This document shows positions 1 through 64,000 of a stretch of DNA of 64,000 nt, one piece after another. The notes beneath the pieces are model-generated. The model was given only the letters and a program-made list of their open reading frames with translations, was not told the origin of the DNA and searched no databases. Source of the DNA: Paracyclopina nana (Eukaryota; Arthropoda; Copepoda; Cyclopoida; Cyclopettidae); assembly GCA_019096065.1 (NCBI GenBank), contig JAGUCH010000003.1:2294001-2358000 (forward strand). Reading direction: 5' to 3'. The translations under genes were made by a program, and so were the position numbers. Each line of letters starts with the position of its first letter. The stretch's first letter is position 1.

Positions 1-637
1 TGTCTTCGTAAGTGCCAAGAATCTCATTCATGACATCCGAGTGGCCAGTACAAAATTCTTCTCCATTGGTTAGTCTTGAGTTCAGGGATCCCTGGTAGTG
101 AGCCCAACAAGCCGCTATTGAAAGAACCATTGAAGACGCAATTATTTTGAGCCCTGCTTTTTTCGGCTGGCCAATTTTCAGCATGACAATTCTGTAGCTG
201 GCCAAGCCAAGCCCATTGCAAGCCTTGAATGCAAAGTAGGCTCTTCCAGCCATTCTTGCCAATTCACATGGAATCGTTGATCCTCCGAAAATTACTTTCA
301 CAGGCGTACTCGTAGCAAGTGACAGCAAGTGGAAGAAAAACACCACAAAGGAGGCTAACCCAACACTTATCTATAATCATATTAAACAGTGCAATTGTTT
401 CTCTGTAATAATAAAATCTCGGTGCTATTTTACCTGGTCAAAGGCTAGGAGCAAATTGACTGGGTAATTAGGGGTGTACTTGTATATGAAGTGAACGTAG
501 TGACTTCTTATCAGAACATTAGAAGCTCCGAACATGCAGAAAATTGCGACCAGGACGGCTTTGCTAGGCCATCCCAAGTTCAGGAGCACAAAGTCGGATT
601 GGAAAGCTGTGTTAATAATTACTGTGATGTTTTCCAT
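1..637 (-). CDS. Divergent rhodopsin-like GPCR, N-terminal part (runs off the left edge)
   Basis: Two exons read on the minus strand: 637-434 (68 codons from the ATG) and 370-1, joined by a 63-bp GT-AG intron in phase 0. About 191 residues are visible. The start is a short ectodomain with an N-glycosylation site (NIT), then TM1 and TM2. A cysteine (in IPCELARM) sits where the conserved ECL1/TM3 cysteine of class A receptors lies. TM3 ends in SYRIV at the place of the DRY motif, and a TM4-like segment with a tryptophan (SIAACWAHYQG) follows. The rest of the receptor lies outside the window. Class A topology is inferred from hydrophobic segments and cysteine placement; ligand and subfamily are unknown. 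The gene lies opposite and upstream of the P5B ATPase exons, possibly inside an intron of that gene. Confidence 0.6.
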
Positions 638-830
638 CGTTACTTAAGGTGAACACTGTGACGGCTGAACCAACTCTTTATTTGTTTGCTACAAGCGCTG
701 AGCTAGAAGAGATAGAAAATTACGCGCGTGGAGTCTTGCTTTTCAGCATTGTTTATCTTCTAATGTACCAAGCTTTTATGTGAGGAAGGGACCATATATA
801 CTATAATGACACTTGAGCTTATTTTTTCAG

Positions 831-3258
831 ATTCATAGCTGTCCTATTTTTCGTGGCTGCTGTGGGAATGTGCTACTGCATCTACGTCTACGTAAAACGT
901 GGCTCAGAAACGTCCACCATCATCCTGAGGTGTCTTGACATCATCACCATCGTAGTTCCCCCAGCATTGCCAGCTGCCATGACAGTTGGCACCTACTATG
1001 CCCAGAACAGGCTGAAAAAGTCCAAGATCTTTTGCATCTCCCCGCAACGCATCAACATTTGTGGCAAGCTCAAGTTGGTGTGCTTTGACAAGACTGGCAC
1101 TCTCACTGAGGACGGATTGGACATGTATGGAGTGCAAGCTACTGTCATGTCTTGGAATCAGCAGGAAAAAAAGGACCAACTCAACAACTTCCAGGATGAC
1201 ATCATCCATGAGGTGGCCAATATGCCAGCTCAGTCCCCAATAATGACCTGCTTGGCAGCCTGTCACTCTCTGACCCTGATCAACGATCAGCTCACCGGAG
1301 ATCCTCTGGACGTGAAAATGTTTGAAGCCACTCAGTGGACCTTGGAAGAGGGTGGAACAGAGGACAACACCAAGTTCGATATGCTCATGCCTTCGGTGGT
1401 CAGGCCACCAAAATCGACAATGGACAATGCTAGCAATGTTTATTTGGATGGAGGAGAGTATCCCTATGAAGTAGGGATCATCAGGCAGTTCACATTCAGC
1501 TCCTCCTCGGCCAGGATGTCTGTCATCACGAGAGCTTTGGGGGACAACCACTTCCACGTGTTCACCAAAGGAGCTCCAGAGAAGTTGGAAGAGCTTTGCC
1601 AGCCTCACAGCCTCCCGCAAGACTTCCATGCCAACCTCAAGACTTTAACGCTGAAGGGGTATCGCGTCATTGCCCTGGCTCATAAACGCTTACCAGCCGA
1701 GGTGAACTGGCTCAAGGCTCAGAAGATGAAGCGAGACGTGGCTGAAAAGGATCTCGTGTTTCTGGGCTTTCTCATCATGCAGAACACTCTGAAGCCAGCC
1801 ACAACTCCAGTCATCAAGCAGCTCTTGAATGCAAGCATCAGATGTGTCATGGTGACAGGCGACAATCTACTCACGGTGAGAATTGATCTATCAAAATGCT
1901 TAATATGCACGTGAAAGCACATTTTGTTTTTATGCTAGGCAATTAGTGTGGCTCGTGATTGTGGCATGGTGGCTGCAGACCAAAAAATCTACATCGTGGA
2001 GGCAACCATAGACGAAGACGAGCTTAAACCTGCCACTGTCAACTTTGTCAGCACTGAAGATTCTGGTCATCATGCACATGTCATGCCACACGACTGGAGC
2101 AGTGTCTCCAACCTGTCCATGATGGAGTCTGGCACCTTGGGCAAAACCCCGTACCACTTTGCAGTCAGCGGCAAAAGTTGGTCCGTAATCAGAGCTTATT
2201 TCCCACACTTGCTCCACAAGATCATCCAGCGTGGCACAGTGTTTGCCAGGATGTCTCCAGACCAAAAAGCCCAACTTGTGGAAGAGTACCAGTCCATCGA
2301 CTACATCGTGTCCATGTGTGGCGATGGGGCCAACGATTGCGGAGCTTTAAAGGCTGCCCACGTGGGCATTAGCTTATCCGAGGCCGAGGCCTCTGTGGCT
2401 GCACCCTTCACCTCCAGAGTATCTGACATCACTTGCGTTCCCACTGTGATAAAGGAAGGCCGTTGTGCGCTTGTCACCTCCTTCGGAGTGTTCAAGTACA
2501 TGGCTCTCTACTCGATGGTCCAGTTCATCTCTGTCCTCCTCCTGTACACCCTGCAGACCAACCTTGGGGATCAGCAGTTTTTATACATTGACCTGGTCAT
2601 CACGACCACTGTGGCCGTCTTGATGGGATGGACCAAGGCCCATGACACTTTGGTGGCACAACGGCCGTCCGGATCCCTGGTGTCCGGATCCAACCTAGTG
2701 TCCATTTTCGCGCAGATCTTTGTCACCATGGGAATCCAAGTTGGCGTGTACTTCTACTTGCGAACAATGCCCTGGTACAGGCCCCTGAACCCGCCCAACG
2801 TGGACACAGAAGAAATCCTATGCTGGGAGACAACCTCCATTTTCTTAGTCTCTTCGTTCCAATATCTGATCCTTGCGGCTGTCTTCAGCAAAGGCCGACC
2901 TTTCAGACAGCCTTTTTACACCAATATTCCATTTTTAGTCGCTCTCATCGTCCTTTCCGCATTCACTGCAGCAATAACGCTCTATCCCGGCCAGAGCATC
3001 GCCTCCTTTTTGCAACTTGAGTTCAACACCAGGGATCCCACGGTGCATCTGGACTACAGATTTGTGCTGGTGGCCTTTGCTTTGCTCAATCTTTTTCTTT
3101 GCATTTTCATCGAGAAATGCATAGTGGAGACGCGATGGTTGAAGAGGCTTTTACATTTTGTGACGAGGAAAAAGACGCCGAAGAACAAGTTTAGACTCAT
3201 TCAGCAGCAAATGGACCACGAAGGCTGGCCTAATGTATCGCCTATGAACTTACGATGA
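831..3258 (+). CDS. P5B-type cation/polyamine-transporting ATPase (ATP13A2/3-like), C-terminal 787 residues
   Basis: Exons 831-1875 and 1939-3258, with a 63-bp intron. The first base of exon 831 completes a split codon, so the N-terminal roughly 400 residues lie upstream and are not in the window. Visible in order: a TM helix, TM4 with PPALP (the P5B signature; P5A has PPELP), the phosphorylation motif DKTGTLTEDG (Asp codon 1087-1089), the nucleotide-binding KGAPE, TGDN, the hinge GDGANDCGALK, then the C-terminal TM block. Family members are endolysosomal or plasma-membrane polyamine exporters/importers; the subtype (13A2 or 13A3) is not resolved. An AATAAA lies at 3262-3267, 3 nt after the TGA. 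No upstream exon was found in 638-830. Either the first exons lie beyond the GPCR to the left, or this is a 5'-truncated copy; the intact catalytic motifs favour a functional gene. Confidence 0.9.
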
Positions 3259-3433
3259 TCTAATAAAGTTGACCATGTTAGTAAATCACTCATTTATATT
3301 GCGAGGTTGCGCAAGCTTAAAAATTCCGTCAAAAGTTCCGACTGCTCCGAAAATCAAAACAAAAACAGCTGCTATTACAGATCTTCGTAACAGCGTCATT
3401 ATGTGTCACTTTTAGTGAGCAAACGCCCGCAAA

Positions 3434-4105
3434 ATGTTCAAAATTGTCATTTGTGTGGCCTTTTTTGGCCTTTTTGGTGACCTCGCTCATGCCGACGTCG
3501 GTGACGCAGCTCATTTAGACAGTCGGTGCAATTGCGTGTGCCCCGATCCGTCTGTGACCCTGATAAATTCCGCGGACGCTGACGTCTCTTATGACAACGT
3601 CGATGTACCGAGGACTGTGTACATCAATTCCACGGTCAAGCCGGATCAATGTACTTGTCACCAAGTGGTGTTGATCCACGTCAACCTCACTGCACCGCAG
3701 GCTGAGTCGTTTTGCCCACGGTGCTCGTGCAAGTACCAAACGCGAAGCTTGACGGTGATCAAGGTCGTGGTCATTCTCGTCGTTTGGGTCATATCGCTCC
3801 TTCTTTTCTACATGGCATTCCTCTCCATCCTGGAGCCCATTTTGAACCAAAAGAGGGCCCTTGGTCTTCCAGGGATCCGCAACAATCTGTCAGCTGGACC
3901 CAACATTGGGTATAGAGAACATCACGACACCGCAGAATCTGATGACGGATCTAACCCACCTTTGGGGGCTGAGGCAACGCAAATGAGAACATATAGAGGA
4001 GCCGAGGGTGTTATCAATCGATTGGGCACGCAGCAAAGCAAGTGGAAAATGCAAGTGCAAGAGCAGCGAAGAAACATTTATGATAGGCATGCAATGTTGA
4101 ATTAG
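3434..4105 (+). CDS. TMEM9: TMEM9-family type I membrane protein of endosomes/lysosomes
   Basis: Single exon, 223 residues. An N-terminal signal peptide (residues 1-20) is followed by a luminal cysteine-rich domain (CNCVCP, CTCHQV, CPRCSCKYQTRS) with N-glycosylation sites, one TM segment after SLTVIKVVVILVVW, and a cytosolic tail ending in WKMQVQEQRRNIYDRHAML, which closely matches the conserved TMEM9 C-terminus. The family binds the V-ATPase regulatory machinery and influences lysosomal acidification and CLC transporters. It starts 175 bp after the ATPase stop on the same strand. A poly(A) signal AATAAA lies at 4133-4138. Confidence 0.93.
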   Translation: MFKIVICVAFFGLFGDLAHADVGDAAHLDSRCNCVCPDPSVTLINSADADVSYDNVDVPRTVYINSTVKPDQCTCHQVVLIHVNLTAPQAESFCPRCSCKYQTRSLTVIKVVVILVVWVISLLLFYMAFLSILEPILNQKRALGLPGIRNNLSAGPNIGYREHHDTAESDDGSNPPLGAEATQMRTYRGAEGVINRLGTQQSKWKMQVQEQRRNIYDRHAMLN

Positions 4106-4520
4106 AAAATATCGAAAATTCCTACACTATCTAATAAACTTTACTTACGCTTAAATTCCGTCGCTACTCCAGTATTTAATCAAGAGTCAATTTCTCAGAG
4201 TTTATTTTCACATCTGATCGTGGAAGATTGATTATGGCAACCCGAATGGAATGATATTCACGATGGTCGCACAAAATGAGACCAAACAGTAGACCTCTCC
4301 TCCAAAATTAATCAATACTTTTTTCTGATTACTGTTGCATATCATTTAGGTCACAAGTCCTGCTTGTACCGATGCCTTAATGTAGATGCTCATCTGGCAA
4401 GCTTCTTATGCTGTATGTTACTAAAAAATATTTGCTTATGTGCTCTTAAAATTATCAGAATTAGCGAGAAATTAGTTTAAAATATTCACCTAGTCAAACA
4501 TTGAAATATCTTAAATAACA

Positions 4521-4780
4521 TAATGTTACGTCAAATCAAATAATTTTACGTCAAATCAAAAAATTTTATGCAACATCAAATAATTTTATGTAACATCAAA
4601 TAATATGTAAAATCAAATATTTTTAAGTAAAATCAAATACTTTTATGTAACATCAAATACTTTTATGTAAAAACAAATATTTTTTGTAAAATCAAATAAT
4701 TTCATCGTCTTTTATTTCATGTACAATGTAATAATTTCAAATTTAAAAAAATCAAATAATTTAATGCAAAATTAAATAAT
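4521..4780. repeat. Degenerate AT-rich tandem repeat, about 19-20 bp unit
   Basis: Imperfect copies of a unit like ATCAAATAATTTTATGTAAC recur roughly ten times, with drift in length and sequence. The rest of the 4.14-5.4 kb intergenic stretch is AT-rich and shows no gene; a small hairpin at 5135-5197 is listed separately. Confidence 0.65.
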
Positions 4781-5134
4781 ACTTAAGGGAAAGCTAGGGG
4801 TGTTCTTGTAGATCCAAATGGGCATAATGACTCCGCACGAGTATACTTAACTCCAATTGACTCTAATGACAGATTTCAAAGACCAGATTTAAGTAGACGA
4901 TTCTAAGTAGACGATTCCAAGTCGACTAGATTAAACCCTGATTGTTAAGCTGTGCTTATTTAAGATAAGTATAGTTGTGCAAAACTTTGAGTTGCGGATA
5001 TTTTTTGAAATATATTGAAGCCGCGTTGCATAAGTTCAATAAGCTTCAGAATGAGATGAAAAAAAACCTCACAATTTTTTCACTAATATATAAAGCAATT
5101 GCCGCTCTGATTGTCACTTGAAGAGTTGAACTGG

Positions 5135-5197
5135 TAGCCGAGGATAGTTAAGATCGGCCTTAGGGAAGCAGCCGTGACCCGGCTATTCTTTTTTTTT
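5135..5197 (+). other. Short hairpin-capable GC-rich segment followed by a T tract
   Basis: TAGCCG (5135-5140) can pair with CGGCTA (5180-5185), enclosing about 40 nt, and a run of nine T follows at 5189-5197. This arrangement is compatible with a small Pol III transcript, but no tRNA, U6, Y or vault RNA was recognised. Very tentative. Confidence 0.2.
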
Positions 5198-5407
5198 CAG
5201 TTACTAAAATGAGACCCTATTTCTTAATTAACTTTCACCTTAAGCAGTAGTTGAATGGGACTTCAAGTTTGATTTTCATGCCCAATTAACGAAATTGTTT
5301 TGTAACTTCAAGCGAAACTTGCGAGCAATCTGGTATGGAATTGTATTTCCTCATGGAAATGAAACCGAGGAAGTAGATTGTAGTAACATAGCAGTAGTAG
5401 CTTAAGA

Positions 5408-6811
5408 TCACAGAAATAGTTCAGTCGAGTTGGCACCCAGTTCAAGTAGCCTCCATGCAGCTTTGGGATCCAACTCTGACTGGTCACGACAAAGAACCCA
5501 CACATACATGACTCGCATCACTTTGTCCGGATCGCCTTCAACCACGGCTCCTTTGCTGTCTCTGACACACATAATTTGCTGAGCTGAGAAAGTAATGGCC
5601 AACACCGGTCCCTGGTCCATCATTTTACCCATGGCCAGGTCAATGTCATCGATGTCCAGAACTCTGGAGTCGAACTTGTAGCCTAGCTGATGCGCTTGTT
5701 TGATTGGTGTGGCCAGTATGTTGAACACAGCCTCGAAACACCAATCTTTGAGAATCTCCAGATCTCCCCTCACAATGGCCTCAAGCACATTGGGTATGAT
5801 GTCCCTCTCGCAGTCTTTCAAAAACTGCTCTTTGCAAAAGTTGGGATCCATCTTGACTATTTCAGTGAGTACCTTGATAAATGAAAGTTAGCAAGCACAT
5901 TGTTATCCTTAATGGGGCATCTTTACCTCACTGAGCTCGGTTCTGGTGAAAAGGCCACCGAAAATATCTTGAACCTTTTCAGTGAGCAATCGAGCTCCTC
6001 GTACCATAGGATTATCACTCTCCTCGTATTTCATGCGATAATCCAATATTTTGTTCACCACCGGATTCGAGTCCTTAAAAGCCTGCCAACTAGCAAAAAA
6101 CTTGGAATCCTTGTGCAGTTCTACGCCAGTGGCCTCACTGTTAATTTCCACAGGCTTGCTCTCTCCGTCGACATCCGAATGGTGCGTTTCTTTGCGTTTT
6201 CTCAAGGTGATGGGCGGCTTGTATACCCGACCCCCAAGTGAGCTGCCCTCAATTTCATCTTTTAAGCTGGCAGCAGCAGAAGTGGCGGACTTGAACACTC
6301 CGGATTTGCTCAAGTTTTCAGCCGCGTCTCCGGCCTTTTTGCCCAATGTCTGCGTGAACTCTCCGGCCTTTTTCAGGCCCTCGTGCTTGGTGACTTCATC
6401 CAAAGATTCCTTGACTTTACTGGCGATCCCGGAAAACTGGTCTTTGATGGCACTGGAGCCTTTTTCTCCCTCGATGCTTTCGAACTTTTTCCTGGCCTCC
6501 TTGATGGCCTCGGATTCTTCGAGTTTCTTGGCCTCCTCGCGAAACTTCTTGAGGCTCTCTTGCATGTCCTTGTTCTTTTCATACTCTTTCTTGATGTTAG
6601 ACAAGATGTTGCCGAAAAAACTGGGCCTGTTTTGGCTGTAGAATGCTTTCGTGATCAGGACTTGGTTGGTCGGCACTAACAGATCACAATTATGCTGTCT
6701 GTGAAGTATGGACGACTTTGTGGCAAGACATGCGGCAATTGGAGGCTGCGGCGAGGCTGGTACCCTCAAAAGTGCCTTTTCTAACGAGTGATGGAAGGCA
6801 AAACGCTGCAT
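5408..6811 (-). CDS. TIMM44: Mitochondrial import inner membrane translocase subunit TIM44
   Basis: Two exons: 6811-5927 (295 codons) and 5872-5408, with a 54-bp phase-0 intron. They give 449 residues, close to the usual 450 or so. The N-terminus is an amphipathic presequence-like stretch, followed by the charged, helical, Lys/Glu-rich region that recruits mtHsp70 (roughly residues 75-200). The C-terminal Tim44/MRP-L45 domain spans roughly residues 245-449 (from FASWQAFKDSNPVV to ELDPKAAWRLLELG). TIM44 tethers the PAM motor to TIM23 on the matrix side of the inner membrane. The upstream 6812-7042 stretch is AT-rich and empty. Confidence 0.95.
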
Positions 6812-7111
6812 GGTGCTTACAAGTTACTAAGAAGCAGTAGAAACTTCCATCAATGTTTTGTTTACAAACATTGAGTCACGTGGTGCGTTCCGAAAACCAA
6901 TAGCAGCGTGCACGCTATAAATTCACTAACTAGTTAAAATACCCAACATTTTTTATTTTTCGATTAATTTTTTATAATTTGTATTCCTTTATTACGTAAT
7001 TTATATATTTTTAATATGACTGTTTGTAATTTCTTTCAGACATTTATTATAAAGCAAAATATCACATAAAGTTACATCTAGAATATCTGGTTGACTAGAA
7101 GAGTATCTTTC

Positions 7112-7693
7112 TTAGGGTGCTTGAGGATTGTAAGCAGGCTGTCTAGCATAATCATCCTTGGTTGGTAAGGGTGGAGCCTCAGCTGGAGGCCCAGGGTAGG
7201 GTGGAGGATAATCAGGATAACCTTGACCAGGATATCCCTGCTGCCCAGTATTTGGTGGCATAGGAGAATACTGTGGATACTGAGGATATCCTGTGGGTTG
7301 CTGCTCCTGAGGATTTGGATTGGGTGCCTGGCCTCCTTCGTTTCTTTGAATCACTGCTCCTTTTCTGCTTTTGTGAAACAAGCAAAATGGACAGCATATG
7401 CAGCACACCACGCATGCCACAATTGTCACAACGACAAGGCCCACTGCAATGCCCACCAGCTTCATAACGCTTTTGACCACCGATAGAGGTTGTGCTTCAG
7501 ACATGGACAGTGCTGGAAATTGGTTGTAGTAATCATCTTCAGAGCAGCACTGATTGCCTAGAGATGCACAGCAGAATTGATGGGCAGCTTTGCACACTTC
7601 CCCTGCTGATTCTGGGCAATCTTCTTGAATTGAGGCAGATTCTGCCAAAGTTGCCAAGATGAGTGCCAATGCAACATGCCAACTCCACGCCAT
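7112..7693 (-). CDS. Shisa-like single-pass membrane protein with PPxY tail
   Basis: Single exon, 193 residues. A signal peptide (about residues 1-20) is followed by a short cysteine-rich ectodomain (DCPES..VCKAAHQFCCASLGNQCCSEDD), one TM helix (about 75-97), a juxtamembrane CCICCPFC cluster (possible palmitoylation) and a Pro/Tyr/Gly-rich cytosolic tail containing PPPYPGPP, a PPxY WW-ligand motif. This architecture is that of Shisa/WBP1/VOPP1-type adaptors; exact orthology is uncertain. The minus-strand poly(A) signal is the TTTATT at 7043-7048. It is divergent from IFT46, with about 350 bp between the two ATGs. Confidence 0.6.
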   Translation of the reverse strand: MAWSWHVALALILATLAESASIQEDCPESAGEVCKAAHQFCCASLGNQCCSEDDYYNQFPALSMSEAQPLSVVKSVMKLVGIAVGLVVVTIVACVVCCICCPFCLFHKSRKGAVIQRNEGGQAPNPNPQEQQPTGYPQYPQYSPMPPNTGQQGYPGQGYPDYPPPYPGPPAEAPPLPTKDDYARQPAYNPQAP

Positions 7694-8042
7694 GGCTGAA
7701 TGAACTGATCTGTCGTAGACTTACTCACAGGCTTGCAATTATGGCATGAGTCAGTGTAGCTATTTACTGCTAAATGTGCCTGCAAGCTATTTTTGCAAGA
7801 AAATCAATAAGAGTGGCCACCAAATGACGTAAAAAGCTAGCTTCGGAACATTTGGCCTCGCAGCACAACCTCCCAATAAAAATATCCAGCTTTCCCTCAT
7901 TACCTATAGCAGAAGAAATAAATTCGTCATACGAGCATTAAAAACTCCATACCTGTGCACTAAAGACTTTCCTCTCACATACTACGTACATGTATTGATT
8001 GGAGCCATTTTAGCAAAAAGTGGTATTGAGCAAACTCACATC

Positions 8043-9047
8043 ATGGACGAGGAAAGTGACGAGGTGGAAAGGATCAGTCCGCCTCCAGATTCTGCCACAG
8101 CTTTGCGCCAAAGCACCGCAGGGTCGGTGAAAAGGCTCCAAACTAACGGAATGAAACCGACCATCATCGAGGACTCTGGAGAGTCCGACGAGGATGCCAT
8201 TATCACAGCTAAAGATCCTGAGCCTTTGATTAAGAGAGATCCTCAATCGTTCAACAACAACAATGACGACGATGGTAATCAAGAGGAGGACGAGGACGAG
8301 GATGAGGATGATGAAGAAGAAGATGATGATGATGACGTGGCCGCTCCTCCACCCGAAGGCATGTACGATCCCAGTGAATTTGACCACTTGAACGTCTCAG
8401 CTGAGATCAAAGAGCTGTTCAACGATATCTTGAGATACACTCCGCAAGCTATAGAATTGGACACGAGGTTCAAGCCATTCATTCCTGAATTCATACCAGC
8501 AGTTGGCGACATTGACGCCTTCATCAAAGTCCCAAGGCCAGATGGCAAGGCTGAACAGGTCGGCCTGTCGGTCCTGGATGAGCCAGCGTCCAAGCAGAGT
8601 GATCCCTCCGTTTTGGATCTCCAACTGAGGGCAATCTCGAGAAAGACGACACAAAAACAAGCAATGGTCAAGAAGGTGGACAACTCTGAGAAAAGTGGCA
8701 AGGCCATTGAAAAGTGGATCAAGGATATCTCTGATTTGCATAGGTCCAAACCTCCTCCATCGGTGCACTACAGCAAGCCAATGCCGGATATTGATCTGCT
8801 CATGCAAGAATGGCCTGCGCAGGTGGAGGAAATCCTCAAAGAGACTGGAATCCCATCGGCTGAATTCGAGTGTGATGTGGCCACTTATGTGGACGTCATT
8901 TGTGCCATTCTGGATATTCCAGTGCACAAATCCAGGATTCAGTCGTTGCACGTCTTTTTCTCGCTCTACTCTGCATTCAAGCATTCTCAACACTTCAGCC
9001 AATTGGCTCATGAAAACAACATGGATAATGATTATATTTTAGAGTGA
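8043..9047 (+). CDS. IFT46: Intraflagellar transport protein 46
   Basis: Single exon, 334 residues from the ATG at 8043; in-frame sequence further upstream lacks an ATG and is not used. The N-terminal 110 or so residues are acidic and low complexity (a run of Asp/Glu codons near 8281-8335). The conserved IFT46 core follows, with YDPSEFDHL, EIKELFNDILRYTPQ, ELDTRFKPFIPEFIPAVGDID, LDEPASKQSDP, ELHRSKPP-like DLHRSKPP, SKPMPDIDLLMQEW and ILDIPVHKSRIQSLHVFFSLYS. IFT46 is an IFT-B1 core subunit needed for ciliary cargo import, so the organism makes cilia or flagella. AATAAA at 9051-9056 lies 3 nt after the stop codon. Confidence 0.95.
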   Translation: MDEESDEVERISPPPDSATALRQSTAGSVKRLQTNGMKPTIIEDSGESDEDAIITAKDPEPLIKRDPQSFNNNNDDDGNQEEDEDEDEDDEEEDDDDDVAAPPPEGMYDPSEFDHLNVSAEIKELFNDILRYTPQAIELDTRFKPFIPEFIPAVGDIDAFIKVPRPDGKAEQVGLSVLDEPASKQSDPSVLDLQLRAISRKTTQKQAMVKKVDNSEKSGKAIEKWIKDISDLHRSKPPPSVHYSKPMPDIDLLMQEWPAQVEEILKETGIPSAEFECDVATYVDVICAILDIPVHKSRIQSLHVFFSLYSAFKHSQHFSQLAHENNMDNDYILE

Positions 9048-9056
9048 ATGAATAAA

Positions 9057-9640
9057 TTTGGATTTGAGCAAGTTTATCCTAAAATATGTCACATATATGT
9101 AGGAAATACGACTTCCGTGCGTGCATGAGTGCGAGCGTAACAAATCAACTGTTAAAATGCTCTGTTCTGGTTGGCGGCTTCTTTTTCCATAATTTGAAAC
9201 TTTTATGACAAACACCTTAATTAGCTTAAATAGATGATTTTTTTACGTTCTACAATGCACACAGTTCCTCCACCAACAAGTAGGAATATTCTTCAATTTA
9301 CCAAGTTTTCACAGTGTAGTGTGAATTCATGTCAAACATGTTGCTTCGAGCTACTTTTTCATCAAACGGCTGTTGATGGCCAAGTGTCCTTGATCTTGAG
9401 ATGAAAATTCAAAGAACCACGTGCACGTCAAATGCATGCAACATATGGTGACTTTGTCACTATGTAGCTTCTATACCTTGGCGCAACAACTTCGAAAAGC
9501 GCGCACGAAAACGCACTTAACCTTTAAAAAATCTTCTCGCATTTTTCTCACACATAAAATTCAGTCCAGTTTGGTTACGCAACTAACTCCATGTTTTGGT
9601 TGCATACATACAACTATATAAGTGCCATATATGATAAATC
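9057..9640. other. Intergenic region with TATA-like sequence at 9615-9621
   Basis: No gene is visible. TATATAA at 9615-9621 stands 26 bp before the ATG of the PAN/kelch gene. If it is used with the usual 25-30 nt spacing, transcription would begin at or just beyond that ATG, so either the leader is nearly absent or this TATA is fortuitous. Confidence 0.4.
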
Positions 9641-11690
9641 ATGTTGCTGCCATTGCTCATAATACTTTCAATTTACGGCTCTGATGGCTTGGTGGTGGAT
9701 TGCAATTTTGTGCAAATGGGCACAGTTTGCCCCCTCACAATGAGCAATGTGATAGACATCGAACATGAGAGTGACTACATGGATAGTGCTGAGGGCTGCC
9801 AGTATATGTGCTTCATCGATGAAGGCTGCAAAAACTTCACTTACTTTGCCAATGAGGGTGGCATGAGGTGCATCATGTTTAGGTCTTGTGAGACAACTAT
9901 GCCCTGCAACAAATGCTTGTCTGGGCCTGACGAACCACCCATCATGAAATGCAGCCAGACTGGCAAAAGGAGTGAAGCCCTAACAGCCCGTGAGGAAGGC
10001 CCAGAAATCACCACTTTTAGGCCCAAGCAGATCCCAAGGCTGCCTAAGCAAATTGAGGGAGATGACAACTCGAATGACACAGAGTTCATTGATGAAGGCC
10101 TTTTAGCAGGAGAAGAGCCAAAAGAGCCTGAGTTGACCACTAGTACAACCACAACAACTACAACCACAACTACTTTAACTACTACTACAACAACTACTAC
10201 TACAACTACTATTTCTACAACAGAAACAACAACTACTCCCTCTACTACAACAACAATTACTACAACCTCAACAACACCCTCAAGGACTGAGGCTAGAACA
10301 ACTACTGAATCCTTGGTTGAACCTCCCATCTTACTAGATTATGAAGATGATGAGGAAGATGAAGAAGAACCTGAAGTTGTAGCAAAAACACCTTCAGATG
10401 TTGAGGAGCCTTTCAATTTTGAAGTAGCCACCTCTGATGATGATGCAGTTGATCCAGACCTCATCAAAGAAGGTGTCTTGAAGACCAACACCAAACCAAT
10501 GACCTTTTATCACTGCATGATTGGAGGATATGGCCCCTCAGGTCCAATATCTGCAGTTGGTCATGTGGGAGCAGCCTTCATTCAGAGGTCAAGCCCAATC
10601 ATTTCCCCACTGCCCCCCTCTTATCCTTTAGGAAGTCAAGGGGTCTTTTCCACAATTTACAAGAAGAAAGTGTTTGTGTGCAGTCCTGGAGCAGCAGTTG
10701 ACAATCCTCAGTTCTTTAGCTTCTTCTCCCAAGGCCAAAGGCTCTTTCAACCAGGCCAATGCTCCATCTATGAGCCGGAAGTGAAAGAGTGGCAACCTTA
10801 TGGTACACCATTGAATTCATACAGAGGAGGAGCAGCCATGACTCGAATGGGCAGATTCATTGTGGCATCTGGGGGAAACAGGTTTCCAGCCCCACTCAGC
10901 TCAATTGAGGTGTTGAACATAAAAAATCCAGAGAAGTGGAAAACTCTATCCAAGCTTATCTTGCCTAATCCTACTTATGACCATTGCATGGTGGCTGTTA
11001 ACAATACGGCCATTTTTGTCACTGGTGGCTATGCTCAAGAGTCCCAGGCTTACATGTTGGACCTATTGGGGAAAAAGTTCACATCAGAAGAGCCCATGAA
11101 GCAGCCAAGGAGAAAGGTTAGTAGACTAAAGATGGCAACTCTTTTTTCCTTGAAGCGATATCGAAAAAAGATCATTCCTGAAAAGGCGGCTTCTTTTCTG
11201 AATAGCGCTGCACAAAAAAGCTTCAAAAGTTTCCTACATACTTGCCTCAAGTTGGTTATCAGCTAAGCTATTCTGCTTTGCTGAAACGACTTTAAAGTTA
11301 GCCACTTCCAACAGAGACATGTTTTAAAACTCTTTTTAATTTCAGCATACTTGTGTAAAAGCCAGAGTTAATGGAAGGGATGGAGTGATAGTAGCCGGTG
11401 GCTCCTCGGATGCTGATCCAGCATTGAATTTGGTGGAATTTTTTGACTTGGAAACTTCCAGATGGATGAGCCTTGGAAGAACACGAGAGGGTCGCAGATA
11501 TCCTGGAATCATGGTCATGGGCAAGCACTTGCTGATTGCTGGGGGAGAAAACACAGACTCGATTGGACGTACAATCATCCTGGATTCAATGGAAACTCTC
11601 ATGGGAAACAAATGGACACCACTCAGACAAAAGCTACCAGAGAGAAGAAGCAGATTCTCCTTGTTGAGAATACCTCGAAATTATGTATGA
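9641..11690 (+). CDS. Secreted PAN/apple-like, Thr-rich, kelch-repeat protein
   Basis: Exons 9641-11116 and 11346-11690 (229-bp intron, phase 0), 606 residues. A signal peptide (MLLPLLIILSIYGSDG) is followed by a cysteine-rich PAN/apple-like module (residues about 20-95, with EGCQYMCFIDEGCKNFTYF), a mucin-like Thr tract encoded by ACA/ACT runs (about 10135-10280), and an acidic linker. From residue about 285 onward come kelch-type beta-propeller repeats (RGGAAMTRMGRFIVASGG, YDHCMVAVNNTAIFVTGGY, GVIVAGGSSDADPALNLVEFFD, GIMVMGKHLLIAGGEN). Extracellular kelch proteins with an N-terminal apple domain are a metazoan secretory type; binding partners are unknown. AATAAA lies at 11882-11887. Confidence 0.75.
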
Positions 11691-11715
11691 TGATGAATGC
11701 TTCTAAAAATGCTGC

Positions 11716-11811
11716 AATTGCAGCAATTTAGTAGTGAATGCCCAATGTCCAGTCTATATGCATAATTGCAGCAATTTAGTAGTGAATGCCCAATGTCCAG
11801 TCTATATGCAT
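11716..11811. repeat. 48-bp tandem duplication in the 3' region of the PAN/kelch gene
   Basis: Two adjacent 48-bp copies, 11716-11763 and 11764-11811, appear identical by eye. They lie between the stop codon (11690) and the poly(A) signal at 11882, so they are likely part of the 3' UTR. Confidence 0.85.
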
Positions 11812-11889
11812 ATTTGTGCTAGTTTCACTGGAAAAGAGCAGGAATTAAAGCAATTAATTGCTGAAAGACTGATGAGTAAAAAATAAACA

Positions 11890-12640
11890 AGTTTGGAAGC
11901 AAGCTCCACGTCGCACAGATGTGGCCCAAAATTTTGCCTGGCAAAATCGCCCACATGTGGTTGACAAATGTTGCAAGAAGTGGAGCAAGTGAGCTAAATT
12001 ATGACCTCAAAGTGTTGTTTTTTTCTTCGTGCTCAGATTAAATGCCAACATGTGTAGTAGCATTTGAGGATCAGGCTTTTCTAAAAGCACTGTCACAGCT
12101 GAGAGCTGTGCAATTTTGAGCACATCAGTAAGCAAGGAAAATTGGGCAAACTTCAATTGGGCCCCGCCCATTGGCAGCTCTCATTCTAAGCTCTCAATTC
12201 ATAATTATCAGAAGGAAAAGCCTGTTTTTGGAGCAGTGTCCTCAGAAGCATGCCAAGCAATCTTGCCAGCAACATGTGCGCGAAAAGTTGACCTCGTTTT
12301 GCCCCATATTATCTCATCTTCAGTTGGCCCCATGTTAGCCAGAGGTGCGGACGAACCGCCCTGGCACTTTGTGGGCCCACACCCCAATATAGTTCCTGAA
12401 TACTGAAGGAAGACAGTCGCCTCAAGACTGCCCAAACAAGACTTTTGATGAGACAGCCGTTGGTGAGCCTCTGCTCAAAGCAGTATGCCGGATACAGGAC
12501 AGGTACACAACTCCTACCCTTAATCATAGAAATGGCGCCTTCATCTTTCTTCAACTCAAGTGATTTTGGTGGGTACTAGATTTCAACTGGAATGCCCCCA
12601 ATGACGCGGAGACATCCGATTGATAGAGGCCACCACAACC
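11890..12640. other. Intergenic region upstream of the collagen gene; nothing recognised
   Basis: About 750 bp with mixed composition. An open frame at 12116-12406 has no recognisable domain and no plausible start context, so it is not called. No TATA box is evident directly before the collagen ATG. Confidence 0.5.
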
Positions 12641-15600
12641 ATGATACACTTAGAATTATGTAGCACAATCGTCGTCGTCGTCCTCATCATCTCATGCGCG
12701 GAGACGAACGGGGCCCTTGGTCCTCCCGGTAAGTAAACTCAAATGAGGCGCATTACTTAATGCGGTGTTCATCTACGCCATATTTCCTCATCATAACAAA
12801 ACTACCGAATTCAGAACTCCGTCAGTTTCGTAACCAGTGATATCAACTATCAGAAATTAAAAAATCAACTTTTAAGAATCAGCACCAGCACTTATGCCCT
12901 GTTCATGTACGCCCAAAACTTCTAAGGAAAATGCACGAAAAACACCTTTTAAGGAAAGGAGAAAAACCTCAAGGCATTCTTAATACATGAACAAGGCATA
13001 AGTTTTTAGCTCATACTTTTATTACTAAGGTAATATATTTGCATATGGAAAAAGGTGTCCAGGATAAGGATCCGTCATTTCCTTAATAGATGAACACCGC
13101 ATAAGCCCGCACCAAAATTAAACCACAACAAAAATAAAGTAAAAAATGACTGTCAACCCAACTTGGTTCACCTGGACAGTAATAAGAGACATTTTTGCCA
13201 AATATCGCGCTAAAACAGCATTTTTTCAAGATTTTCACCAGAATAATTTTCAGCTGAAAACGAAATTTCAATGTTAAAATTCTGTTAAAAGATAGAAAAG
13301 TGCGATGGTAATTTGTATTTGTTTGGACAGATTTGCGCATAAAATGTGAAAAATTACCCATAAACTGGCTATAAAGATGGCAATCAGATGAACAGTACCC
13401 CACAAAAGCTTTCTCTTTCGCAGGTTCGATTGATCTCATCGACAGGCTCAACCTCCAAGCCCAGCCTCCGGGCATCGAGGCTGTCGATGGCTTCTGCCCG
13501 AACCGGGAGGGCTCCCAAGGGACGGCCACTTCCGATATAGCCTACGTCATCAAGGATCGGAGCTCGGCTAGCATCCCCACCGCCAAGTTGTTCCCTGATG
13601 GCTTCCCCTCGGACTTTTCACTTTTGACCACCTTCATGGCCGACCCCAAGACTAAAGAGATGCTTTTCACAGCGTACAACATCGATGGCAAGGAGGTCTT
13701 GTCGGTCAAAATTGGCAGGAGGCTCAGGCTTGTCTACCAGGGGATCAACACGAAGAATAAGCAAGTCATCAAATTTGGAGCTCGGCTAGCGGACGGAAAG
13801 TAAGCACACAAGAAAAAGCATTATTTCCGGCTCCTTAAAAAAGTGTACAACAATGTATCTCGTTAGCTACAGCAAGTTTAAAAGATTGTGAGCGTAAAAA
13901 GGCTGCATTGTCCATATAGCAATTACTTCGATATCTGTTAAAAACAATGTGTGTATGAGTTTATATAATTTCAGGTGGCATCGTTTGGGCGTCAGCGTCA
14001 AGGGCAATTCAATCACCGCCATCGTTGATTGCAAAAAGCAGCAAAATCGCGCAATAGACCGAGATCCCGATGACACCATTGCCAATGATGGCATTGTCTT
14101 GCTGGGTCAAGAGATTGAAGAGCAGACTTACTTCGAAGGCAAAATCCAACAACTGACCCTCGTGCCCAACCCAGAAGCTGCCTACGAGCTCTGCCAGCAG
14201 TACGTGCCAGACTGCACGGAGCCAATGCCAAAACCCCAACAGGATGACAGCATGGTCAGCTACCGAGGGATGGACGAGGATGAAATACTTAACCGCGAGG
14301 GCCTCTCTCCTCAAGAATACTTGGAATTTACTGAGAGAGAACGAGACCCAGAAATTGAGCAACCTGTAGAGCCTGAAATGACATTTGTCTCAACGCCCGG
14401 TGAGCCTGGACCCAGAGGGCCACCAGGACCACCTGGACCCGTGGGTGAACCGGGACCGAAGGGAGAGGATGGCAGGGATGGCCTGAATGGCATGGACGGC
14501 GTTCAAGGACAGCCAGGAAATGTCTTGATCATCCCCACCAACACTGGGAGCAAAGGTCCCGATTCCAGCCTACAAAGCATGATTTCTCAGGCCATGTCCA
14601 ACTTGATTGGACCTAGAGGACCCATGGGATTAACTGGCTTGCCAGGATCGTCAGGACCACCTGGAGATCCAGGAATCAAGGGAGATGAAGGACCCCCAGG
14701 AGACCCTGGTGTACCTGGGGCCAGAGGACCACCAGGTAGATTATCGTAGTTATGAAGAGGCCAGATGAGACCACAAAATAATTTTTCAGGTCCTGCTGGT
14801 TTGGAGGGAAAACAAGGTCTACCAGGCAGGGACGGGGAGCGGGGTAACTCAGGTCCGGCTGGGCCCAAAGGAGAGCCAGGACTTCAAGGCCTGCCTGGTT
14901 TACCAGGTGAAAAAGGTGAACGAGGTTTCAAGGGAGCCGAGGGATCAAAGGGTGACCGAGGAAGCAATGGCCTGGCTGGTGATGATGGACCGCCTGGTTT
15001 ACCTGGGGTTCCTGGTGAAATGGGAGCAAGAGGATTTCCAGGACCTAGAGGATTCGCAGGCTTGCCTGGTCCACCTGGCATTCCAGGAACTGAAGGCAGC
15101 CAAGGAGCTAAGGGAAATGAAGGCCCAACAGGACCCCCTGGTCCCCCTGGGCAATCAGGATCTAAGGGTCCCATCGGTCCACCAGTAAGTTTTAGGCAAT
15201 TTGACCCAAAAAGAATTTTCTTAAGTTTCTACCCTTAGGGCCCTGTCGGACCACTTGGACCACCTGGACAGGCTGGACCCAGAGGAAAACCAGGACTTCC
15301 AGGATTACCTGGTTCAGATGGTGTTGCTGGTAACCCAGGACAGCCTGGAGCTGCTGGACCCAAAGGTCACATTGGGCCCCCTGGACATGCTGTAAGTTAT
15401 TGTTAACTTATTAAAAGCCTTGAGGAAAATAAATATTATTTCAGGGTCCAGTTGGCTTTCCTGGCCCTAGAGGGGTTAAAGGTGACCAAGGAGAAAGAGG
15501 CACTGCTGGAGAACAAGGCCAGAAAGGAGAACAAGGTAATGAAGGGATCAAGGGAGACATGGGAGAAAAGGGTGATCGTGGTATGCCTGGTCCTTTGGGC

Positions 15601-18600
15601 AAACCTGGAGATCCTGGACCTCAAGGTGCAAAAGGTAGTGAGGGTCCTCGGGGAGAAGCTGGAGCTCTGGGTCCACCGGGAGAAAAGGGTAAAATTGGCA
15701 CTCCTGGTTTTGCTGGTTACCCTGGAGGACCTGGTGATAAGGGTGACAAAGGCCAACAGGGCAGCGATGGTGTTCCAGGAGCCAAAGGAGAGAGGGTAAA
15801 AGTCAAAGTCACTAGTCTGATCGAATGTACTGTTCAAAACCGTATACGCAAAAAACCGTGCCGTTATATTCCGTTTCGTTATCTTCCGTTCCGTTATATT
15901 CCGTCCCGTTATATTCCGTTCCGTTATATTCCATTCCGTTATATTCCGTTCCGTAAAAATCCGTTTGGTGGGGTAATCTTTTTCTTTAGAAGGTTTGGTG
16001 AGTTCAATTTTAAAAGTTGCTACAGTGATTGCGCAACAGCTATCATGAAACCTTTTCTTTCAAGTTTGGGCTGGTTTGTGCAGGTTTGGGCGAGTTTGTG
16101 CCCAAACTCCTTTTATAGCAGCAATTTCAATGTTTAAGTTGATAATTAAACCACTTCCAATAGGATTTGGAAGCAGAAACTTTATATTTGGGCTCTCCTC
16201 ATCATAAGGGAGCTTTTTGCATTAGAATTTTGAAAATCTAAAGGTTTGGGCGAGTTTGTGTTTTTTAAGTTTATAAGCTAAAAATATCATTTCATGAATA
16301 GTAAAATGGCAAATGGTCTACAAATAGGTTCTGAACCTTGAAAAAACTTGAAAACTTGAAAATCTAAAGGTTTGGGCGAGTTTGGGCGGACAGACTATTA
16401 TAAAGTATTCTATCATTCTTTAAATGACTTTTCAAGGTACTTCCCATTGGATTTGGACATTAAAAATGGTATATTTTTGCTCTGCTAATGCCACTGGATC
16501 TACCTGCATTGAAATTTTTAAGATTAAAAAGTTTGGGCGAATTTGGGCATTTTATATGGTCCCGTTTTTAACTGAGATGATTTATACGGATTTTTACGGA
16601 AGGGAATATAACGGAACGGAATATAATGGAACGGAATTTAACGGAACGGAATTTAGCGGCACGGATTTTTGCGGACACGGATTTCAACAGATATACCGTC
16701 TGATCAATTCATGCTTAAAGAAATAGTTATATAGGGAAGGGACGGAGCCATTGGAGAAAGAGGCCAAACTGGACCCAGGGGATTCAGGGGAAAGAGAGGA
16801 AGAAGAGGAAGCCAAGGGTTTACAGGGCCAAAAGGTGACACAGGGCAACCTGGACCTCCAGGTCCTGTTGGCTCACCTGGTCAAGATGGCCCTGAAGGTC
16901 TCAGAGGCCCCACTGGTGAAGTTGGTGTTCCAGGCATGCCAGGCAAAGATGGTATCAGAGGACCCCCAGGAGAGAGGGGCGCACCAGGCGAAAATGGTCC
17001 ACCAGGACCAACTGGCCAACCAGGTACAATTGGTCCCCCTGGACCTGCAGGAGACACAGGTGCCTCTGGTGAAACTGGTCCACCTGGACCTCCTGGTGTC
17101 CCTGGTGAATCAGGAAGGCCTGGAGAATCAGGCAAAGAGGGCCCCCCTGGACCACTTGGTCCTCAAGGAAAAACTGGTCTCACAGGAACCCCTGGTTTAC
17201 CTGGCTTCCCAGGAGAGAGAGGATTGCCTGGTTTACCAGTAAGATCTTCTTTGACAAAAGTTTTCCTACTACACATGCTCAAACAATAGGGAATGCCTGG
17301 TCTCAAAGGGCAGTCTGGCCCTCCTGGCCCACATGGACCTCAAGGAGATAAGGGTCAGCAAGGAGATGCAGGAAGTGAAGGACCATCAGGACCTGAAGGA
17401 AGAAGTGGACCTCCTGGAGGACCTGGAAGGCCAGGGGAAAAAGGAGAAATTGTAAATATTGCATTTCTTATTTTCACTATAAGTTTAAATCACAAAATCT
17501 ATTAGGGTCTCACTGGATTTCCTGGGCCTACTGGACGAGATGGACTTCCTGGCCGACCTGGGCTTCCTGGACCCCCAGGTCCAATTGGTGAACCAGGTGA
17601 AGATGGAAATAAGGGTGAAATTGGTATTCCTGGAGAAAAGGGCTTTAAGGGCGATAAGGGAGACTATGGTCCTCCTGGTCCAATGGGCTCAAGAGGCCCC
17701 CCAGGAAATAAGGGGGCTGTTGGACCACCTGGAGACAAAGGTCTTCAAGGAGAAATGGGGCGACAAGGAGCAAAGGGTGAAGAAGGCCCAACGGGTGTAA
17801 CAGGACCGCCTGGTCAATCTGGCCCTCAAGGCATCCCAGGACCACCAGGCTTGAAAGGAGAACAGGGTGACTATGGATTGGTTGGTCAACCTGGGCCAGC
17901 TGGTCAACCTGGTGAACCTGGACCAATTGGAGCCAAAGGTGGTGATGGAATTCCAGGCGCTCCTGGCCCTGAAGGCCCTCAAGGAGAAAAGGGAGATCCA
18001 GGAATACCTGGTATCCCTGGCCCCCGAGGAAAAGATGGAGTCCATGTAAGCTGCCCTAGAAACCTCATTCAGAATGTGTGAAAAACCACTTCCTTTCAAT
18101 TAGGGATTGATTGGGCCACCAGGTCCCAAGGGAGAAGAGGGCAAGCCAGGCTTGCAGGGATCACCAGGGCCAAGGGGTGTTATTGGCCCAGAAGGGCCAA
18201 AAGGCAACCCTGGTGCTCCTGGCTTCCCTGGTAATAGAGGTGAGCAAGGTCCCAATGGCATGAAAGGAGAGCCTGGCCAACCTGGAGATGATGGAAAACA
18301 AGGTGACCCTGGCCAACCTGGTGACGCTGGGCCAAGAGGTGATGCAGGTTTGCAAGGAGCCCCAGGAAAGGAAGGCCAGCCTGGACCTCCAGGAAGACAA
18401 GGCAACACAGGTCTTGCTGGTGACAAGGGTGACATTGGGCCTTTAGGACCTCCAGGTCCACCAGGTCCTCCTGGTGAGCAAGGCATTCCTGGAATTGAAG
18501 GTGGAATTGGTCCCAGAGGAAACCCAGGCCCTGCGGGTGATGTAGGAGCTCCTGGCGTATCAGGAAAGCCAGGAATACCAGGACCACCCGGAGATGTGGG

Positions 18601-19840
18601 ACCTCGGGGTTTGAAGGGTAAAAGAGGACGTCGAGGCATCAAAGGTCACGCAGGAACAATTGGTATGCCTGGCAGCAAGGGTGATATGGGAGAAAAGGGA
18701 GAGATGGGTCCCAAAGGTCCAACTGGACTTCCTGGGCCAAAAGGAGAGACAGGAAAGGTCGGACCTCCAGGAATGAAGGGAGCAGATGGCCCCCCAGGAC
18801 TTCCAGGCCTGGAAGGTCCCCCTGGTCCAAAGGGTACTGCTGGTGTTGCTGGAGCAAAGGGGGACACGGGTCCACAAGGAACACCAGGCCCCCCTGGCCC
18901 ACCAGGAGAACTTCCCTTACTCCCTCCAGACATACTTTTCCAAAAGGATGAGCCATTTGGAGGATTGAGAAGCAGGCGTGAAATTAGAGGTGACCAAGGG
19001 GGAACTGTTCAATCTAGGCCCCAACAGGAAGAAGATGTTGACCTGGTCACTGTGTACACAGATGTGTACAACATGCGTATTGAACTTGAGAAGATGAAGA
19101 AACCTATAGGCACTAAGAACAACCCTGCCAGATCTTGCAAAGACCTCTACTTTGGCCATCCTCAGCTGAAAGATGGCTTTTACTGGATTGATCCTAACCT
19201 TGGCATGAATGATGATGCAGTTAAGGTCTACTGCAGCATGTCCACAGGGGGAGAAACTTGCATCCATCCCGATGTTCATACCAGCAAAATGCCTAATATA
19301 CCCTGGAGGAAGAGTAACGATGGGTGGTATTCCAACCTGAGAGGAGGCTTCAAGGTACCTTCCATCCATATTTTGACATTTGAATGCAGTTATTCTGGTA
19401 TTTTCTCTCTCAGATCACTTATGACTCTGTTGGAACGGTTCAGTTTGCTTTCCTGAGAATGCTGAGCTTGCAGTCCAGTCAAAACTTCACTTACACCTGC
19501 ATCAATTCAGTAGCCTGGTATGACAATGCAGCTCGAGGCTACGATATGTCTCTTAAGCTCTTGGGTGATAACGAAGATGAGTTCTCGGCAACTCACAACA
19601 GGCCAAATGTGGCGGAAGATGGTTGCAGGGTATGACAAATCAACTTTTTTACTCTTAAAAGAATGTAATCGGATTTTTATAATTGCATGCCCACAGACTC
19701 GAAAATCCGAGGAAAAGACCATCTTCAACTTGGTGACTGAAAAGCTATCCCAATTGCCAATTGTGGATTTCTTCCCAGTCGACTATGGCTTGCCCCATCA
19801 AGCGTTTGGTTTTGAAGTGGGCCCAGTTTGCTTCAAATAA
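12641..19840 (+). CDS. Fibrillar procollagen alpha chain, type V/XI-like
   Basis: Twelve exons: 12641-12728, 13424-13799, 13975-14735, 14790-15184, 15239-15391, 15445-15795, 16735-17238, 17290-17451, 17506-18045, 18104-19354, 19414-19629 and 19697-19840. They sum to 4941 nt in frame (1646 residues). Order of parts: signal peptide, TSPN/laminin-G-like domain (about residues 30-220, with VDGFCP and [15 protein letters not shown]), an acidic variable segment, a short minor Gly-X-Y helix, a non-helical hinge (near [16 protein letters not shown]), the long major triple helix, and the COLFI C-propeptide from [22 protein letters not shown] to [10 protein letters not shown]. Exons of the helix begin with a Gly codon and mostly have 51-58-bp introns. 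Intron 1 carries nested inverted repeats; intron 6 carries mobile element A. It forms extracellular fibrils as a homo- or heterotrimer. Confidence 0.92.
12760..13102. mobile_element. Inverted-repeat element in collagen intron 1 (outer pair)
   Basis: ATGCGGTGTTCATCTA at 12760-12775 is matched by its perfect reverse complement at 13087-13102. A second, similar pair lies inside (12891-12909 and 12984-13002). No coding capacity. This looks like a MITE-like inverted-repeat element holding a nested relative; boundaries and target duplication were not established. Confidence 0.5.
12891..13002. mobile_element. Nested 112-bp inverted-repeat unit (inner pair)
   Basis: CTTATGCCCTGTTCATGTA (12891-12909) pairs with 12984-13002 at 18 of 19 positions. 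Its tips resemble those of the enclosing pair (CTTATGC..TGTTCAT.TA), suggesting a relative inserted in, or a duplication of, the same family. Confidence 0.5.
15823..16697. mobile_element. Element A: 875-bp foldback-like element in collagen intron 6
   Basis: It is flanked by an 8-bp direct repeat GTCTGATC (15815-15822 and 16698-16705). Left and right ends are inverted: CTGTTCAAAACCGTATACGC on the left matches the reversed right end CTGTTGAAATCCGTGTCCGC. Further in, both arms are pentamer-phased subrepeats (left 15861-15965, units such as CCGTT/ATATT; right about 16588-16685, ACGGA/ATATA). The core (16084-16560) holds diverged tandem units beginning GTTTGGGCGAGTTTG at 16084, 16244 and 16370, with a further start at 16531 (spacings 160, 126, 161 bp). 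No ORF of note. Removing the element plus one target copy reduces the 939-bp intron to 56 bp, like its neighbours. Confidence 0.8.
16084..16560. repeat. Core tandem repeats of element A, about 160-bp unit
   Basis: Units start with GTTTGGGCGAGTTTG. The first and third units share a similar interior (ACTTCC-AT-GGATTTGGA and downstream), so they are diverged copies rather than a shared short motif. The middle unit is shorter (126 bp). Confidence 0.65.
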
Positions 19841-21475
19841 TTTTCTATGTTGTGAATTGTGTACCATGTTAGTTTGTAAGGATTTAATTTTAGTTACGGC
19901 CATTTTTATGTTATTATCTTAGTTAGTAAGGATTTTCATTGCACCAAAACGACTGTTATATAATGCGAAAATATCTGCCACCTTTGTTTACAACTAATGT
20001 TGTCCACAAGTATTCAAGTGCACGAGTACTTACATGATGATCACGTGACTGTCCCCCCTTTCTGAATCTCCAAAGACAATTCAAAAGTATTCATACAGAT
20101 CTCTAGTCTGACTTAAGCTAGTAGCTTTTATGCGTAGAAGTGAGCTCAGATTAGCCCATTGACTCGAGGAATATTGGCAGATGTCATTGGTGCCAACTGA
20201 GAGGTTAGTTGCAATATGCTCAAAAATATCCTTGGATATCATGGAAATTGTGCTTCAAAATTGTGGAATTATGCTCTTAAAATAAACTAAGCACAAAACA
20301 AGTATCGAGCAAGCAAACGAATGATGTCAACAGTCTACTTTCATTTCGGCATACCATAAATGGCTATTAACACCTTTCCCGTTCTTCTCTGGTTATTGTT
20401 TATAAATTAGATGGTATGTAATTTGATGAGCCCAAATCAGAGTACTTCAAATTGGAGCTATTATAAAAAAGTTAAGTTTTAGATTTAATTCCTGCTCATC
20501 ACACTTTCTACGAATGTACTGTTCAAATTCGTATCCGTAAATATCCGTACAGTTAAAATCCGCGTTCCTAAAAATCGGGAGAAGTCACTGTGGCTTAAAA
20601 TAGGGGTAGATTTTTGGATCTACAATCATGGTGAGTTTTACAGCCTACACTTTTTTTGCTATGGGCCTTGAGATCTATAAAGGTTTGGATGCTTAAGCCT
20701 AATAACCTTCTGGGGTTTAAGATCTACATAAAAAGCATCACTTCTTTATACCTAGATTTTAAAATCTAGTTGGCTGGTTTTTTTAGATCTTTAAGCTCTG
20801 AAAAGTGTTTTTAAAAATGAAAAGTGACTTTTAAAAGAAAACTTGCAGGAACCTCAAATTTTCAGATACTCTATTTCTGATGAGACCAAGGATGAGACCA
20901 CAAATTCGCCTCCTCGATTTAGGACAACAAAACAAGAATGAAATTCAAACAAAATTTCCCACTTGCAAAAATGGCTTAAAAATTGCAGTGTATTTAAAAA
21001 AGCGTCGAGCACTCAGCCTTCTAATTTAACTAGTTTTGACCATTATAACTTAACAAGATGGTAGCAAAGCATTACGAAAAGCGGGCCAATAAATGAGCAA
21101 GGCTGCAGAGAATCTTATTTTTGAGCACTTTCCCAACCATTTGGTTGTTTTTAGAATCGAGTGACAGCTTTTTTGCTGATAGCTATAGATCATCTTGGTA
21201 GATCAACAATCAGTTCTTTCAAGCTGTTAATAAAAAGTCTTTTGACAAAGAGATGTAATTTAGCCCAATAATGCGCTCTTTTGTGATGAAAAGAAACCAA
21301 AAATACAATAGAATGATATAGTGATGTGCACATATGTAAATTGTATTCAGTCTATTGTTAAGGGGACTCAAAAGGCTAAGAAAGGGGTTAATTCTTCTAG
21401 CACACCTTTTCAAATAGGAGAACGGCTTACGCATTAACGCAGAAATATGCAGCTGGGAAAATTTGAGCAAAATCC
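19841..21475. other. Intergenic region, about 1.6 kb, with a fragment of the element family
   Basis: AT-rich with no gene recognised. It contains the lone element end D at 20512-20580. No matching opposite end was seen. Confidence 0.5.
20512..20580 (+). mobile_element. Element D: solitary end related to element A
   Basis: It begins GAATGTACTGTTCAAA, identical to the first 16 bases of element A, and continues CGTATCCGTAAATATCCG, in the same style as the A termini. No inverted partner end was found before 21.5 kb, so it is a truncated or solo end. Confidence 0.6.
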
Positions 21476-21484
21476 TATAAATAG
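21476..21484 (+). promoter_or_regulatory. TATA box of the cathepsin-like gene
   Basis: TATAAATAG, 43 bp upstream of the ATG at 21519. The expected start site is near 21506, giving a very short leader. An ATG at 21511 opens a three-codon uORF whose TGA overlaps the main ATG. Confidence 0.7.
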
Positions 21485-21518
21485 TGCACCACTGCTGCAA
21501 CTTTTCACAGATGTCACA

Positions 21519-23372
21519 ATGAAAGCCACGATTCTGGTCGTAAGCCTATTGCTATCTTCAGGTAAAAGTTTCAGCTAAAAAGGCGTACTGTTATTCTTTG
21601 CTATAAGCTTTTGCTTCTTTTGCCGTATCATTCACCAAGCTTGTAGAATCAACCGACATTTTGTAATATGTATCCTATGTATTTTGAAGCTGGAATACAG
21701 TGATGCCAAAGAAAAAAGCTTCATGCCTAAGTCAACTGAAACGTTTCTCTTTTTCTTCAGCATTTGCTGGGCTGACAATCAAAGAATTTGAAAAGGAGTT
21801 CCATCAAGTCTTTTCGGACTCGAAAGCCGAAGCAAAGGCGAAGGCGCAATTGGAAAAGACTGAGGAAAGCATTGAGGAGAACAATGAGAGATACGAAAAG
21901 GGCGAGTCCACATTTGTTGAGCAGGTGAACGAGCTGAGCGACTTGACTTCTGAGGAATTAGAGTCAGAGAAACTAGGCTACATTGAAGGCCCACAAGAAG
22001 CTGAGCATGCCCTTGGGTACATTGAGGCCTCCGATGAAGAGCGAGAGGCCATCTTTGCAGAAAATGAGCCCTACCTCAGGGAAATCTATGCGAGAGCCAG
22101 CCGATGGGGCACTCCTTCTGAATACGACGCCAGGAAAGAAAGTAATGAGTGGTTAGGCGTCCGAGGCGGGCAACTCCGTCTCGGATAATTTGAGCAGGGA
22201 CGAGGACGTTAAACCTTATCACGATTATTTTACCTTATTACGCAAACTTTTAATTTTAAAAATTGGTAACGTGCCTCGCTCCGCTCAAATTATGAAATAT
22301 AGTCGAAAAATGCACATAAATTCGAATTTCCACTAGATTTGATTACCCCCGCGAGACACCAGAAGACATGCGGCTCTTGCGCAGCCTTCGCAGCCACCGC
22401 AGTCCACGAAACTTGCTACAGAAAGCAAGGAGTACCAATGAATAACCTGGATTTGTCCGAGGAGCAGCTTATGAGCTGCGGCTATGGGTCTGATGGCCTA
22501 GGTGGATGCGATGGCGCCTACACACCCAATTACTTGATATTTTTCCAGCAGAAAATGGGCGGGGTGGGAGCCCATGAAAAGGACTATCCCTACAGGGGCA
22601 TCAAAAACAGCTACAATTGCGACAAGAACAAGAAGTGGAACGCGGGAGCGAAGGTGACTCAGGCCATCACGGATACCTGGTGCAGCGAATCAAAGCTTCA
22701 ATCCTTGGTGCATCAATACGGAGCTGTGGCCACTGGCATTAAAGTCTACAAAGACTTTTACAGCTACAAAAGTGGAATCTACACGCCTCAGTAAGCCAGC
22801 CTAAATTTTGCTTCTGATAGGACATAATATGGGGAAATACTGCTTTGTAGGCCCAATCAGAAGGAGGAAGGTGGCCATGCGATCACTGTGGTCGGGTATT
22901 TTGTCGATGAGTCCCAATGCTACTTCTGGGGCTGGTTTTGCTACGGAAACGACTACTGGATCATCAAAAACTCCTGGGGCCCAAATTGGGGCGAAAACGG
23001 CTTTTTCAAGATGAGGAAAGGATATGGAGACCTTGCGATCGCAGGAACTTGTTCTGTCGCCGAATGCTCGAAAGCTGGATCAATTAGGAGGAGCGAGTCG
23101 ATTTCCTCGCCCAAAGAAATGCCCAAGTCATCCCCATCGTGCGATCTGAGCGAGAAGTATGCAGAGTTCTTCCCAATGAACGGTGACTGGAAAGTTGGAA
23201 AGGATGGTATTAGTTTAACATGGAAATGTTAGCATAATTCTTAGAGTGGTTTTTTTTAGTTGGCAACTCCACTGAAGAAGTGGAAATCAAATGCGTTGAC
23301 TCTGTCTGCACACCAATGGCTGATGGAGTGGAAGATGCTTGCGAGTTCATTTGTGGCTCTTCTAGTTGTTAA
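21519..23372 (+). CDS. Papain-family (C1A) cysteine protease with cysteine-rich C-terminal extension
   Basis: Five exons: 21519-21561, 21761-22141, 22337-22790, 22851-23206 and 23260-23372, giving 448 residues in frame. A signal peptide is followed by an I29-type propeptide (FEKEFHQVF..NELSDLTSEEL), then the mature domain starting around SEYDARKENLITPARHQ. The catalytic Cys is residue 156 in KTCGSC, the His is in EGGHAITVVGY and the Asn in WIIKNSWGPNWGENGFF. The residue after the nucleophile is Ala (CGSCAAF) instead of the usual Trp. The loop before the Asn motif is enlarged and contains two cysteines (QCYFWGWFCYG). About 75 residues with six cysteines follow the catalytic domain. The donor at 22142 was chosen because it alone restores the family alignment. 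Probably digestive or secretory. Confidence 0.85.
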
Positions 23373-23652
23373 TGATAGACTCGAAATACAGTTTTCAATG
23401 CTAGCAATGAAAAAACGCATTATTCGTGCAGAATATCACAATTCCAAAATTAGACAAATTGGTGCAGCTCAGATGATTGGCGTTCATTCATTTTTGATGA
23501 AGCATCACAAAAATTGAATCAAGTCACATATGTTTGTCAGAGGCAATGAGTGGATCCGGAGAAGAAAAGTTACTCTCGGGTTCCAAGAAAAATGCATAGC
23601 TATAGCTGCTCCTTGCTAAAGCTGGGAAGTCCAGTTTGGAGGACAAGAAAAA

Positions 23653-23662
23653 TATATAAATA
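23653..23662 (+). promoter_or_regulatory. TATA box of the Gly/Tyr/Asn-repeat protein gene
   Basis: TATATAAATA, 53 bp upstream of the ATG at 23706, placing the expected start site about 20 bp before the ATG. Confidence 0.7.
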
Positions 23663-23705
23663 AAGCCACACTTCCAAGGCCTCAGTAGTTGTCGTAGAGT
23701 TCACC

Positions 23706-26169
23706 ATGATAAAGCTGCAAAAAGCTGTAACATGCATCCTGATCTTTGCTTTCACTTTTGTCAGTGCTATCCAAGCCAATTGCAAAACGAGTGATGCAAA
23801 ATGGAATGCTGGAAGCAAGCCACTCGTGACCCAACCCTCCAAAACGTACCCAGAAAGAGTTGAGGTCAACTGGGGAGGAATCATCACTAATCAAAGATGC
23901 GCAGACCTATTCTACGTGTTTGCCTGGAAAAATGGCCAAGCCAAAGAGAGGGGACAAAAAATCACCATAACTAACAACACGATTGTGAAGCAAGAGGTCA
24001 TCATTGAGCCTTGCGTTGATTACAACTTTGCTGTGGAATTGGTGGAGAGAGACTGGCTTCGCACAGATGAAAAATTCACAGAGACTGCAAAGTTCAAAAC
24101 TGAGGCCATTCCATCTTTGGCCAGTCAGGACAAAAGCCAATTCATCATGGGATATGGCAAAGATAGGTATGGAAGAGATGCGGACTTGAGCAAAGCTAGC
24201 ATTCGGTTCCACAAGAGCATGATCAAGCACGCCAGTTGCATCAAGCACGTCGAAATCACTGGCGTGATTGACAATAGCCCTCCAAAGCCGCCACCAATTG
24301 GAGGCTCCACTCAATCCAGATCTTTGCTTTTTGGAGGCCTTCGAGGTGTTGGAGGCAGCAGTCAAAATCCAGGATATGGAAACGTTGGAGGCAGCAGTCA
24401 AAATCCAGGATATGGAAACGTTGGAGGCAGCAGTCAAAATCCAGGTTATGGAAACGTTGGAGGCAGCAGCCAAAATCCAGGATATGGAAACGTTGGAGGC
24501 AGCAGTCAAAATCCAGGTTATGGAAACGTTGGAGGCAGCAGTCAAAATCCAGGATATGGAAACGTTGGAGGCAGCAGTCAAAATCCAGGATATGGAAACG
24601 TTGGAGGTAGCAGTCAAAATCCAGGATACGGAAACGTTGGAGGCAGCAGCCAAAATCCAGGATATGGAAACGTTGGAGGTAGCAGTCAAAATCCAGGATA
24701 CGGAAACGTTGGAGGCAGCAGCCAAAATCCAGGATATGGAAACGTTGGAGGCAGCAGCCAAAATTCAGGATATGGAAACGTTGGAGGCAGCAGTCACAGC
24801 CCAGGATACAATCAAGGTAAACATCTAACGTTTAGTACGGAATTCTTGAAGAAGGGCAATTTTAGGAGGATCATGGTCGAGTGGACAGCATATCCTACCA
24901 GACAACCATGGTTATTACAGAAATCCGGATTGCCCAATCGGTGGATCCAACCAGTATCCCAACTATGGCACTTACAACCCAAACTGCTACAGATCCAAGC
25001 CAGGCTACGAGCATAACCACGTGCATGGCAACTCCTACTCAAGGCCTCCCTACGAAAATAACAACAACAACAATATGCAATGGAACCAAAATCGGTACAA
25101 GAGGACCATTGGCAAGGTCTACACATCACCCACCAGTTCGTCATCGTCATCAAGCTATCCATCATACTCCTCCACTTACTCCTCATACCCCAGCCCTCCC
25201 ATTTCCTCGCCCCCAATTTCGAACCCTCCCATTGCCACGCCTTCCCAAACCACAAGCAAGCCAGTGCACGGAGGAGGAAACTACAACACAATTTCTCAGA
25301 AAGTGGAGCCACCCTTCAACAATGAGTTCATTGAAGTCACTTTCCCCATTGAAGCCTGCAAAGGCTACAAGTTCACCCTCAAGGTTATCAGCCCAAGGAA
25401 TGCAGTCATGGGCGAAATCAAGGACCTCGTCATGCCCAGGCTGTCAGAAATGTCCGACTTCCATCCACCTCCAATGTCCAAGGTGTTCAAGGTGCAACCC
25501 AGCACCAGTGCATTTGGGCCAACCATTGTCCTGGATCCAACCTCCGGAATCCCCTCAACTTGTGTTGAGGACTTTCTGCATGCTGTTGACAACCACATTT
25601 CCCACCTTGAGGAAGACCTGGACTTTCACGTGCATCATGAGGACCAGGCCAACCGGAGAGTCAATGACATTGCCACAAATCTGAACTCTCAGCTCAGCAA
25701 GGAAATCAAGGCTTTGGGCTGCAAGTGTGACTCTACGTCAATCAGGTTGAATGGGACCATTTCGACGTACCAAGACTACATGGGAGTCTATCACTACCAA
25801 GGGCTGCATCAGGTGATTCAAAATTGAGCATTGCCAAAAAAAAGTTGTGATGTTATTGGTGCAATATCTTTATAGGACAAGCCCTACTACAAAAAAGTGG
25901 AGCCTCAAATTTTGCTCTTCCCAATGACCAACGGAACTTTGCCCAAGACAGGAAAATTCCTTTATTGGGACAACTCGGCCCACTTTTGGCATGTTGGGCC
26001 CAGCTTTGCTGTGAAAGAGGCCAAATTCAAGGCCAAGAAAGCCACCAATGACAAATGCCCTGCTGACCCCAACAACATACAAGAGTGGACCTATGCGGGT
26101 TCACTCACCTGGCATAACGACCGACACGTGCAGATTGAGTGCATGGATAAAAGTTTCATCGCTATATAA
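23706..26169 (+). CDS. Large secreted protein with GGSSQNPGYGNV tandem repeats
   Basis: Exons 23706-24816, 24866-25812 and 25876-26169 (introns 49 and 63 bp) encode 783 residues. A signal peptide (ending near FVSAIQA) precedes an N-terminal globular region of about 185 residues with several cysteines. Then come 12 copies of a 12-residue repeat and a degenerate 13th, a Tyr/Asn/Pro-rich segment (NHGYYRNPDCPIGG, SKPGYEHNH), and a Ser/Pro-rich stretch with poly-Ser and poly-Asn. A C-terminal region of about 270 residues has a predicted helical stretch (LEEDLDFHVHHEDQANRRVND) and paired cysteines. No family recognised. Repeat composition resembles extracellular structural or adhesive proteins, which is only an inference. 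The 49-bp first intron lies directly after the repeat. Confidence 0.75.
24351..24815 (+). repeat. Coding minisatellite, 36-bp unit, 12 full copies plus a partial
   Basis: Units begin GGAGGCAGCAGTCAAAATCC at 24351 and every 36 bp up to 24783. Copies differ by a few synonymous changes (GGA/GGT, AGT/AGC, TAT/TAC), and two variants alternate in the later copies, as expected from recent unequal exchange. Confidence 0.95.
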
Positions 26170-27829
26170 TGAATTAGAGCCATCTTTAGATGAGAGGCCA
26201 AAAATAGAGTTGACTGGACGAGAATTTCAGGTTTTGATTGTGCATTACCCCCTCTTGTTGTAGTTGCTCCAAATAGAGGATTATTTCTAAGGCAAAGCCA
26301 TTGAATACTATTTTTTCATCTGAATCAACATGTGCATGCAATTTCCATTGCTACATATCAAAGTGCTAAGACTCGTCGGCACCTGTGAAAAAGAGGGCCA
26401 ATTCTATTTTATTCCATTTTTTGGCGCAAAAAAAACAGGATCAACTTAGTTTCCTAAAAAATGTATTCTGTCATGGACTTGAATTCTAAGATTCAGTCAT
26501 GTTCTTCTTTTCTAAAATGTCTTGAATGCTTCTTTGCAACTCAGTGTTCTGGTTTGGTTTTTTTCCTTTTTTTCTCAAAATTCATGGATAGACAAGGGGC
26601 AGTCAAGGAAGATAACGATTTTTACAAAAAAAACTGGTTTTTGGATAATAAAAGTCTTATGACGTCAATGTGGTCGTGTTTCCACGAGGAAAATCGTTGG
26701 AAATTCTACTATAAATATAATGGCTGAAATCAGGCCAGTTTTGCCATAACAGAGACCATTTTCCCCTTCATAACAACCCGCATTTTTTCCGCAGAATGGC
26801 TCTCAATGATTTTTGAGCGAGGAGTAAAAAATATCCATGGAGAAAACATGAGTTATGCTAAGAGTCCATTGCATTGTTAGATAGGTCAAAGACTGAGAAA
26901 CTGGTTTTAGTATGAGTACAGCAATTATTATGAATCAACCAAGCATGTTCCAGGTCATTCAAGCATACCCAAAAGGCTTCTGACATTTTTAATGGCTACA
27001 GCTTTACCACATAGGCAATTTTCACAAGCAAATTTTTTTTAAGATTCTAAAAGTAAGAAAAAATGGGAAAACGTCACGCATAAAGCATAATTCTCAATTT
27101 TTCAAAATGTACTTTTCTTGGGATTGCGATTTTTTTACGCAGTAAGGTATTTGACGTAACATAGTGCCTAAAACCTCATTGAGGTGACTTAATCCAAAGA
27201 CAAAATGGCACCCTTTCCAGCCATAAAACCAAATGCAAATCAGGCAATTATTCACTATTTTCATTGCTGAAACCCAATTTTTCTAGCCTGGCTCCGCCGA
27301 TCAGTCAATCAAATTCTTATGAGTATAACTAAGTATTTAAATGATTTTCGTTGTTGGAACCAGGCCAGGCTAAAGATAGTTTCAAAGGACAGTGGCTCTT
27401 GTTAACTTACATGATTTAATATGAGAGAATCAGAAATTATTGAGGGTAAAAAAATGCAAGATTCGTAAAATTACGCTTGCTAGTTGCTTTGAATAAATAT
27501 TTATTTCCTATAGGATATCATTCATATACACGGAGATTTATGGAGGTCTCTCACATTCCTTAAAAGCAAGTTTTTAATTAGATTTCCCAATTTGGTAAAA
27601 GGCTAGAAAGCCAACTAATTTTTTGGACTACAATCCTGATAATTGCTTTTTTGAACATACCTGCAAAAAGGCTTAGTGTTTTGCCAATTTCAAAAGGGGT
27701 CAGAAATTTGAGTGAGTACAAATCTGCCATGTGAAAACGTGCCAGAGTTCCAACGTTCGATCTTTCGTTGGCACTCCATTGGTCACGTCAGGCTCACATA
27801 TGGCATAGCAACAATGGCTTCAGAGGGGG
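26170..27829. other. Intergenic region, about 1.65 kb; nothing recognised
   Basis: AT-rich with no convincing gene. An open frame at 26461-26727 has biased composition and no recognisable domain. TAGCCTGG (27284) and CCAGGCTA (27365) form only a short inverted pair. Confidence 0.5.
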
Positions 27830-27837
27830 TATAAATA
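27830..27837 (+). promoter_or_regulatory. TATA box of the small cysteine-rich secreted peptide gene
   Basis: TATAAATA, 56 bp before the ATG at 27886; the expected start site is about 25 bp upstream of the ATG. Confidence 0.75.
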
Positions 27838-27885
27838 GGCCGCCTTGATTTTACTGGTCACCAGTTTCTTCGCTGAGCTCCAACC

Positions 27886-28375
27886 ATGAACACAGTAAGC
27901 CAACAGGGTGGTAAATTGGGTAACCACCATTTTCTAAACTTTGTTCTCATTTCTAGGCTGTCGTATTCCTCTGCTTTGCCGTCGTGGCCACCCATGCTTT
28001 TAGCATTGAGCAAGACATTTCGGCTGCAAAGCCCCTAGATTACTACATCAAGCAAGTGGCCAAGTCCAGCTACAATGACAACAAGTAAGCGCCTAGTTTG
28101 CTCATTTTCCTTCATTTTAATATTTATACATTTATCTTAACAGAGTCTACTGCTTTGCTGAGAGGTGCACAGCTTGCAAAAACTCCTTCGCCAACGAGCC
28201 CCTTGCCACGTATGACTGCTCTGGTAAATGCGGCCTTTGCGCACTCTGCAAAGGTGCTGATGATGTCCCCGATTGCAAGAGATGGTGCACAGTTGGAGAA
28301 GACGAGTGCTTGGGCAATTGCCTCAAAGGAAAGGCCATCTGCACTGCTTGCTCATCAAAGTGCGAATTGGCCTAA
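27886..28375 (+). CDS. Small secreted 14-cysteine protein
   Basis: Three exons, 27886-27894 (only Met-Asn-Thr), 27957-28084 and 28144-28375, encode about 122 residues. The N-terminus MNTAVVFLCFAVVATHAFS is a signal peptide. A linker of about 27 residues precedes a domain of about 75 residues with 14 cysteines, including CTAC, CGLCALC and CTAC pairs and WC, and no obvious similarity to a named fold. The pattern suggests seven disulfides or metal binding. A TATA box lies 56 bp upstream and AATAAA at 28415-28420. The first coding exon holds only 9 nt, so the gene is easily missed by ORF searches. Function unknown; an antimicrobial, inhibitory or gland-product role would be speculation. Confidence 0.75.
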
Positions 28376-28927
28376 CCGTAGAACTTTAGCTCAACTCTGC
28401 AAATCAGCTGATTAAATAAAAAAGCTTCATGATGCCGAATTCTCATTCTTTGCCCTACTTGATTTCACGCGGGAGTTGGATTAATTAAAAGTATAATTTG
28501 GGGCCATACAAAATAGCCATTCTTGATGGAGCGATGTCATTCTGGTAGCTTTTTCAATTGTGAAAAGATCAGCCTTGCATTTTCCTATGAAATCGGAATT
28601 TCAGAATATGGTCAAACACAAACTGCAAAAATCACACCTTGCGGAAAATGAAAACGGGAAGAGTAACTACTTTTGGATGCCCTAAGTAAGCAGCGCGGCG
28701 TTCAGAGCAAAACAGATATGGGCTAGTTTCCATTCGTTTTTGCTTAGGATTTTGTACAGTCTTTTTTCCTCACTGTCATTCAAACGACTCCACTTTTTTG
28801 AGCGAAGTATAATCTGGTATAATCTGCCCATTCGATTTTTCAAAAGTGAATTGAAAATTCCTCCAAGAAATTGGCTATCCACGGCACTGCATTGATGAGG
28901 TTTACTAAATATTAAGGAAGATTGACC

Positions 28928-29340
28928 AAAACCTCATATGGTCTGAGGAAACTCGCTGAGACCATATTAATGGCCTCGAAATATTGCGCAACCCCCCTGA
29001 TGACCCCTGGGAGCGCTAGGACCCAAATTATGTCCCCATTACCCCAATTAGTGCTTTTAAGGAGGCGTTCCTCCTTTTTTGGAACCCCGTTTTTCGCATA
29101 TCACCACTAATTTTTCAGATGCAGCCTTTGGCCCCGCCCCTTGGGGCCTGGAGGCCCAGGGCTGGTACCCCGGGTTCCTAGGGGTTAGGGCTACGCAGTT
29201 GGACATCTACCTCAATCGGGCCCTAAGTTAGCCCATTCCCCTGCTAATGGAGCACCGGCTTAAGAGACTCGACTTGTTCGGCAAAACCTCATGCAACCCC
29301 CGAGATGAACTCTGAGCGCCCTAAGAGCGGGATTTTGACC
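28928..29340. other. GC-rich island with an internal diverged repeat
   Basis: The stretch is markedly richer in G and C than its surroundings. CAAAACCTCAT followed by CAACCCCC occurs twice, near 28928 and 29282. The first copy is interrupted by an insert containing a hairpin (ATATGGTCT / AGACCATAT). No ORF or RNA recognised; the flanking 28.4-28.9 and 29.4-29.8 kb show nothing. Confidence 0.4.
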
Positions 29341-29819
29341 CTGACTTTGGGCCCTGCTGTTCGCGCCACCTATTTAAATCGGCCGGTCAATTAAGAGATG
29401 CTCGCTCTGATCCACTCAATCAATAGTTCCAGTATCCTCAGTCAGTGTCTACACCCGTTTTCTCTATTTTTAGCTACTTATTGTCCAGTTGAAAGCCTTT
29501 TTCTAGCTTTCCCAGATTAAGACGTTGTTTGCTAATTATCGGCGGAGCTGGTTTTTTTTATCAAATTGTTTCTTTTTTCTATTCCTCCATAGAGTAGCCA
29601 GCCGAAGTGTAGTAGAAGTACAGCTGTCATTATGGATCACCTTATATTCTAGATCATCTTGCATGAAATAAAGTTATTACCATAATATCTTTTAATTATC
29701 AAAGGAGTGGTTTGTTCTTAGATTCTCTAGATTACAAACCTCAAATAGACGTAGACAGTTCAGACAAATGAATAAGCACCTGGTAAACCGGAACCTGTCA
29801 ATGCTTTGCAATGCGAAGA

Positions 29820-30079
29820 AAGTGGCACAAAAACGCGTGTACTTCAATTCTCAATGGCTTCACTACAAGCCTAAAGAAAAGGGGCCCCCAATCCAGTTTT
29901 TTTGTCCAAGTTATAGAAACTTACATAATACCTACCAAATCAGCCCAACCTGGGCAAGTGGCACAAAAAACGCGTGTGCTTCAATTCTCAACGGCTTCAC
30001 TACAAGCCTTAAGAAAAGGGGCCCCCAATCCAGTTTTTTTGTCCAAGTTATAGAAACTTACATAATACCTACCAAATCA
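29820..30079. repeat. Tandem duplication, about 136-bp period, two copies
   Basis: Sequence from about 29820 (AGTGGCACAAAAA) recurs at about 29956 with few changes, up to CCTACCAAATCAG at 30067-30079. It lies in the intergenic region upstream of ACAD8. The remaining 30.08-30.76 kb shows no gene. Confidence 0.85.
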
Positions 30080-30761
30080 GGTTCTCTAAAATAAAACGAG
30101 CATGCACGTGTCCAAGCCACGAGATCTCCAGGTATATGCTGCTATTCACTAGTCAAGGGAAAAGTACAAGAAACCAGATTTGTAACGAAAATAGCGTTAT
30201 CTACAGTCATTCAACGCAGCCTAAAAATATACGAATCTCAATTTCTTACCTGGCAGAATTCTGAAGATGAATTTCTTTCATTAGCCCTTCCTGATCTTTC
30301 TTTTTACCACATTTCATTTTGGATTCAACGCAATCGTCAAATAAATGAACGAAACTTCATCACAGATATTCGCCAGTACACTCACTTCACTGCACTGAGA
30401 TTTCCGACTATTGAGAACTGAGAACTGAGAAGCCAACATTGCTGACACTGCTCAGCCAAAAAAACTGCGATTAAACTAACTCGATGCCCAAACCGAACCT
30501 ACGATATTAAGGCATTAAGGTACTATTGTCCTATTAATAGATATCAATTCATGGCGAACAATCCTTTGAGGCTCTGAAATGATGACTCAAGAGAAAATCA
30601 TTGAAATTATTTTGCTGAATTTAAATTCCATTCGCGCTTCCCCACTGTATTCTATCGGTCAAATACTAAAAATCGGCTACTTTCGATCCTTTCTGTGTCA
30701 GCTGTTCCAGCTATTCTAATGTTATGAAATGTAAACAGAGTTACGAAAATACATTGTCAAA

Positions 30762-32210
30762 ATGTCAGTCATCTTTAATCCCGTTTTTCTCCGAGCTTTG
30801 AGGCCGTCATGTCGATCTTTGAGGCCGACAGCCTCGTTTGTGACCTCAGTGGATCGTAAGTGTGCAAGAATATCCAAAAGTTCAATAAAATAATGGCTTG
30901 TTTTTCAGCCACTGATGGGCTTGATGAGGATCAGAAAGCAATTCAGAAAATGGCCACAGACTTTGCCAAGAACGAAATGCAACCTCACATGGCGAAGTGG
31001 GATCAAGAAGTACGATGACATCATCTTTAGTACCATGAATTTTTATAATAAAGTGTTGTTTTATAGCACATTTTCCCAGTGGAGACTTTGAGGAAAGCTG
31101 CCAGCCTCGGATTTGGTGCCCTGTACAGCAGCCCTGATTTTGGCGGCACCGGCCTCTCCAGATTGGAAGCTTCTGTCGTTTTTGAAGCATTATCTCAAGG
31201 TTGTGTATCAACCACGGCATACATCACGATTCACAAGTAGCCAATTCTTAAAAAATTAATTAGGATAAGGTTGAATATTTCTTTCAGCATGGTGTGTTGG
31301 ATGATTGACAAGTATGGCAATGAAGCCCAACGCTCCAAATGGGTACCCCTAATGGCCTCAATGGAGAAATTCGGCTCTTACTGCCTGACAGAACCTGGAT
31401 CAGGATCAGATGCAGCCTCTCTGTCAACCACTGCCAAAAAGAAGGGGGACAAGTATATATTGAATGGATCGAAAGCCTTCATATCAGGTGGGGGCTCTTC
31501 AGACGTTTATCTAGTCATGTGCAGAACGGGAGGCCTTGGGCCTAAAGGAATTTCTTGCCTCCTCGTTGAAAAAGACTCCACACCTGGCCTCAGCTTTGGC
31601 AAGAAAGAAAACAAAATGGGCTGGAATTCTCAACCTACAAGAGCTGTCAATTTTGAAGATGCTGAAGTTCCAATTGAAAATCTGGTCGGGGTGGAAGGCC
31701 AAGGTTTCAATATTGCCATGTCTGGCCTCAATGGGGGTCGCATAAACATTGCTTCCACTTCATTGGGAGCTGCTCAAGCCAGTCTTGAACTTGTCAAGGA
31801 ACATTTGAGTGTGAGGAAGCAATTCGGCAGGCCGCTAGCAGATTTCCAACATAACCAATTCACCATGGCTCAAATGGCCACCAAGCTGGTTGCCTCGAGG
31901 TCACTTGTGAGAAATGCAGCTAAGGCATTGGACTCGAGTCATCCTGAAACAGCCTCGCTTTGTGCAATGGCCAAATTATTTGCCACTGACAACTGCTTTG
32001 AAGTAGGTTTTACCTCTTTTATGTTATTTGTCAAATCTATTTATTTCATTACAGATTGTGAATCATGCCCTGCAAATGTATGGTGGTTATGGATACCTAA
32101 AAGATTACCCTATCGAGCAGTACTTGAGAGACATAAGAGTGAACCAAATTCTGGAAGGAACCAATCAAGTCATGCAAATAATAATTTCAAGAAATCTACT
32201 CAAAGAATAA
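30762..32210 (+). CDS. ACAD8: Isobutyryl-CoA dehydrogenase, mitochondrial
   Basis: Five exons, 30762-30855, 30909-31009, 31067-31236, 31288-32002 and 32055-32210, encode 411 residues in frame, close to the usual 415. An Arg/Ser-rich mitochondrial presequence precedes the acyl-CoA dehydrogenase N, middle and C domains. Motifs: [15 protein letters not shown] (FAD/substrate signature), [14 protein letters not shown], and near the C-terminus ILEGTNQVM with the catalytic-base Glu at about residue 394, placed as in ACAD8. It oxidises isobutyryl-CoA to methacrylyl-CoA in valine catabolism, passing electrons to ETF. The signal AATAAA (32206-32211) overlaps the stop codon. The next gene starts 116 bp downstream. 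Confidence 0.93.
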
Positions 32211-32326
32211 ATATATTACTTCGGTGACCTCTTGTGCATCATCTTTTTAGCGTTATCTTTGTTTGCTGACTGAACACAGAAATCTAAAAGGTCATGATTT
32301 TGCGAGCAGTAAACTTATATACAGAC

Positions 32327-33175
32327 ATGAACTCCTTGCTTTTGCTATTCCTCCTAGTGGCAGCTCATGTCAACGGAGAATGTCCAGCTCTGGAAGACAT
32401 TCCTGACATGTACAGCTCAAACACATTTTTGTGTGCAAGGTTCTACTATGGATTCGGGCACGACCTAGGAGTTAGAGGCTGCAATGGATGTTCGCTTGCT
32501 GATCATGCAGACCTCCCCCATGGTAGAGATGAGGATGCTGGCGACGGATATCATTACCCAATGGGTTCTGTCATGGTCAAAGCTGGATGCACCTTGTACG
32601 TCTTTCATGAAAATAACTATGGTGGTTCTTATGATCGGTATGATGGACCGACCATCATCAGTAGAATTGACAGTGGGCACAATTCAGTGGATGGAGGATG
32701 CGCCAAGGGACATCCATCGTTTCAATGTAGATGTGGGATGAAACCTGTCAGCTGCACGCCCGATGACAAATTCGAAGTCATTTTGAGATGTGATGCCACA
32801 GGAGCCATCAGTCCAGTTGGATGCAATTATATCAAGAAACTAGGAATAGTGTTTGATGATGAACTCAGCAATTCTGCCTCCATCAGCACAACTCTGAAGT
32901 ATGAGATCACGGAGTCATTTTTGGGACTTTTTGAAAGCAAATTGGGAGTGTCAATGACAACAGGATATGATTGGAGCCAAACCTCCTCAGTGAGCTCAAG
33001 TACACTGCAAGAGTTTGAAGTCATTGCTGAGGCCCCACCAGGATTGATTTTGACCATCGAGCAAGCTGTTGGAACTTGTGGGGATTCCGAGGCAAGAACA
33101 GAATTGTTCAGGATTCGCCACACAGATGCCAAGGGCAATATACTGATGACAAGTTACGAGAAAACCATACTTTAA
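32327..33175 (+). CDS. Secreted protein with crystallin-like N-terminal and aerolysin-like C-terminal regions
   Basis: Single exon, 282 residues from the ATG at 32327; an in-frame ATG at 32294 would spoil the signal peptide (MNSLLLLFLLVAAHVNG). The N-terminal half is cysteine-rich and contains a Greek-key-like stretch (CTLYVFHENNYGGSYDRYDG) followed by a CRC motif. The C-terminal 140 or so residues alternate polar and hydrophobic positions with many Ser/Thr (ISTTLKYEIT..LGVSMTTGYDW..TSSVSSSTLQEFEV), as in the pore-forming module of aerolysin/natterin-type proteins. The assignment is from pattern, not from alignment. A similar domain pair is known in amphibian crystallin/aerolysin fusions. Role could be defensive or endogenous. 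The stop codon overlaps that of ALG5 on the other strand; AATAAA is at 33230-33235. Confidence 0.55.
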   Translation: MNSLLLLFLLVAAHVNGECPALEDIPDMYSSNTFLCARFYYGFGHDLGVRGCNGCSLADHADLPHGRDEDAGDGYHYPMGSVMVKAGCTLYVFHENNYGGSYDRYDGPTIISRIDSGHNSVDGGCAKGHPSFQCRCGMKPVSCTPDDKFEVILRCDATGAISPVGCNYIKKLGIVFDDELSNSASISTTLKYEITESFLGLFESKLGVSMTTGYDWSQTSSVSSSTLQEFEVIAEAPPGLILTIEQAVGTCGDSEARTELFRIRHTDAKGNILMTSYEKTIL

Positions 33176-34116
33176 TCCCTCTTATGAGCCACTTTCCAAG
33201 CACCTATTGCATATTTTAGCCATAAGAAAAATAAATCTTTAAACATCTGAATGGATGCCAGCATGGGATTCAATTTTGAGCCATCAATTTCTGTCCACTG
33301 TACAGCAACTTCAGCTAAGGGCACTCGGCACATTTCAGCAATTTTGAGAAGCTCGACATCAAAGGCCCACCGCTCAATGTGGCAAGAGTTGAACAGAAGG
33401 CGAGCAGTCTTCCGGGTAAACAGTTTAAATCCACACTGTGTATCCTTTATGGTGGCACAACCAAAAATACTGACACAAAGGTGGAATCCATACATCAAAA
33501 TTGTGCGAAGCAAAGATCTCGTAGCAATTGATTGTGACTCAAGATGAGCCCTGGATCCACACACTACGCCATGGCCATGTTCGTTCTCAGTTTTGGCCAT
33601 AGCTTCTGTAACTTTGGCAAGCTCAGAAAATGTGGTGGCTCCGTCGGCGTCAGCAAAAAGCAGATGCTTCCCTCTGCCCACAAGCATTCCACGCCTCACA
33701 GCTCCCCCTTTCCCAAGGTTCTTTTGAAGGGTAAGAACGCGGAACTTTTGAGAGCCCAGTTTTTTGCACCACTTGAGAGCCACATCAGTTGTGCTGTCAG
33801 TGGAACCGTCGTCCACAACTATGATCTCAAAGGAGGTCGTATTCTCATTTAAGAAGTGGACACACTCCTCCAGCATTTTTGGCAATCGCTCTTCTTCATT
33901 AAATGCGGGCACAACGATTGTAAGATCGAGACTGGCTTCATCATCCAGGCTGGGAAAAGCGACCCGGTCGCCATTCTGAGAGACAAAACTTTCCTCTGTT
34001 TCCAATACTTTCACCTTCGGCACGGCCTCCGAGGTCGCATATACGATGAAAAGCAACACGAATATAAAAATAGTCAGTATCACAATGAGTTCCACGAACA
34101 TGGTTGAAAAATGCAC
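33172..34116 (-). CDS. ALG5: Dolichyl-phosphate beta-glucosyltransferase
   Basis: Single exon, 314 residues (an alternative start five codons later would also retain the membrane anchor). An N-terminal TM helix is followed by a GT-A fold of family GT2: LDLTIVVPAFNEEERLPKML, the nucleotide-binding IIVVDDGSTD, KNLGKGGAVRRGM, the DXD-type FADADGATT, DTQCGFKLFTR and RWAFDVELL. ALG5 makes dolichyl-phosphate-glucose on the cytosolic ER face for N-glycan assembly. The stop codon (33172-33174) shares two bases with the stop of the plus-strand neighbour. ATTAAA overlaps the stop codon and may be the poly(A) signal. Confidence 0.95.
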   Translation of the reverse strand: MHFSTMFVELIVILTIFIFVLLFIVYATSEAVPKVKVLETEESFVSQNGDRVAFPSLDDEASLDLTIVVPAFNEEERLPKMLEECVHFLNENTTSFEIIVVDDGSTDSTTDVALKWCKKLGSQKFRVLTLQKNLGKGGAVRRGMLVGRGKHLLFADADGATTFSELAKVTEAMAKTENEHGHGVVCGSRAHLESQSIATRSLLRTILMYGFHLCVSIFGCATIKDTQCGFKLFTRKTARLLFNSCHIERWAFDVELLKIAEMCRVPLAEVAVQWTEIDGSKLNPMLASIQMFKDLFFLWLKYAIGAWKVAHKRD

Positions 34117-34190
34117 ACGTCAAATCTGCTTTGTTGTCATTTTGTTTTGGTTGTTGACGTTTGACGAGAAAAGTTACCAGAGCGTTTATT

Positions 34191-35076
34191 TCATAAATAA
34201 CCAGAGGATCCGTGGGCAATACTACGAAAACTGCCAGATGAAAATGCATACGGGCTTACGTACAAGTTTGGTCTGAGTTTCATCAAAAGGTTTTTGTTCA
34301 CTTGTTTCCGCTCTTTGGCTGCTCTAGATTCGAGAAACATGAAATAGGAAGCCACTATATGGGCCAGGTTTGCAGCCAGGGCGCAAGCATAGCTCCAGCT
34401 AACATAGTTGTAATTGGGATAGAGTAACCAATCTCTGTCCCAGCATTCAGCTCCAAAAACGCAGACAGAAATGAAGAGCAGTGCGGCTAGAGCAAAAATC
34501 AAGTAGGATAAACGAGCAGTCATTCAAAAAACCTTACATGCGAAGCAGTTGATGCCAAGTGATATAGCTGTGATTGGGTACTCAAATCGTAATATCCACT
34601 CCAATGGGGATCTTATTAGTAAGCAAATAGCTGTCAGTTGACCGAGGAAGGAAGTGATTAAAGCTACGGTGACGAAAAGCTGCACTACCATAAGCCAGCC
34701 AGGAAGTAGTTTCTCCCTGATAAGTCTGTACTCTTCTCCATATAAAGCATGACATCCATGGAACAGGTGGTCAAATTGATAGTCTGGGTGCCTGAACTTG
34801 AAGAAGCAAAACTCCCATAGACCCATATTTCTGAAAGGGCTCTGAGTGTCCTCCCATGATTGAAGCCAATAAGGACTAGCAAAGCTAATTACTAGGAGCA
34901 CACCTCCTACAAATGTGGCTATTGAGCCGAAAAAAAGCTCTCCTACGTGGGTAAAAGTATTTTACAATAGACCTGAGAACTATATAGATAATTAAGTAAT
35001 TACTGGTTGTAATGTAGGCCTGCTTCTTGACTTCTGTCAATGCAGTATCTTCTTCAGTAAATGAGCTGCGCGTCAT
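34191..35076 (-). CDS. Claudin-like tetraspan membrane protein, arthropod type
   Basis: Three exons, 35076-35004, 34942-34538 and 34486-34191, encode 257 residues (introns 61 and 51 bp, both phase 1). A short cytosolic N-terminus is followed by TM1 (FFGSIATFVGGVLLVISF), an extracellular loop with a claudin-like signature (SPYWLQSW..GLWEFCF..HGCHALYGEEY), then TM2, TM3 and a second loop with AECWDRDWLLYP before TM4. The cytosolic tail is basic then Ser-rich. The pattern matches the claudin/PMP22 superfamily found in arthropod septate junctions, with no confident one-to-one symbol. AATAAA directly follows the stop codon (34185-34190 on the plus strand as TTTATT). It lies 120 bp from the edge of element B. 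Confidence 0.75.
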
Positions 35077-35196
35077 TGTTTGCCAGCAACTAGTGAGACT
35101 TGCAAGTGTGCAATATAACGCACTTCAAGTACTACATTGCAAATGTACCTGCCTTGCCTTGAGTTAACATCGTGCGTACAAAAGGGCCAGTTTGAA

Positions 35197-35290
35197 CGTA
35201 TATACAAAAAACCGCACCGTATAGCACCGAAACGCACCCAATAGCAACATAACGCACCATACTAAAAACCGCACCAAAACAAAAATTAAA
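35197..35290 (+). repeat. Left terminal inverted repeat of element B
   Basis: Pentamer-phased: GCACC GTATA GCACC GAAAC GCACC CAATA GCAAC ATAAC and so on. Inverted counterpart at about 49690-49795. Confidence 0.8.
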
Positions 35291-35339
35291 CTAGTAATCA
35301 AATAGAGAAATAGATGAGTTAGGTCAAAAACTCAAACTT

Positions 35340-38300
35340 AACATAACTCAAAAACTTCACTACATGGTGCGTTTGGCTAGAGCCGAAAAACGCGAAAACG
35401 CACTCATAGTAATGAAAACCAGGCTATGAGGCAAAAACTACTTTGAGGCATCTCTAAGTCCAAAAGCTAATTGGACATCATGAGTTAGGTCCCAAGAAGT
35501 CCAAAACTGGTCCTAACTCAAAAACTTCACTACATGGTGCGTTTGGCTAGAGCCGAAAAACGCGAAAACGCACCCATAGTAATGAAAACCAGGCTATGAG
35601 GCAAAAACTACTTTGAGGCATCTCTAGGTCCAAAAGCTGATTGGACCTCATGAGTTAGGTCCCAAGAAGTCCAGAACTGGTCCTAACTCAAAAACTTCAC
35701 TACATGGTGCGTTTGGCTAGAGCCGAAAAACGCGAAAACGCACCCATAGTAATAAAAACCAGGATATGAGTCAAAAATTACTTTGAGGCATCTCTAGGTC
35801 CAAAAGCTGATTGGACCTCATGAGTTAGGTCCCATGGAGTCCAAAACTGGTCCTAACTCAAAAACTTTGCTACATGGTGCGTTTGGCTAGAGCCGAAAAA
35901 CGCGAAAACGCACCCATAGTAATGAAAACCAGGCTATGAGGCAAAAACTACTTTGAGGCATCTCTAGGTCCAAAAGCTGATTGGACCTCATGAGTTAGGT
36001 CCCAAGAAGTCCAGAACTGGTCCTAACTCAAAAACTTCACTACATGGTGCGTTTGGCTAGAGCCGAAAAACGCAAAAACACACCCATAGTAATGAAAACC
36101 AGGCTATGAGGCAAAAATTACTTTGAGGCATCTCTAAGTCCAAAAGCTAATTGGACCTCATGAGTTAGGTCCCAAGAAGTCCAAAACTGGTCCTAACTCA
36201 AAAACTTCACTACATGGTGCGTTTGGCTAGAGCCGAAAAACGCGAAAACGCACCCATAGTAATAAAAACCAGGCTATGAGTCAAAAATTACTTTGAGGCA
36301 TCTCTAGGTCCAAAAGCTGATTGGACCTCATGAGTTAGGTCCCATGGAGTCCAAAACTGGTCCTAACTCAAAAACTTTGCTACATGGTGCGTTTGGCTAG
36401 AGCCGAAAAACGCGAAAACGCACCCATAGTAATGAAAACCAGGCTATGAGGCAAAAACTATTTTGAGGCATCTCTAGGTCCAAAAGCTGATTGGACCTCA
36501 TGAGTTAGGTCCCAAGAAGTCCAGAACTGGTCCTAACTCAAAAACTTCACTACATGGTGCGTTTGGCTAGAGCCGAAAAACGCGAAAACGCACCCATAGT
36601 AATAAAAACCAGGCTATGAGTCAAAAATTACTTTGAGGCATCTCTAGGTCCAAAAGCTGATTGGACCTCATGAGTTAGGTCCCATGGAGTCCAAAACTGG
36701 TCCTAACTCAAAAACTTTGCTACATGGTGCGTTTGGCTAGAGCCGAAAAACGCGAAAACGCACTCATAGTAATGAAAACCAGGCTATGAGGCAAACACTA
36801 CTTTGAGGCATCTCTAAGTCCAAAAGCTAATTGGACATCATGAGTTAGGTCCCAAGAAGTCCAAAACTGGTCCTAACTCAAAAACTTCACTACATGGTGC
36901 GTTTGGCTAGAGCCGAAAAACGCGAAAACGCACCCATAGTAATGAAAACCAGGCTATGAGGCAAAAACTACTTTGAGGCATCTCTAGGTCCAAAAGCTGA
37001 TTGGACCTCATGAGTTAGGTCCCAAGAAGTCCAAAACTGGTCCTAACTCAAAAACTTTGCTACATGGTGCGTTTGGCTAGAGCCGAAAAACGCAAAAACA
37101 CACCCATATTAATGAAAACCAGGCTATGAGGCAAAAATTACTTTGAGGCATCTCTAGGTCCAAAAGCTGATTGGACCTCATGAGTTAGGTCCCAAGGAGT
37201 CCAAAACTGGTCCTAACTCAAAAACTTCACTACATGGTGCGTTTGGCTAGAGCCGAAAAACGCAAAAACACACCCATAGTAATGAAAACCAGGCTATGAG
37301 GCAAAAATTACTTTGAGGCATCTCTAAGTCCAAAAGCTAATTGGACCTCATGAGTTAGGTCCCAAGAAGTCCAAAACTGGTCCTAACTCAAAAACTTCAC
37401 TACATGGTGCGTTTGGCTAGAGCCGAAAAACGCGAAAACGCACCCATAGTAATAAAAACCAGGCTATGAGTCAAAAATTACTTTGAGGCATCTCTAGGTC
37501 CAAAAGCTGATTGGACCTCATGAGTTAGGTCCCATGGAGTCCAAAACTGGTCCTAACTCAAAAACTTTGCTACATGGTGCGTTTGGCTAGAGCCGAAAAA
37601 CGCGAAAACGCACCCATAGTAATGAAAACCAGGCTATGAGGCAAAAACTACTTTGAGGCATCTCTAAGTCCAAAAGCTAATTGGACATCATGAGTTAGGT
37701 CCCAAGAAGTCCAAAACTGGTCCTAACTCAAAAACTTCACTACATGGTGCGTTTGGCTAGAGCCGAAAAACGCGAAAACGCACCCATAGTAATAAAAACC
37801 AGGCTATGAGTCAAAAATTACTTTGAGGCATCTCTAAGTCCAAAAGCTAATTGGACCTCATGAGTTAGGTCCCAAGGAGTCCAAAACTGGTCCTAACTCA
37901 AAAACTTCACTACATGGTGCGTTTGGCTAGAGCCGAAAAACGCGAAAACGCACCCATAGTAATAAAAACCAGGCTATGAGTCAAAAATTACTTTGAGGCA
38001 TCTCTAGGTCCAAAAGCTGATTGGACCTCATGAGTTAGGTCCCATGGAGTCCAAAACTGGTCCTAACTCAAAAACTTTGCTACATGGTGCGTTTGGCTAG
38101 AGCCGAAAACGCGAAAACGCACCCAGAGTAATGAAAAACAGGCTATGAGGAAAAAATTACTTTGAGGCATCTCTGGGTCCAAAAGCTGATTGGACCTCAT
38201 GAGTTAGGTCCCAAGAAGTCCAGAACTGGTCCTAACTCAAAAACTTCACTACATGGTGCGTTTGGCTAGAGCCGAAAAACGCGAAAACGCACCCATAGTA

Positions 38301-41300
38301 ATGAAAACCAGGCTATGAGGCAAAAACTACTTTGAGGCATCTCTAGGTCCAAAAGCTGATTGGACCTCATGAGTTAGGTCCCAAGAAGTCCAGAACTGGT
38401 CCTAACTCAAAAACTTCACTACATGGTGCGTTTGGCTAGAGCCGAAAAACGCAAAAACACACCCATAGTAATGAAAACCAGGCTATGAGGCAAAAATTAC
38501 TTTGAGGCATCTCTAAGTCCAAAAGCTAATTGGACCTCATGAGTTAGGTCCCAAGAAGTCCAAAACTGGTCCTAACTCAAAAACTTCACTACATGGTGCG
38601 TTTGGCTAGAGCCGAAAAACGCGAAAACGCACCCATAGTAATAAAAACCAGGCTATGAGTCAAAAATTACTTTGAGGCATCTCTAGGTCCAAAAGCTGAT
38701 TGGACCTCATGAGTTAGGTCCCATGGAGTCCAAAACTGGTCCTAACTCAAAAACTTTGCTACATGGTGCGTTTGGCTAGAGCCGAAAAACGCGAAAACGC
38801 ACCCATAGTAATGAAAACCAGGCTATGAGGCAAAAACTATTTTGAGGCATCTCTAGGTCCAAAAGCTGATTGGACCTCATGAGTTAGGTCCCAAGAAGTC
38901 CAGAACTGGTCCTAACTCAAAAACTTCACTACATGGTGCGTTTGGCTAGAGCCGAAAAACGCGAAAACGCACCCATAGTAATAAAAACCAGGCTATGAGT
39001 CAAAAATTACTTTGAGGCATCTCTAGGTCCAAAAGCTGATTGGACCTCATGAGTTAGGTCCCATGGAGTCCAAAACTGGTCCTAACTCAAAAACTTTGCT
39101 ACATGGTGCGTTTGGCTAGAGCCGAAAAACGCGAAAACGCACTCATAGTAATGAAAACCAGGCTATGAGGCAAACACTACTTTGAGGCATCTCTAAGTCC
39201 AAAAGCTAATTGGACATCATGAGTTAGGTCCCAAGAAGTCCAAAACTGGTCCTAACTCAAAAACTTCACTACATGGTGCGTTTGGCTAGAGCCGAAAAAC
39301 GCGAAAACGCACCCATAGTAATGAAAACCAGGCTATGAGGCAAAAACTACTTTGAGGCATCTCTAGGTCCAAAAGCTGATTGGACCTCATGAGTTAGGTC
39401 CCAAGAAGTCCAAAACTGGTCCTAACTCAAAAACTTTGCTACATGGTGCGTTTGGCTAGAGCCGAAAAACGCAAAAACACACCCATAGTAATGAAAACCA
39501 GGCTATGAGGCAAAAATTACTTTGAGGCATCTCTAGGTCCAAAAGCTGATTGGACCTCATGAGTTAGGTCCCAAGGAGTCCAAAACTGGTCCTAACTCAA
39601 AAACTTCACTACATGGTGCGTTTGGCTAGAGCCGAAAAACGCAAAAACACACCCATAGTAATGAAAACCAGGCTATGAGGCAAAAATTACTTTGAGGCAT
39701 CTCTAAGTCCAAAAGCTAATTGGACCTCATGAGTTAGGTCCCAAGAAGTCCAAAACTGGTCCTAACTCAAAAACTTCACTACATGGTGCGTTTGGCTAGA
39801 GCCGAAAAACGCGAAAACGCACCCATAGTAATAAAAACCAGGCTATGAGTCAAAAATTACTTTGAGGCATCTCTAGGTCCAAAAGCTGATTGGACCTCAT
39901 GAGTTAGGTCCCATGGAGTCCAAAACTGGTCCTAACTCAAAAACTTCGCTACATGGTGCGTTTGGCTAGAGCCGAAAAACGCAAAAACGCACCCATAGTA
40001 ATGAAAACCAGGCTATGAGGCAAAAACTACTTTGAGGCATCTCTAAGTCCAAAAGCTAATTGGACATCATGAGTTAGGTCCCAAGAAGTCCAAAACTGGT
40101 CCTAACTCAAAAACTTCACTACATGGTGCGTTTGGCTAGAGCCGAAAAACGCGAAAACGCACCCATAGTAATAAAAACCAGGCTATGAGTCAAAAATTAC
40201 TTTGAGGCATCTCTAAGTCCAAAAGCTAATTGGACCTCATGAGTTAGGTCCCAAGGAGTCCAAAACTGGTCCTAACTCAAAAACTTCACTACATGGTGCG
40301 TTTGGCTAGAGCCGAAAAACGCGAAAACGCACCCATAGTAATAAAAACCAGGCTATGAGTCAAAAATTACTTTGAGGCATCTCTAGGTCCAAAAGCTGAT
40401 TGGACCTCATGAGTTAGGTCCCATGGAGTCCAAAACTGGTCCTAACTCAAAAACTTTGCTACATGGTGCGTTTGGCTAGAGCCGAAAAACGCGAAAACGC
40501 ACCCATAGTAATGAAAACCAGGCTATGAGGCAAAAACTACTTTGAGGCATCTCTAGGTCCAAAAGCTGATTGGACCTCATGAGTTAGGTCCCAAGAAGTC
40601 CAGAACTGGTCCTAACTCAAAAACTTTGCTACATGGTGCGTTTGGCTAGAGCCGAAAAACGCGAAAACGCACTCATAGTAATGAAAACCAGGCTATGAGG
40701 CAAACACTACTTTGAGGCATCTCTAAGTCCAAAAGCTAATTGGACATCATGAGTTAGGTCCCAAGAAGTCCAAAACTGGTCCTAACTCAAAAACTTTGCT
40801 ACATGGTGCGTTTGGCTAGAGCCAAAAAACGCAAAAACGCACCCATAGTAGTAAAACAAGCTATGAGGCAAAAATTACTTTGAGGCATCTCTAAGTCCAA
40901 AAGCTAATTGGACCTCATGAGTTAGGTCCCAAGGAGTCCAAAACTGGTCCTAACTCAAAAACTTTGCTACATGGTGCGTTTGGCTAGAGCCAAAAAACGC
41001 GAAAACGCACCAATAGTAATAAAAACCAGGCTATGAGGCAAAAACTACTTTGAGGCATCTCTAGGTCCAAAAGCTGATTGGACCTCATGAGTTAGGTCCC
41101 ATGGAGTCCAAAACTGGTCCTAACTCAAAAACTTTGCTACATGGTGCGTTTGGCTAGAGCCGAAAAACGCGAAAACGCACTCATAGTAATGAAAACCAGG
41201 CTATGAGGCAAAAACTACTTTGAGGCATCTCTAGGTCCAAAAGCTGATTGGACCTCATGAGTTAGGTCCCAAGGAGTCCAAAACTGGTCCTAACTCAAAA

Positions 41301-44201
41301 ACTTCACTACATGGTGCGTTTGGCTAGAGCCGAAAAACGCGAAAACGCACCCATAGTAATAAAAACCAGGCTATGAGTCAAAAATTACTTTGAGGCATCT
41401 CTAGGTCCAAAAGCTGATTGGACCTCATGAGTTAGGTCCCATGGAGTCCAAACCGGGCCCAACAAAAAAACTTTGCTACATGGTGCGTTTGGCTAGAGCC
41501 GAAAAACGCGAAAACGCACTCATAGTAATGAAAACCAGGCTATGAGGCAAACACTACTTTGAGGCATCTCTAAGTCCAAAAGCTAATTGGACATCATGAG
41601 TTAGGTCCCAAGAAGTCCAAAACTGGTCCTAACTCAAAAACTTTGCTACATGGTGCGTTTGGCTAGAGCCGAAAAACGCGAAAACGCACCCATAGTAATG
41701 AAAACCAGGCTATGAGGCAAAAACTACTTTGAGGCATCTCTAGGTCCAAAAGCTGATTGGACCTCATGAGTAAGGTCCCAAGGAGTCCAAAACTGGTCCT
41801 AACTCAAAAACTTCACTACATGGTGCGTTTGGCTAGAGCCAAAAAACGCGAAAACGCACCCATAGTAATAATAACCAGGCTATGAGGCAAAAATTACTTT
41901 GAGGCATCTCTAAGTCCAAAAGCTGATTGGACCTCATGAGTTAGGTCCCAAGGAGTCCAAAACTGGTCCTAACTCAAAAACTTCACTACATGGTGCGTTT
42001 GGCTAGAGCCAAAAAACGCAAAAACGCACCCATAGTAGTAAAACAAGCTATGAGGCAAAAATTACTTTGAGGCATCTCTAAGTCCAAAAGCTAATTGGAC
42101 CTCATGAGTTAGGTCCCAAGGAGTCCAAAACTGGTCCTAACTCAAAAACTTTGCTACATGGTGCGTTTGGCTAGAGCCAAAAAACGCGAAAACGCACCAA
42201 TAGTAATAAAAACCAGGCTATGAGGCAAAAACTACTTTGAGGCATCTCTAGGTCCAAAAGCTGATTGGACCTCATGAGTTAGGTCCCATGGAGTCCAAAA
42301 CTGGTCCTAACTCAAAAACTTTGCTACATGGTGCGTTTGGCTAGAGCCGAAAAACGCGAAAACGCACCCATAGTAATGAAAACCAGGCTATGAGGCAAAA
42401 ACTACTTTGAGGCATCTCTAGGTCCAAAAGCTGATTGGACCTCATGAGTTAGGTCCCAAGGAGTCCAAAACTGGTCCTAACTCAAAAACTTCACTACATG
42501 GTGCGTTTGGCTAGAGCCGAAAAACGCAAAAACACACCCATAGTAATGAAAACCAGGCTATGAGGCAAAAATTACTTTGAGGCATCTCTAAGTCCAAAAG
42601 CTAATTGGACCTCATGAGTTAGGTCCCAAGAAGTCCAAAACTGGTCCTAACTCAAAAACTTCACTACATGGTGCGTTTGGCTAGAGCCGAAAAACGCGAA
42701 AACGCACCCATAGTAATGAAAACCAGGCTATGAGGCAAAAATTACTTTGAGGCATCTCTAGGTCCAAAAGCTGATTGGACCTCATGAGTTAGGTCCCATG
42801 GAGTCCAAAACTGGTCCTAACTCAAAAACTTTGCTACATGGTGCGTTTGGCTAGAGCCGAAAAACGCGAAAACGCACCCATAGTAATGAAAACCAGGCTA
42901 TGAGGCAAAAACTACTTTGAGGCATCTCTAAGTCCAAAAGCTAATTGGACATCATGAGTTAGGTCCCAAGAAGTCCAAAACTGGTCCTAACTCAAAAACT
43001 TCACTACATGGTGCGTTTGGCTAGAGCCGAAAAACGCGAAAACGCACCCATAGTAATAAAAACCAGGCTATGAGTCAAAAATTACTTTGAGGCATCTCTA
43101 GGTCCAAAAGCTGATTGGACCTCATGAGTTAGGTCCCATGGAGTCCAAAACTGGTCCTAACTCAAAAACTTCACTACATGGTGCGTTTGGCTCAGAGCCG
43201 AAAACGCAACGCCACCCATAGTAATAAAAACCAGGCTATGAGTCAAAAATTACTTTGAGGCATCTCTAGGTCCAAAAGCTGATTGGACCTCATGAGTTAG
43301 GTCCCATGGAGTCCAAAACTGGTCCTAACTCAAAAACTTTGCTACATGGTGCGTTTGGCTAGAGCCGAAAAACGCGAAAACGCACCCATAGTAATGAAAA
43401 CCAGGCTATGAGGCAAAAACTACTTTGAGGCATCTTTAGGTCCAAAAGCTAATTGGACCTCATGAGTTAGGTCCCAATAAGTCCAAAACTGGTCCTAACT
43501 CAAAAACTTCACTGCATGGTGCGTTTGGCTAGAGCCGAAAAACGCGAAAACGCACCCATAGTAATAAAAACCAGGCTATGAGTCAAAAATTACTTTGAGG
43601 CATCTCTAGGTCCAAAAGCTGATTGGACCTCATGAGTTAGGTCCCATGGAGTCCAAAACTGGTCCTAACTCAAAAACTTTGCTACATGGTGCGTTTGGCT
43701 AGAGCCGAAAAACGCGAAAACGCACCCATAGTAATGAAAACCAGGCTATGAGGCAAAAACTACTTTGAGGCATCTCTAAGTCCAAAAGCTAATTGGACCT
43801 CATGAGTTAGGTCCCATGGAGTCCAAAACTGGTCCTAACTCAAAAACTTTGCTACATGGTGCGTTTGGCTAGAGCCGAAAAACGCGAAAACGCACCCATA
43901 GTAATGAAAACCAGGCTATGAGGCAAAAACTACTTTGAGGCATCTCTAAGTCCAAAAGCTAATTGGACCTCATGAGTTAGGTCCCATGGAGTCCAAAACT
44001 GGTCCTAACTCAAAAACTTTGCTACATGGTGCGTTTGGCTAGAGCCGAAAAACGCAAAAACTACTTTGAGGCATCTCTAAGTCCAAAAGCTAATTGGACC
44101 TCATGAGTTAGGTCCCAAGAAGTTCAAAACTGGTCCTAACTCAAAAACTTCACTATATGGTGCGTTTGGCTAGAGCTAGAGCTAGAGCTAATTGGACCTC
44201 A
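35340..44201 (+). repeat. 170-bp satellite array, plus-oriented arm (about 52 monomers)
   Basis: The landmark CTACATGGTGCGTTTGGCTA recurs every 170 bp (35361, 35531, 35701, 35871 and onward). Monomers differ by a handful of positions (for instance CTTCACTAC/CTTTGCTAC, GGTCCCAAGAAG/GGTCCCATGGAG, AAACACTAC). A 14-monomer block is duplicated, with copies 35871-38249 and 38250-40628. A few monomers are shortened near 40845, 42030 and 44055. No coding capacity. Confidence 0.97.
35871..40628 (+). repeat. Tandem duplication of a 14-monomer (2379-bp) satellite block
   Basis: Rare variants recur at an offset of exactly 2379 bp: CAAAAACTATTTTGAGG (36452 and 38831), CAAACACTAC (36792 and 39171) and CGCAAAAACACACCC (36071 and 38450). 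Only a few differences between copies were noticed, so the duplication is recent. Confidence 0.85.
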
Positions 44202-44216
44202 TGAGGTCCAATTAGC
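44187..44216. repeat. Perfect 30-bp palindrome at the satellite inversion point
   Basis: The sequence from GCTAATTGGACCTC to GAGGTCCAATTAGC is self-complementary about 44201/44202. Left of it the satellite reads on the plus strand, right of it on the minus strand. It is preceded by a TAGAGC triplication at 44171-44188. Confidence 0.95.
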
Positions 44217-47200
44217 TTTTTGACCTAGAGATGCCTCAAAGTAATTTTTGCCTCATAGCCTGGTTTTTATTACTATGGGTGCGTTTTCGCGTTTTTCGGC
44301 TCTAGCCAAACGCACCATGTAGTGAAGTTTTTGAGTTAGGACCAGTTCTGGACTTCTTGGGACCTAACTCATGAGGTCCAATTAGCTTTTTGACCTAGAG
44401 ATGCCTCAAAGTAATTTTTGCCTCATAGCCTGGTTTTTATTACTATGGGTGCGTTTTCGCGTTTTTCGGCTCTAGCCAAACGCACCATGTAGTGAAGTTT
44501 TTGAGTTAGGACCAGTTTTGGACTTCTTGGGACCTAACTCATGATGTCCAATTAGCTTTTGGACCTAACTCATGAGGTCCAATCAGCTTTTGGACCTAGA
44601 GATGCCTCAAAATAATTTTTGACTCATAGCCTGGTTTTTATTACTATGGGTGCGTTTTCGCGTTTTTCGGCTCTAGCCAAACGCACCATGTAGTGAAGTT
44701 TTTGAGTTAGGACCAGTTTTGGACTTCTTGGGACCTAACTCATGAGGTCCAATCAGCTTTTGGACCTAGAGATGCCTCGAAGTAATTTTTGACTCATAGC
44801 CTGGTTTTTATTACTATGGGTGTGTTTTCGCGTTTTTCGGCTCTAGCCAAACGCACCATGTATCAAAGTTTTTGAGTTAGGACCAGTTTTGGACTTCTTG
44901 GGACCTAACTCATGAGGTCCAATTAGCTTTTGGACCTAGAGATGCCTCAAAGTAATTTTTGCCTCATAGCCTGGTTTTCATTACTATGGGTGTGTTTTTG
45001 CGTTTTTCGGCTCTAGCCAAACGCACCATGTAATGAAGTTTTTGAGTTAGGACCAGTTTTGGACTCCTTGGGACCTAACTCATGAGGTCCAATCAGCTTT
45101 TGGACCTAGAGATGCCTTAAAGTAATTTTTGCCTCTTAGCCTGGTTTTCATTACTATGGGTGCGTTTTCGCGTTTTTCGGCTCTAGCCAAACGCACCATG
45201 TAGCAAAGTTTTTGAGTTAGGACCAGTTTTGGACTCCTTGGGACCTTACTCATGAGGTCCAATCAGCTTTTGGACCTAGAGATGCCTCAAAGTAGTTTTT
45301 GCCTCATAGCCTGGTTTTTATTACTATTGGTGCGTTTTCGCGTTTTTTGGCTCTAGCCAAACGCACCATGTAGCAAAGTTTTTGAGTTAGGACCAGTTTT
45401 GGACTCCTTGGGACCTAACTCATGAGGTCCAATTAGCTTTTGGACTTAGAGATGCCTCAAAGTAATTTTTGCCTCATAGCTTGTTTTACTACTATGGGTG
45501 CGTTTTCGCGTTTTTTGGCTCTAGCCAAACGCACCATGTAGTGAAGTTTTTGAGTTAGGACCAGTTTTGGACTCCTTGGGACCTAACTCATGAGGTCCAA
45601 TCAGCTTTTGGACTTAGAGATGCCTCAAAGTAATTTTTGCCTCATAGCCTGGTTATTATTACTATGGGTGCGTTTTCGCGTTTTTTGGCTCTAGCCAAAC
45701 GCACCATGTAGTAAAGTTTTTGAGTTAGGACCAGTTTTGGACTCCTTGGGACCTAACTCATGAGGTCCAATCAGCTTTTGGACTTAGAGATGCCTCAAAG
45801 TAATTTTTGCCTCTTAGCTTGTTTTACTACTATGGGTGCATTTTCGCGTTTTTCGGCTCTAGCCAAACGCACCATATAGTGAAGTTTTTGAGTTAGGACT
45901 AGTTTTGAACTCCTTGGGAGCTAACTCATGAGGTCCAATCAGCTTTTGGACCTAGAGATGCCTCAAAGTAATTTTTGCCTCATAGCCTGGTTTTCATTAC
46001 TATGGGTGTGTTTTCGCGTTTTTCGGCTCTAGCCAAACGCACCATGTAGCAAAGTTTTTGAGTTAGGACCAGTTTTGGACTCCATGGGACCTAACTCATG
46101 AGGTCCAATCAGCTTTTGGACTTAGAGATGCCTCAAAGTAGTTTTTGCCTCATAGCCTGGTTTTCATTACTATGGTGTGTGTATTCGCGTTTTTCGGCTC
46201 TAGCCAAACGCACCATGTAGCAAAGTTTTTGAGTTAGGACCAGTTTTGGACTCCATGGGACCTAACTCATGAGGTCCAATCAGCTTTTGGACCTAGAGAT
46301 GCCTCAAAGTAATTTTTGACTTATAGCCTGGTTTTTATTACTATGGGTGCGTTTTCGCGTTTTACGGCTCTAGCCAAATGCACCATGTAGTGAAGTTTTT
46401 GAGTTAGGACCAGTTTTGGACTTCTTGGGACCTAACTCATGAGGTCCAATTAGCTTTTGGACCTAGAGATGCCTCAAAGTAATTTTTGCCTCATAGCCTG
46501 GTTTTCATTACTATGGGTGCGTTTTCGCGTTTTTCGGCTCTAGCCAAACGCACCATGTAGCAAAGTTTTTGAGTTAGGACCAGTTTTGGACTCCTTGGGA
46601 CCTTACTCATGAGGTCCAATCAGCTTTTGGACCTAGAGATGCCTCAAAGTAGTTTTTGCCTCATAGCCTGGTTTTTATTACTATTGGTGCGTTTTCGCGT
46701 TTTTTGGCTCTAGCCAAACGCACCATGTAGCAAAGTTTTTGAGTTAGGACCAGTTTTGGACTCCTTGGGACCTAACTCATGAGGTCCAATTAGCTTTTGG
46801 ACTTAGAGATGCCTCAAAGTAATTTTTGCCTCATAGCTTGTTTTACTACTATGGGTGCGTTTTCGCGTTTTTTGGCTCTAGCCAAACGCACCATGTAGTG
46901 AAGTTTTTGAGTTAGGACCAGTTTTGGACTCCTTGGGACCTAACTCATGAGGTCCAATCAGCTTTTGGACCTAGAGATGCCTTAAAGTAATTTTTGCCTC
47001 TTAGCCTGGTTTTTATTACTATGGGTGCGTTTTCGCGTTTTTCGGCTCTAGCCAAACGCACCATGTAGTGAAGTTTTTGAGTTAGGACCAGTTTTGGACT
47101 CCTTGGGACCTTACTCATGAGGTCCAATCAGCTTTTGGACCTAGAGATGCCTCAAAGTAGTTTTTGCCTCATAGCCTGGTTTTCATTACTATGGGTGTGT

Positions 47201-49550
47201 TTTCGCGTTTTTCGGCTCTAGCCAAACGCACCATGTAGCAAAGTTCTTGAGTTAGGACCAGTTTTGGACTCCATGGGACCTAACTCATGAGGTCCAATCA
47301 GCTTTTGGATTTAGAGATGCCTCAAAGTAGTTTTTGCCTCATAGCCTGGTTTTCATTACTATGGGTGTGTATTCGCGTTTTTCGGCTCTAGCCAAACGCA
47401 CCATGTAGCAAAGTTTTTGAGTTAGGACCAGTTTTGGACTCCATGGGACCTAACTCATGGGGTCCAATCAGCTTTTGGACCTAGAGATGCCTCAAAGTAG
47501 TTTTTGCCTCATAGCCTGGTTTTCATTACTATGGGTGTGTTTTCGCGTTTTTCGGCTCTAGCCAAACGCACCATGTAGCAAAGTTTTTGAGTTAGGACCA
47601 GTTTTGGACTCCATGGGACCTAACTCATGAGGTCCAATCAGCTTTTGGACCTAGAGATGCCTCAAAGTAATTTTTGACTTATAGCCTGGTTTTTATTACT
47701 ATGGGTGCGTTTTCGCGTTTTTCGGCTCTAGCCAAACGCACCATGTAGTGAAGTTTTTGAGTTAGGACCAGTTTTGGACTCCTTGGGACCTAACTCATGA
47801 GGTCCAATCAGCTTTTGGACCTAGAGATGCCTTAAAGTAATTTTTGCCTCTTAGCCTGGTTTTTATTACTATGGGTGCGTTTTCGCGTTTTACGGCTCTA
47901 GCCAAACGCACCATGTAGTGAAGTTTTTGAGTTAGGACCAGTTTTGGACTTCTTGGGACCTAACTCATGAGGTCCAATTAGCTTTTGGACCTAGAGATGC
48001 CTCAAAGTAATTTTTGCCTCATAGCCTGGTTTTCATTACTATGGAGTGCTGCTGCTTTTTCGGCTCTACCCAAACGCACCATGTAGCAAAGTTTTTGAGT
48101 TAGGACCAGTTTTGGACTCCTTGGGACCTTACTCATGAGGTCCAATCAGCTTTTGGACCTAGAGATGCCTCAAAGTAGTTTTTGCCTCATAGCCTGGTTT
48201 TTATTACTATTGGTGCGTTTTCGCGTTTTTTGGCTCTAGCCAAACGCACCATGTAGCAAAGTTTTTGAGTTAGGACCAGTTTTGGACTCCTTGGGACCTA
48301 ACTCATGAGGTCCAATTAGCTTTTGGACTTAGAGATGCCTCAAAGTAATTTTTGCCTCATAGCTTGTTTTACTACTATGGGTGCGTTTCAGCGTTTTTGG
48401 CTCTAGCCAAACGCACCATGTAGTGAAGTTTTTGAGTTAGGACCAGTTTTGGACTCCTTGGGACCTAACTCATGAGGTCCAATCAGCTTTTGGACCTAGA
48501 GATGCCTTAAAGTAATTTTTGCCTCTTAGCCTGGTTTTTATTACTATGGGTGCGTTTTCGCGTTTTTCGGCTCTAGCCAAACGCACCATGTAGTGAAGTT
48601 TTTGAGTTAGGACCAGTTTTGGACTTCTTGGGACCTAACTCATGAGGTCCATTAGCTTTTGGACCTAGAGATGCCTCAAAGTAATTTTTGCCTCATAGCC
48701 TGGTTTTCATTACTATGGGTGCGTTTTCGCGTTTTTCGGCTCTAGCCAAACGCACCATGTAGCAAAGTTTTTGAGTTAGGACCAGTTTTGGACTCCTTGG
48801 GACCTTACTCATGAGGTCCAATCAGCTTTTGGACCTAGAGATGCCTCAAAGTAGTTTTTGCCTCATAGCCTGGTTTTTATTACTATTGGTGCGTTTTCGC
48901 GTTTTTTGGCTCTAGCCAAACGCACCATGTAGCAAAGTTTTTGAGTTAGGACCAGTTTTGGACTTCTTGGGACCTAACTCATGAGGTCCAATTAGCTTTT
49001 GGACTTAGAGATGCCTCAAAGTAATTTTTGCCTCATAGCTTGTTTTACTACTATGGGTGCGTTTTCGCGTTTTTTGGCTCTAGCCAAACGCACCATGTAG
49101 CAAAGTTTTTGAGTTAGGACCAGTTTTGGACTCCATGGGACCTAACTCATGAGGTCCAATCAGCTTTTGGACTTAGAGATGCCTCAAAGTAGTTTTTGCC
49201 TCATAGCCTGGTTTTCATTACTATGGATGTGTTTTCGCGTTTTTCGGCTCTAGCCAAACGCACCATGTAGCAAAGTTTTTGAGTTAGGACCAGTTTTGGA
49301 CTCCATGGGACCTAACTCATGAGGTCCAATCAGCTTTTGGACTTAGAGATGCCTCAAAGTAATTTTGCCTCATAGCTTGGTTATAATTACTATGGGTGCG
49401 TTTTCGCGTTTTTTGGCTCTAGCCAAACGCACCATGTAGTGAAGTTTTTGAGTTAGGACCAGTTTTGGACTCCTTGGGACCTAACTCATGAGGTCCAATC
49501 AGCTTTTGGACCTTGAGATGCCTTTAAGTATATTTTTAAATCATAGCCTA
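44202..49550 (-). repeat. 170-bp satellite array, minus-oriented arm (about 31 monomers)
   Basis: Same monomer as the left arm in reverse complement. Distinct variants (CTATTGGTGCG, CATAGCTTGTTTTACTAC) recur at spacings near multiples of 170 bp, for instance 45242 and 46602, which is 8 monomers. The last monomer decays around 49500-49550 into single-copy AT-rich sequence. Confidence 0.97.
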
Positions 49551-49689
49551 GTTTTTACCAAAATTGGTTGCCAAGATTTTCAAGTTTGACAACTCATCAT
49601 GATTTGGATGTTAGATCTTTATTTTCAACCTAGCTATCAATTTTTTTTGCAGACTTTTATGTTCTTTCCAATGTTTAGTTTTGTTTTGG

Positions 49690-49795
49690 GTTTATTGGGT
49701 GCGGTTTTTAGTATGGTGCTATTGGGTGCGTTTCGGTGCGTTTCGGTGCTATTTGGTGCGTTTCGGTGCATTTGGTTGCGGTATTTAGTATGTAC
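49690..49795 (-). repeat. Right terminal inverted repeat of element B
   Basis: Pentamer-phased GGTGC TATTG GGTGC GTTTC GGTGC GTTTC and so on, ending in GCGGTATTTAGTATGTAC. The reverse complement matches the left terminus and the tips of element C. Confidence 0.8.
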
Positions 49796-49992
49796 CCAGT
49801 TTGAATATCCCGCTTCCATCAATGAACATGCTTTCTCATTATTATAACTGAAAACCTCTAAATATTCAACAAAAATGCCATTTAGAAAAATTCCAGTATC
49901 GTCAACTGTCTAATAACACCTTATATTGTTTACATTTTGGGCTTTGGCGGATTTTTAATTTTTGAATTATTATTCAGGCAACCTAACTCTCC

Positions 49993-52900
49993 ATGCCGAG
50001 GCCTTCATCAAGGCCGGCCTCTAGGCCGGCGTCTAGGCCGACCTCTATTTTATCTACAGCTTTGAATTTATCGCCACAAATACTCAACCTTGGCGACGAG
50101 TTGATCACAAAGCTCACTGGTTTTGCTGAATCGGAAGAGAATTTTGGAATCTGTCATGATTTCCTGGTGTCCAATCTCCTCTATCACACCTACCTTGAAC
50201 CATTTGAGCGTGATGTGATGAAAAAGTGCGACAAGTTGGCTGACAAGTGGCAAATTCAAAACAAGACTGAAAAAGTCGTGAGATTTGAGCAGCTTTTGGA
50301 GCAGTATAAAGCATTGCCCGTTTTTGAGGCTGAACACGAACAACACGGGCTCCGAGCTAGACTTTTAGTGCTGCTCTTGGCCTTGTCCAATTCTGATGAA
50401 ATAAAGCAAGATGATGACAACGATGAGGAAAGCGGCGAACTCCGTCATATCATTGAGGATATCATCGTTGAGTCAGATGCAGTCATTGGTGCGAGAAAAG
50501 CTCAAGAAATTAGGAATCTGCTGGCCTCTGGAGAGGAGCCTCCAGAGTCTTTTTCCGACTCGGAGTTGTCCGACTGGTCATCAGATGAAGAGGATGAAGT
50601 TGCTTTTCTGCAACTGTCACACCAAGAAAGCCCCCCCTCGTCGTCGTTGCCGAGTCTATCTTCCTCAAAAAAGAAGGCTCTTGTCACTCATTTGCCTGGC
50701 GTGAAAATCCCTCTTAAGCCACCTCAGCCAATGCCAGACTTTGAAGGCAGTGCTATTGAAGTGTCTGTTTTAGAGGCCAGGCGATGGTTATCGGAAAATC
50801 TGATGCCTCCATATTGGTCTGAGCAGATTGATTCCAGAGCTCTGGCTCCCATGATTCGAGTCACAAATCCTATGCCTGATGCACAGTATGTCAAAGCTGT
50901 TGATGCAGACTTGTTTGACAGAGGGTTGCCTGTCACTGAGAAACTCGTGCTTCCCGAATACCAAGTCCTCTATGAGTGCATTTGGATCCTAAGAAATCCT
51001 CTGTGTGAAAAATCCCCGCTATTCAAATGGAATGGGACTGAATTCGAGCCCACTCCAAATGTGTGCCTTTCAAGTGTCCTGCCTGTGACTCTGGCCTCTT
51101 GTCTGTCCAGATTCAGGCAATCATTAACTTCTCTACACAATCTGCATTCATTTGTAGCGGAGACCCTGGATAGACGCAAAGATCCGGTAGGCATCCTGGA
51201 TGAGCTCAAACCTCCCTTCACTTATGAAGCATATGCAGAAGCTCTGTCCAATGTGTTCAACTTACTCTCTGCAGATTTGCTCACCATCGAGCGCAAAGTG
51301 AAAGACAGGACCGAAACCTACACCTTATTGTCACTACTTCGTGACTTGGCCTCCTGGCTAAGCATCATTGACAGTCTTGGTTCGTTCCACCTCTCGGCAG
51401 TGACTGACCAGCATTGTAAGGAAAATTGGGAGAAATCACTGATTCTCATTTCCGCATTGAGCCAGGCCCTGAGCACGTGTCACGAACCCAAGCTATTTAC
51501 CATTTTTGTGGACCTGCTTCTCAAGTCATTGTCTCCGTATTTTCGTATCATTGGCGTGTGGCTGACTCAAGGTCGCTTTGAAGACTACAGAAGTGAGTTT
51601 GTCTATGGGGTGAATCTAGAGCCAAGCAGAGTGCAGTCGCCTGTCAGTGATGATTCAGGGCTGGGTCAAAGCATTTCCTACCTGTCGACCCCTTCCGAGT
51701 CATTCTGGTCGAGCAGCTTCATCGAGAGGCCTTTTGTTGAGAAGCTAGCTCAAGTCGGTCTGGTTGTTCCTCAAATGTTTGCTCAGACATTCCCCAAGCT
51801 GTTGACATGCGGCAAAAGTGTGACCATTTTGACCATCTTGGAAAAGCAAAGTATCCTCTTTCCCGGCTACAAAAGTGCCTTCACTCCCATTCAAGACATG
51901 GTTGCACCCACAGAGCTGTACGACAACTTTTTGGCCAACTTGAAGCAGAGCTTGGCCATGCACAAAGCATCACACAGCTCTTCGTTTAAAACCTCCACCA
52001 TTCCAATGCTGGTAGAAGGCCTGTCTCTGAGTGATCTCATCGGGGATGTCAGTGACATTGATCCAGATCTCATAGAAGCTTATGACATCATCGCAGCAGA
52101 TCTGCCAGATTTTGAATTGGGCCTGTCAAGTGTGAGGAGCCAAGATGAATCAGAGGATTTGGTGGATTCTGACAGGTTCCTCATTCTGTCTGATTATGGG
52201 CTAGATCCTATGAAGTCAATGGCTTGCGCGATGGAATATGCTTTCGGACCTGTGGTTTTCACTCATACCGAGCGAGCTTGCTCACGTCTCGTTCACCTGT
52301 TCAGGCATTCGCTCTCCCTTGATACTCACCTGGCCTACATGAGAAGAGTGTTTTTCATGGAAGCTGGAGACCTTCTGTCTGAGTTTTCATCCCAACTCTT
52401 TGCCAATATTGCAGCAGGCATTGGGTATGATGCAACCACTTTAAATGTCCTTCTGCATGATTGCCTCTGTCGCCGTTTCCCCACGGAAGAAGTCGAGAAG
52501 TTCTGCCTTGACATCGGGGGAGAGAGCAAAGGCAATCCTTTGGAAAGCCTGGTTTTGTCCTACTCCGTCCAATGGCCCATGAATACAGTGTTGAATAGGC
52601 AAGCCATGGAGATGTACAACAAAGTGTTTGTCTTCCTTCTGAAAGTGAAACAAGCCCTGTGGGCCTTGCTGCAAATCAACGCCAAAGATCTAGCTGCTAC
52701 TATAAACAAAGATGACTCTGATGCCGAGCTTGAGGAAAAGGAGAGCAAGCTCCACCGAGTCATTTTGCTAAGGTCGTGGCTTCTTCATTTCATCAGCAAT
52801 GTGCATGACTATTTCATGACTCGAGTGCTGCAATCCACCCAATTACAACTGATGAGCTCGCTGTTGGAGTGCCAAGACTTGGATGCAATCCTGGACGTCC

Positions 52901-53214
52901 ACGAGAGATACATTAAGAGAATTTACGACTGTTGCTTCCTTCACCCAAGCGCTTCTGTGCTTCGCGAAGCTGTGTTCAAAGTGCTCCAGAGTGCCATGGT
53001 ATTGTATAAATTTTGCGCTGCTCATCTCAGGGGCGAACTGTCAGAACATTTTATTATGGACTCGAGCACACTCAAGTCTTTGGAAGAAAAATATGCCATG
53101 CGTCACGTGTTCCTAGCTTCCATGCTTCGTTCCATGACGCAGAATAGGAATGATCATCACCTGGACGGATTGTCGGCTGCTTTATTACACAGTTGCCCAT
53201 CGGTTGTGTCATAG
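49993..53214 (+). CDS. TUBGCP5: Gamma-tubulin complex component 5
   Basis: Single exon, 1073 residues (human about 1024). The N-terminus is an Arg/Ser/Pro repeat (SRPASRPASRPTS). An acidic, Ser-rich linker (about 135-230) precedes the GCP N-terminal GRIP1 region (LPVTEKLVLPEYQVLYECIWIL onward, with GRFEDYRSEFVY) and the C-terminal GRIP2 region that binds gamma-tubulin (MRRVFFMEAGDLLSEF, LSYSVQWPMNTVLNRQAMEMYNKVFVFLLKVKQALW, HFISNVHDYFMTRVLQ). The GCP5 assignment rests on the C-terminal sequence. It belongs to the gamma-TuRC that nucleates microtubules. A splice-acceptor-like ATTATTCAG 14 bp before the ATG suggests a 5' UTR intron. Confidence 0.88.
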   Translation: MPRPSSRPASRPASRPTSILSTALNLSPQILNLGDELITKLTGFAESEENFGICHDFLVSNLLYHTYLEPFERDVMKKCDKLADKWQIQNKTEKVVRFEQLLEQYKALPVFEAEHEQHGLRARLLVLLLALSNSDEIKQDDDNDEESGELRHIIEDIIVESDAVIGARKAQEIRNLLASGEEPPESFSDSELSDWSSDEEDEVAFLQLSHQESPPSSSLPSLSSSKKKALVTHLPGVKIPLKPPQPMPDFEGSAIEVSVLEARRWLSENLMPPYWSEQIDSRALAPMIRVTNPMPDAQYVKAVDADLFDRGLPVTEKLVLPEYQVLYECIWILRNPLCEKSPLFKWNGTEFEPTPNVCLSSVLPVTLASCLSRFRQSLTSLHNLHSFVAETLDRRKDPVGILDELKPPFTYEAYAEALSNVFNLLSADLLTIERKVKDRTETYTLLSLLRDLASWLSIIDSLGSFHLSAVTDQHCKENWEKSLILISALSQALSTCHEPKLFTIFVDLLLKSLSPYFRIIGVWLTQGRFEDYRSEFVYGVNLEPSRVQSPVSDDSGLGQSISYLSTPSESFWSSSFIERPFVEKLAQVGLVVPQMFAQTFPKLLTCGKSVTILTILEKQSILFPGYKSAFTPIQDMVAPTELYDNFLANLKQSLAMHKASHSSSFKTSTIPMLVEGLSLSDLIGDVSDIDPDLIEAYDIIAADLPDFELGLSSVRSQDESEDLVDSDRFLILSDYGLDPMKSMACAMEYAFGPVVFTHTERACSRLVHLFRHSLSLDTHLAYMRRVFFMEAGDLLSEFSSQLFANIAAGIGYDATTLNVLLHDCLCRRFPTEEVEKFCLDIGGESKGNPLESLVLSYSVQWPMNTVLNRQAMEMYNKVFVFLLKVKQALWALLQINAKDLAATINKDDSDAELEEKESKLHRVILLRSWLLHFISNVHDYFMTRVLQSTQLQLMSSLLECQDLDAILDVHERYIKRIYDCCFLHPSASVLREAVFKVLQSAMVLYKFCAAHLRGELSEHFIMDSSTLKSLEEKYAMRHVFLASMLRSMTQNRNDHHLDGLSAALLHSCPSVVS

Positions 53215-54008
53215 AAAATATACTACAGTCACTCATCTTAATCTATGTATATGCCATGCAACCATTAAGCAATTCAGCATATCAGTTGGACGTGGCGATG
53301 TAGAAAGAGGCCCGCTTAAACAAGCTTGGGATATCGCCAAATTCATTTCATTGAAGAGGAGTTGCGCTCAAATTAAGCTTATGGACCTTCGTTGTTCCAC
53401 CAAATACATAAATAATTCTATTGAGTTCAATTACATTTGGACTCATGGTTTGAACTGGAAAATCTGGCTGGTCCAAATAGAGCTTATAATGTGCGGACCA
53501 GCCCTACTTGATTTGGGTTATGTCAAATTGAATTTCGCCGACGCACTCAAAGATCCTGTTGCGCTAAAGTCGATCACTCCCCCTGACTTGGCATTAATAA
53601 CAAGCAAATGAGGAACAAAAGGCAGAACATGCAAGCAATGTTAACCGCATGTGAGACAAGAAAGCACTACCAGGTATAGCCTTAGATGATAGCCAAAAAT
53701 CTACTCGGTTGATTAGATACAAACCCATGCTTTGATTAGATGAGGAGAGAACTAAGCTATAGCCACATGGGAAACTTAAGCCGAAATCCAATGCATAGCT
53801 GAATTGGTTGATTGCCTACGGTTTTAACTAGTTCAGTTCACAACATGCATATTTTAAGGTTTGGCAAATTGCAAGTACTTCCCAATTGCTACATCGCAAC
53901 AATTATAATGTTCCTAAGCTTAAAATATCGGATTTGCAATAACCATCTATGGCGTTTGGGGCCCCAGAATGCATCTGTTATAGATCAACGAAATCAAAGG
54001 AAATTTTG
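53215..54008. other. Intergenic region, about 800 bp; nothing recognised
   Basis: It contains the 3' ends of the convergent TUBGCP5 and RPS27A genes. An open frame overlapping the TUBGCP5 end (53150-53611) has no recognisable domain and is not called. Confidence 0.5.
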
Positions 54009-54023
54009 TTTATTGAAGCTGAT

Positions 54024-54730
<707 letters not shown>

Positions 54731-54918
54731 CTATTCAAAAAAGCCAAAACTCGTACTTGATGGAATTGGAATAAGCTCGTAACTTTACCTGATATGGAAA
54801 ATGAAAGCTGCCAAAAATCCTTCAAAACTGCCAAGAAAAATTTCAAACAAACAAAATCGAAATTTAACGCTTTTTTTCGTTAAAATTGGGCAAAAAATCC
54901 TGGAATTATACTGAAAAG

Positions 54919-54959
54919 AACAATGAGTTGATTTTACTAACATCATACAACTCATTGTT
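54919..54959. promoter_or_regulatory. 12-bp inverted repeat in the RPS27A/SKI2 divergent promoter region
   Basis: AACAATGAGTTG (54919-54930) and CAACTCATTGTT (54948-54959) are perfectly inverted with a 17-bp spacer, between two divergent housekeeping genes. It could be a binding site or just a hairpin. Confidence 0.35.
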
Positions 54960-55082
54960 TTTGAAATACAAAATTCTTTCAAAAAAGTCGGGAAACTTTG
55001 TTTTCGTTGTTGTTTTTCTTTCCTAATGTACTAAATGTAGCGAATTTCCATTTTCGTCGGAGATGATCGAAGAGAACTGAAT

Positions 55083-58000
55083 ATGGCTCAATTGCGACCA
55101 CCTATTTTGCCCAGCATTGCTGAGGCCATCGAAACCTACTTGACTGACCCTAGTAAGCTACTAATTCATAACGCCGAGACTGCCAAGTTTTGGAACCGGA
55201 TCCCTCAACCGAGCCGCGAATATCAAGTTTCTTTTGGTCCCCTTTCCACGACTCTGCAAGTCAATCGTGATTTAACGTCTGGCCTCGTTACTGGATTTAA
55301 GGAATTGGATGTCAGCTCCACAGCTGGTGCAACTGCTAAAAACTCAACGTCCATGAGAAGAGCTCCGGGACCTCCAAATGAGGCAGCGCGAGGTAACGCA
55401 ATGAATTGCATGTTTTGGCCCGGCGGCTTCGAGGAAGATGATATTTTACCCAGATTGGGCGAATCCATCAGCTTCGACGAGCTAGAAGATCCTGCCAATT
55501 ATCTGACGGTCCCAACCGGGTTTCAAGAGGGCATGAACTTTCCTCGAAAGCAGGCCAATCCAGCTGTTTCCATAAACCTGACTGACTTGTTGAACACAAA
55601 TTTCACCGATCAGGATTTGTCGACAATTTGGAAGAGTGATGCTAAGGACGATCCAACTGAAGCGAGCCCACAGTCTCAGGTGAAGCGTATTTTCGATGAC
55701 GAGGATGAGCATTTTGAGCTGGAGGAATTCTCCTCGGTGCCAAACAAAGCTCCAGAGGTGAAGGAATCGGTCTGGGCAGAGCTGGTCAACATCTCTCAGC
55801 CCATGGTCGATTTCCACCAAAAGGTACCAGACATGGCTCACCTGTGGCCCTTTGAATTGGACACTTTTCAAAAGCAGGCAATTTGGCATTTGGAGATGAA
55901 CGACTGCGTTTTTGTCGCCGCCCATACCTCGGCTGGAAAGACAGTAGTAGCAGAATATGCCATTGCTTTGTCCAAAAAGCACATGACAAGAACCATTTAC
56001 ACCTCACCCATCAAAGCGTTGTCCAATCAAAAGTTTCGTGACTTCAAAGATACCTTTGAAGACGTTGGTCTTGTAACTGGAGACATCCAAATCAACCCCA
56101 GCGCCACATGTCTCATCATGACAACCGAAATTCTCAGGTCCATGCTGTACAATGGAAGTGACATCATCCGTGATCTCGAGTATGTCATATTTGACGAGGT
56201 GCATTACATTAACGACCGCGAAAGAGGCGTGGTATGGGAAGAGGTGATCATCCTACTACCTGACCACGTGACAATCATCATGTTAAGTGCGACAGTGCCC
56301 AATACGATTGAATTTGCTGACTGGGTTGGCCGAACTAAGAAGAGGAAAATCTTTGTGATTAGCACTTTGAAAAGGCCTGTGCCATTAGAGCATTACTTGT
56401 ACACAGGGTTCGACGGCAAAACCAGAGATGAACTTTTTCTGCTGCAAGATGCAGGCAATCGCTTTCTGGAGGATGGACACAGAAAAGCAGAAATGGCCAA
56501 GAAATCCAGAGGAAGCAAAAACAAGCAACAATTTGGCGGTGTGAAGGGAGTCACCAAAGACAAAGTAGATCCTCAGCAAGAGCGCAACATCTGGCTCACG
56601 CTCATCGACAACTTGAAGAGGAAAGACAAATTGCCAGTTGTGGCTTTCACACTTTCTAGAAACAGGTGTGACACCAATGCTACCATGTTGTCAAGCTTGG
56701 ATTTAACAACGTCCATGGAGAAATCAGATATTCACCATTTCATTTCCAAGTGTGTCTTACGGCTGAAACCTTGTGATCGTCAACTGCCTCAAGTGGTTCA
56801 GTTGACAGACCTTCTCAAGAGAGGGATAGGTGTGCATCACAGCGGAGTGCTGCCCCTCTTAAAAGAGGTGGTTGAGATGCTGTTCTCGAAAAACTTGATC
56901 AAACTGCTCTATGCGACGGAGACATTTGCCCTCGGTGTCAACATGCCCACAAGAACTGTTGTGTTTGACAACATCCGGAAGCACGATGGCAAGGAGTTCC
57001 GAACGCTTCTCCCTGCTGAATACATTCAAATGGCAGTAAGTGACCTTTTTCAGGAATTGACGTATATGTCAGGATTTAGCTTTGAAATCGCCAATTTTTC
57101 AGGGTCGAGCTGGCAGAAGAGGCCTTGATACTACGGGCACAGTGATCATAATGTGCAAAAACGAGGTATACCCCATCAGAGAGTTGTACTTGATGATGCA
57201 GGGCAAGCCCATGAAATTGGGCTCTGAATTCAGGCTGACTTATTCCATGATCCTCAACCTGCTCAGGGTCGAACGGCTCCGAGTGGAGGATATGATGATG
57301 AGATCCTTTTCTGAGGTGGAGAGACGCCGTAAAGAAGGCAGTCTGAGAGCGAGGCTGGAAGAGCTTAAAAAGCAGCGCTCCAATCTTGCCCCACTTCGTG
57401 CTGATGGGCTAACAGCAGAGCTTACCCATTTCTTCGACCTCGCCACCAAATGCATCGCCATCAAGGAGAAAAACTGGAACCTCATCTTGAACCAGCAAGG
57501 TGTGGCCAAGGCAATGGCAGTTGGAAGAGTTGTCCTCATCAACCTTGATGGCGAAGTTCATGTTCCGTCTGTTCTGTTGGCGCTTGACTCATCCTCCCAT
57601 GAGAAGAGTATCACAGTCCTGGCCTTGAAAAGCTCAGCCAAGGCCAAGAATGAAGGCATTTCAGTAGAAGACTACCTAGCTCTGGCCATCAAGAAGCCAA
57701 ATGTGCAGGGCTTGTCGGGCAGAGATCATTCTGTGATAACACTGAAAGTCAGCGCAATGACTGAAATCACCAAAACTATGCTGAAGATTGAAGGTGATAA
57801 AATATTGAGCGATTTCAAGCGTAGGGAGATCCCCAGGTTCGCCGACTCACCTTTGGGACCATCGACGGTGACGTGTATTGAGCTCCTACAAAAATATTGC
57901 TCTGAACTGGAAATGAAGGAAGTGGAGGTCTTCAGCTGGCTCAAGGACTTTAAAATTCAAGACCTCTCCCTGCTTTCCGAATTGCAAACGCTCCATAGCT

Positions 58001-58725
58001 TGCAAGGGGAAATATCCTCGTCCATTGTGCTAGGTGCGGATTTCAAGTCATCCTTTGCTGTGGTCTATGATCGTCAAGTGATTGAAAATGAAATCAAATC
58101 CATTGAGTGGGCTTTGGGCGAAGAGAGCTTGTCAAACATGGAAGACTACCAAAAAATGATTGATGTCTTGTACCAGCTCAAGTACATTGACAGCAACAAA
58201 ACTGTTCAACTTAAGGGTCGTGTTGCCTGTGAAATGGGCAGTCATGAGCTACTTGTCACTGAGCTCGTGTTCGACAATGTCCTGACTGATCGGCCCCCTG
58301 CTGAAATCGCTGCTCTTTTGTCTTGCTTGGTTTTCCAACAACGAAATTGCAGTGCTCCGGAGCTGACCAAGCCTCTTGAAAAGGGAATCGAGGCTGTGAA
58401 GAAATGTGCACTTGTCATCGGCCAGACTCAGAGGCTATGTGGCATGAAGGAAAGTGAGCTGGACTACATGGACAAGTTCAACTTTGGTCTGGTTGAGGTT
58501 GTGTACGAGTGGGCTCGTGGCAAGCCATTTGGTGAAATCGTTGCGCTCACTGATGTCCAAGAAGGTGTGATTGTTCGCACCATTCAGCGTCTTGATGAAG
58601 CTCTGCGTGACGTCAAAGATGCTGCTCGTGTCATTGGAGATCCCATTCTCTATCAAAAGATGGATGAAGCGTCTACACTTATAAAGCGTGATATTGTATT
58701 TGCTGCATCTCTATACACCCAATAA
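55083..58725 (+). CDS. SKIV2L: SKI2-type DExH-box RNA helicase of the cytosolic exosome SKI complex
   Basis: Exons 55083-57035 and 57103-58725 (67-bp intron), 1191 residues, slightly shorter than human SKI2 (1246). The N-terminal region binds SKI3/SKI8. The helicase core has Walker A AHTSAGKT (Lys about residue 286), TSPIKALSNQKFRDF, DEVHYINDRERG (Asp 371), SATVPN, the second RecA domain with HHSGVLPLLKEVVEMLF and QMAGRAGRRGLD; the intron falls between QMA and GRAGRRGLD. The arch and C-terminal DSHCT domain (FNFGLVEVVYEWARGKPFGEIV, EGVIVRTIQRLDE) follow. Those features separate it from MTR4, together with the SKI2-like N-terminal sequence (FELDTFQKQAIWHLE, PANYLTVP). It extracts mRNA and feeds it 3'-first into the exosome. 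Confidence 0.92.
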
Positions 58726-58970
58726 TCACAACTATGCTATTCATTTGGAATTACGCCAAAGAATTTTTTTAAACTTTCATTCCTCAAGATTAAGTAGCCT
58801 TAAAATTGACAGACTGCTCGCAATCGTGGATGGTGTTCAAATTCGATCTTCGATTGTGTCAGCTGACGAGAGAGGCCAAGCCAAACGTAAAGCAACAAAA
58901 TAAAAAAAGTTGCGTAAGGCTCCGAAAAGGTCGCGAAACTGAAGTGGGTCAAAAGTTGCCCTCGGTAAGC

Positions 58971-60366
58971 ATGGCCGTCACGTCTAATTCGAAGGAGTCT
59001 TCGAAGAAAGAGTCAAACAACAAGGAGAACTCGACTGAGAACGGCAAAAATGCCGGGGACAAGTCGAAAAAATCACCAGATTTAGAAATCGGTGCAAGCA
59101 TAACAGCCAAACGAACTGACGGCTCTTGGCACTCGGCGAATGTGGTTCACCGGAGAAACAACCCGGACACGAATGAAACTGAATACTACGTGCACTATGA
59201 GGGTTTCAATCGCAGGCTCGACGAGTGGATCAAGTCCGATCGCATCAAATTGCAGGATACCGATGAAGTGGTGGCCGTTACTCAAGACGCCGACAGCCTC
59301 GGTGGCCTCGGAGGTCTCGACGGCTCGAACGAGCGCAAAATCACGCGTAACCAAAAGCGTAAGCACGATGAAATCAATCACGTGCAGAAAACGTTCGACG
59401 AAATGGACCCGACAACGAGATTGTTGGAGAAAGAGCACGAAGCGCTGACCAAAGTCAAATATATTGACCGAGTGCAAATCGGCAAGTACGAAATTGACAC
59501 GTGGTACTTTTCCCCATACCCGGAGGAGTACGGCAAACAGCCCAAGTTGTGGATTTGCGAGTTCTGCTTAAAGTACATGAGGCTTGAAAAGACGTATCGA
59601 TACCACACGGGTCAATGCGTGCAAAGACAGCCACCTGGTAAAGAGATTTACCGGAAGGGAACCTTGTCGATTTTCGAAACTGATGGCAAAGATCACAAGC
59701 TCTTTTGCCAGAACCTTTGCCTGATGGCGAAACTGTTTCTCGACCACAAAACCTTGTACTTTGACGTAGAACCTTTCCTTTTCTACATTCTGTGTGAGGT
59801 GGACAGGCAGGGTGCGCACATTGTCGGGTACTTTTCAAAAGAAAAAGAATCCCCTGAAGGTAATTTGGAAGTGAAATTTAGTTCTAGGGTTATTCTCTAG
59901 TTTGACTTTTGTAGGAAACAACGTTGCCTGCATTTTAACATTGCCACCCTACCAACGGAAAGGCTATGGCAAGCTACTTATCGCATTCAGCTACGAACTG
60001 TCTAAATTCGAGGGTCTCACTGGCAGCCCCGAGAAACCTCTTAGTGATCTTGGCAAGCTCAGCTACCGTTCGTACTGGTCTTGGGTTCTTCTTGAAATTC
60101 TGAGGGATTTCAGAGGAACCCTCAGTATCAAAGACCTGAGCGCCATGACCTCTATCACTCAAGCCGATATCATTTCAACACTCCAGGCGCTAAATTTGGT
60201 GAAATACTGGAAAGGTCAGCATGTTATCTGCGTGACACCCAAGTTGGTCGAGGAGCACATCAAGTCCTCGGAGTACAAAAGGCCACGATTGACCGTGGAC
60301 ACATCAGCCATTCGATGGACTCCTCCAATTAAGAAAATGGCAGCAAAGAGTGTAAAAAAGCACTAG
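58971..60366 (+). CDS. KAT8: MYST histone acetyltransferase KAT8/MOF
   Basis: Exons 58971-59859 and 59915-60366 (55-bp intron), 446 residues. In-frame sequence extends upstream but lacks an ATG, so [11 protein letters not shown] is taken as the start. A Ser/Lys/Asn-rich N-terminus is followed by a chromo-barrel domain (about 39-95), a basic linker [17 protein letters not shown], then the MYST domain (from about 165): C2HC finger C196-C199-H212-C216, the autoacetylated Lys in FLDHKTLYF (about K260), the acetyl-CoA loop QRKGYG (310-315) and the catalytic Glu in SPEKP (336). KAT8 acetylates H4K16 in MSL and NSL complexes. AATAAA at 60456-60461. Confidence 0.95.
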
Positions 60367-60600
60367 CTTGATTGTCAAGCTCATAACATGCCCCTTTCAG
60401 CTCCAGAATCTTGACCTTTTTATTTCTGCTTTATTAGAAAATCAACAGCATTAAAAATAAAAATCGCAAAATACATTAAAAATTATCAGAATCATAAAAA
60501 TAAGATGGGCGAAAATAGAGGGCGAAACGCCCTGACACCGGATTGAGTCGTTTAGCTGATATTGTATGGGTCCAAAGGGCAATTTTATTAAAGTTGGAAC

Positions 60601-62213
60601 ATGGGCAGACTGTTTTTAGTGATTGCTATTTTGGTAGTGGCTGCCTCAAATATGGGAGCAGCGAATACCAATGGTGTACTTTCTCACATCCCGGAAAGTA
60701 GAGAGGTAAAGTTTTACTTCCACGAAACGTTGTATCAATTTATAAAAGTTCTTTTTCTTGACCCAGAATGAAATTCACGAGTACGCTGCCTTATATTCGA
60801 GTTTTCCTCCACCCTTGAGCAGCGAGGATCACGAGGCTTTAGATGAAGGCTTAAAAGCTGATTCTTGCGGATGTACTCAAGTACTCGTTTCATCACTTGG
60901 TGGTGCGCAAACGTACCAGCATGGTAAAAAACCACTTTTTAGCCGCATATACTAAATACCGCACACAAACGCAACGCAACGCAACGCGACCAATATACTA
61001 AATAACGCTCACAGCGGTATTTTGTATATTAGTCGCGTTGCGGAACCGGACTATAGCAGCTTTTTTCTTTTTTAAAGCATGTTTGAAGAATTATTTTGCT
61101 GCTTTTTTTCAAACAAGTATTTGTTCACTTTGTGTGCAGTATTTAGTATTTAAACACTAAGTACTGCACACACAATTTTGAGTCAAAATGTCAATTGAAA
61201 CAGATAATTTGAGGCAACTAGGCGCTAAATGTGAGGCAAAGTCAAACTTTTGACCCATTTTGAATTCACAAGAGCCAAAACTTACGCATCTCGTTATACT
61301 ATTACATAACTAGTAAGAAAACTCGAAATTCTTGACTAGAGCAATTTTGAGTCAAAATGTCAATTGGCACGGATTATTAGTTAATTGACATTTTGCCAAA
61401 ATACGTATCAATTTAGAAAATCAACTCAAAGTGGCTTGTAAATGCCATACTATGACTTTCTGATGCTTTGCAGGTTAGCCAATTTTGGATTCAAAATGTA
61501 CCCTCTTTCATCCAATTTCATCCTTTAATTGTCATTTTACACCAATTTGTGCATAAATGCTATTCAAATTATCTGCTTCCTCCATTATAGATACACAGTT
61601 ACTTTAATTTGATTAATTCAAAACTATATTTAGTGTGCGGTATTGAGTAGGCAAACATAGTAAATACCGCACTCACTTAAAAAACGACAATATAGACAAA
61701 AACAAAAATAAATTCTAATTGGCTCTCAGATTCGCACATTCCATTCATGCTTAACAGTGTTTCTAGCCACTATTAAATATTTTGTGTTATCCTCCAGCCA
61801 GTTCAGTTAAATTAGATCATTGATGTAATATAATACGTGAGCGGTATTAAGAAGTGTGCGATATTTAGTAGTGTGCGTTGCGTTGCGTTTGTGTGCGGTA
61901 TTTAGTATTTATCCTTTTTAACGGGGGTATTTAATGATACATCTCGGATTCTGATATTACAGACTCATTGGGGGTGTACAAATATTATCAGCTGTATAAC
62001 AACCACCCATCCTACTTTGGTCCTGGTAACAGGCGCCTGTATTTCTTGTTCAACTCCGGTTGGTTGCTCGGACCTACTCTCGGGAACCCTTCTGGATACA
62101 TCCATAACTCTAACCAGTACCAGTGCCCGTATTTGGTGCCAAATGGCTGGATGTATGTCAACAGTGGCTACTGGTACACTGATGACTCTTTGGTGGTCAG
62201 ATGCATTGCATGA
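60601..62213 (+). CDS. Secreted protein with YKYY...RYLYF-type domain, paralog 1
   Basis: Exons 60601-60705, 60767-60923 and 61963-62213, 170 residues. A signal peptide (MGRLFLVIAILVVAAS) and a short acidic linker are followed by a domain that starts with CGCTQVLVSS and continues SLGVYKYYQLYNNHPSYF, RRLYFLFNSGWLLGPTLG, CPYLVPNGWMYVNSG and DDSLVVRC. The same domain forms most of the C-terminal half of the next gene. Similar Tyr/Trp-rich extracellular domains occur in many invertebrate secreted proteins, but I know no functional name. Intron 2 (1039 bp) is enlarged by element C. Confidence 0.75.
60942..61913. mobile_element. Element C: 972-bp foldback-like element in intron 2 of paralog 1
   Basis: Direct repeat CTTTTTA at 60935-60941 and 61914-61920. 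The ends share a perfect 35-bp inverted match beginning ATACTAAATACCGC (left from 60949) and continuing into CAACG pentamers. The left arm contains a near-perfect hairpin, 60980-61009 against 61013-61042. The core carries CAATTTTGAGTCAAAATG-type units at 61173, 61342 and (diverged) 61480, spacings 169 and 138 bp. Removing the element plus one target copy leaves a 60-bp intron, against 58 bp in the paralog. No transposase ORF. Confidence 0.75.
60980..61042. repeat. 30-bp-arm hairpin inside element C
   Basis: Arms 60980-61009 and 61013-61042 are inverted with a 3-nt loop; mismatches are few. It includes CGCAACGCG and its complement CGCGTTGCG. Confidence 0.8.
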
Positions 62214-62391
62214 TTGATGAAATATACGCGTCTAGCAGCACAAACAAGCCATTCGTTTCATATTTTTTTATGGAGATGCGCTTAATTTATTGCAAGCATA
62301 AATCAAACCTGACTATTATTGATGGTCAACTTTAGTGTGAACTTTGGCGTCACGCTATAAGGACTGTAACTTTTGCATTAATTAAGGAAAT

Positions 62392-63195
62392 ATGAGATTC
62401 AGTATACCGTTTTTGGTTGTGGCCACGCTAATGCTGGCACAAGCCAGTCCCAAGGGAAAGGCGCCTTACGACGAGGAGGTGACTTTTCGGAGTTGTACAT
62501 GCACATTTTAAATTAAATTTCAACAGATCGACGATGATGATTCCAGTACTGATGATGGAAATGGAACCGTAGGTGGTTCCAGCTATAATCCGCCTGGTAA
62601 GGGAAGCAGCCGCGTTTCTAGTTATGAAGAAAAGGAAAGCTTTGATGATGATGGCGATCGTGACGGATTTGTTGGCAGCTTCGAAAAGGAACCTGCCATT
62701 GAAGACGCCCTTGAAGAGAACGGAGAAGGTGAAATTTTATATGCAGAAATACTGAAATATTCTTTGCAATAATTAATGCAATTATAGAAGATTTGGAGCG
62801 GCAAAGTCGGCACCACGGGTGTGATGGGTGCACTGGCGTTTACGTTTCATCTAGAGGACCAGCTAGTAAATGGCAATCAGGTTGATGCAAAATCAATACT
62901 ATTACATTTTTTTGTTTTTTATGCTTCTGAATTTTTAGCATCCATGGGATTCTATAAGTATTACAAGCACTATAACGGGCACAATGCGTACTATTCGCGA
63001 AAAAGCAACCGATACTTGTATTTCCAATCGGACTACCATGGCTGGATGGTCGGGCCCGTCCTTGGTGATATCAATTGCTACCTATTCAGCCCAAACCCAG
63101 CATATTGCCCAACTGATGCACATAGCTGGAAGTATATTCACCCCCAACAGCATCAAATGCTAAACGACCCATCCCTTTCTGTTGCTTGTGCTTAG
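62392..63195 (+). CDS. Secreted protein with YKYY...RYLYF-type domain, paralog 2
   Basis: Exons 62392-62478, 62527-62728, 62788-62880 and 62939-63195, 212 residues. A signal peptide (MRFSIPFLVVATLMLAQA) is followed by a longer acidic, Ser-rich linker and CDGCTGVYVSSRG, then SMGFYKYYKHYNGHNAYY, RYLYFQSDYHGWMVGPVLG, CPTDAHSWKYIHP and DPSLSVAC. The phase-1 intron before the (D/A)S(L/M)G(V/F)YKYY block is conserved with paralog 1, supporting tandem duplication. Convergent with the lysozyme; 54 bp between the stop codons. Function unknown. Confidence 0.75.
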
Positions 63196-63249
63196 AAATA
63201 GACACTTTGTTTATTAATTATCATATTTTCTTATTTGCGTTGATTCGTG

Positions 63250-63858
63250 TTAGATATTCTCTCCCCTGCCATTGATCAGAGCTTTGCACTCCGAGTAGAT
63301 TTTCCAATATTCTGTATTCTGAATGGGATTCGAGCAGGACCAGCCTCCGTTTTTGTGAATCATGGCGTAGTCATCGCAGGTCACAAGTCCGTCTCCGTTG
63401 CAGTCTTGAGCAAAAGCTGTCATGTAGGAGCGAATGATCCTCGATGCACATTTCACATCAATGGAGCACTTTTCATAAGCTGCAATTACAATTAATAATC
63501 ATGGATTCTTCTCTATAATATAGTATGCTATATGGGAACTTACCCAGGTTGCCATCTTGGCTGTCCCCTTCCAAAACACATTTTCCTCCATCAATCCAAT
63601 AGCCCTTGGTGATGTAAAAAGGCCCGCAAAAAGAGCCATCACATTGCGTGGTTAGATCACATCTTGTACTTGCCTCGCAAATGCACCCAAGGCAATTATT
63701 TGTCACACTTCCACTATCATCATTCAGACACACTTCAGTATCTAAAAAATAATTAAAAGCCATTTATAGTCTAATTTTTCAGACGTGCATTTTTTCTTAG
63801 TTTTACTTTGAGAGGTGGCAATTTGGATGAAGAAACAGCACAAAATAGCTCGAATCAT
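63250..63858 (-). CDS. Invertebrate-type (i-type, destabilase-like) lysozyme
   Basis: Three exons, 63858-63807, 63741-63544 and 63479-63250, 159 residues. The signal peptide MIRAILCCFFIQIATSQ is encoded by exon 1, then NTEVCLNDD, NCLGCICEASTRCD, SFCGPFYITKGYWIDGGKC and later VKCASRIIRSYMTAFAQDCNGDGLVTCDDYAMIHKNGGWSC. The cysteine spacing and YWID and Y-A-IH-GG-W motifs are those of the i-type family. The Glu of CICE is the expected catalytic acid; the paired Asp is probably in the TRCD segment, but this needs alignment. Family members degrade peptidoglycan and some also cleave isopeptide bonds. AATAAA (plus 63210-63215) follows the stop codon by 34 nt. Confidence 0.88.
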
Positions 63859-63901
63859 TTCTGGTTGTGCAGAGGGCTGGACCAACACTGTGCTCTTGCT
63901 A

Positions 63902-63908
63902 TTATATA
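63902..63908 (-). promoter_or_regulatory. TATA box of the lysozyme gene
   Basis: Minus-strand TATATAA, 44-50 nt upstream of the ATG at 63858, placing the expected start site about 20 nt before it. The last 90 bp of the window show nothing else. Confidence 0.6.
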
Positions 63909-64000
63909 TGCTGATAGACTAGTTTTTTTCACTTATGGGCGTGATGGGCTACATGATGTGCTTTTAATCCTCTTTGTGATGGTCAATTCCATTTTTGGCC

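Follow-up and report, generated by a model that had tools for sequence, protein, structure and literature searches.

Non-autonomous foldback elements of Paracyclopina nana probably move through MULE transposases and spread satellite arrays

The 64-kb stretch of Paracyclopina nana DNA analysed here (termed the window; coordinates refer to it and, unless the reverse strand is named, to its forward strand) contains elements A, B, C and D, which are in all likelihood non-autonomous foldback elements, mobilised in trans by MULE transposases, that carry cargo and spread satellite arrays (probability about 0.8). A preliminary description of this DNA had recognised mobile elements with subrepeat inverted ends linked to satellite arrays, which is borne out, and the tips and target duplications are reproducible at other insertions genome-wide, with 8 bp in A and 9 bp in B and C. 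The single family to which all four had been assigned is not upheld. The material comprises instead at least an A/D family (8-bp duplications), a B/C family (9-bp), a family termed F (9-bp) that is nested in A, and a RING-MULE family. In particular, A does not display the B/C ends it was thought to share, the likeness at AAAAAACCG being short.

Element B (35197-49796) is a 14.6-kb foldback element of which ~96% is 170-bp satellite. It is bordered by an exact 9-bp target duplication, CAGTTTGAA (35188-35196 and 49797-49805), and its arm tips consist of 10-bp-phased subrepeats on the left (35197-35290) and 10-bp subrepeats on the right (49700-49796, reverse strand). The 5-bp phase was reached in 0 of 1000 shuffles for both arms, and the signal is stronger at 10 bp. 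The satellite is arranged as ~51 units on the forward strand (35344-44061) and ~31 units on the reverse strand (44198-49557), with an inversion junction at 43805-44415. The array is itself inverted and so lies largely within the arms; the earlier layout stands as regards an element with a flanking repeat, its end now placed at 49796, while the array is not a core between arms. The eight B-type elements fetched with both ends range from 5.1 to 18.2 kb, and all of them present exact 9-bp duplications, that of window B identified by repeat search and the other seven read off the flanks.

The ends of window B and of the B-type copy at C2:7737764-7755970 are identical over 331 and 337 bp, and the two insertions have different target duplications, CAGTTTGAA and GCCACAAAC, respectively. 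Both contain one and the same inversion junction with its shortened unit (611 bp, 96.6%), and 15 of the 27 C2 units have an identical counterpart among the 51 units of window B. Only the junction and the unit kinds are common to the two arrays; no B satellite was found in the C2 copy at three sampled 400-bp points between 7740000 and 7746400, and it is therefore not a plain copy of window B. The same junction and identical ends, combined with different duplications and flanks, argue that the array already existed before these copies separated. As judged from sequence, the satellite array probably moved together with the B element, which suggests that satellite blocks can travel as transposon cargo. 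An alternative in which short elements inserted first, each copy then expanding its own array on the spot and no element ever moving together with its array, is unlikely. Array sizes do vary from copy to copy, the recurrence of identical kinds of unit within an array makes it clear that exchange takes place, and gene conversion between copies could in principle spread a junction, but independent growth sits poorly with one junction and its shortened unit at two different sites bearing different duplications.

Element C (60944-61913) presents the ends of B, confirming the common tips proposed for the pair, and the B/C left end occurs genome-wide far above chance (128 vs 0). The ends of C were placed by those of the family, and its putative target duplications, read by eye as CTTTTTAGC (60935-60943) and CTTTTTAAC (61914-61922), are alike in 8 of 9 bases; none was listed for window C in a search for exact flanking repeats. 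Exact 9-bp duplications are present at nine of 16 C-type loci, and six of the 16 have no duplication at the family's ends. The interior of C contains two head-to-head tip palindromes (61136-61167 and 61637-61670), a feature observed in 15 of the 16 loci. A tandem core of 169/138 bp had been assigned to C; spacings of 169 and 139 bp are indeed found, but the core comprises just a single 169-bp unit followed by the beginning of another (~1.2 units, 61173-61378). The 5-bp phase is not significant in the C arms (272 and 511 of 1000 shuffles), and the 5-mer-phased inverted arms attributed to all elements are thus borne out for A and B and not supported for C.

Element A (15823-16697), a non-autonomous member of the MULE family with 8-bp duplications, has the ends GAATGTACTGTT and GGTATATCTGTT. 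It keeps the coordinates originally given and has an exact flanking repeat, GTCTGATC at 15815-15822 being identical to 16698-16705. Its left arm (15823-15966) is built of 15-bp subrepeats, each equal to three 5-mers, while the right arm occupies 16586-16697 on the reverse strand, and 0 of 1000 shuffles reached the 5-bp phase of either. The A left end is found genome-wide far above chance (79 vs 5), the RTACTAAATACCGCAC tip gave 247 occurrences against 0 for the reversed pattern, and 8-bp target duplications border all 11 copies fetched with both ends (ten exact, one with one mismatch). D (20512-20576), rightly said to have its tip in common with A, is a lone A-type left end, for which the 64-kb window yielded no right end flanked by a matching repeat. 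The window also holds a reading frame for a collagen bearing a COLFI domain, which points to animal DNA; neither RNA families nor tRNAs were found in it.

What had been taken for the tandem core of A is a truncated copy from a different family, an F remnant extending from 16048, an approximate limit set by the start of F matches, to 16563. The left end of this remnant is missing and its right end, ...GGGCATTTTATATGGTCCC, lies at 16563. The core period of ~160 bp claimed for A holds in part, the repeats being spaced 160/126/161 bp. The F insertion site in A, GTTTTTAAC (16564-16572), is occupied in four A copies and empty in seven. Two copies of F were fetched with both ends, and each is bordered by an exact 9-bp duplication; the F ends were counted at 61 vs 0, with pairs of them lying about 0.5 to 7.8 kb apart. 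In the F arms the phase is strongest at 10 bp, the 5-bp test being reached by 52 of 1000 shuffles; as to other arms, those from C6 are not significant at 5 bp and those of the C2 relative were matched by 9 and 192 of 1000 shuffles.

A transposase-bearing relative, expected to be hAT- or P-like, was located for the A family, and its transposase is a MULE. A 19,326-bp copy with A ends and an exact 8-bp duplication contains MULE (PF10551, E 4.5e-8) and OTU protease (E 4.3e-8) domains, which places the A family in Mutator and not in hAT or P. All five matches in the MULE family search were above the curated cut-off. The transposase of the 19.3-kb copy (contig C7) is broken by nested retroelements. 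Segments of this copy are present in short A copies, namely 474 bp at 89% from the transposase 5' end in L019 and L020, 265 bp at 97% from the region beside the OTU frame in L017, and a 119-bp stretch of the OTU frame at 91% in a copy on contig C1. By these sequence matches, several short A copies are deletion derivatives of the 19.3-kb MULE/OTU element. A 1,644-bp relative on contig C2, with ends GAATGTACAG/GGTATATCAG and an exact 8-bp duplication, encodes a MULE domain within a 415-aa frame, to which a second locus is 100% identical across 316 residues, one stop codon excepted. The frame is without the NN..E motif, and the FLYWCH finger that marks the Phantom subclass (PF04500) had no match in this protein at E up to 1; PF04500 is present in P0001, its best relative. 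It is very improbable that the foldback elements are hAT-like or, in the manner of Galileo, P-like. The foldback arms are reminiscent of Galileo and the 8-bp duplications of A would fit hAT or P, but the MULE inside an A copy refutes either origin for A, and the duplications of B, C, F and the RING-MULE are 9 bp long, in place of the 8 bp sought for hAT in B/C and F.

No transposase was found in B, C or F by tblastn of five proteins against the window and 42 loci, which include 16 C-type sites (window C counted), window B, L004-L008 and L028 for F, with interiors fetched for at most one of the seven other B elements; matches occurred only in A copies L017-L021. The place of B, C and F in Mutator is thus inferred from their duplication length and build. 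A MULE at C5:6359907 was rejected as the B/C source, because the B/C-type left end nearby is situated 0.9 kb beyond its limits and faces away from it; the region examined contains no partner B/C end, allowing up to two mismatches. The RING-MULE displays an open 537-aa frame between subrepeat arms and an exact 9-bp duplication, and its protein has a 34% relative in the glass sponge Oopsacas minuta. Among at least 120 relatives listed for one gene of the window, most of them without a name, glass sponges do not appear by name.

It is very improbable that the two near-identical B copies reflect segmental duplication instead of transposition. Co-duplication, or nesting in another repeat, does occur in the B family, because the B-type left ends L077 and L078 (contigs C4 and C6) have flanking sequence in common. 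In contrast, window B and the C2 copy each have their own exact 9-bp duplication, and comparison of the window B flanks (588 and 595 bp) with those of C2 (164 and 180 bp) revealed nothing above chance (best E 0.24). Elements of the Helitron type (HINE/Pearl), known from bivalves and carrying tandem repeats internally, resemble the present ones in core units of ~160 bp and have a negligible chance of accounting for them: neither Helitrons nor Pearl-type elements are known to have inverted ends or target duplications of this kind, whereas inverted ends and 8-9-bp duplications are present here, making the Pearl-type model suggested earlier a poor one.

A common ancestral core of the satellite units was rejected, there being no clear likeness among those of F (in A), B and the 169-bp satellite. 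The observed score was reached by 29 of 300 shuffles for B/F, 32 for B/169-bp and 169 for F/169-bp, and by 106 and 13 of 300 when the C6 unit was paired with B and F, respectively; these tests used the 169-bp unit as it occurs in L044 and C6, and not the one in element C. When units were compared with arms, 0 of 300 shuffles reached the score of the F unit against the F arms (31 positions alike in a 38-bp stretch). The B unit against the B arms gave 4 and 3 of 300, but with the left arm of C6, to which it is unrelated, the figure was likewise 4 of 300, while the 169-bp unit (L044) against the C arms gave 216 and 135 of 300. At the 169-bp/243-bp array loci L042-L044 the best 9-bp repeat is the same word at all three, within a repeated context; L048 is cut at its left arm.

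In the mechanism proposed, A, B, C and D would be non-autonomous cut-and-paste elements of foldback build, whose arms, as ladders of short family-specific subrepeats, probably provide repeated transposase binding sites. A MULE transposase acting in trans would recognise the outermost ends, generating duplications of 8 bp (A) or 9 bp (B, C, F), and the DNA between these ends would be free cargo, be it MULE/OTU deletion remnants, the F element nested in A, or tandem units. The 170-bp units of B may have grown into the inverted array by unequal exchange or a similar process, and B would then have moved with the array inside, which for two insertions is supported by the common array junction. Transposition would thereby spread satellite arrays through the genome. 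The 169-bp unit is found in arrays elsewhere and singly in a MULE element of C6, and the arms that enclose it are of at least three kinds. More tentatively, and at rather less than even odds, foldback MULEs may be exchangeable satellite carriers, in which units that arise in a family or enter it are amplified to inverted arrays, moved whole and passed between families with unrelated ends, such that the satellites dispersed in this compact genome would be transposon cargo and not independent arrays.

Both foldback MULEs, such as Tm1, and satellites that originated in foldback elements, such as Tetris, have been described before. Tm1 of root-knot nematodes is a Mutator foldback element with 13-15-bp tandem subrepeats and 9-bp duplications, and similar to the present families it has a MULE transposase in one copy class, non-autonomous classes, and short asymmetric motifs at its two extreme ends (PMC3169594). 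It differs in its subrepeats, and A departs from it in its 8-bp duplications and its OTU gene; satellite-filled copies, present here, do not appear in the portion of the Tm1 account considered (PMC3169594). Tetris/DAIBAM of Drosophila virilis, a foldback element with 8-10-bp duplications whose ~220-bp arm units gave rise to satellite DNA (PMC4079207), precedes the combination of subrepeat arms and tandem repeats that the preliminary description took to be new. The Tetris unit and outer arm are alike over 37 bp (~80%), comparable to the 38-bp likeness of F unit and F arm, and, in the portion considered, Tetris is without a known transposase, unlike the A family (PMC4079207). Its authors proposed that larger arrays may have disrupted transposition (PMC4079207), whereas here a long-array element seems to have moved. 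Plant MULEs with multiple TIRs likewise contain extra ends in their interior and rely on the outer ones for movement, but the extra ends are mostly tandem (PMC3310237), while the C-type internal ends form head-to-head palindromes. In the Xenopus MITEs Xstir and miDNA4, tandem repeats ride on, are captured by and grow in non-autonomous elements, as here; miDNA4 is Tc1/mariner, and long inverted arrays moved whole are absent from the part of the account considered (PMC12628747). Cnidarian MuDR-6_HM is a MULE with an OTU gene, like the 19.3-kb A copy, and a Ghost MULE has a RING finger frame (PMC6446971), where here RING and MULE occupy one frame. The foldback arms of Galileo have internal repeats, as here, and its transposase is P-type, unlike that of A (PMC3169594, PMC4079207).

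The dispersal of satellite DNA is an old question, for which Tetris offered a foldback birthplace of units and left open the mobility of elements with long arrays. A junction common to two sites with different duplications indicates that long-array elements probably can move, so that the question can be put to the test in a genome of small size. With several parallel families bearing different arms in one host, the rise, exchange and export of satellite units become comparable.

Elements A (15823-16697), B (35197-49796) and C (60944-61913) and their flanking direct repeats lie where the preliminary description had placed them, apart from small shifts. The tips it had read as family marks recur across the 92-Mb genome (10 contigs, here C1, C2 and so on; loci outside the window carry L numbers), all three patterns well above reversed or control counts: RTACTAAATACCGCAC gave 247 matches vs 0 for the reversed pattern, the B/C left end 128 vs 0 and the A left end 79 vs 5 (≤1 mismatch for both ends), while element A as query returned 179 matches. 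Flanking duplications also recur at other insertions, measuring 8 bp in the A family and 9 bp in B/C elements.

B and C have common ends (left CGTATATAC, right GGTACATAC) and 9-bp duplications. Among 16 C-type loci (window C, L022-L027 and L052-L060), nine present an exact 9-bp repeat at the family ends and six none, and in window C 8/9 bases match by eye; internal head-to-head tip palindromes were counted, without a shuffled control, in 15/16 (≤3 mismatches per tip). The B-type set comprises window B and seven further copies with both ends, six partnerless ends (L064, L077-L081) being excluded. The largest is C2:7737764-7755970 (18.2 kb), and the other six, of 5.1 to 11.4 kb, are C5:4711560-4716628, C3:9302297-9308006, C5:5749363-5757145, C4:6154541-6164419, C1:12482765-12494119 and C6:3757434-3767252. 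All 8/8 carry exact 9-bp duplications, each different, those of the seven further copies being read from their flanks. At least five of these seven contain matches to the 170-bp B unit, namely the one on C2 and, at about 80% identity, those on C3 and C6 and the two on C5; none appears in the C4 or C1 copy among the matches listed. One more B-type copy lies near C7:3034535, outside the duplication count. The partnerless left ends at C4:8055250 (L077) and C6:1883430 (L078) have about 60 bp or more of flank in common and are thus probably nested in another repeat or co-duplicated.

Window B is ~96% satellite, 8.7 kb of plus-strand units (35344-44061) preceding 5.4 kb of minus-strand units (44198-49557). 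Its ends match those of the C2 copy without a difference over 331 of the 421 bp compared on one side and over all 337 bp on the other, the two have different target duplications, and no likeness was detected in the flanks compared. Both contain the point at which the array turns over and a shortened unit (611 bp, 96.6%), and 15/27 units of the C2 plus-strand array have an identical counterpart among the 51 window units. Since junction and units are shared while flanks and duplications are unlike, the inverted array would predate the separation of the two copies, unless gene conversion spread the junction, and the B satellite seems to have moved together with its element. The C2 copy is longer than window B; three 400-bp samples between 7740000 and 7746400 lacked B satellite, and it therefore encloses other DNA. 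Because array lengths differ between the copies, growth or loss of the array continued after they separated.

The A family is Mutator. Although a hAT- or P-like transposase had been suggested, the 19,326-bp A copy on C7, interrupted by retroelement frames judged gypsy-like by eye, holds instead a MULE domain (PF10551, E 4.5e-8), along with an OTU protease domain (PF02338, E 4.3e-8). In the window copy and 10 further copies sampled with both ends, 8-bp duplications flank constant end positions in 11/11, ten exactly and the C4 copy with one mismatch. The ends are asymmetric (GAATGTACTGTT vs GGTATATCTGTT), as are the outer motifs of Tm1, a foldback MULE of root-knot nematodes, in passages of PMC3169594. 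Short A copies derive by deletion from the C7 element: L019 and L020 each match the transposase 5' end (474 bp, 89%), L017 the DNA beside the OTU frame (265 bp, 97%) and a 554-bp C1 copy the OTU frame itself (119 bp, 91%), with protein-level matches also in L017-L021. In L021 (C7:1038600-1041000) a 15-bp arm subrepeat has expanded to ~40 copies, estimated from match spacing; an A-family arm can thus become a minisatellite. Another A copy (L009-L011, C4:7122800-7149000) encloses a retrovirus-like LTR element, recognised by eye from the same frames at both ends and several long frames between. A relative on C2 (1,644 bp, ends GAATGTACAG / GGTATATCAG, exact 8-bp duplication) has subrepeats differing from those of A; its open 415-aa frame encodes a MULE domain and lacks the NN..E motif. 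A second genomic place is 100% identical to its protein over 316 residues except for one stop, which suggests recent movement.

The tandem core formerly assigned to A is part of another element, F. It matches arrays of the F family, whose ends (GGGACCATATAAAATGCCC) were found 61 times vs 0 in the control (≤2 mismatches) and whose copies at C1:4480826-4483641 and C9:4213222-4214539 bear exact 9-bp duplications (TTTGAAGCG and, read off the sequence, AATTTTTAC). Within window A, 16563 is the last base of the right F end, and GTTTTTAACTGAG comes next. This junction is also present in the C4 copy, L015 and L016, giving 4/11 A copies at four sites, whereas the site is without F in the C1 and C7 copies and L017-L021 (≤2 mismatches throughout). 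F thus inserted into an A element and lost its left end, and that A lineage then spread.

The 169-bp unit of C (61173-61366) forms tandem arrays elsewhere (L042-L051), occurs once inside an element at C6:2031069-2036817 (5,749 bp, exact 9-bp duplication GATATACCT), at 73-87% to single units of those arrays, and in L048 is flanked by inverted arms that contain a 30-bp subrepeat. A single unit is therefore enclosed by arms of at least three kinds (C, C6 and L048), which may reflect capture, nesting or descent; nesting occurs among these elements, as shown by F in A. Compared with one another, the F, B and 169-bp units show no clear resemblance, the observed scores being reached in 13 to 169 of 300 shuffles. 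In the C6 element the arms consist of 25-29-bp subrepeats, and an open 537-aa frame encodes MULE and RING domains together with the motifs DGTF, ADFE and NNG.ES, which are marks of the MULE catalytic triad. At C6:2031723-2033333 (L034/L035) the RING finger is C-terminal in the open MULE frame, and MULE and a RING-type domain stand together in 16/22 public relatives listed for it. Loci L042-L047 and L049-L051 are composite, 169-bp arrays adjoining 241-244-bp or 73-bp arrays; the 169-bp arrays are inverted in L042-L044, and L042-L045 contain 25-bp subrepeats (TGACCACTCACTGATGGCCAAAAAA). A further foldback-like repeat is represented by palindromes at C2:6669627-6671411 (~1.8 kb, arms ~670 bp, 97% alike) and, more diverged, C5:6362678-6364216 (77-79% to the C2 arms). 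The window also holds a 36-bp coding minisatellite (24348-24808, ~13 units, 94% matches) in an open frame encoding GGSSQNPGYGNV repeats, and a 137-bp unit (29820-30080, 1.9 repeats, 96% matches).

Subrepeat inverted ends combined with tandem cores and satellite expansion had been considered undescribed, but published work already covers Tm1, a foldback MULE whose arms consist of subrepeats, and Tetris of Drosophila virilis, a foldback element that is a source of satellite; passages of PMC12628747 review tandem repeats riding on MITEs. Sections of PMC6446971 likewise record a cnidarian MULE with OTU, as in the A family, and a Ghost MULE with a RING frame, as in the C6 element. Searches of an open-licence library listed no description of these families, nor of long inverted satellite arrays being carried to another site by a MULE. 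Observed directly are the ends and duplications, MULE domains in the A family and the C6 element, the short copies derived by deletion, one family nested in another and the common array junction. Arrays would grow by unequal exchange, perhaps starting from arm sequence: F unit and F arm have a common 38-bp stretch with 31 positions alike (0/300 shuffles), the B unit resembles its arms weakly (4 and 3/300), and no more closely than it does the C6 left arm (4/300), and the 169-bp unit showed no likeness to C arms by the same test (300 shuffles). The arm subrepeats may serve as additional binding sites, a case made for Galileo in PMC4079207, and B, C and F would be mobilised in trans by a MULE.
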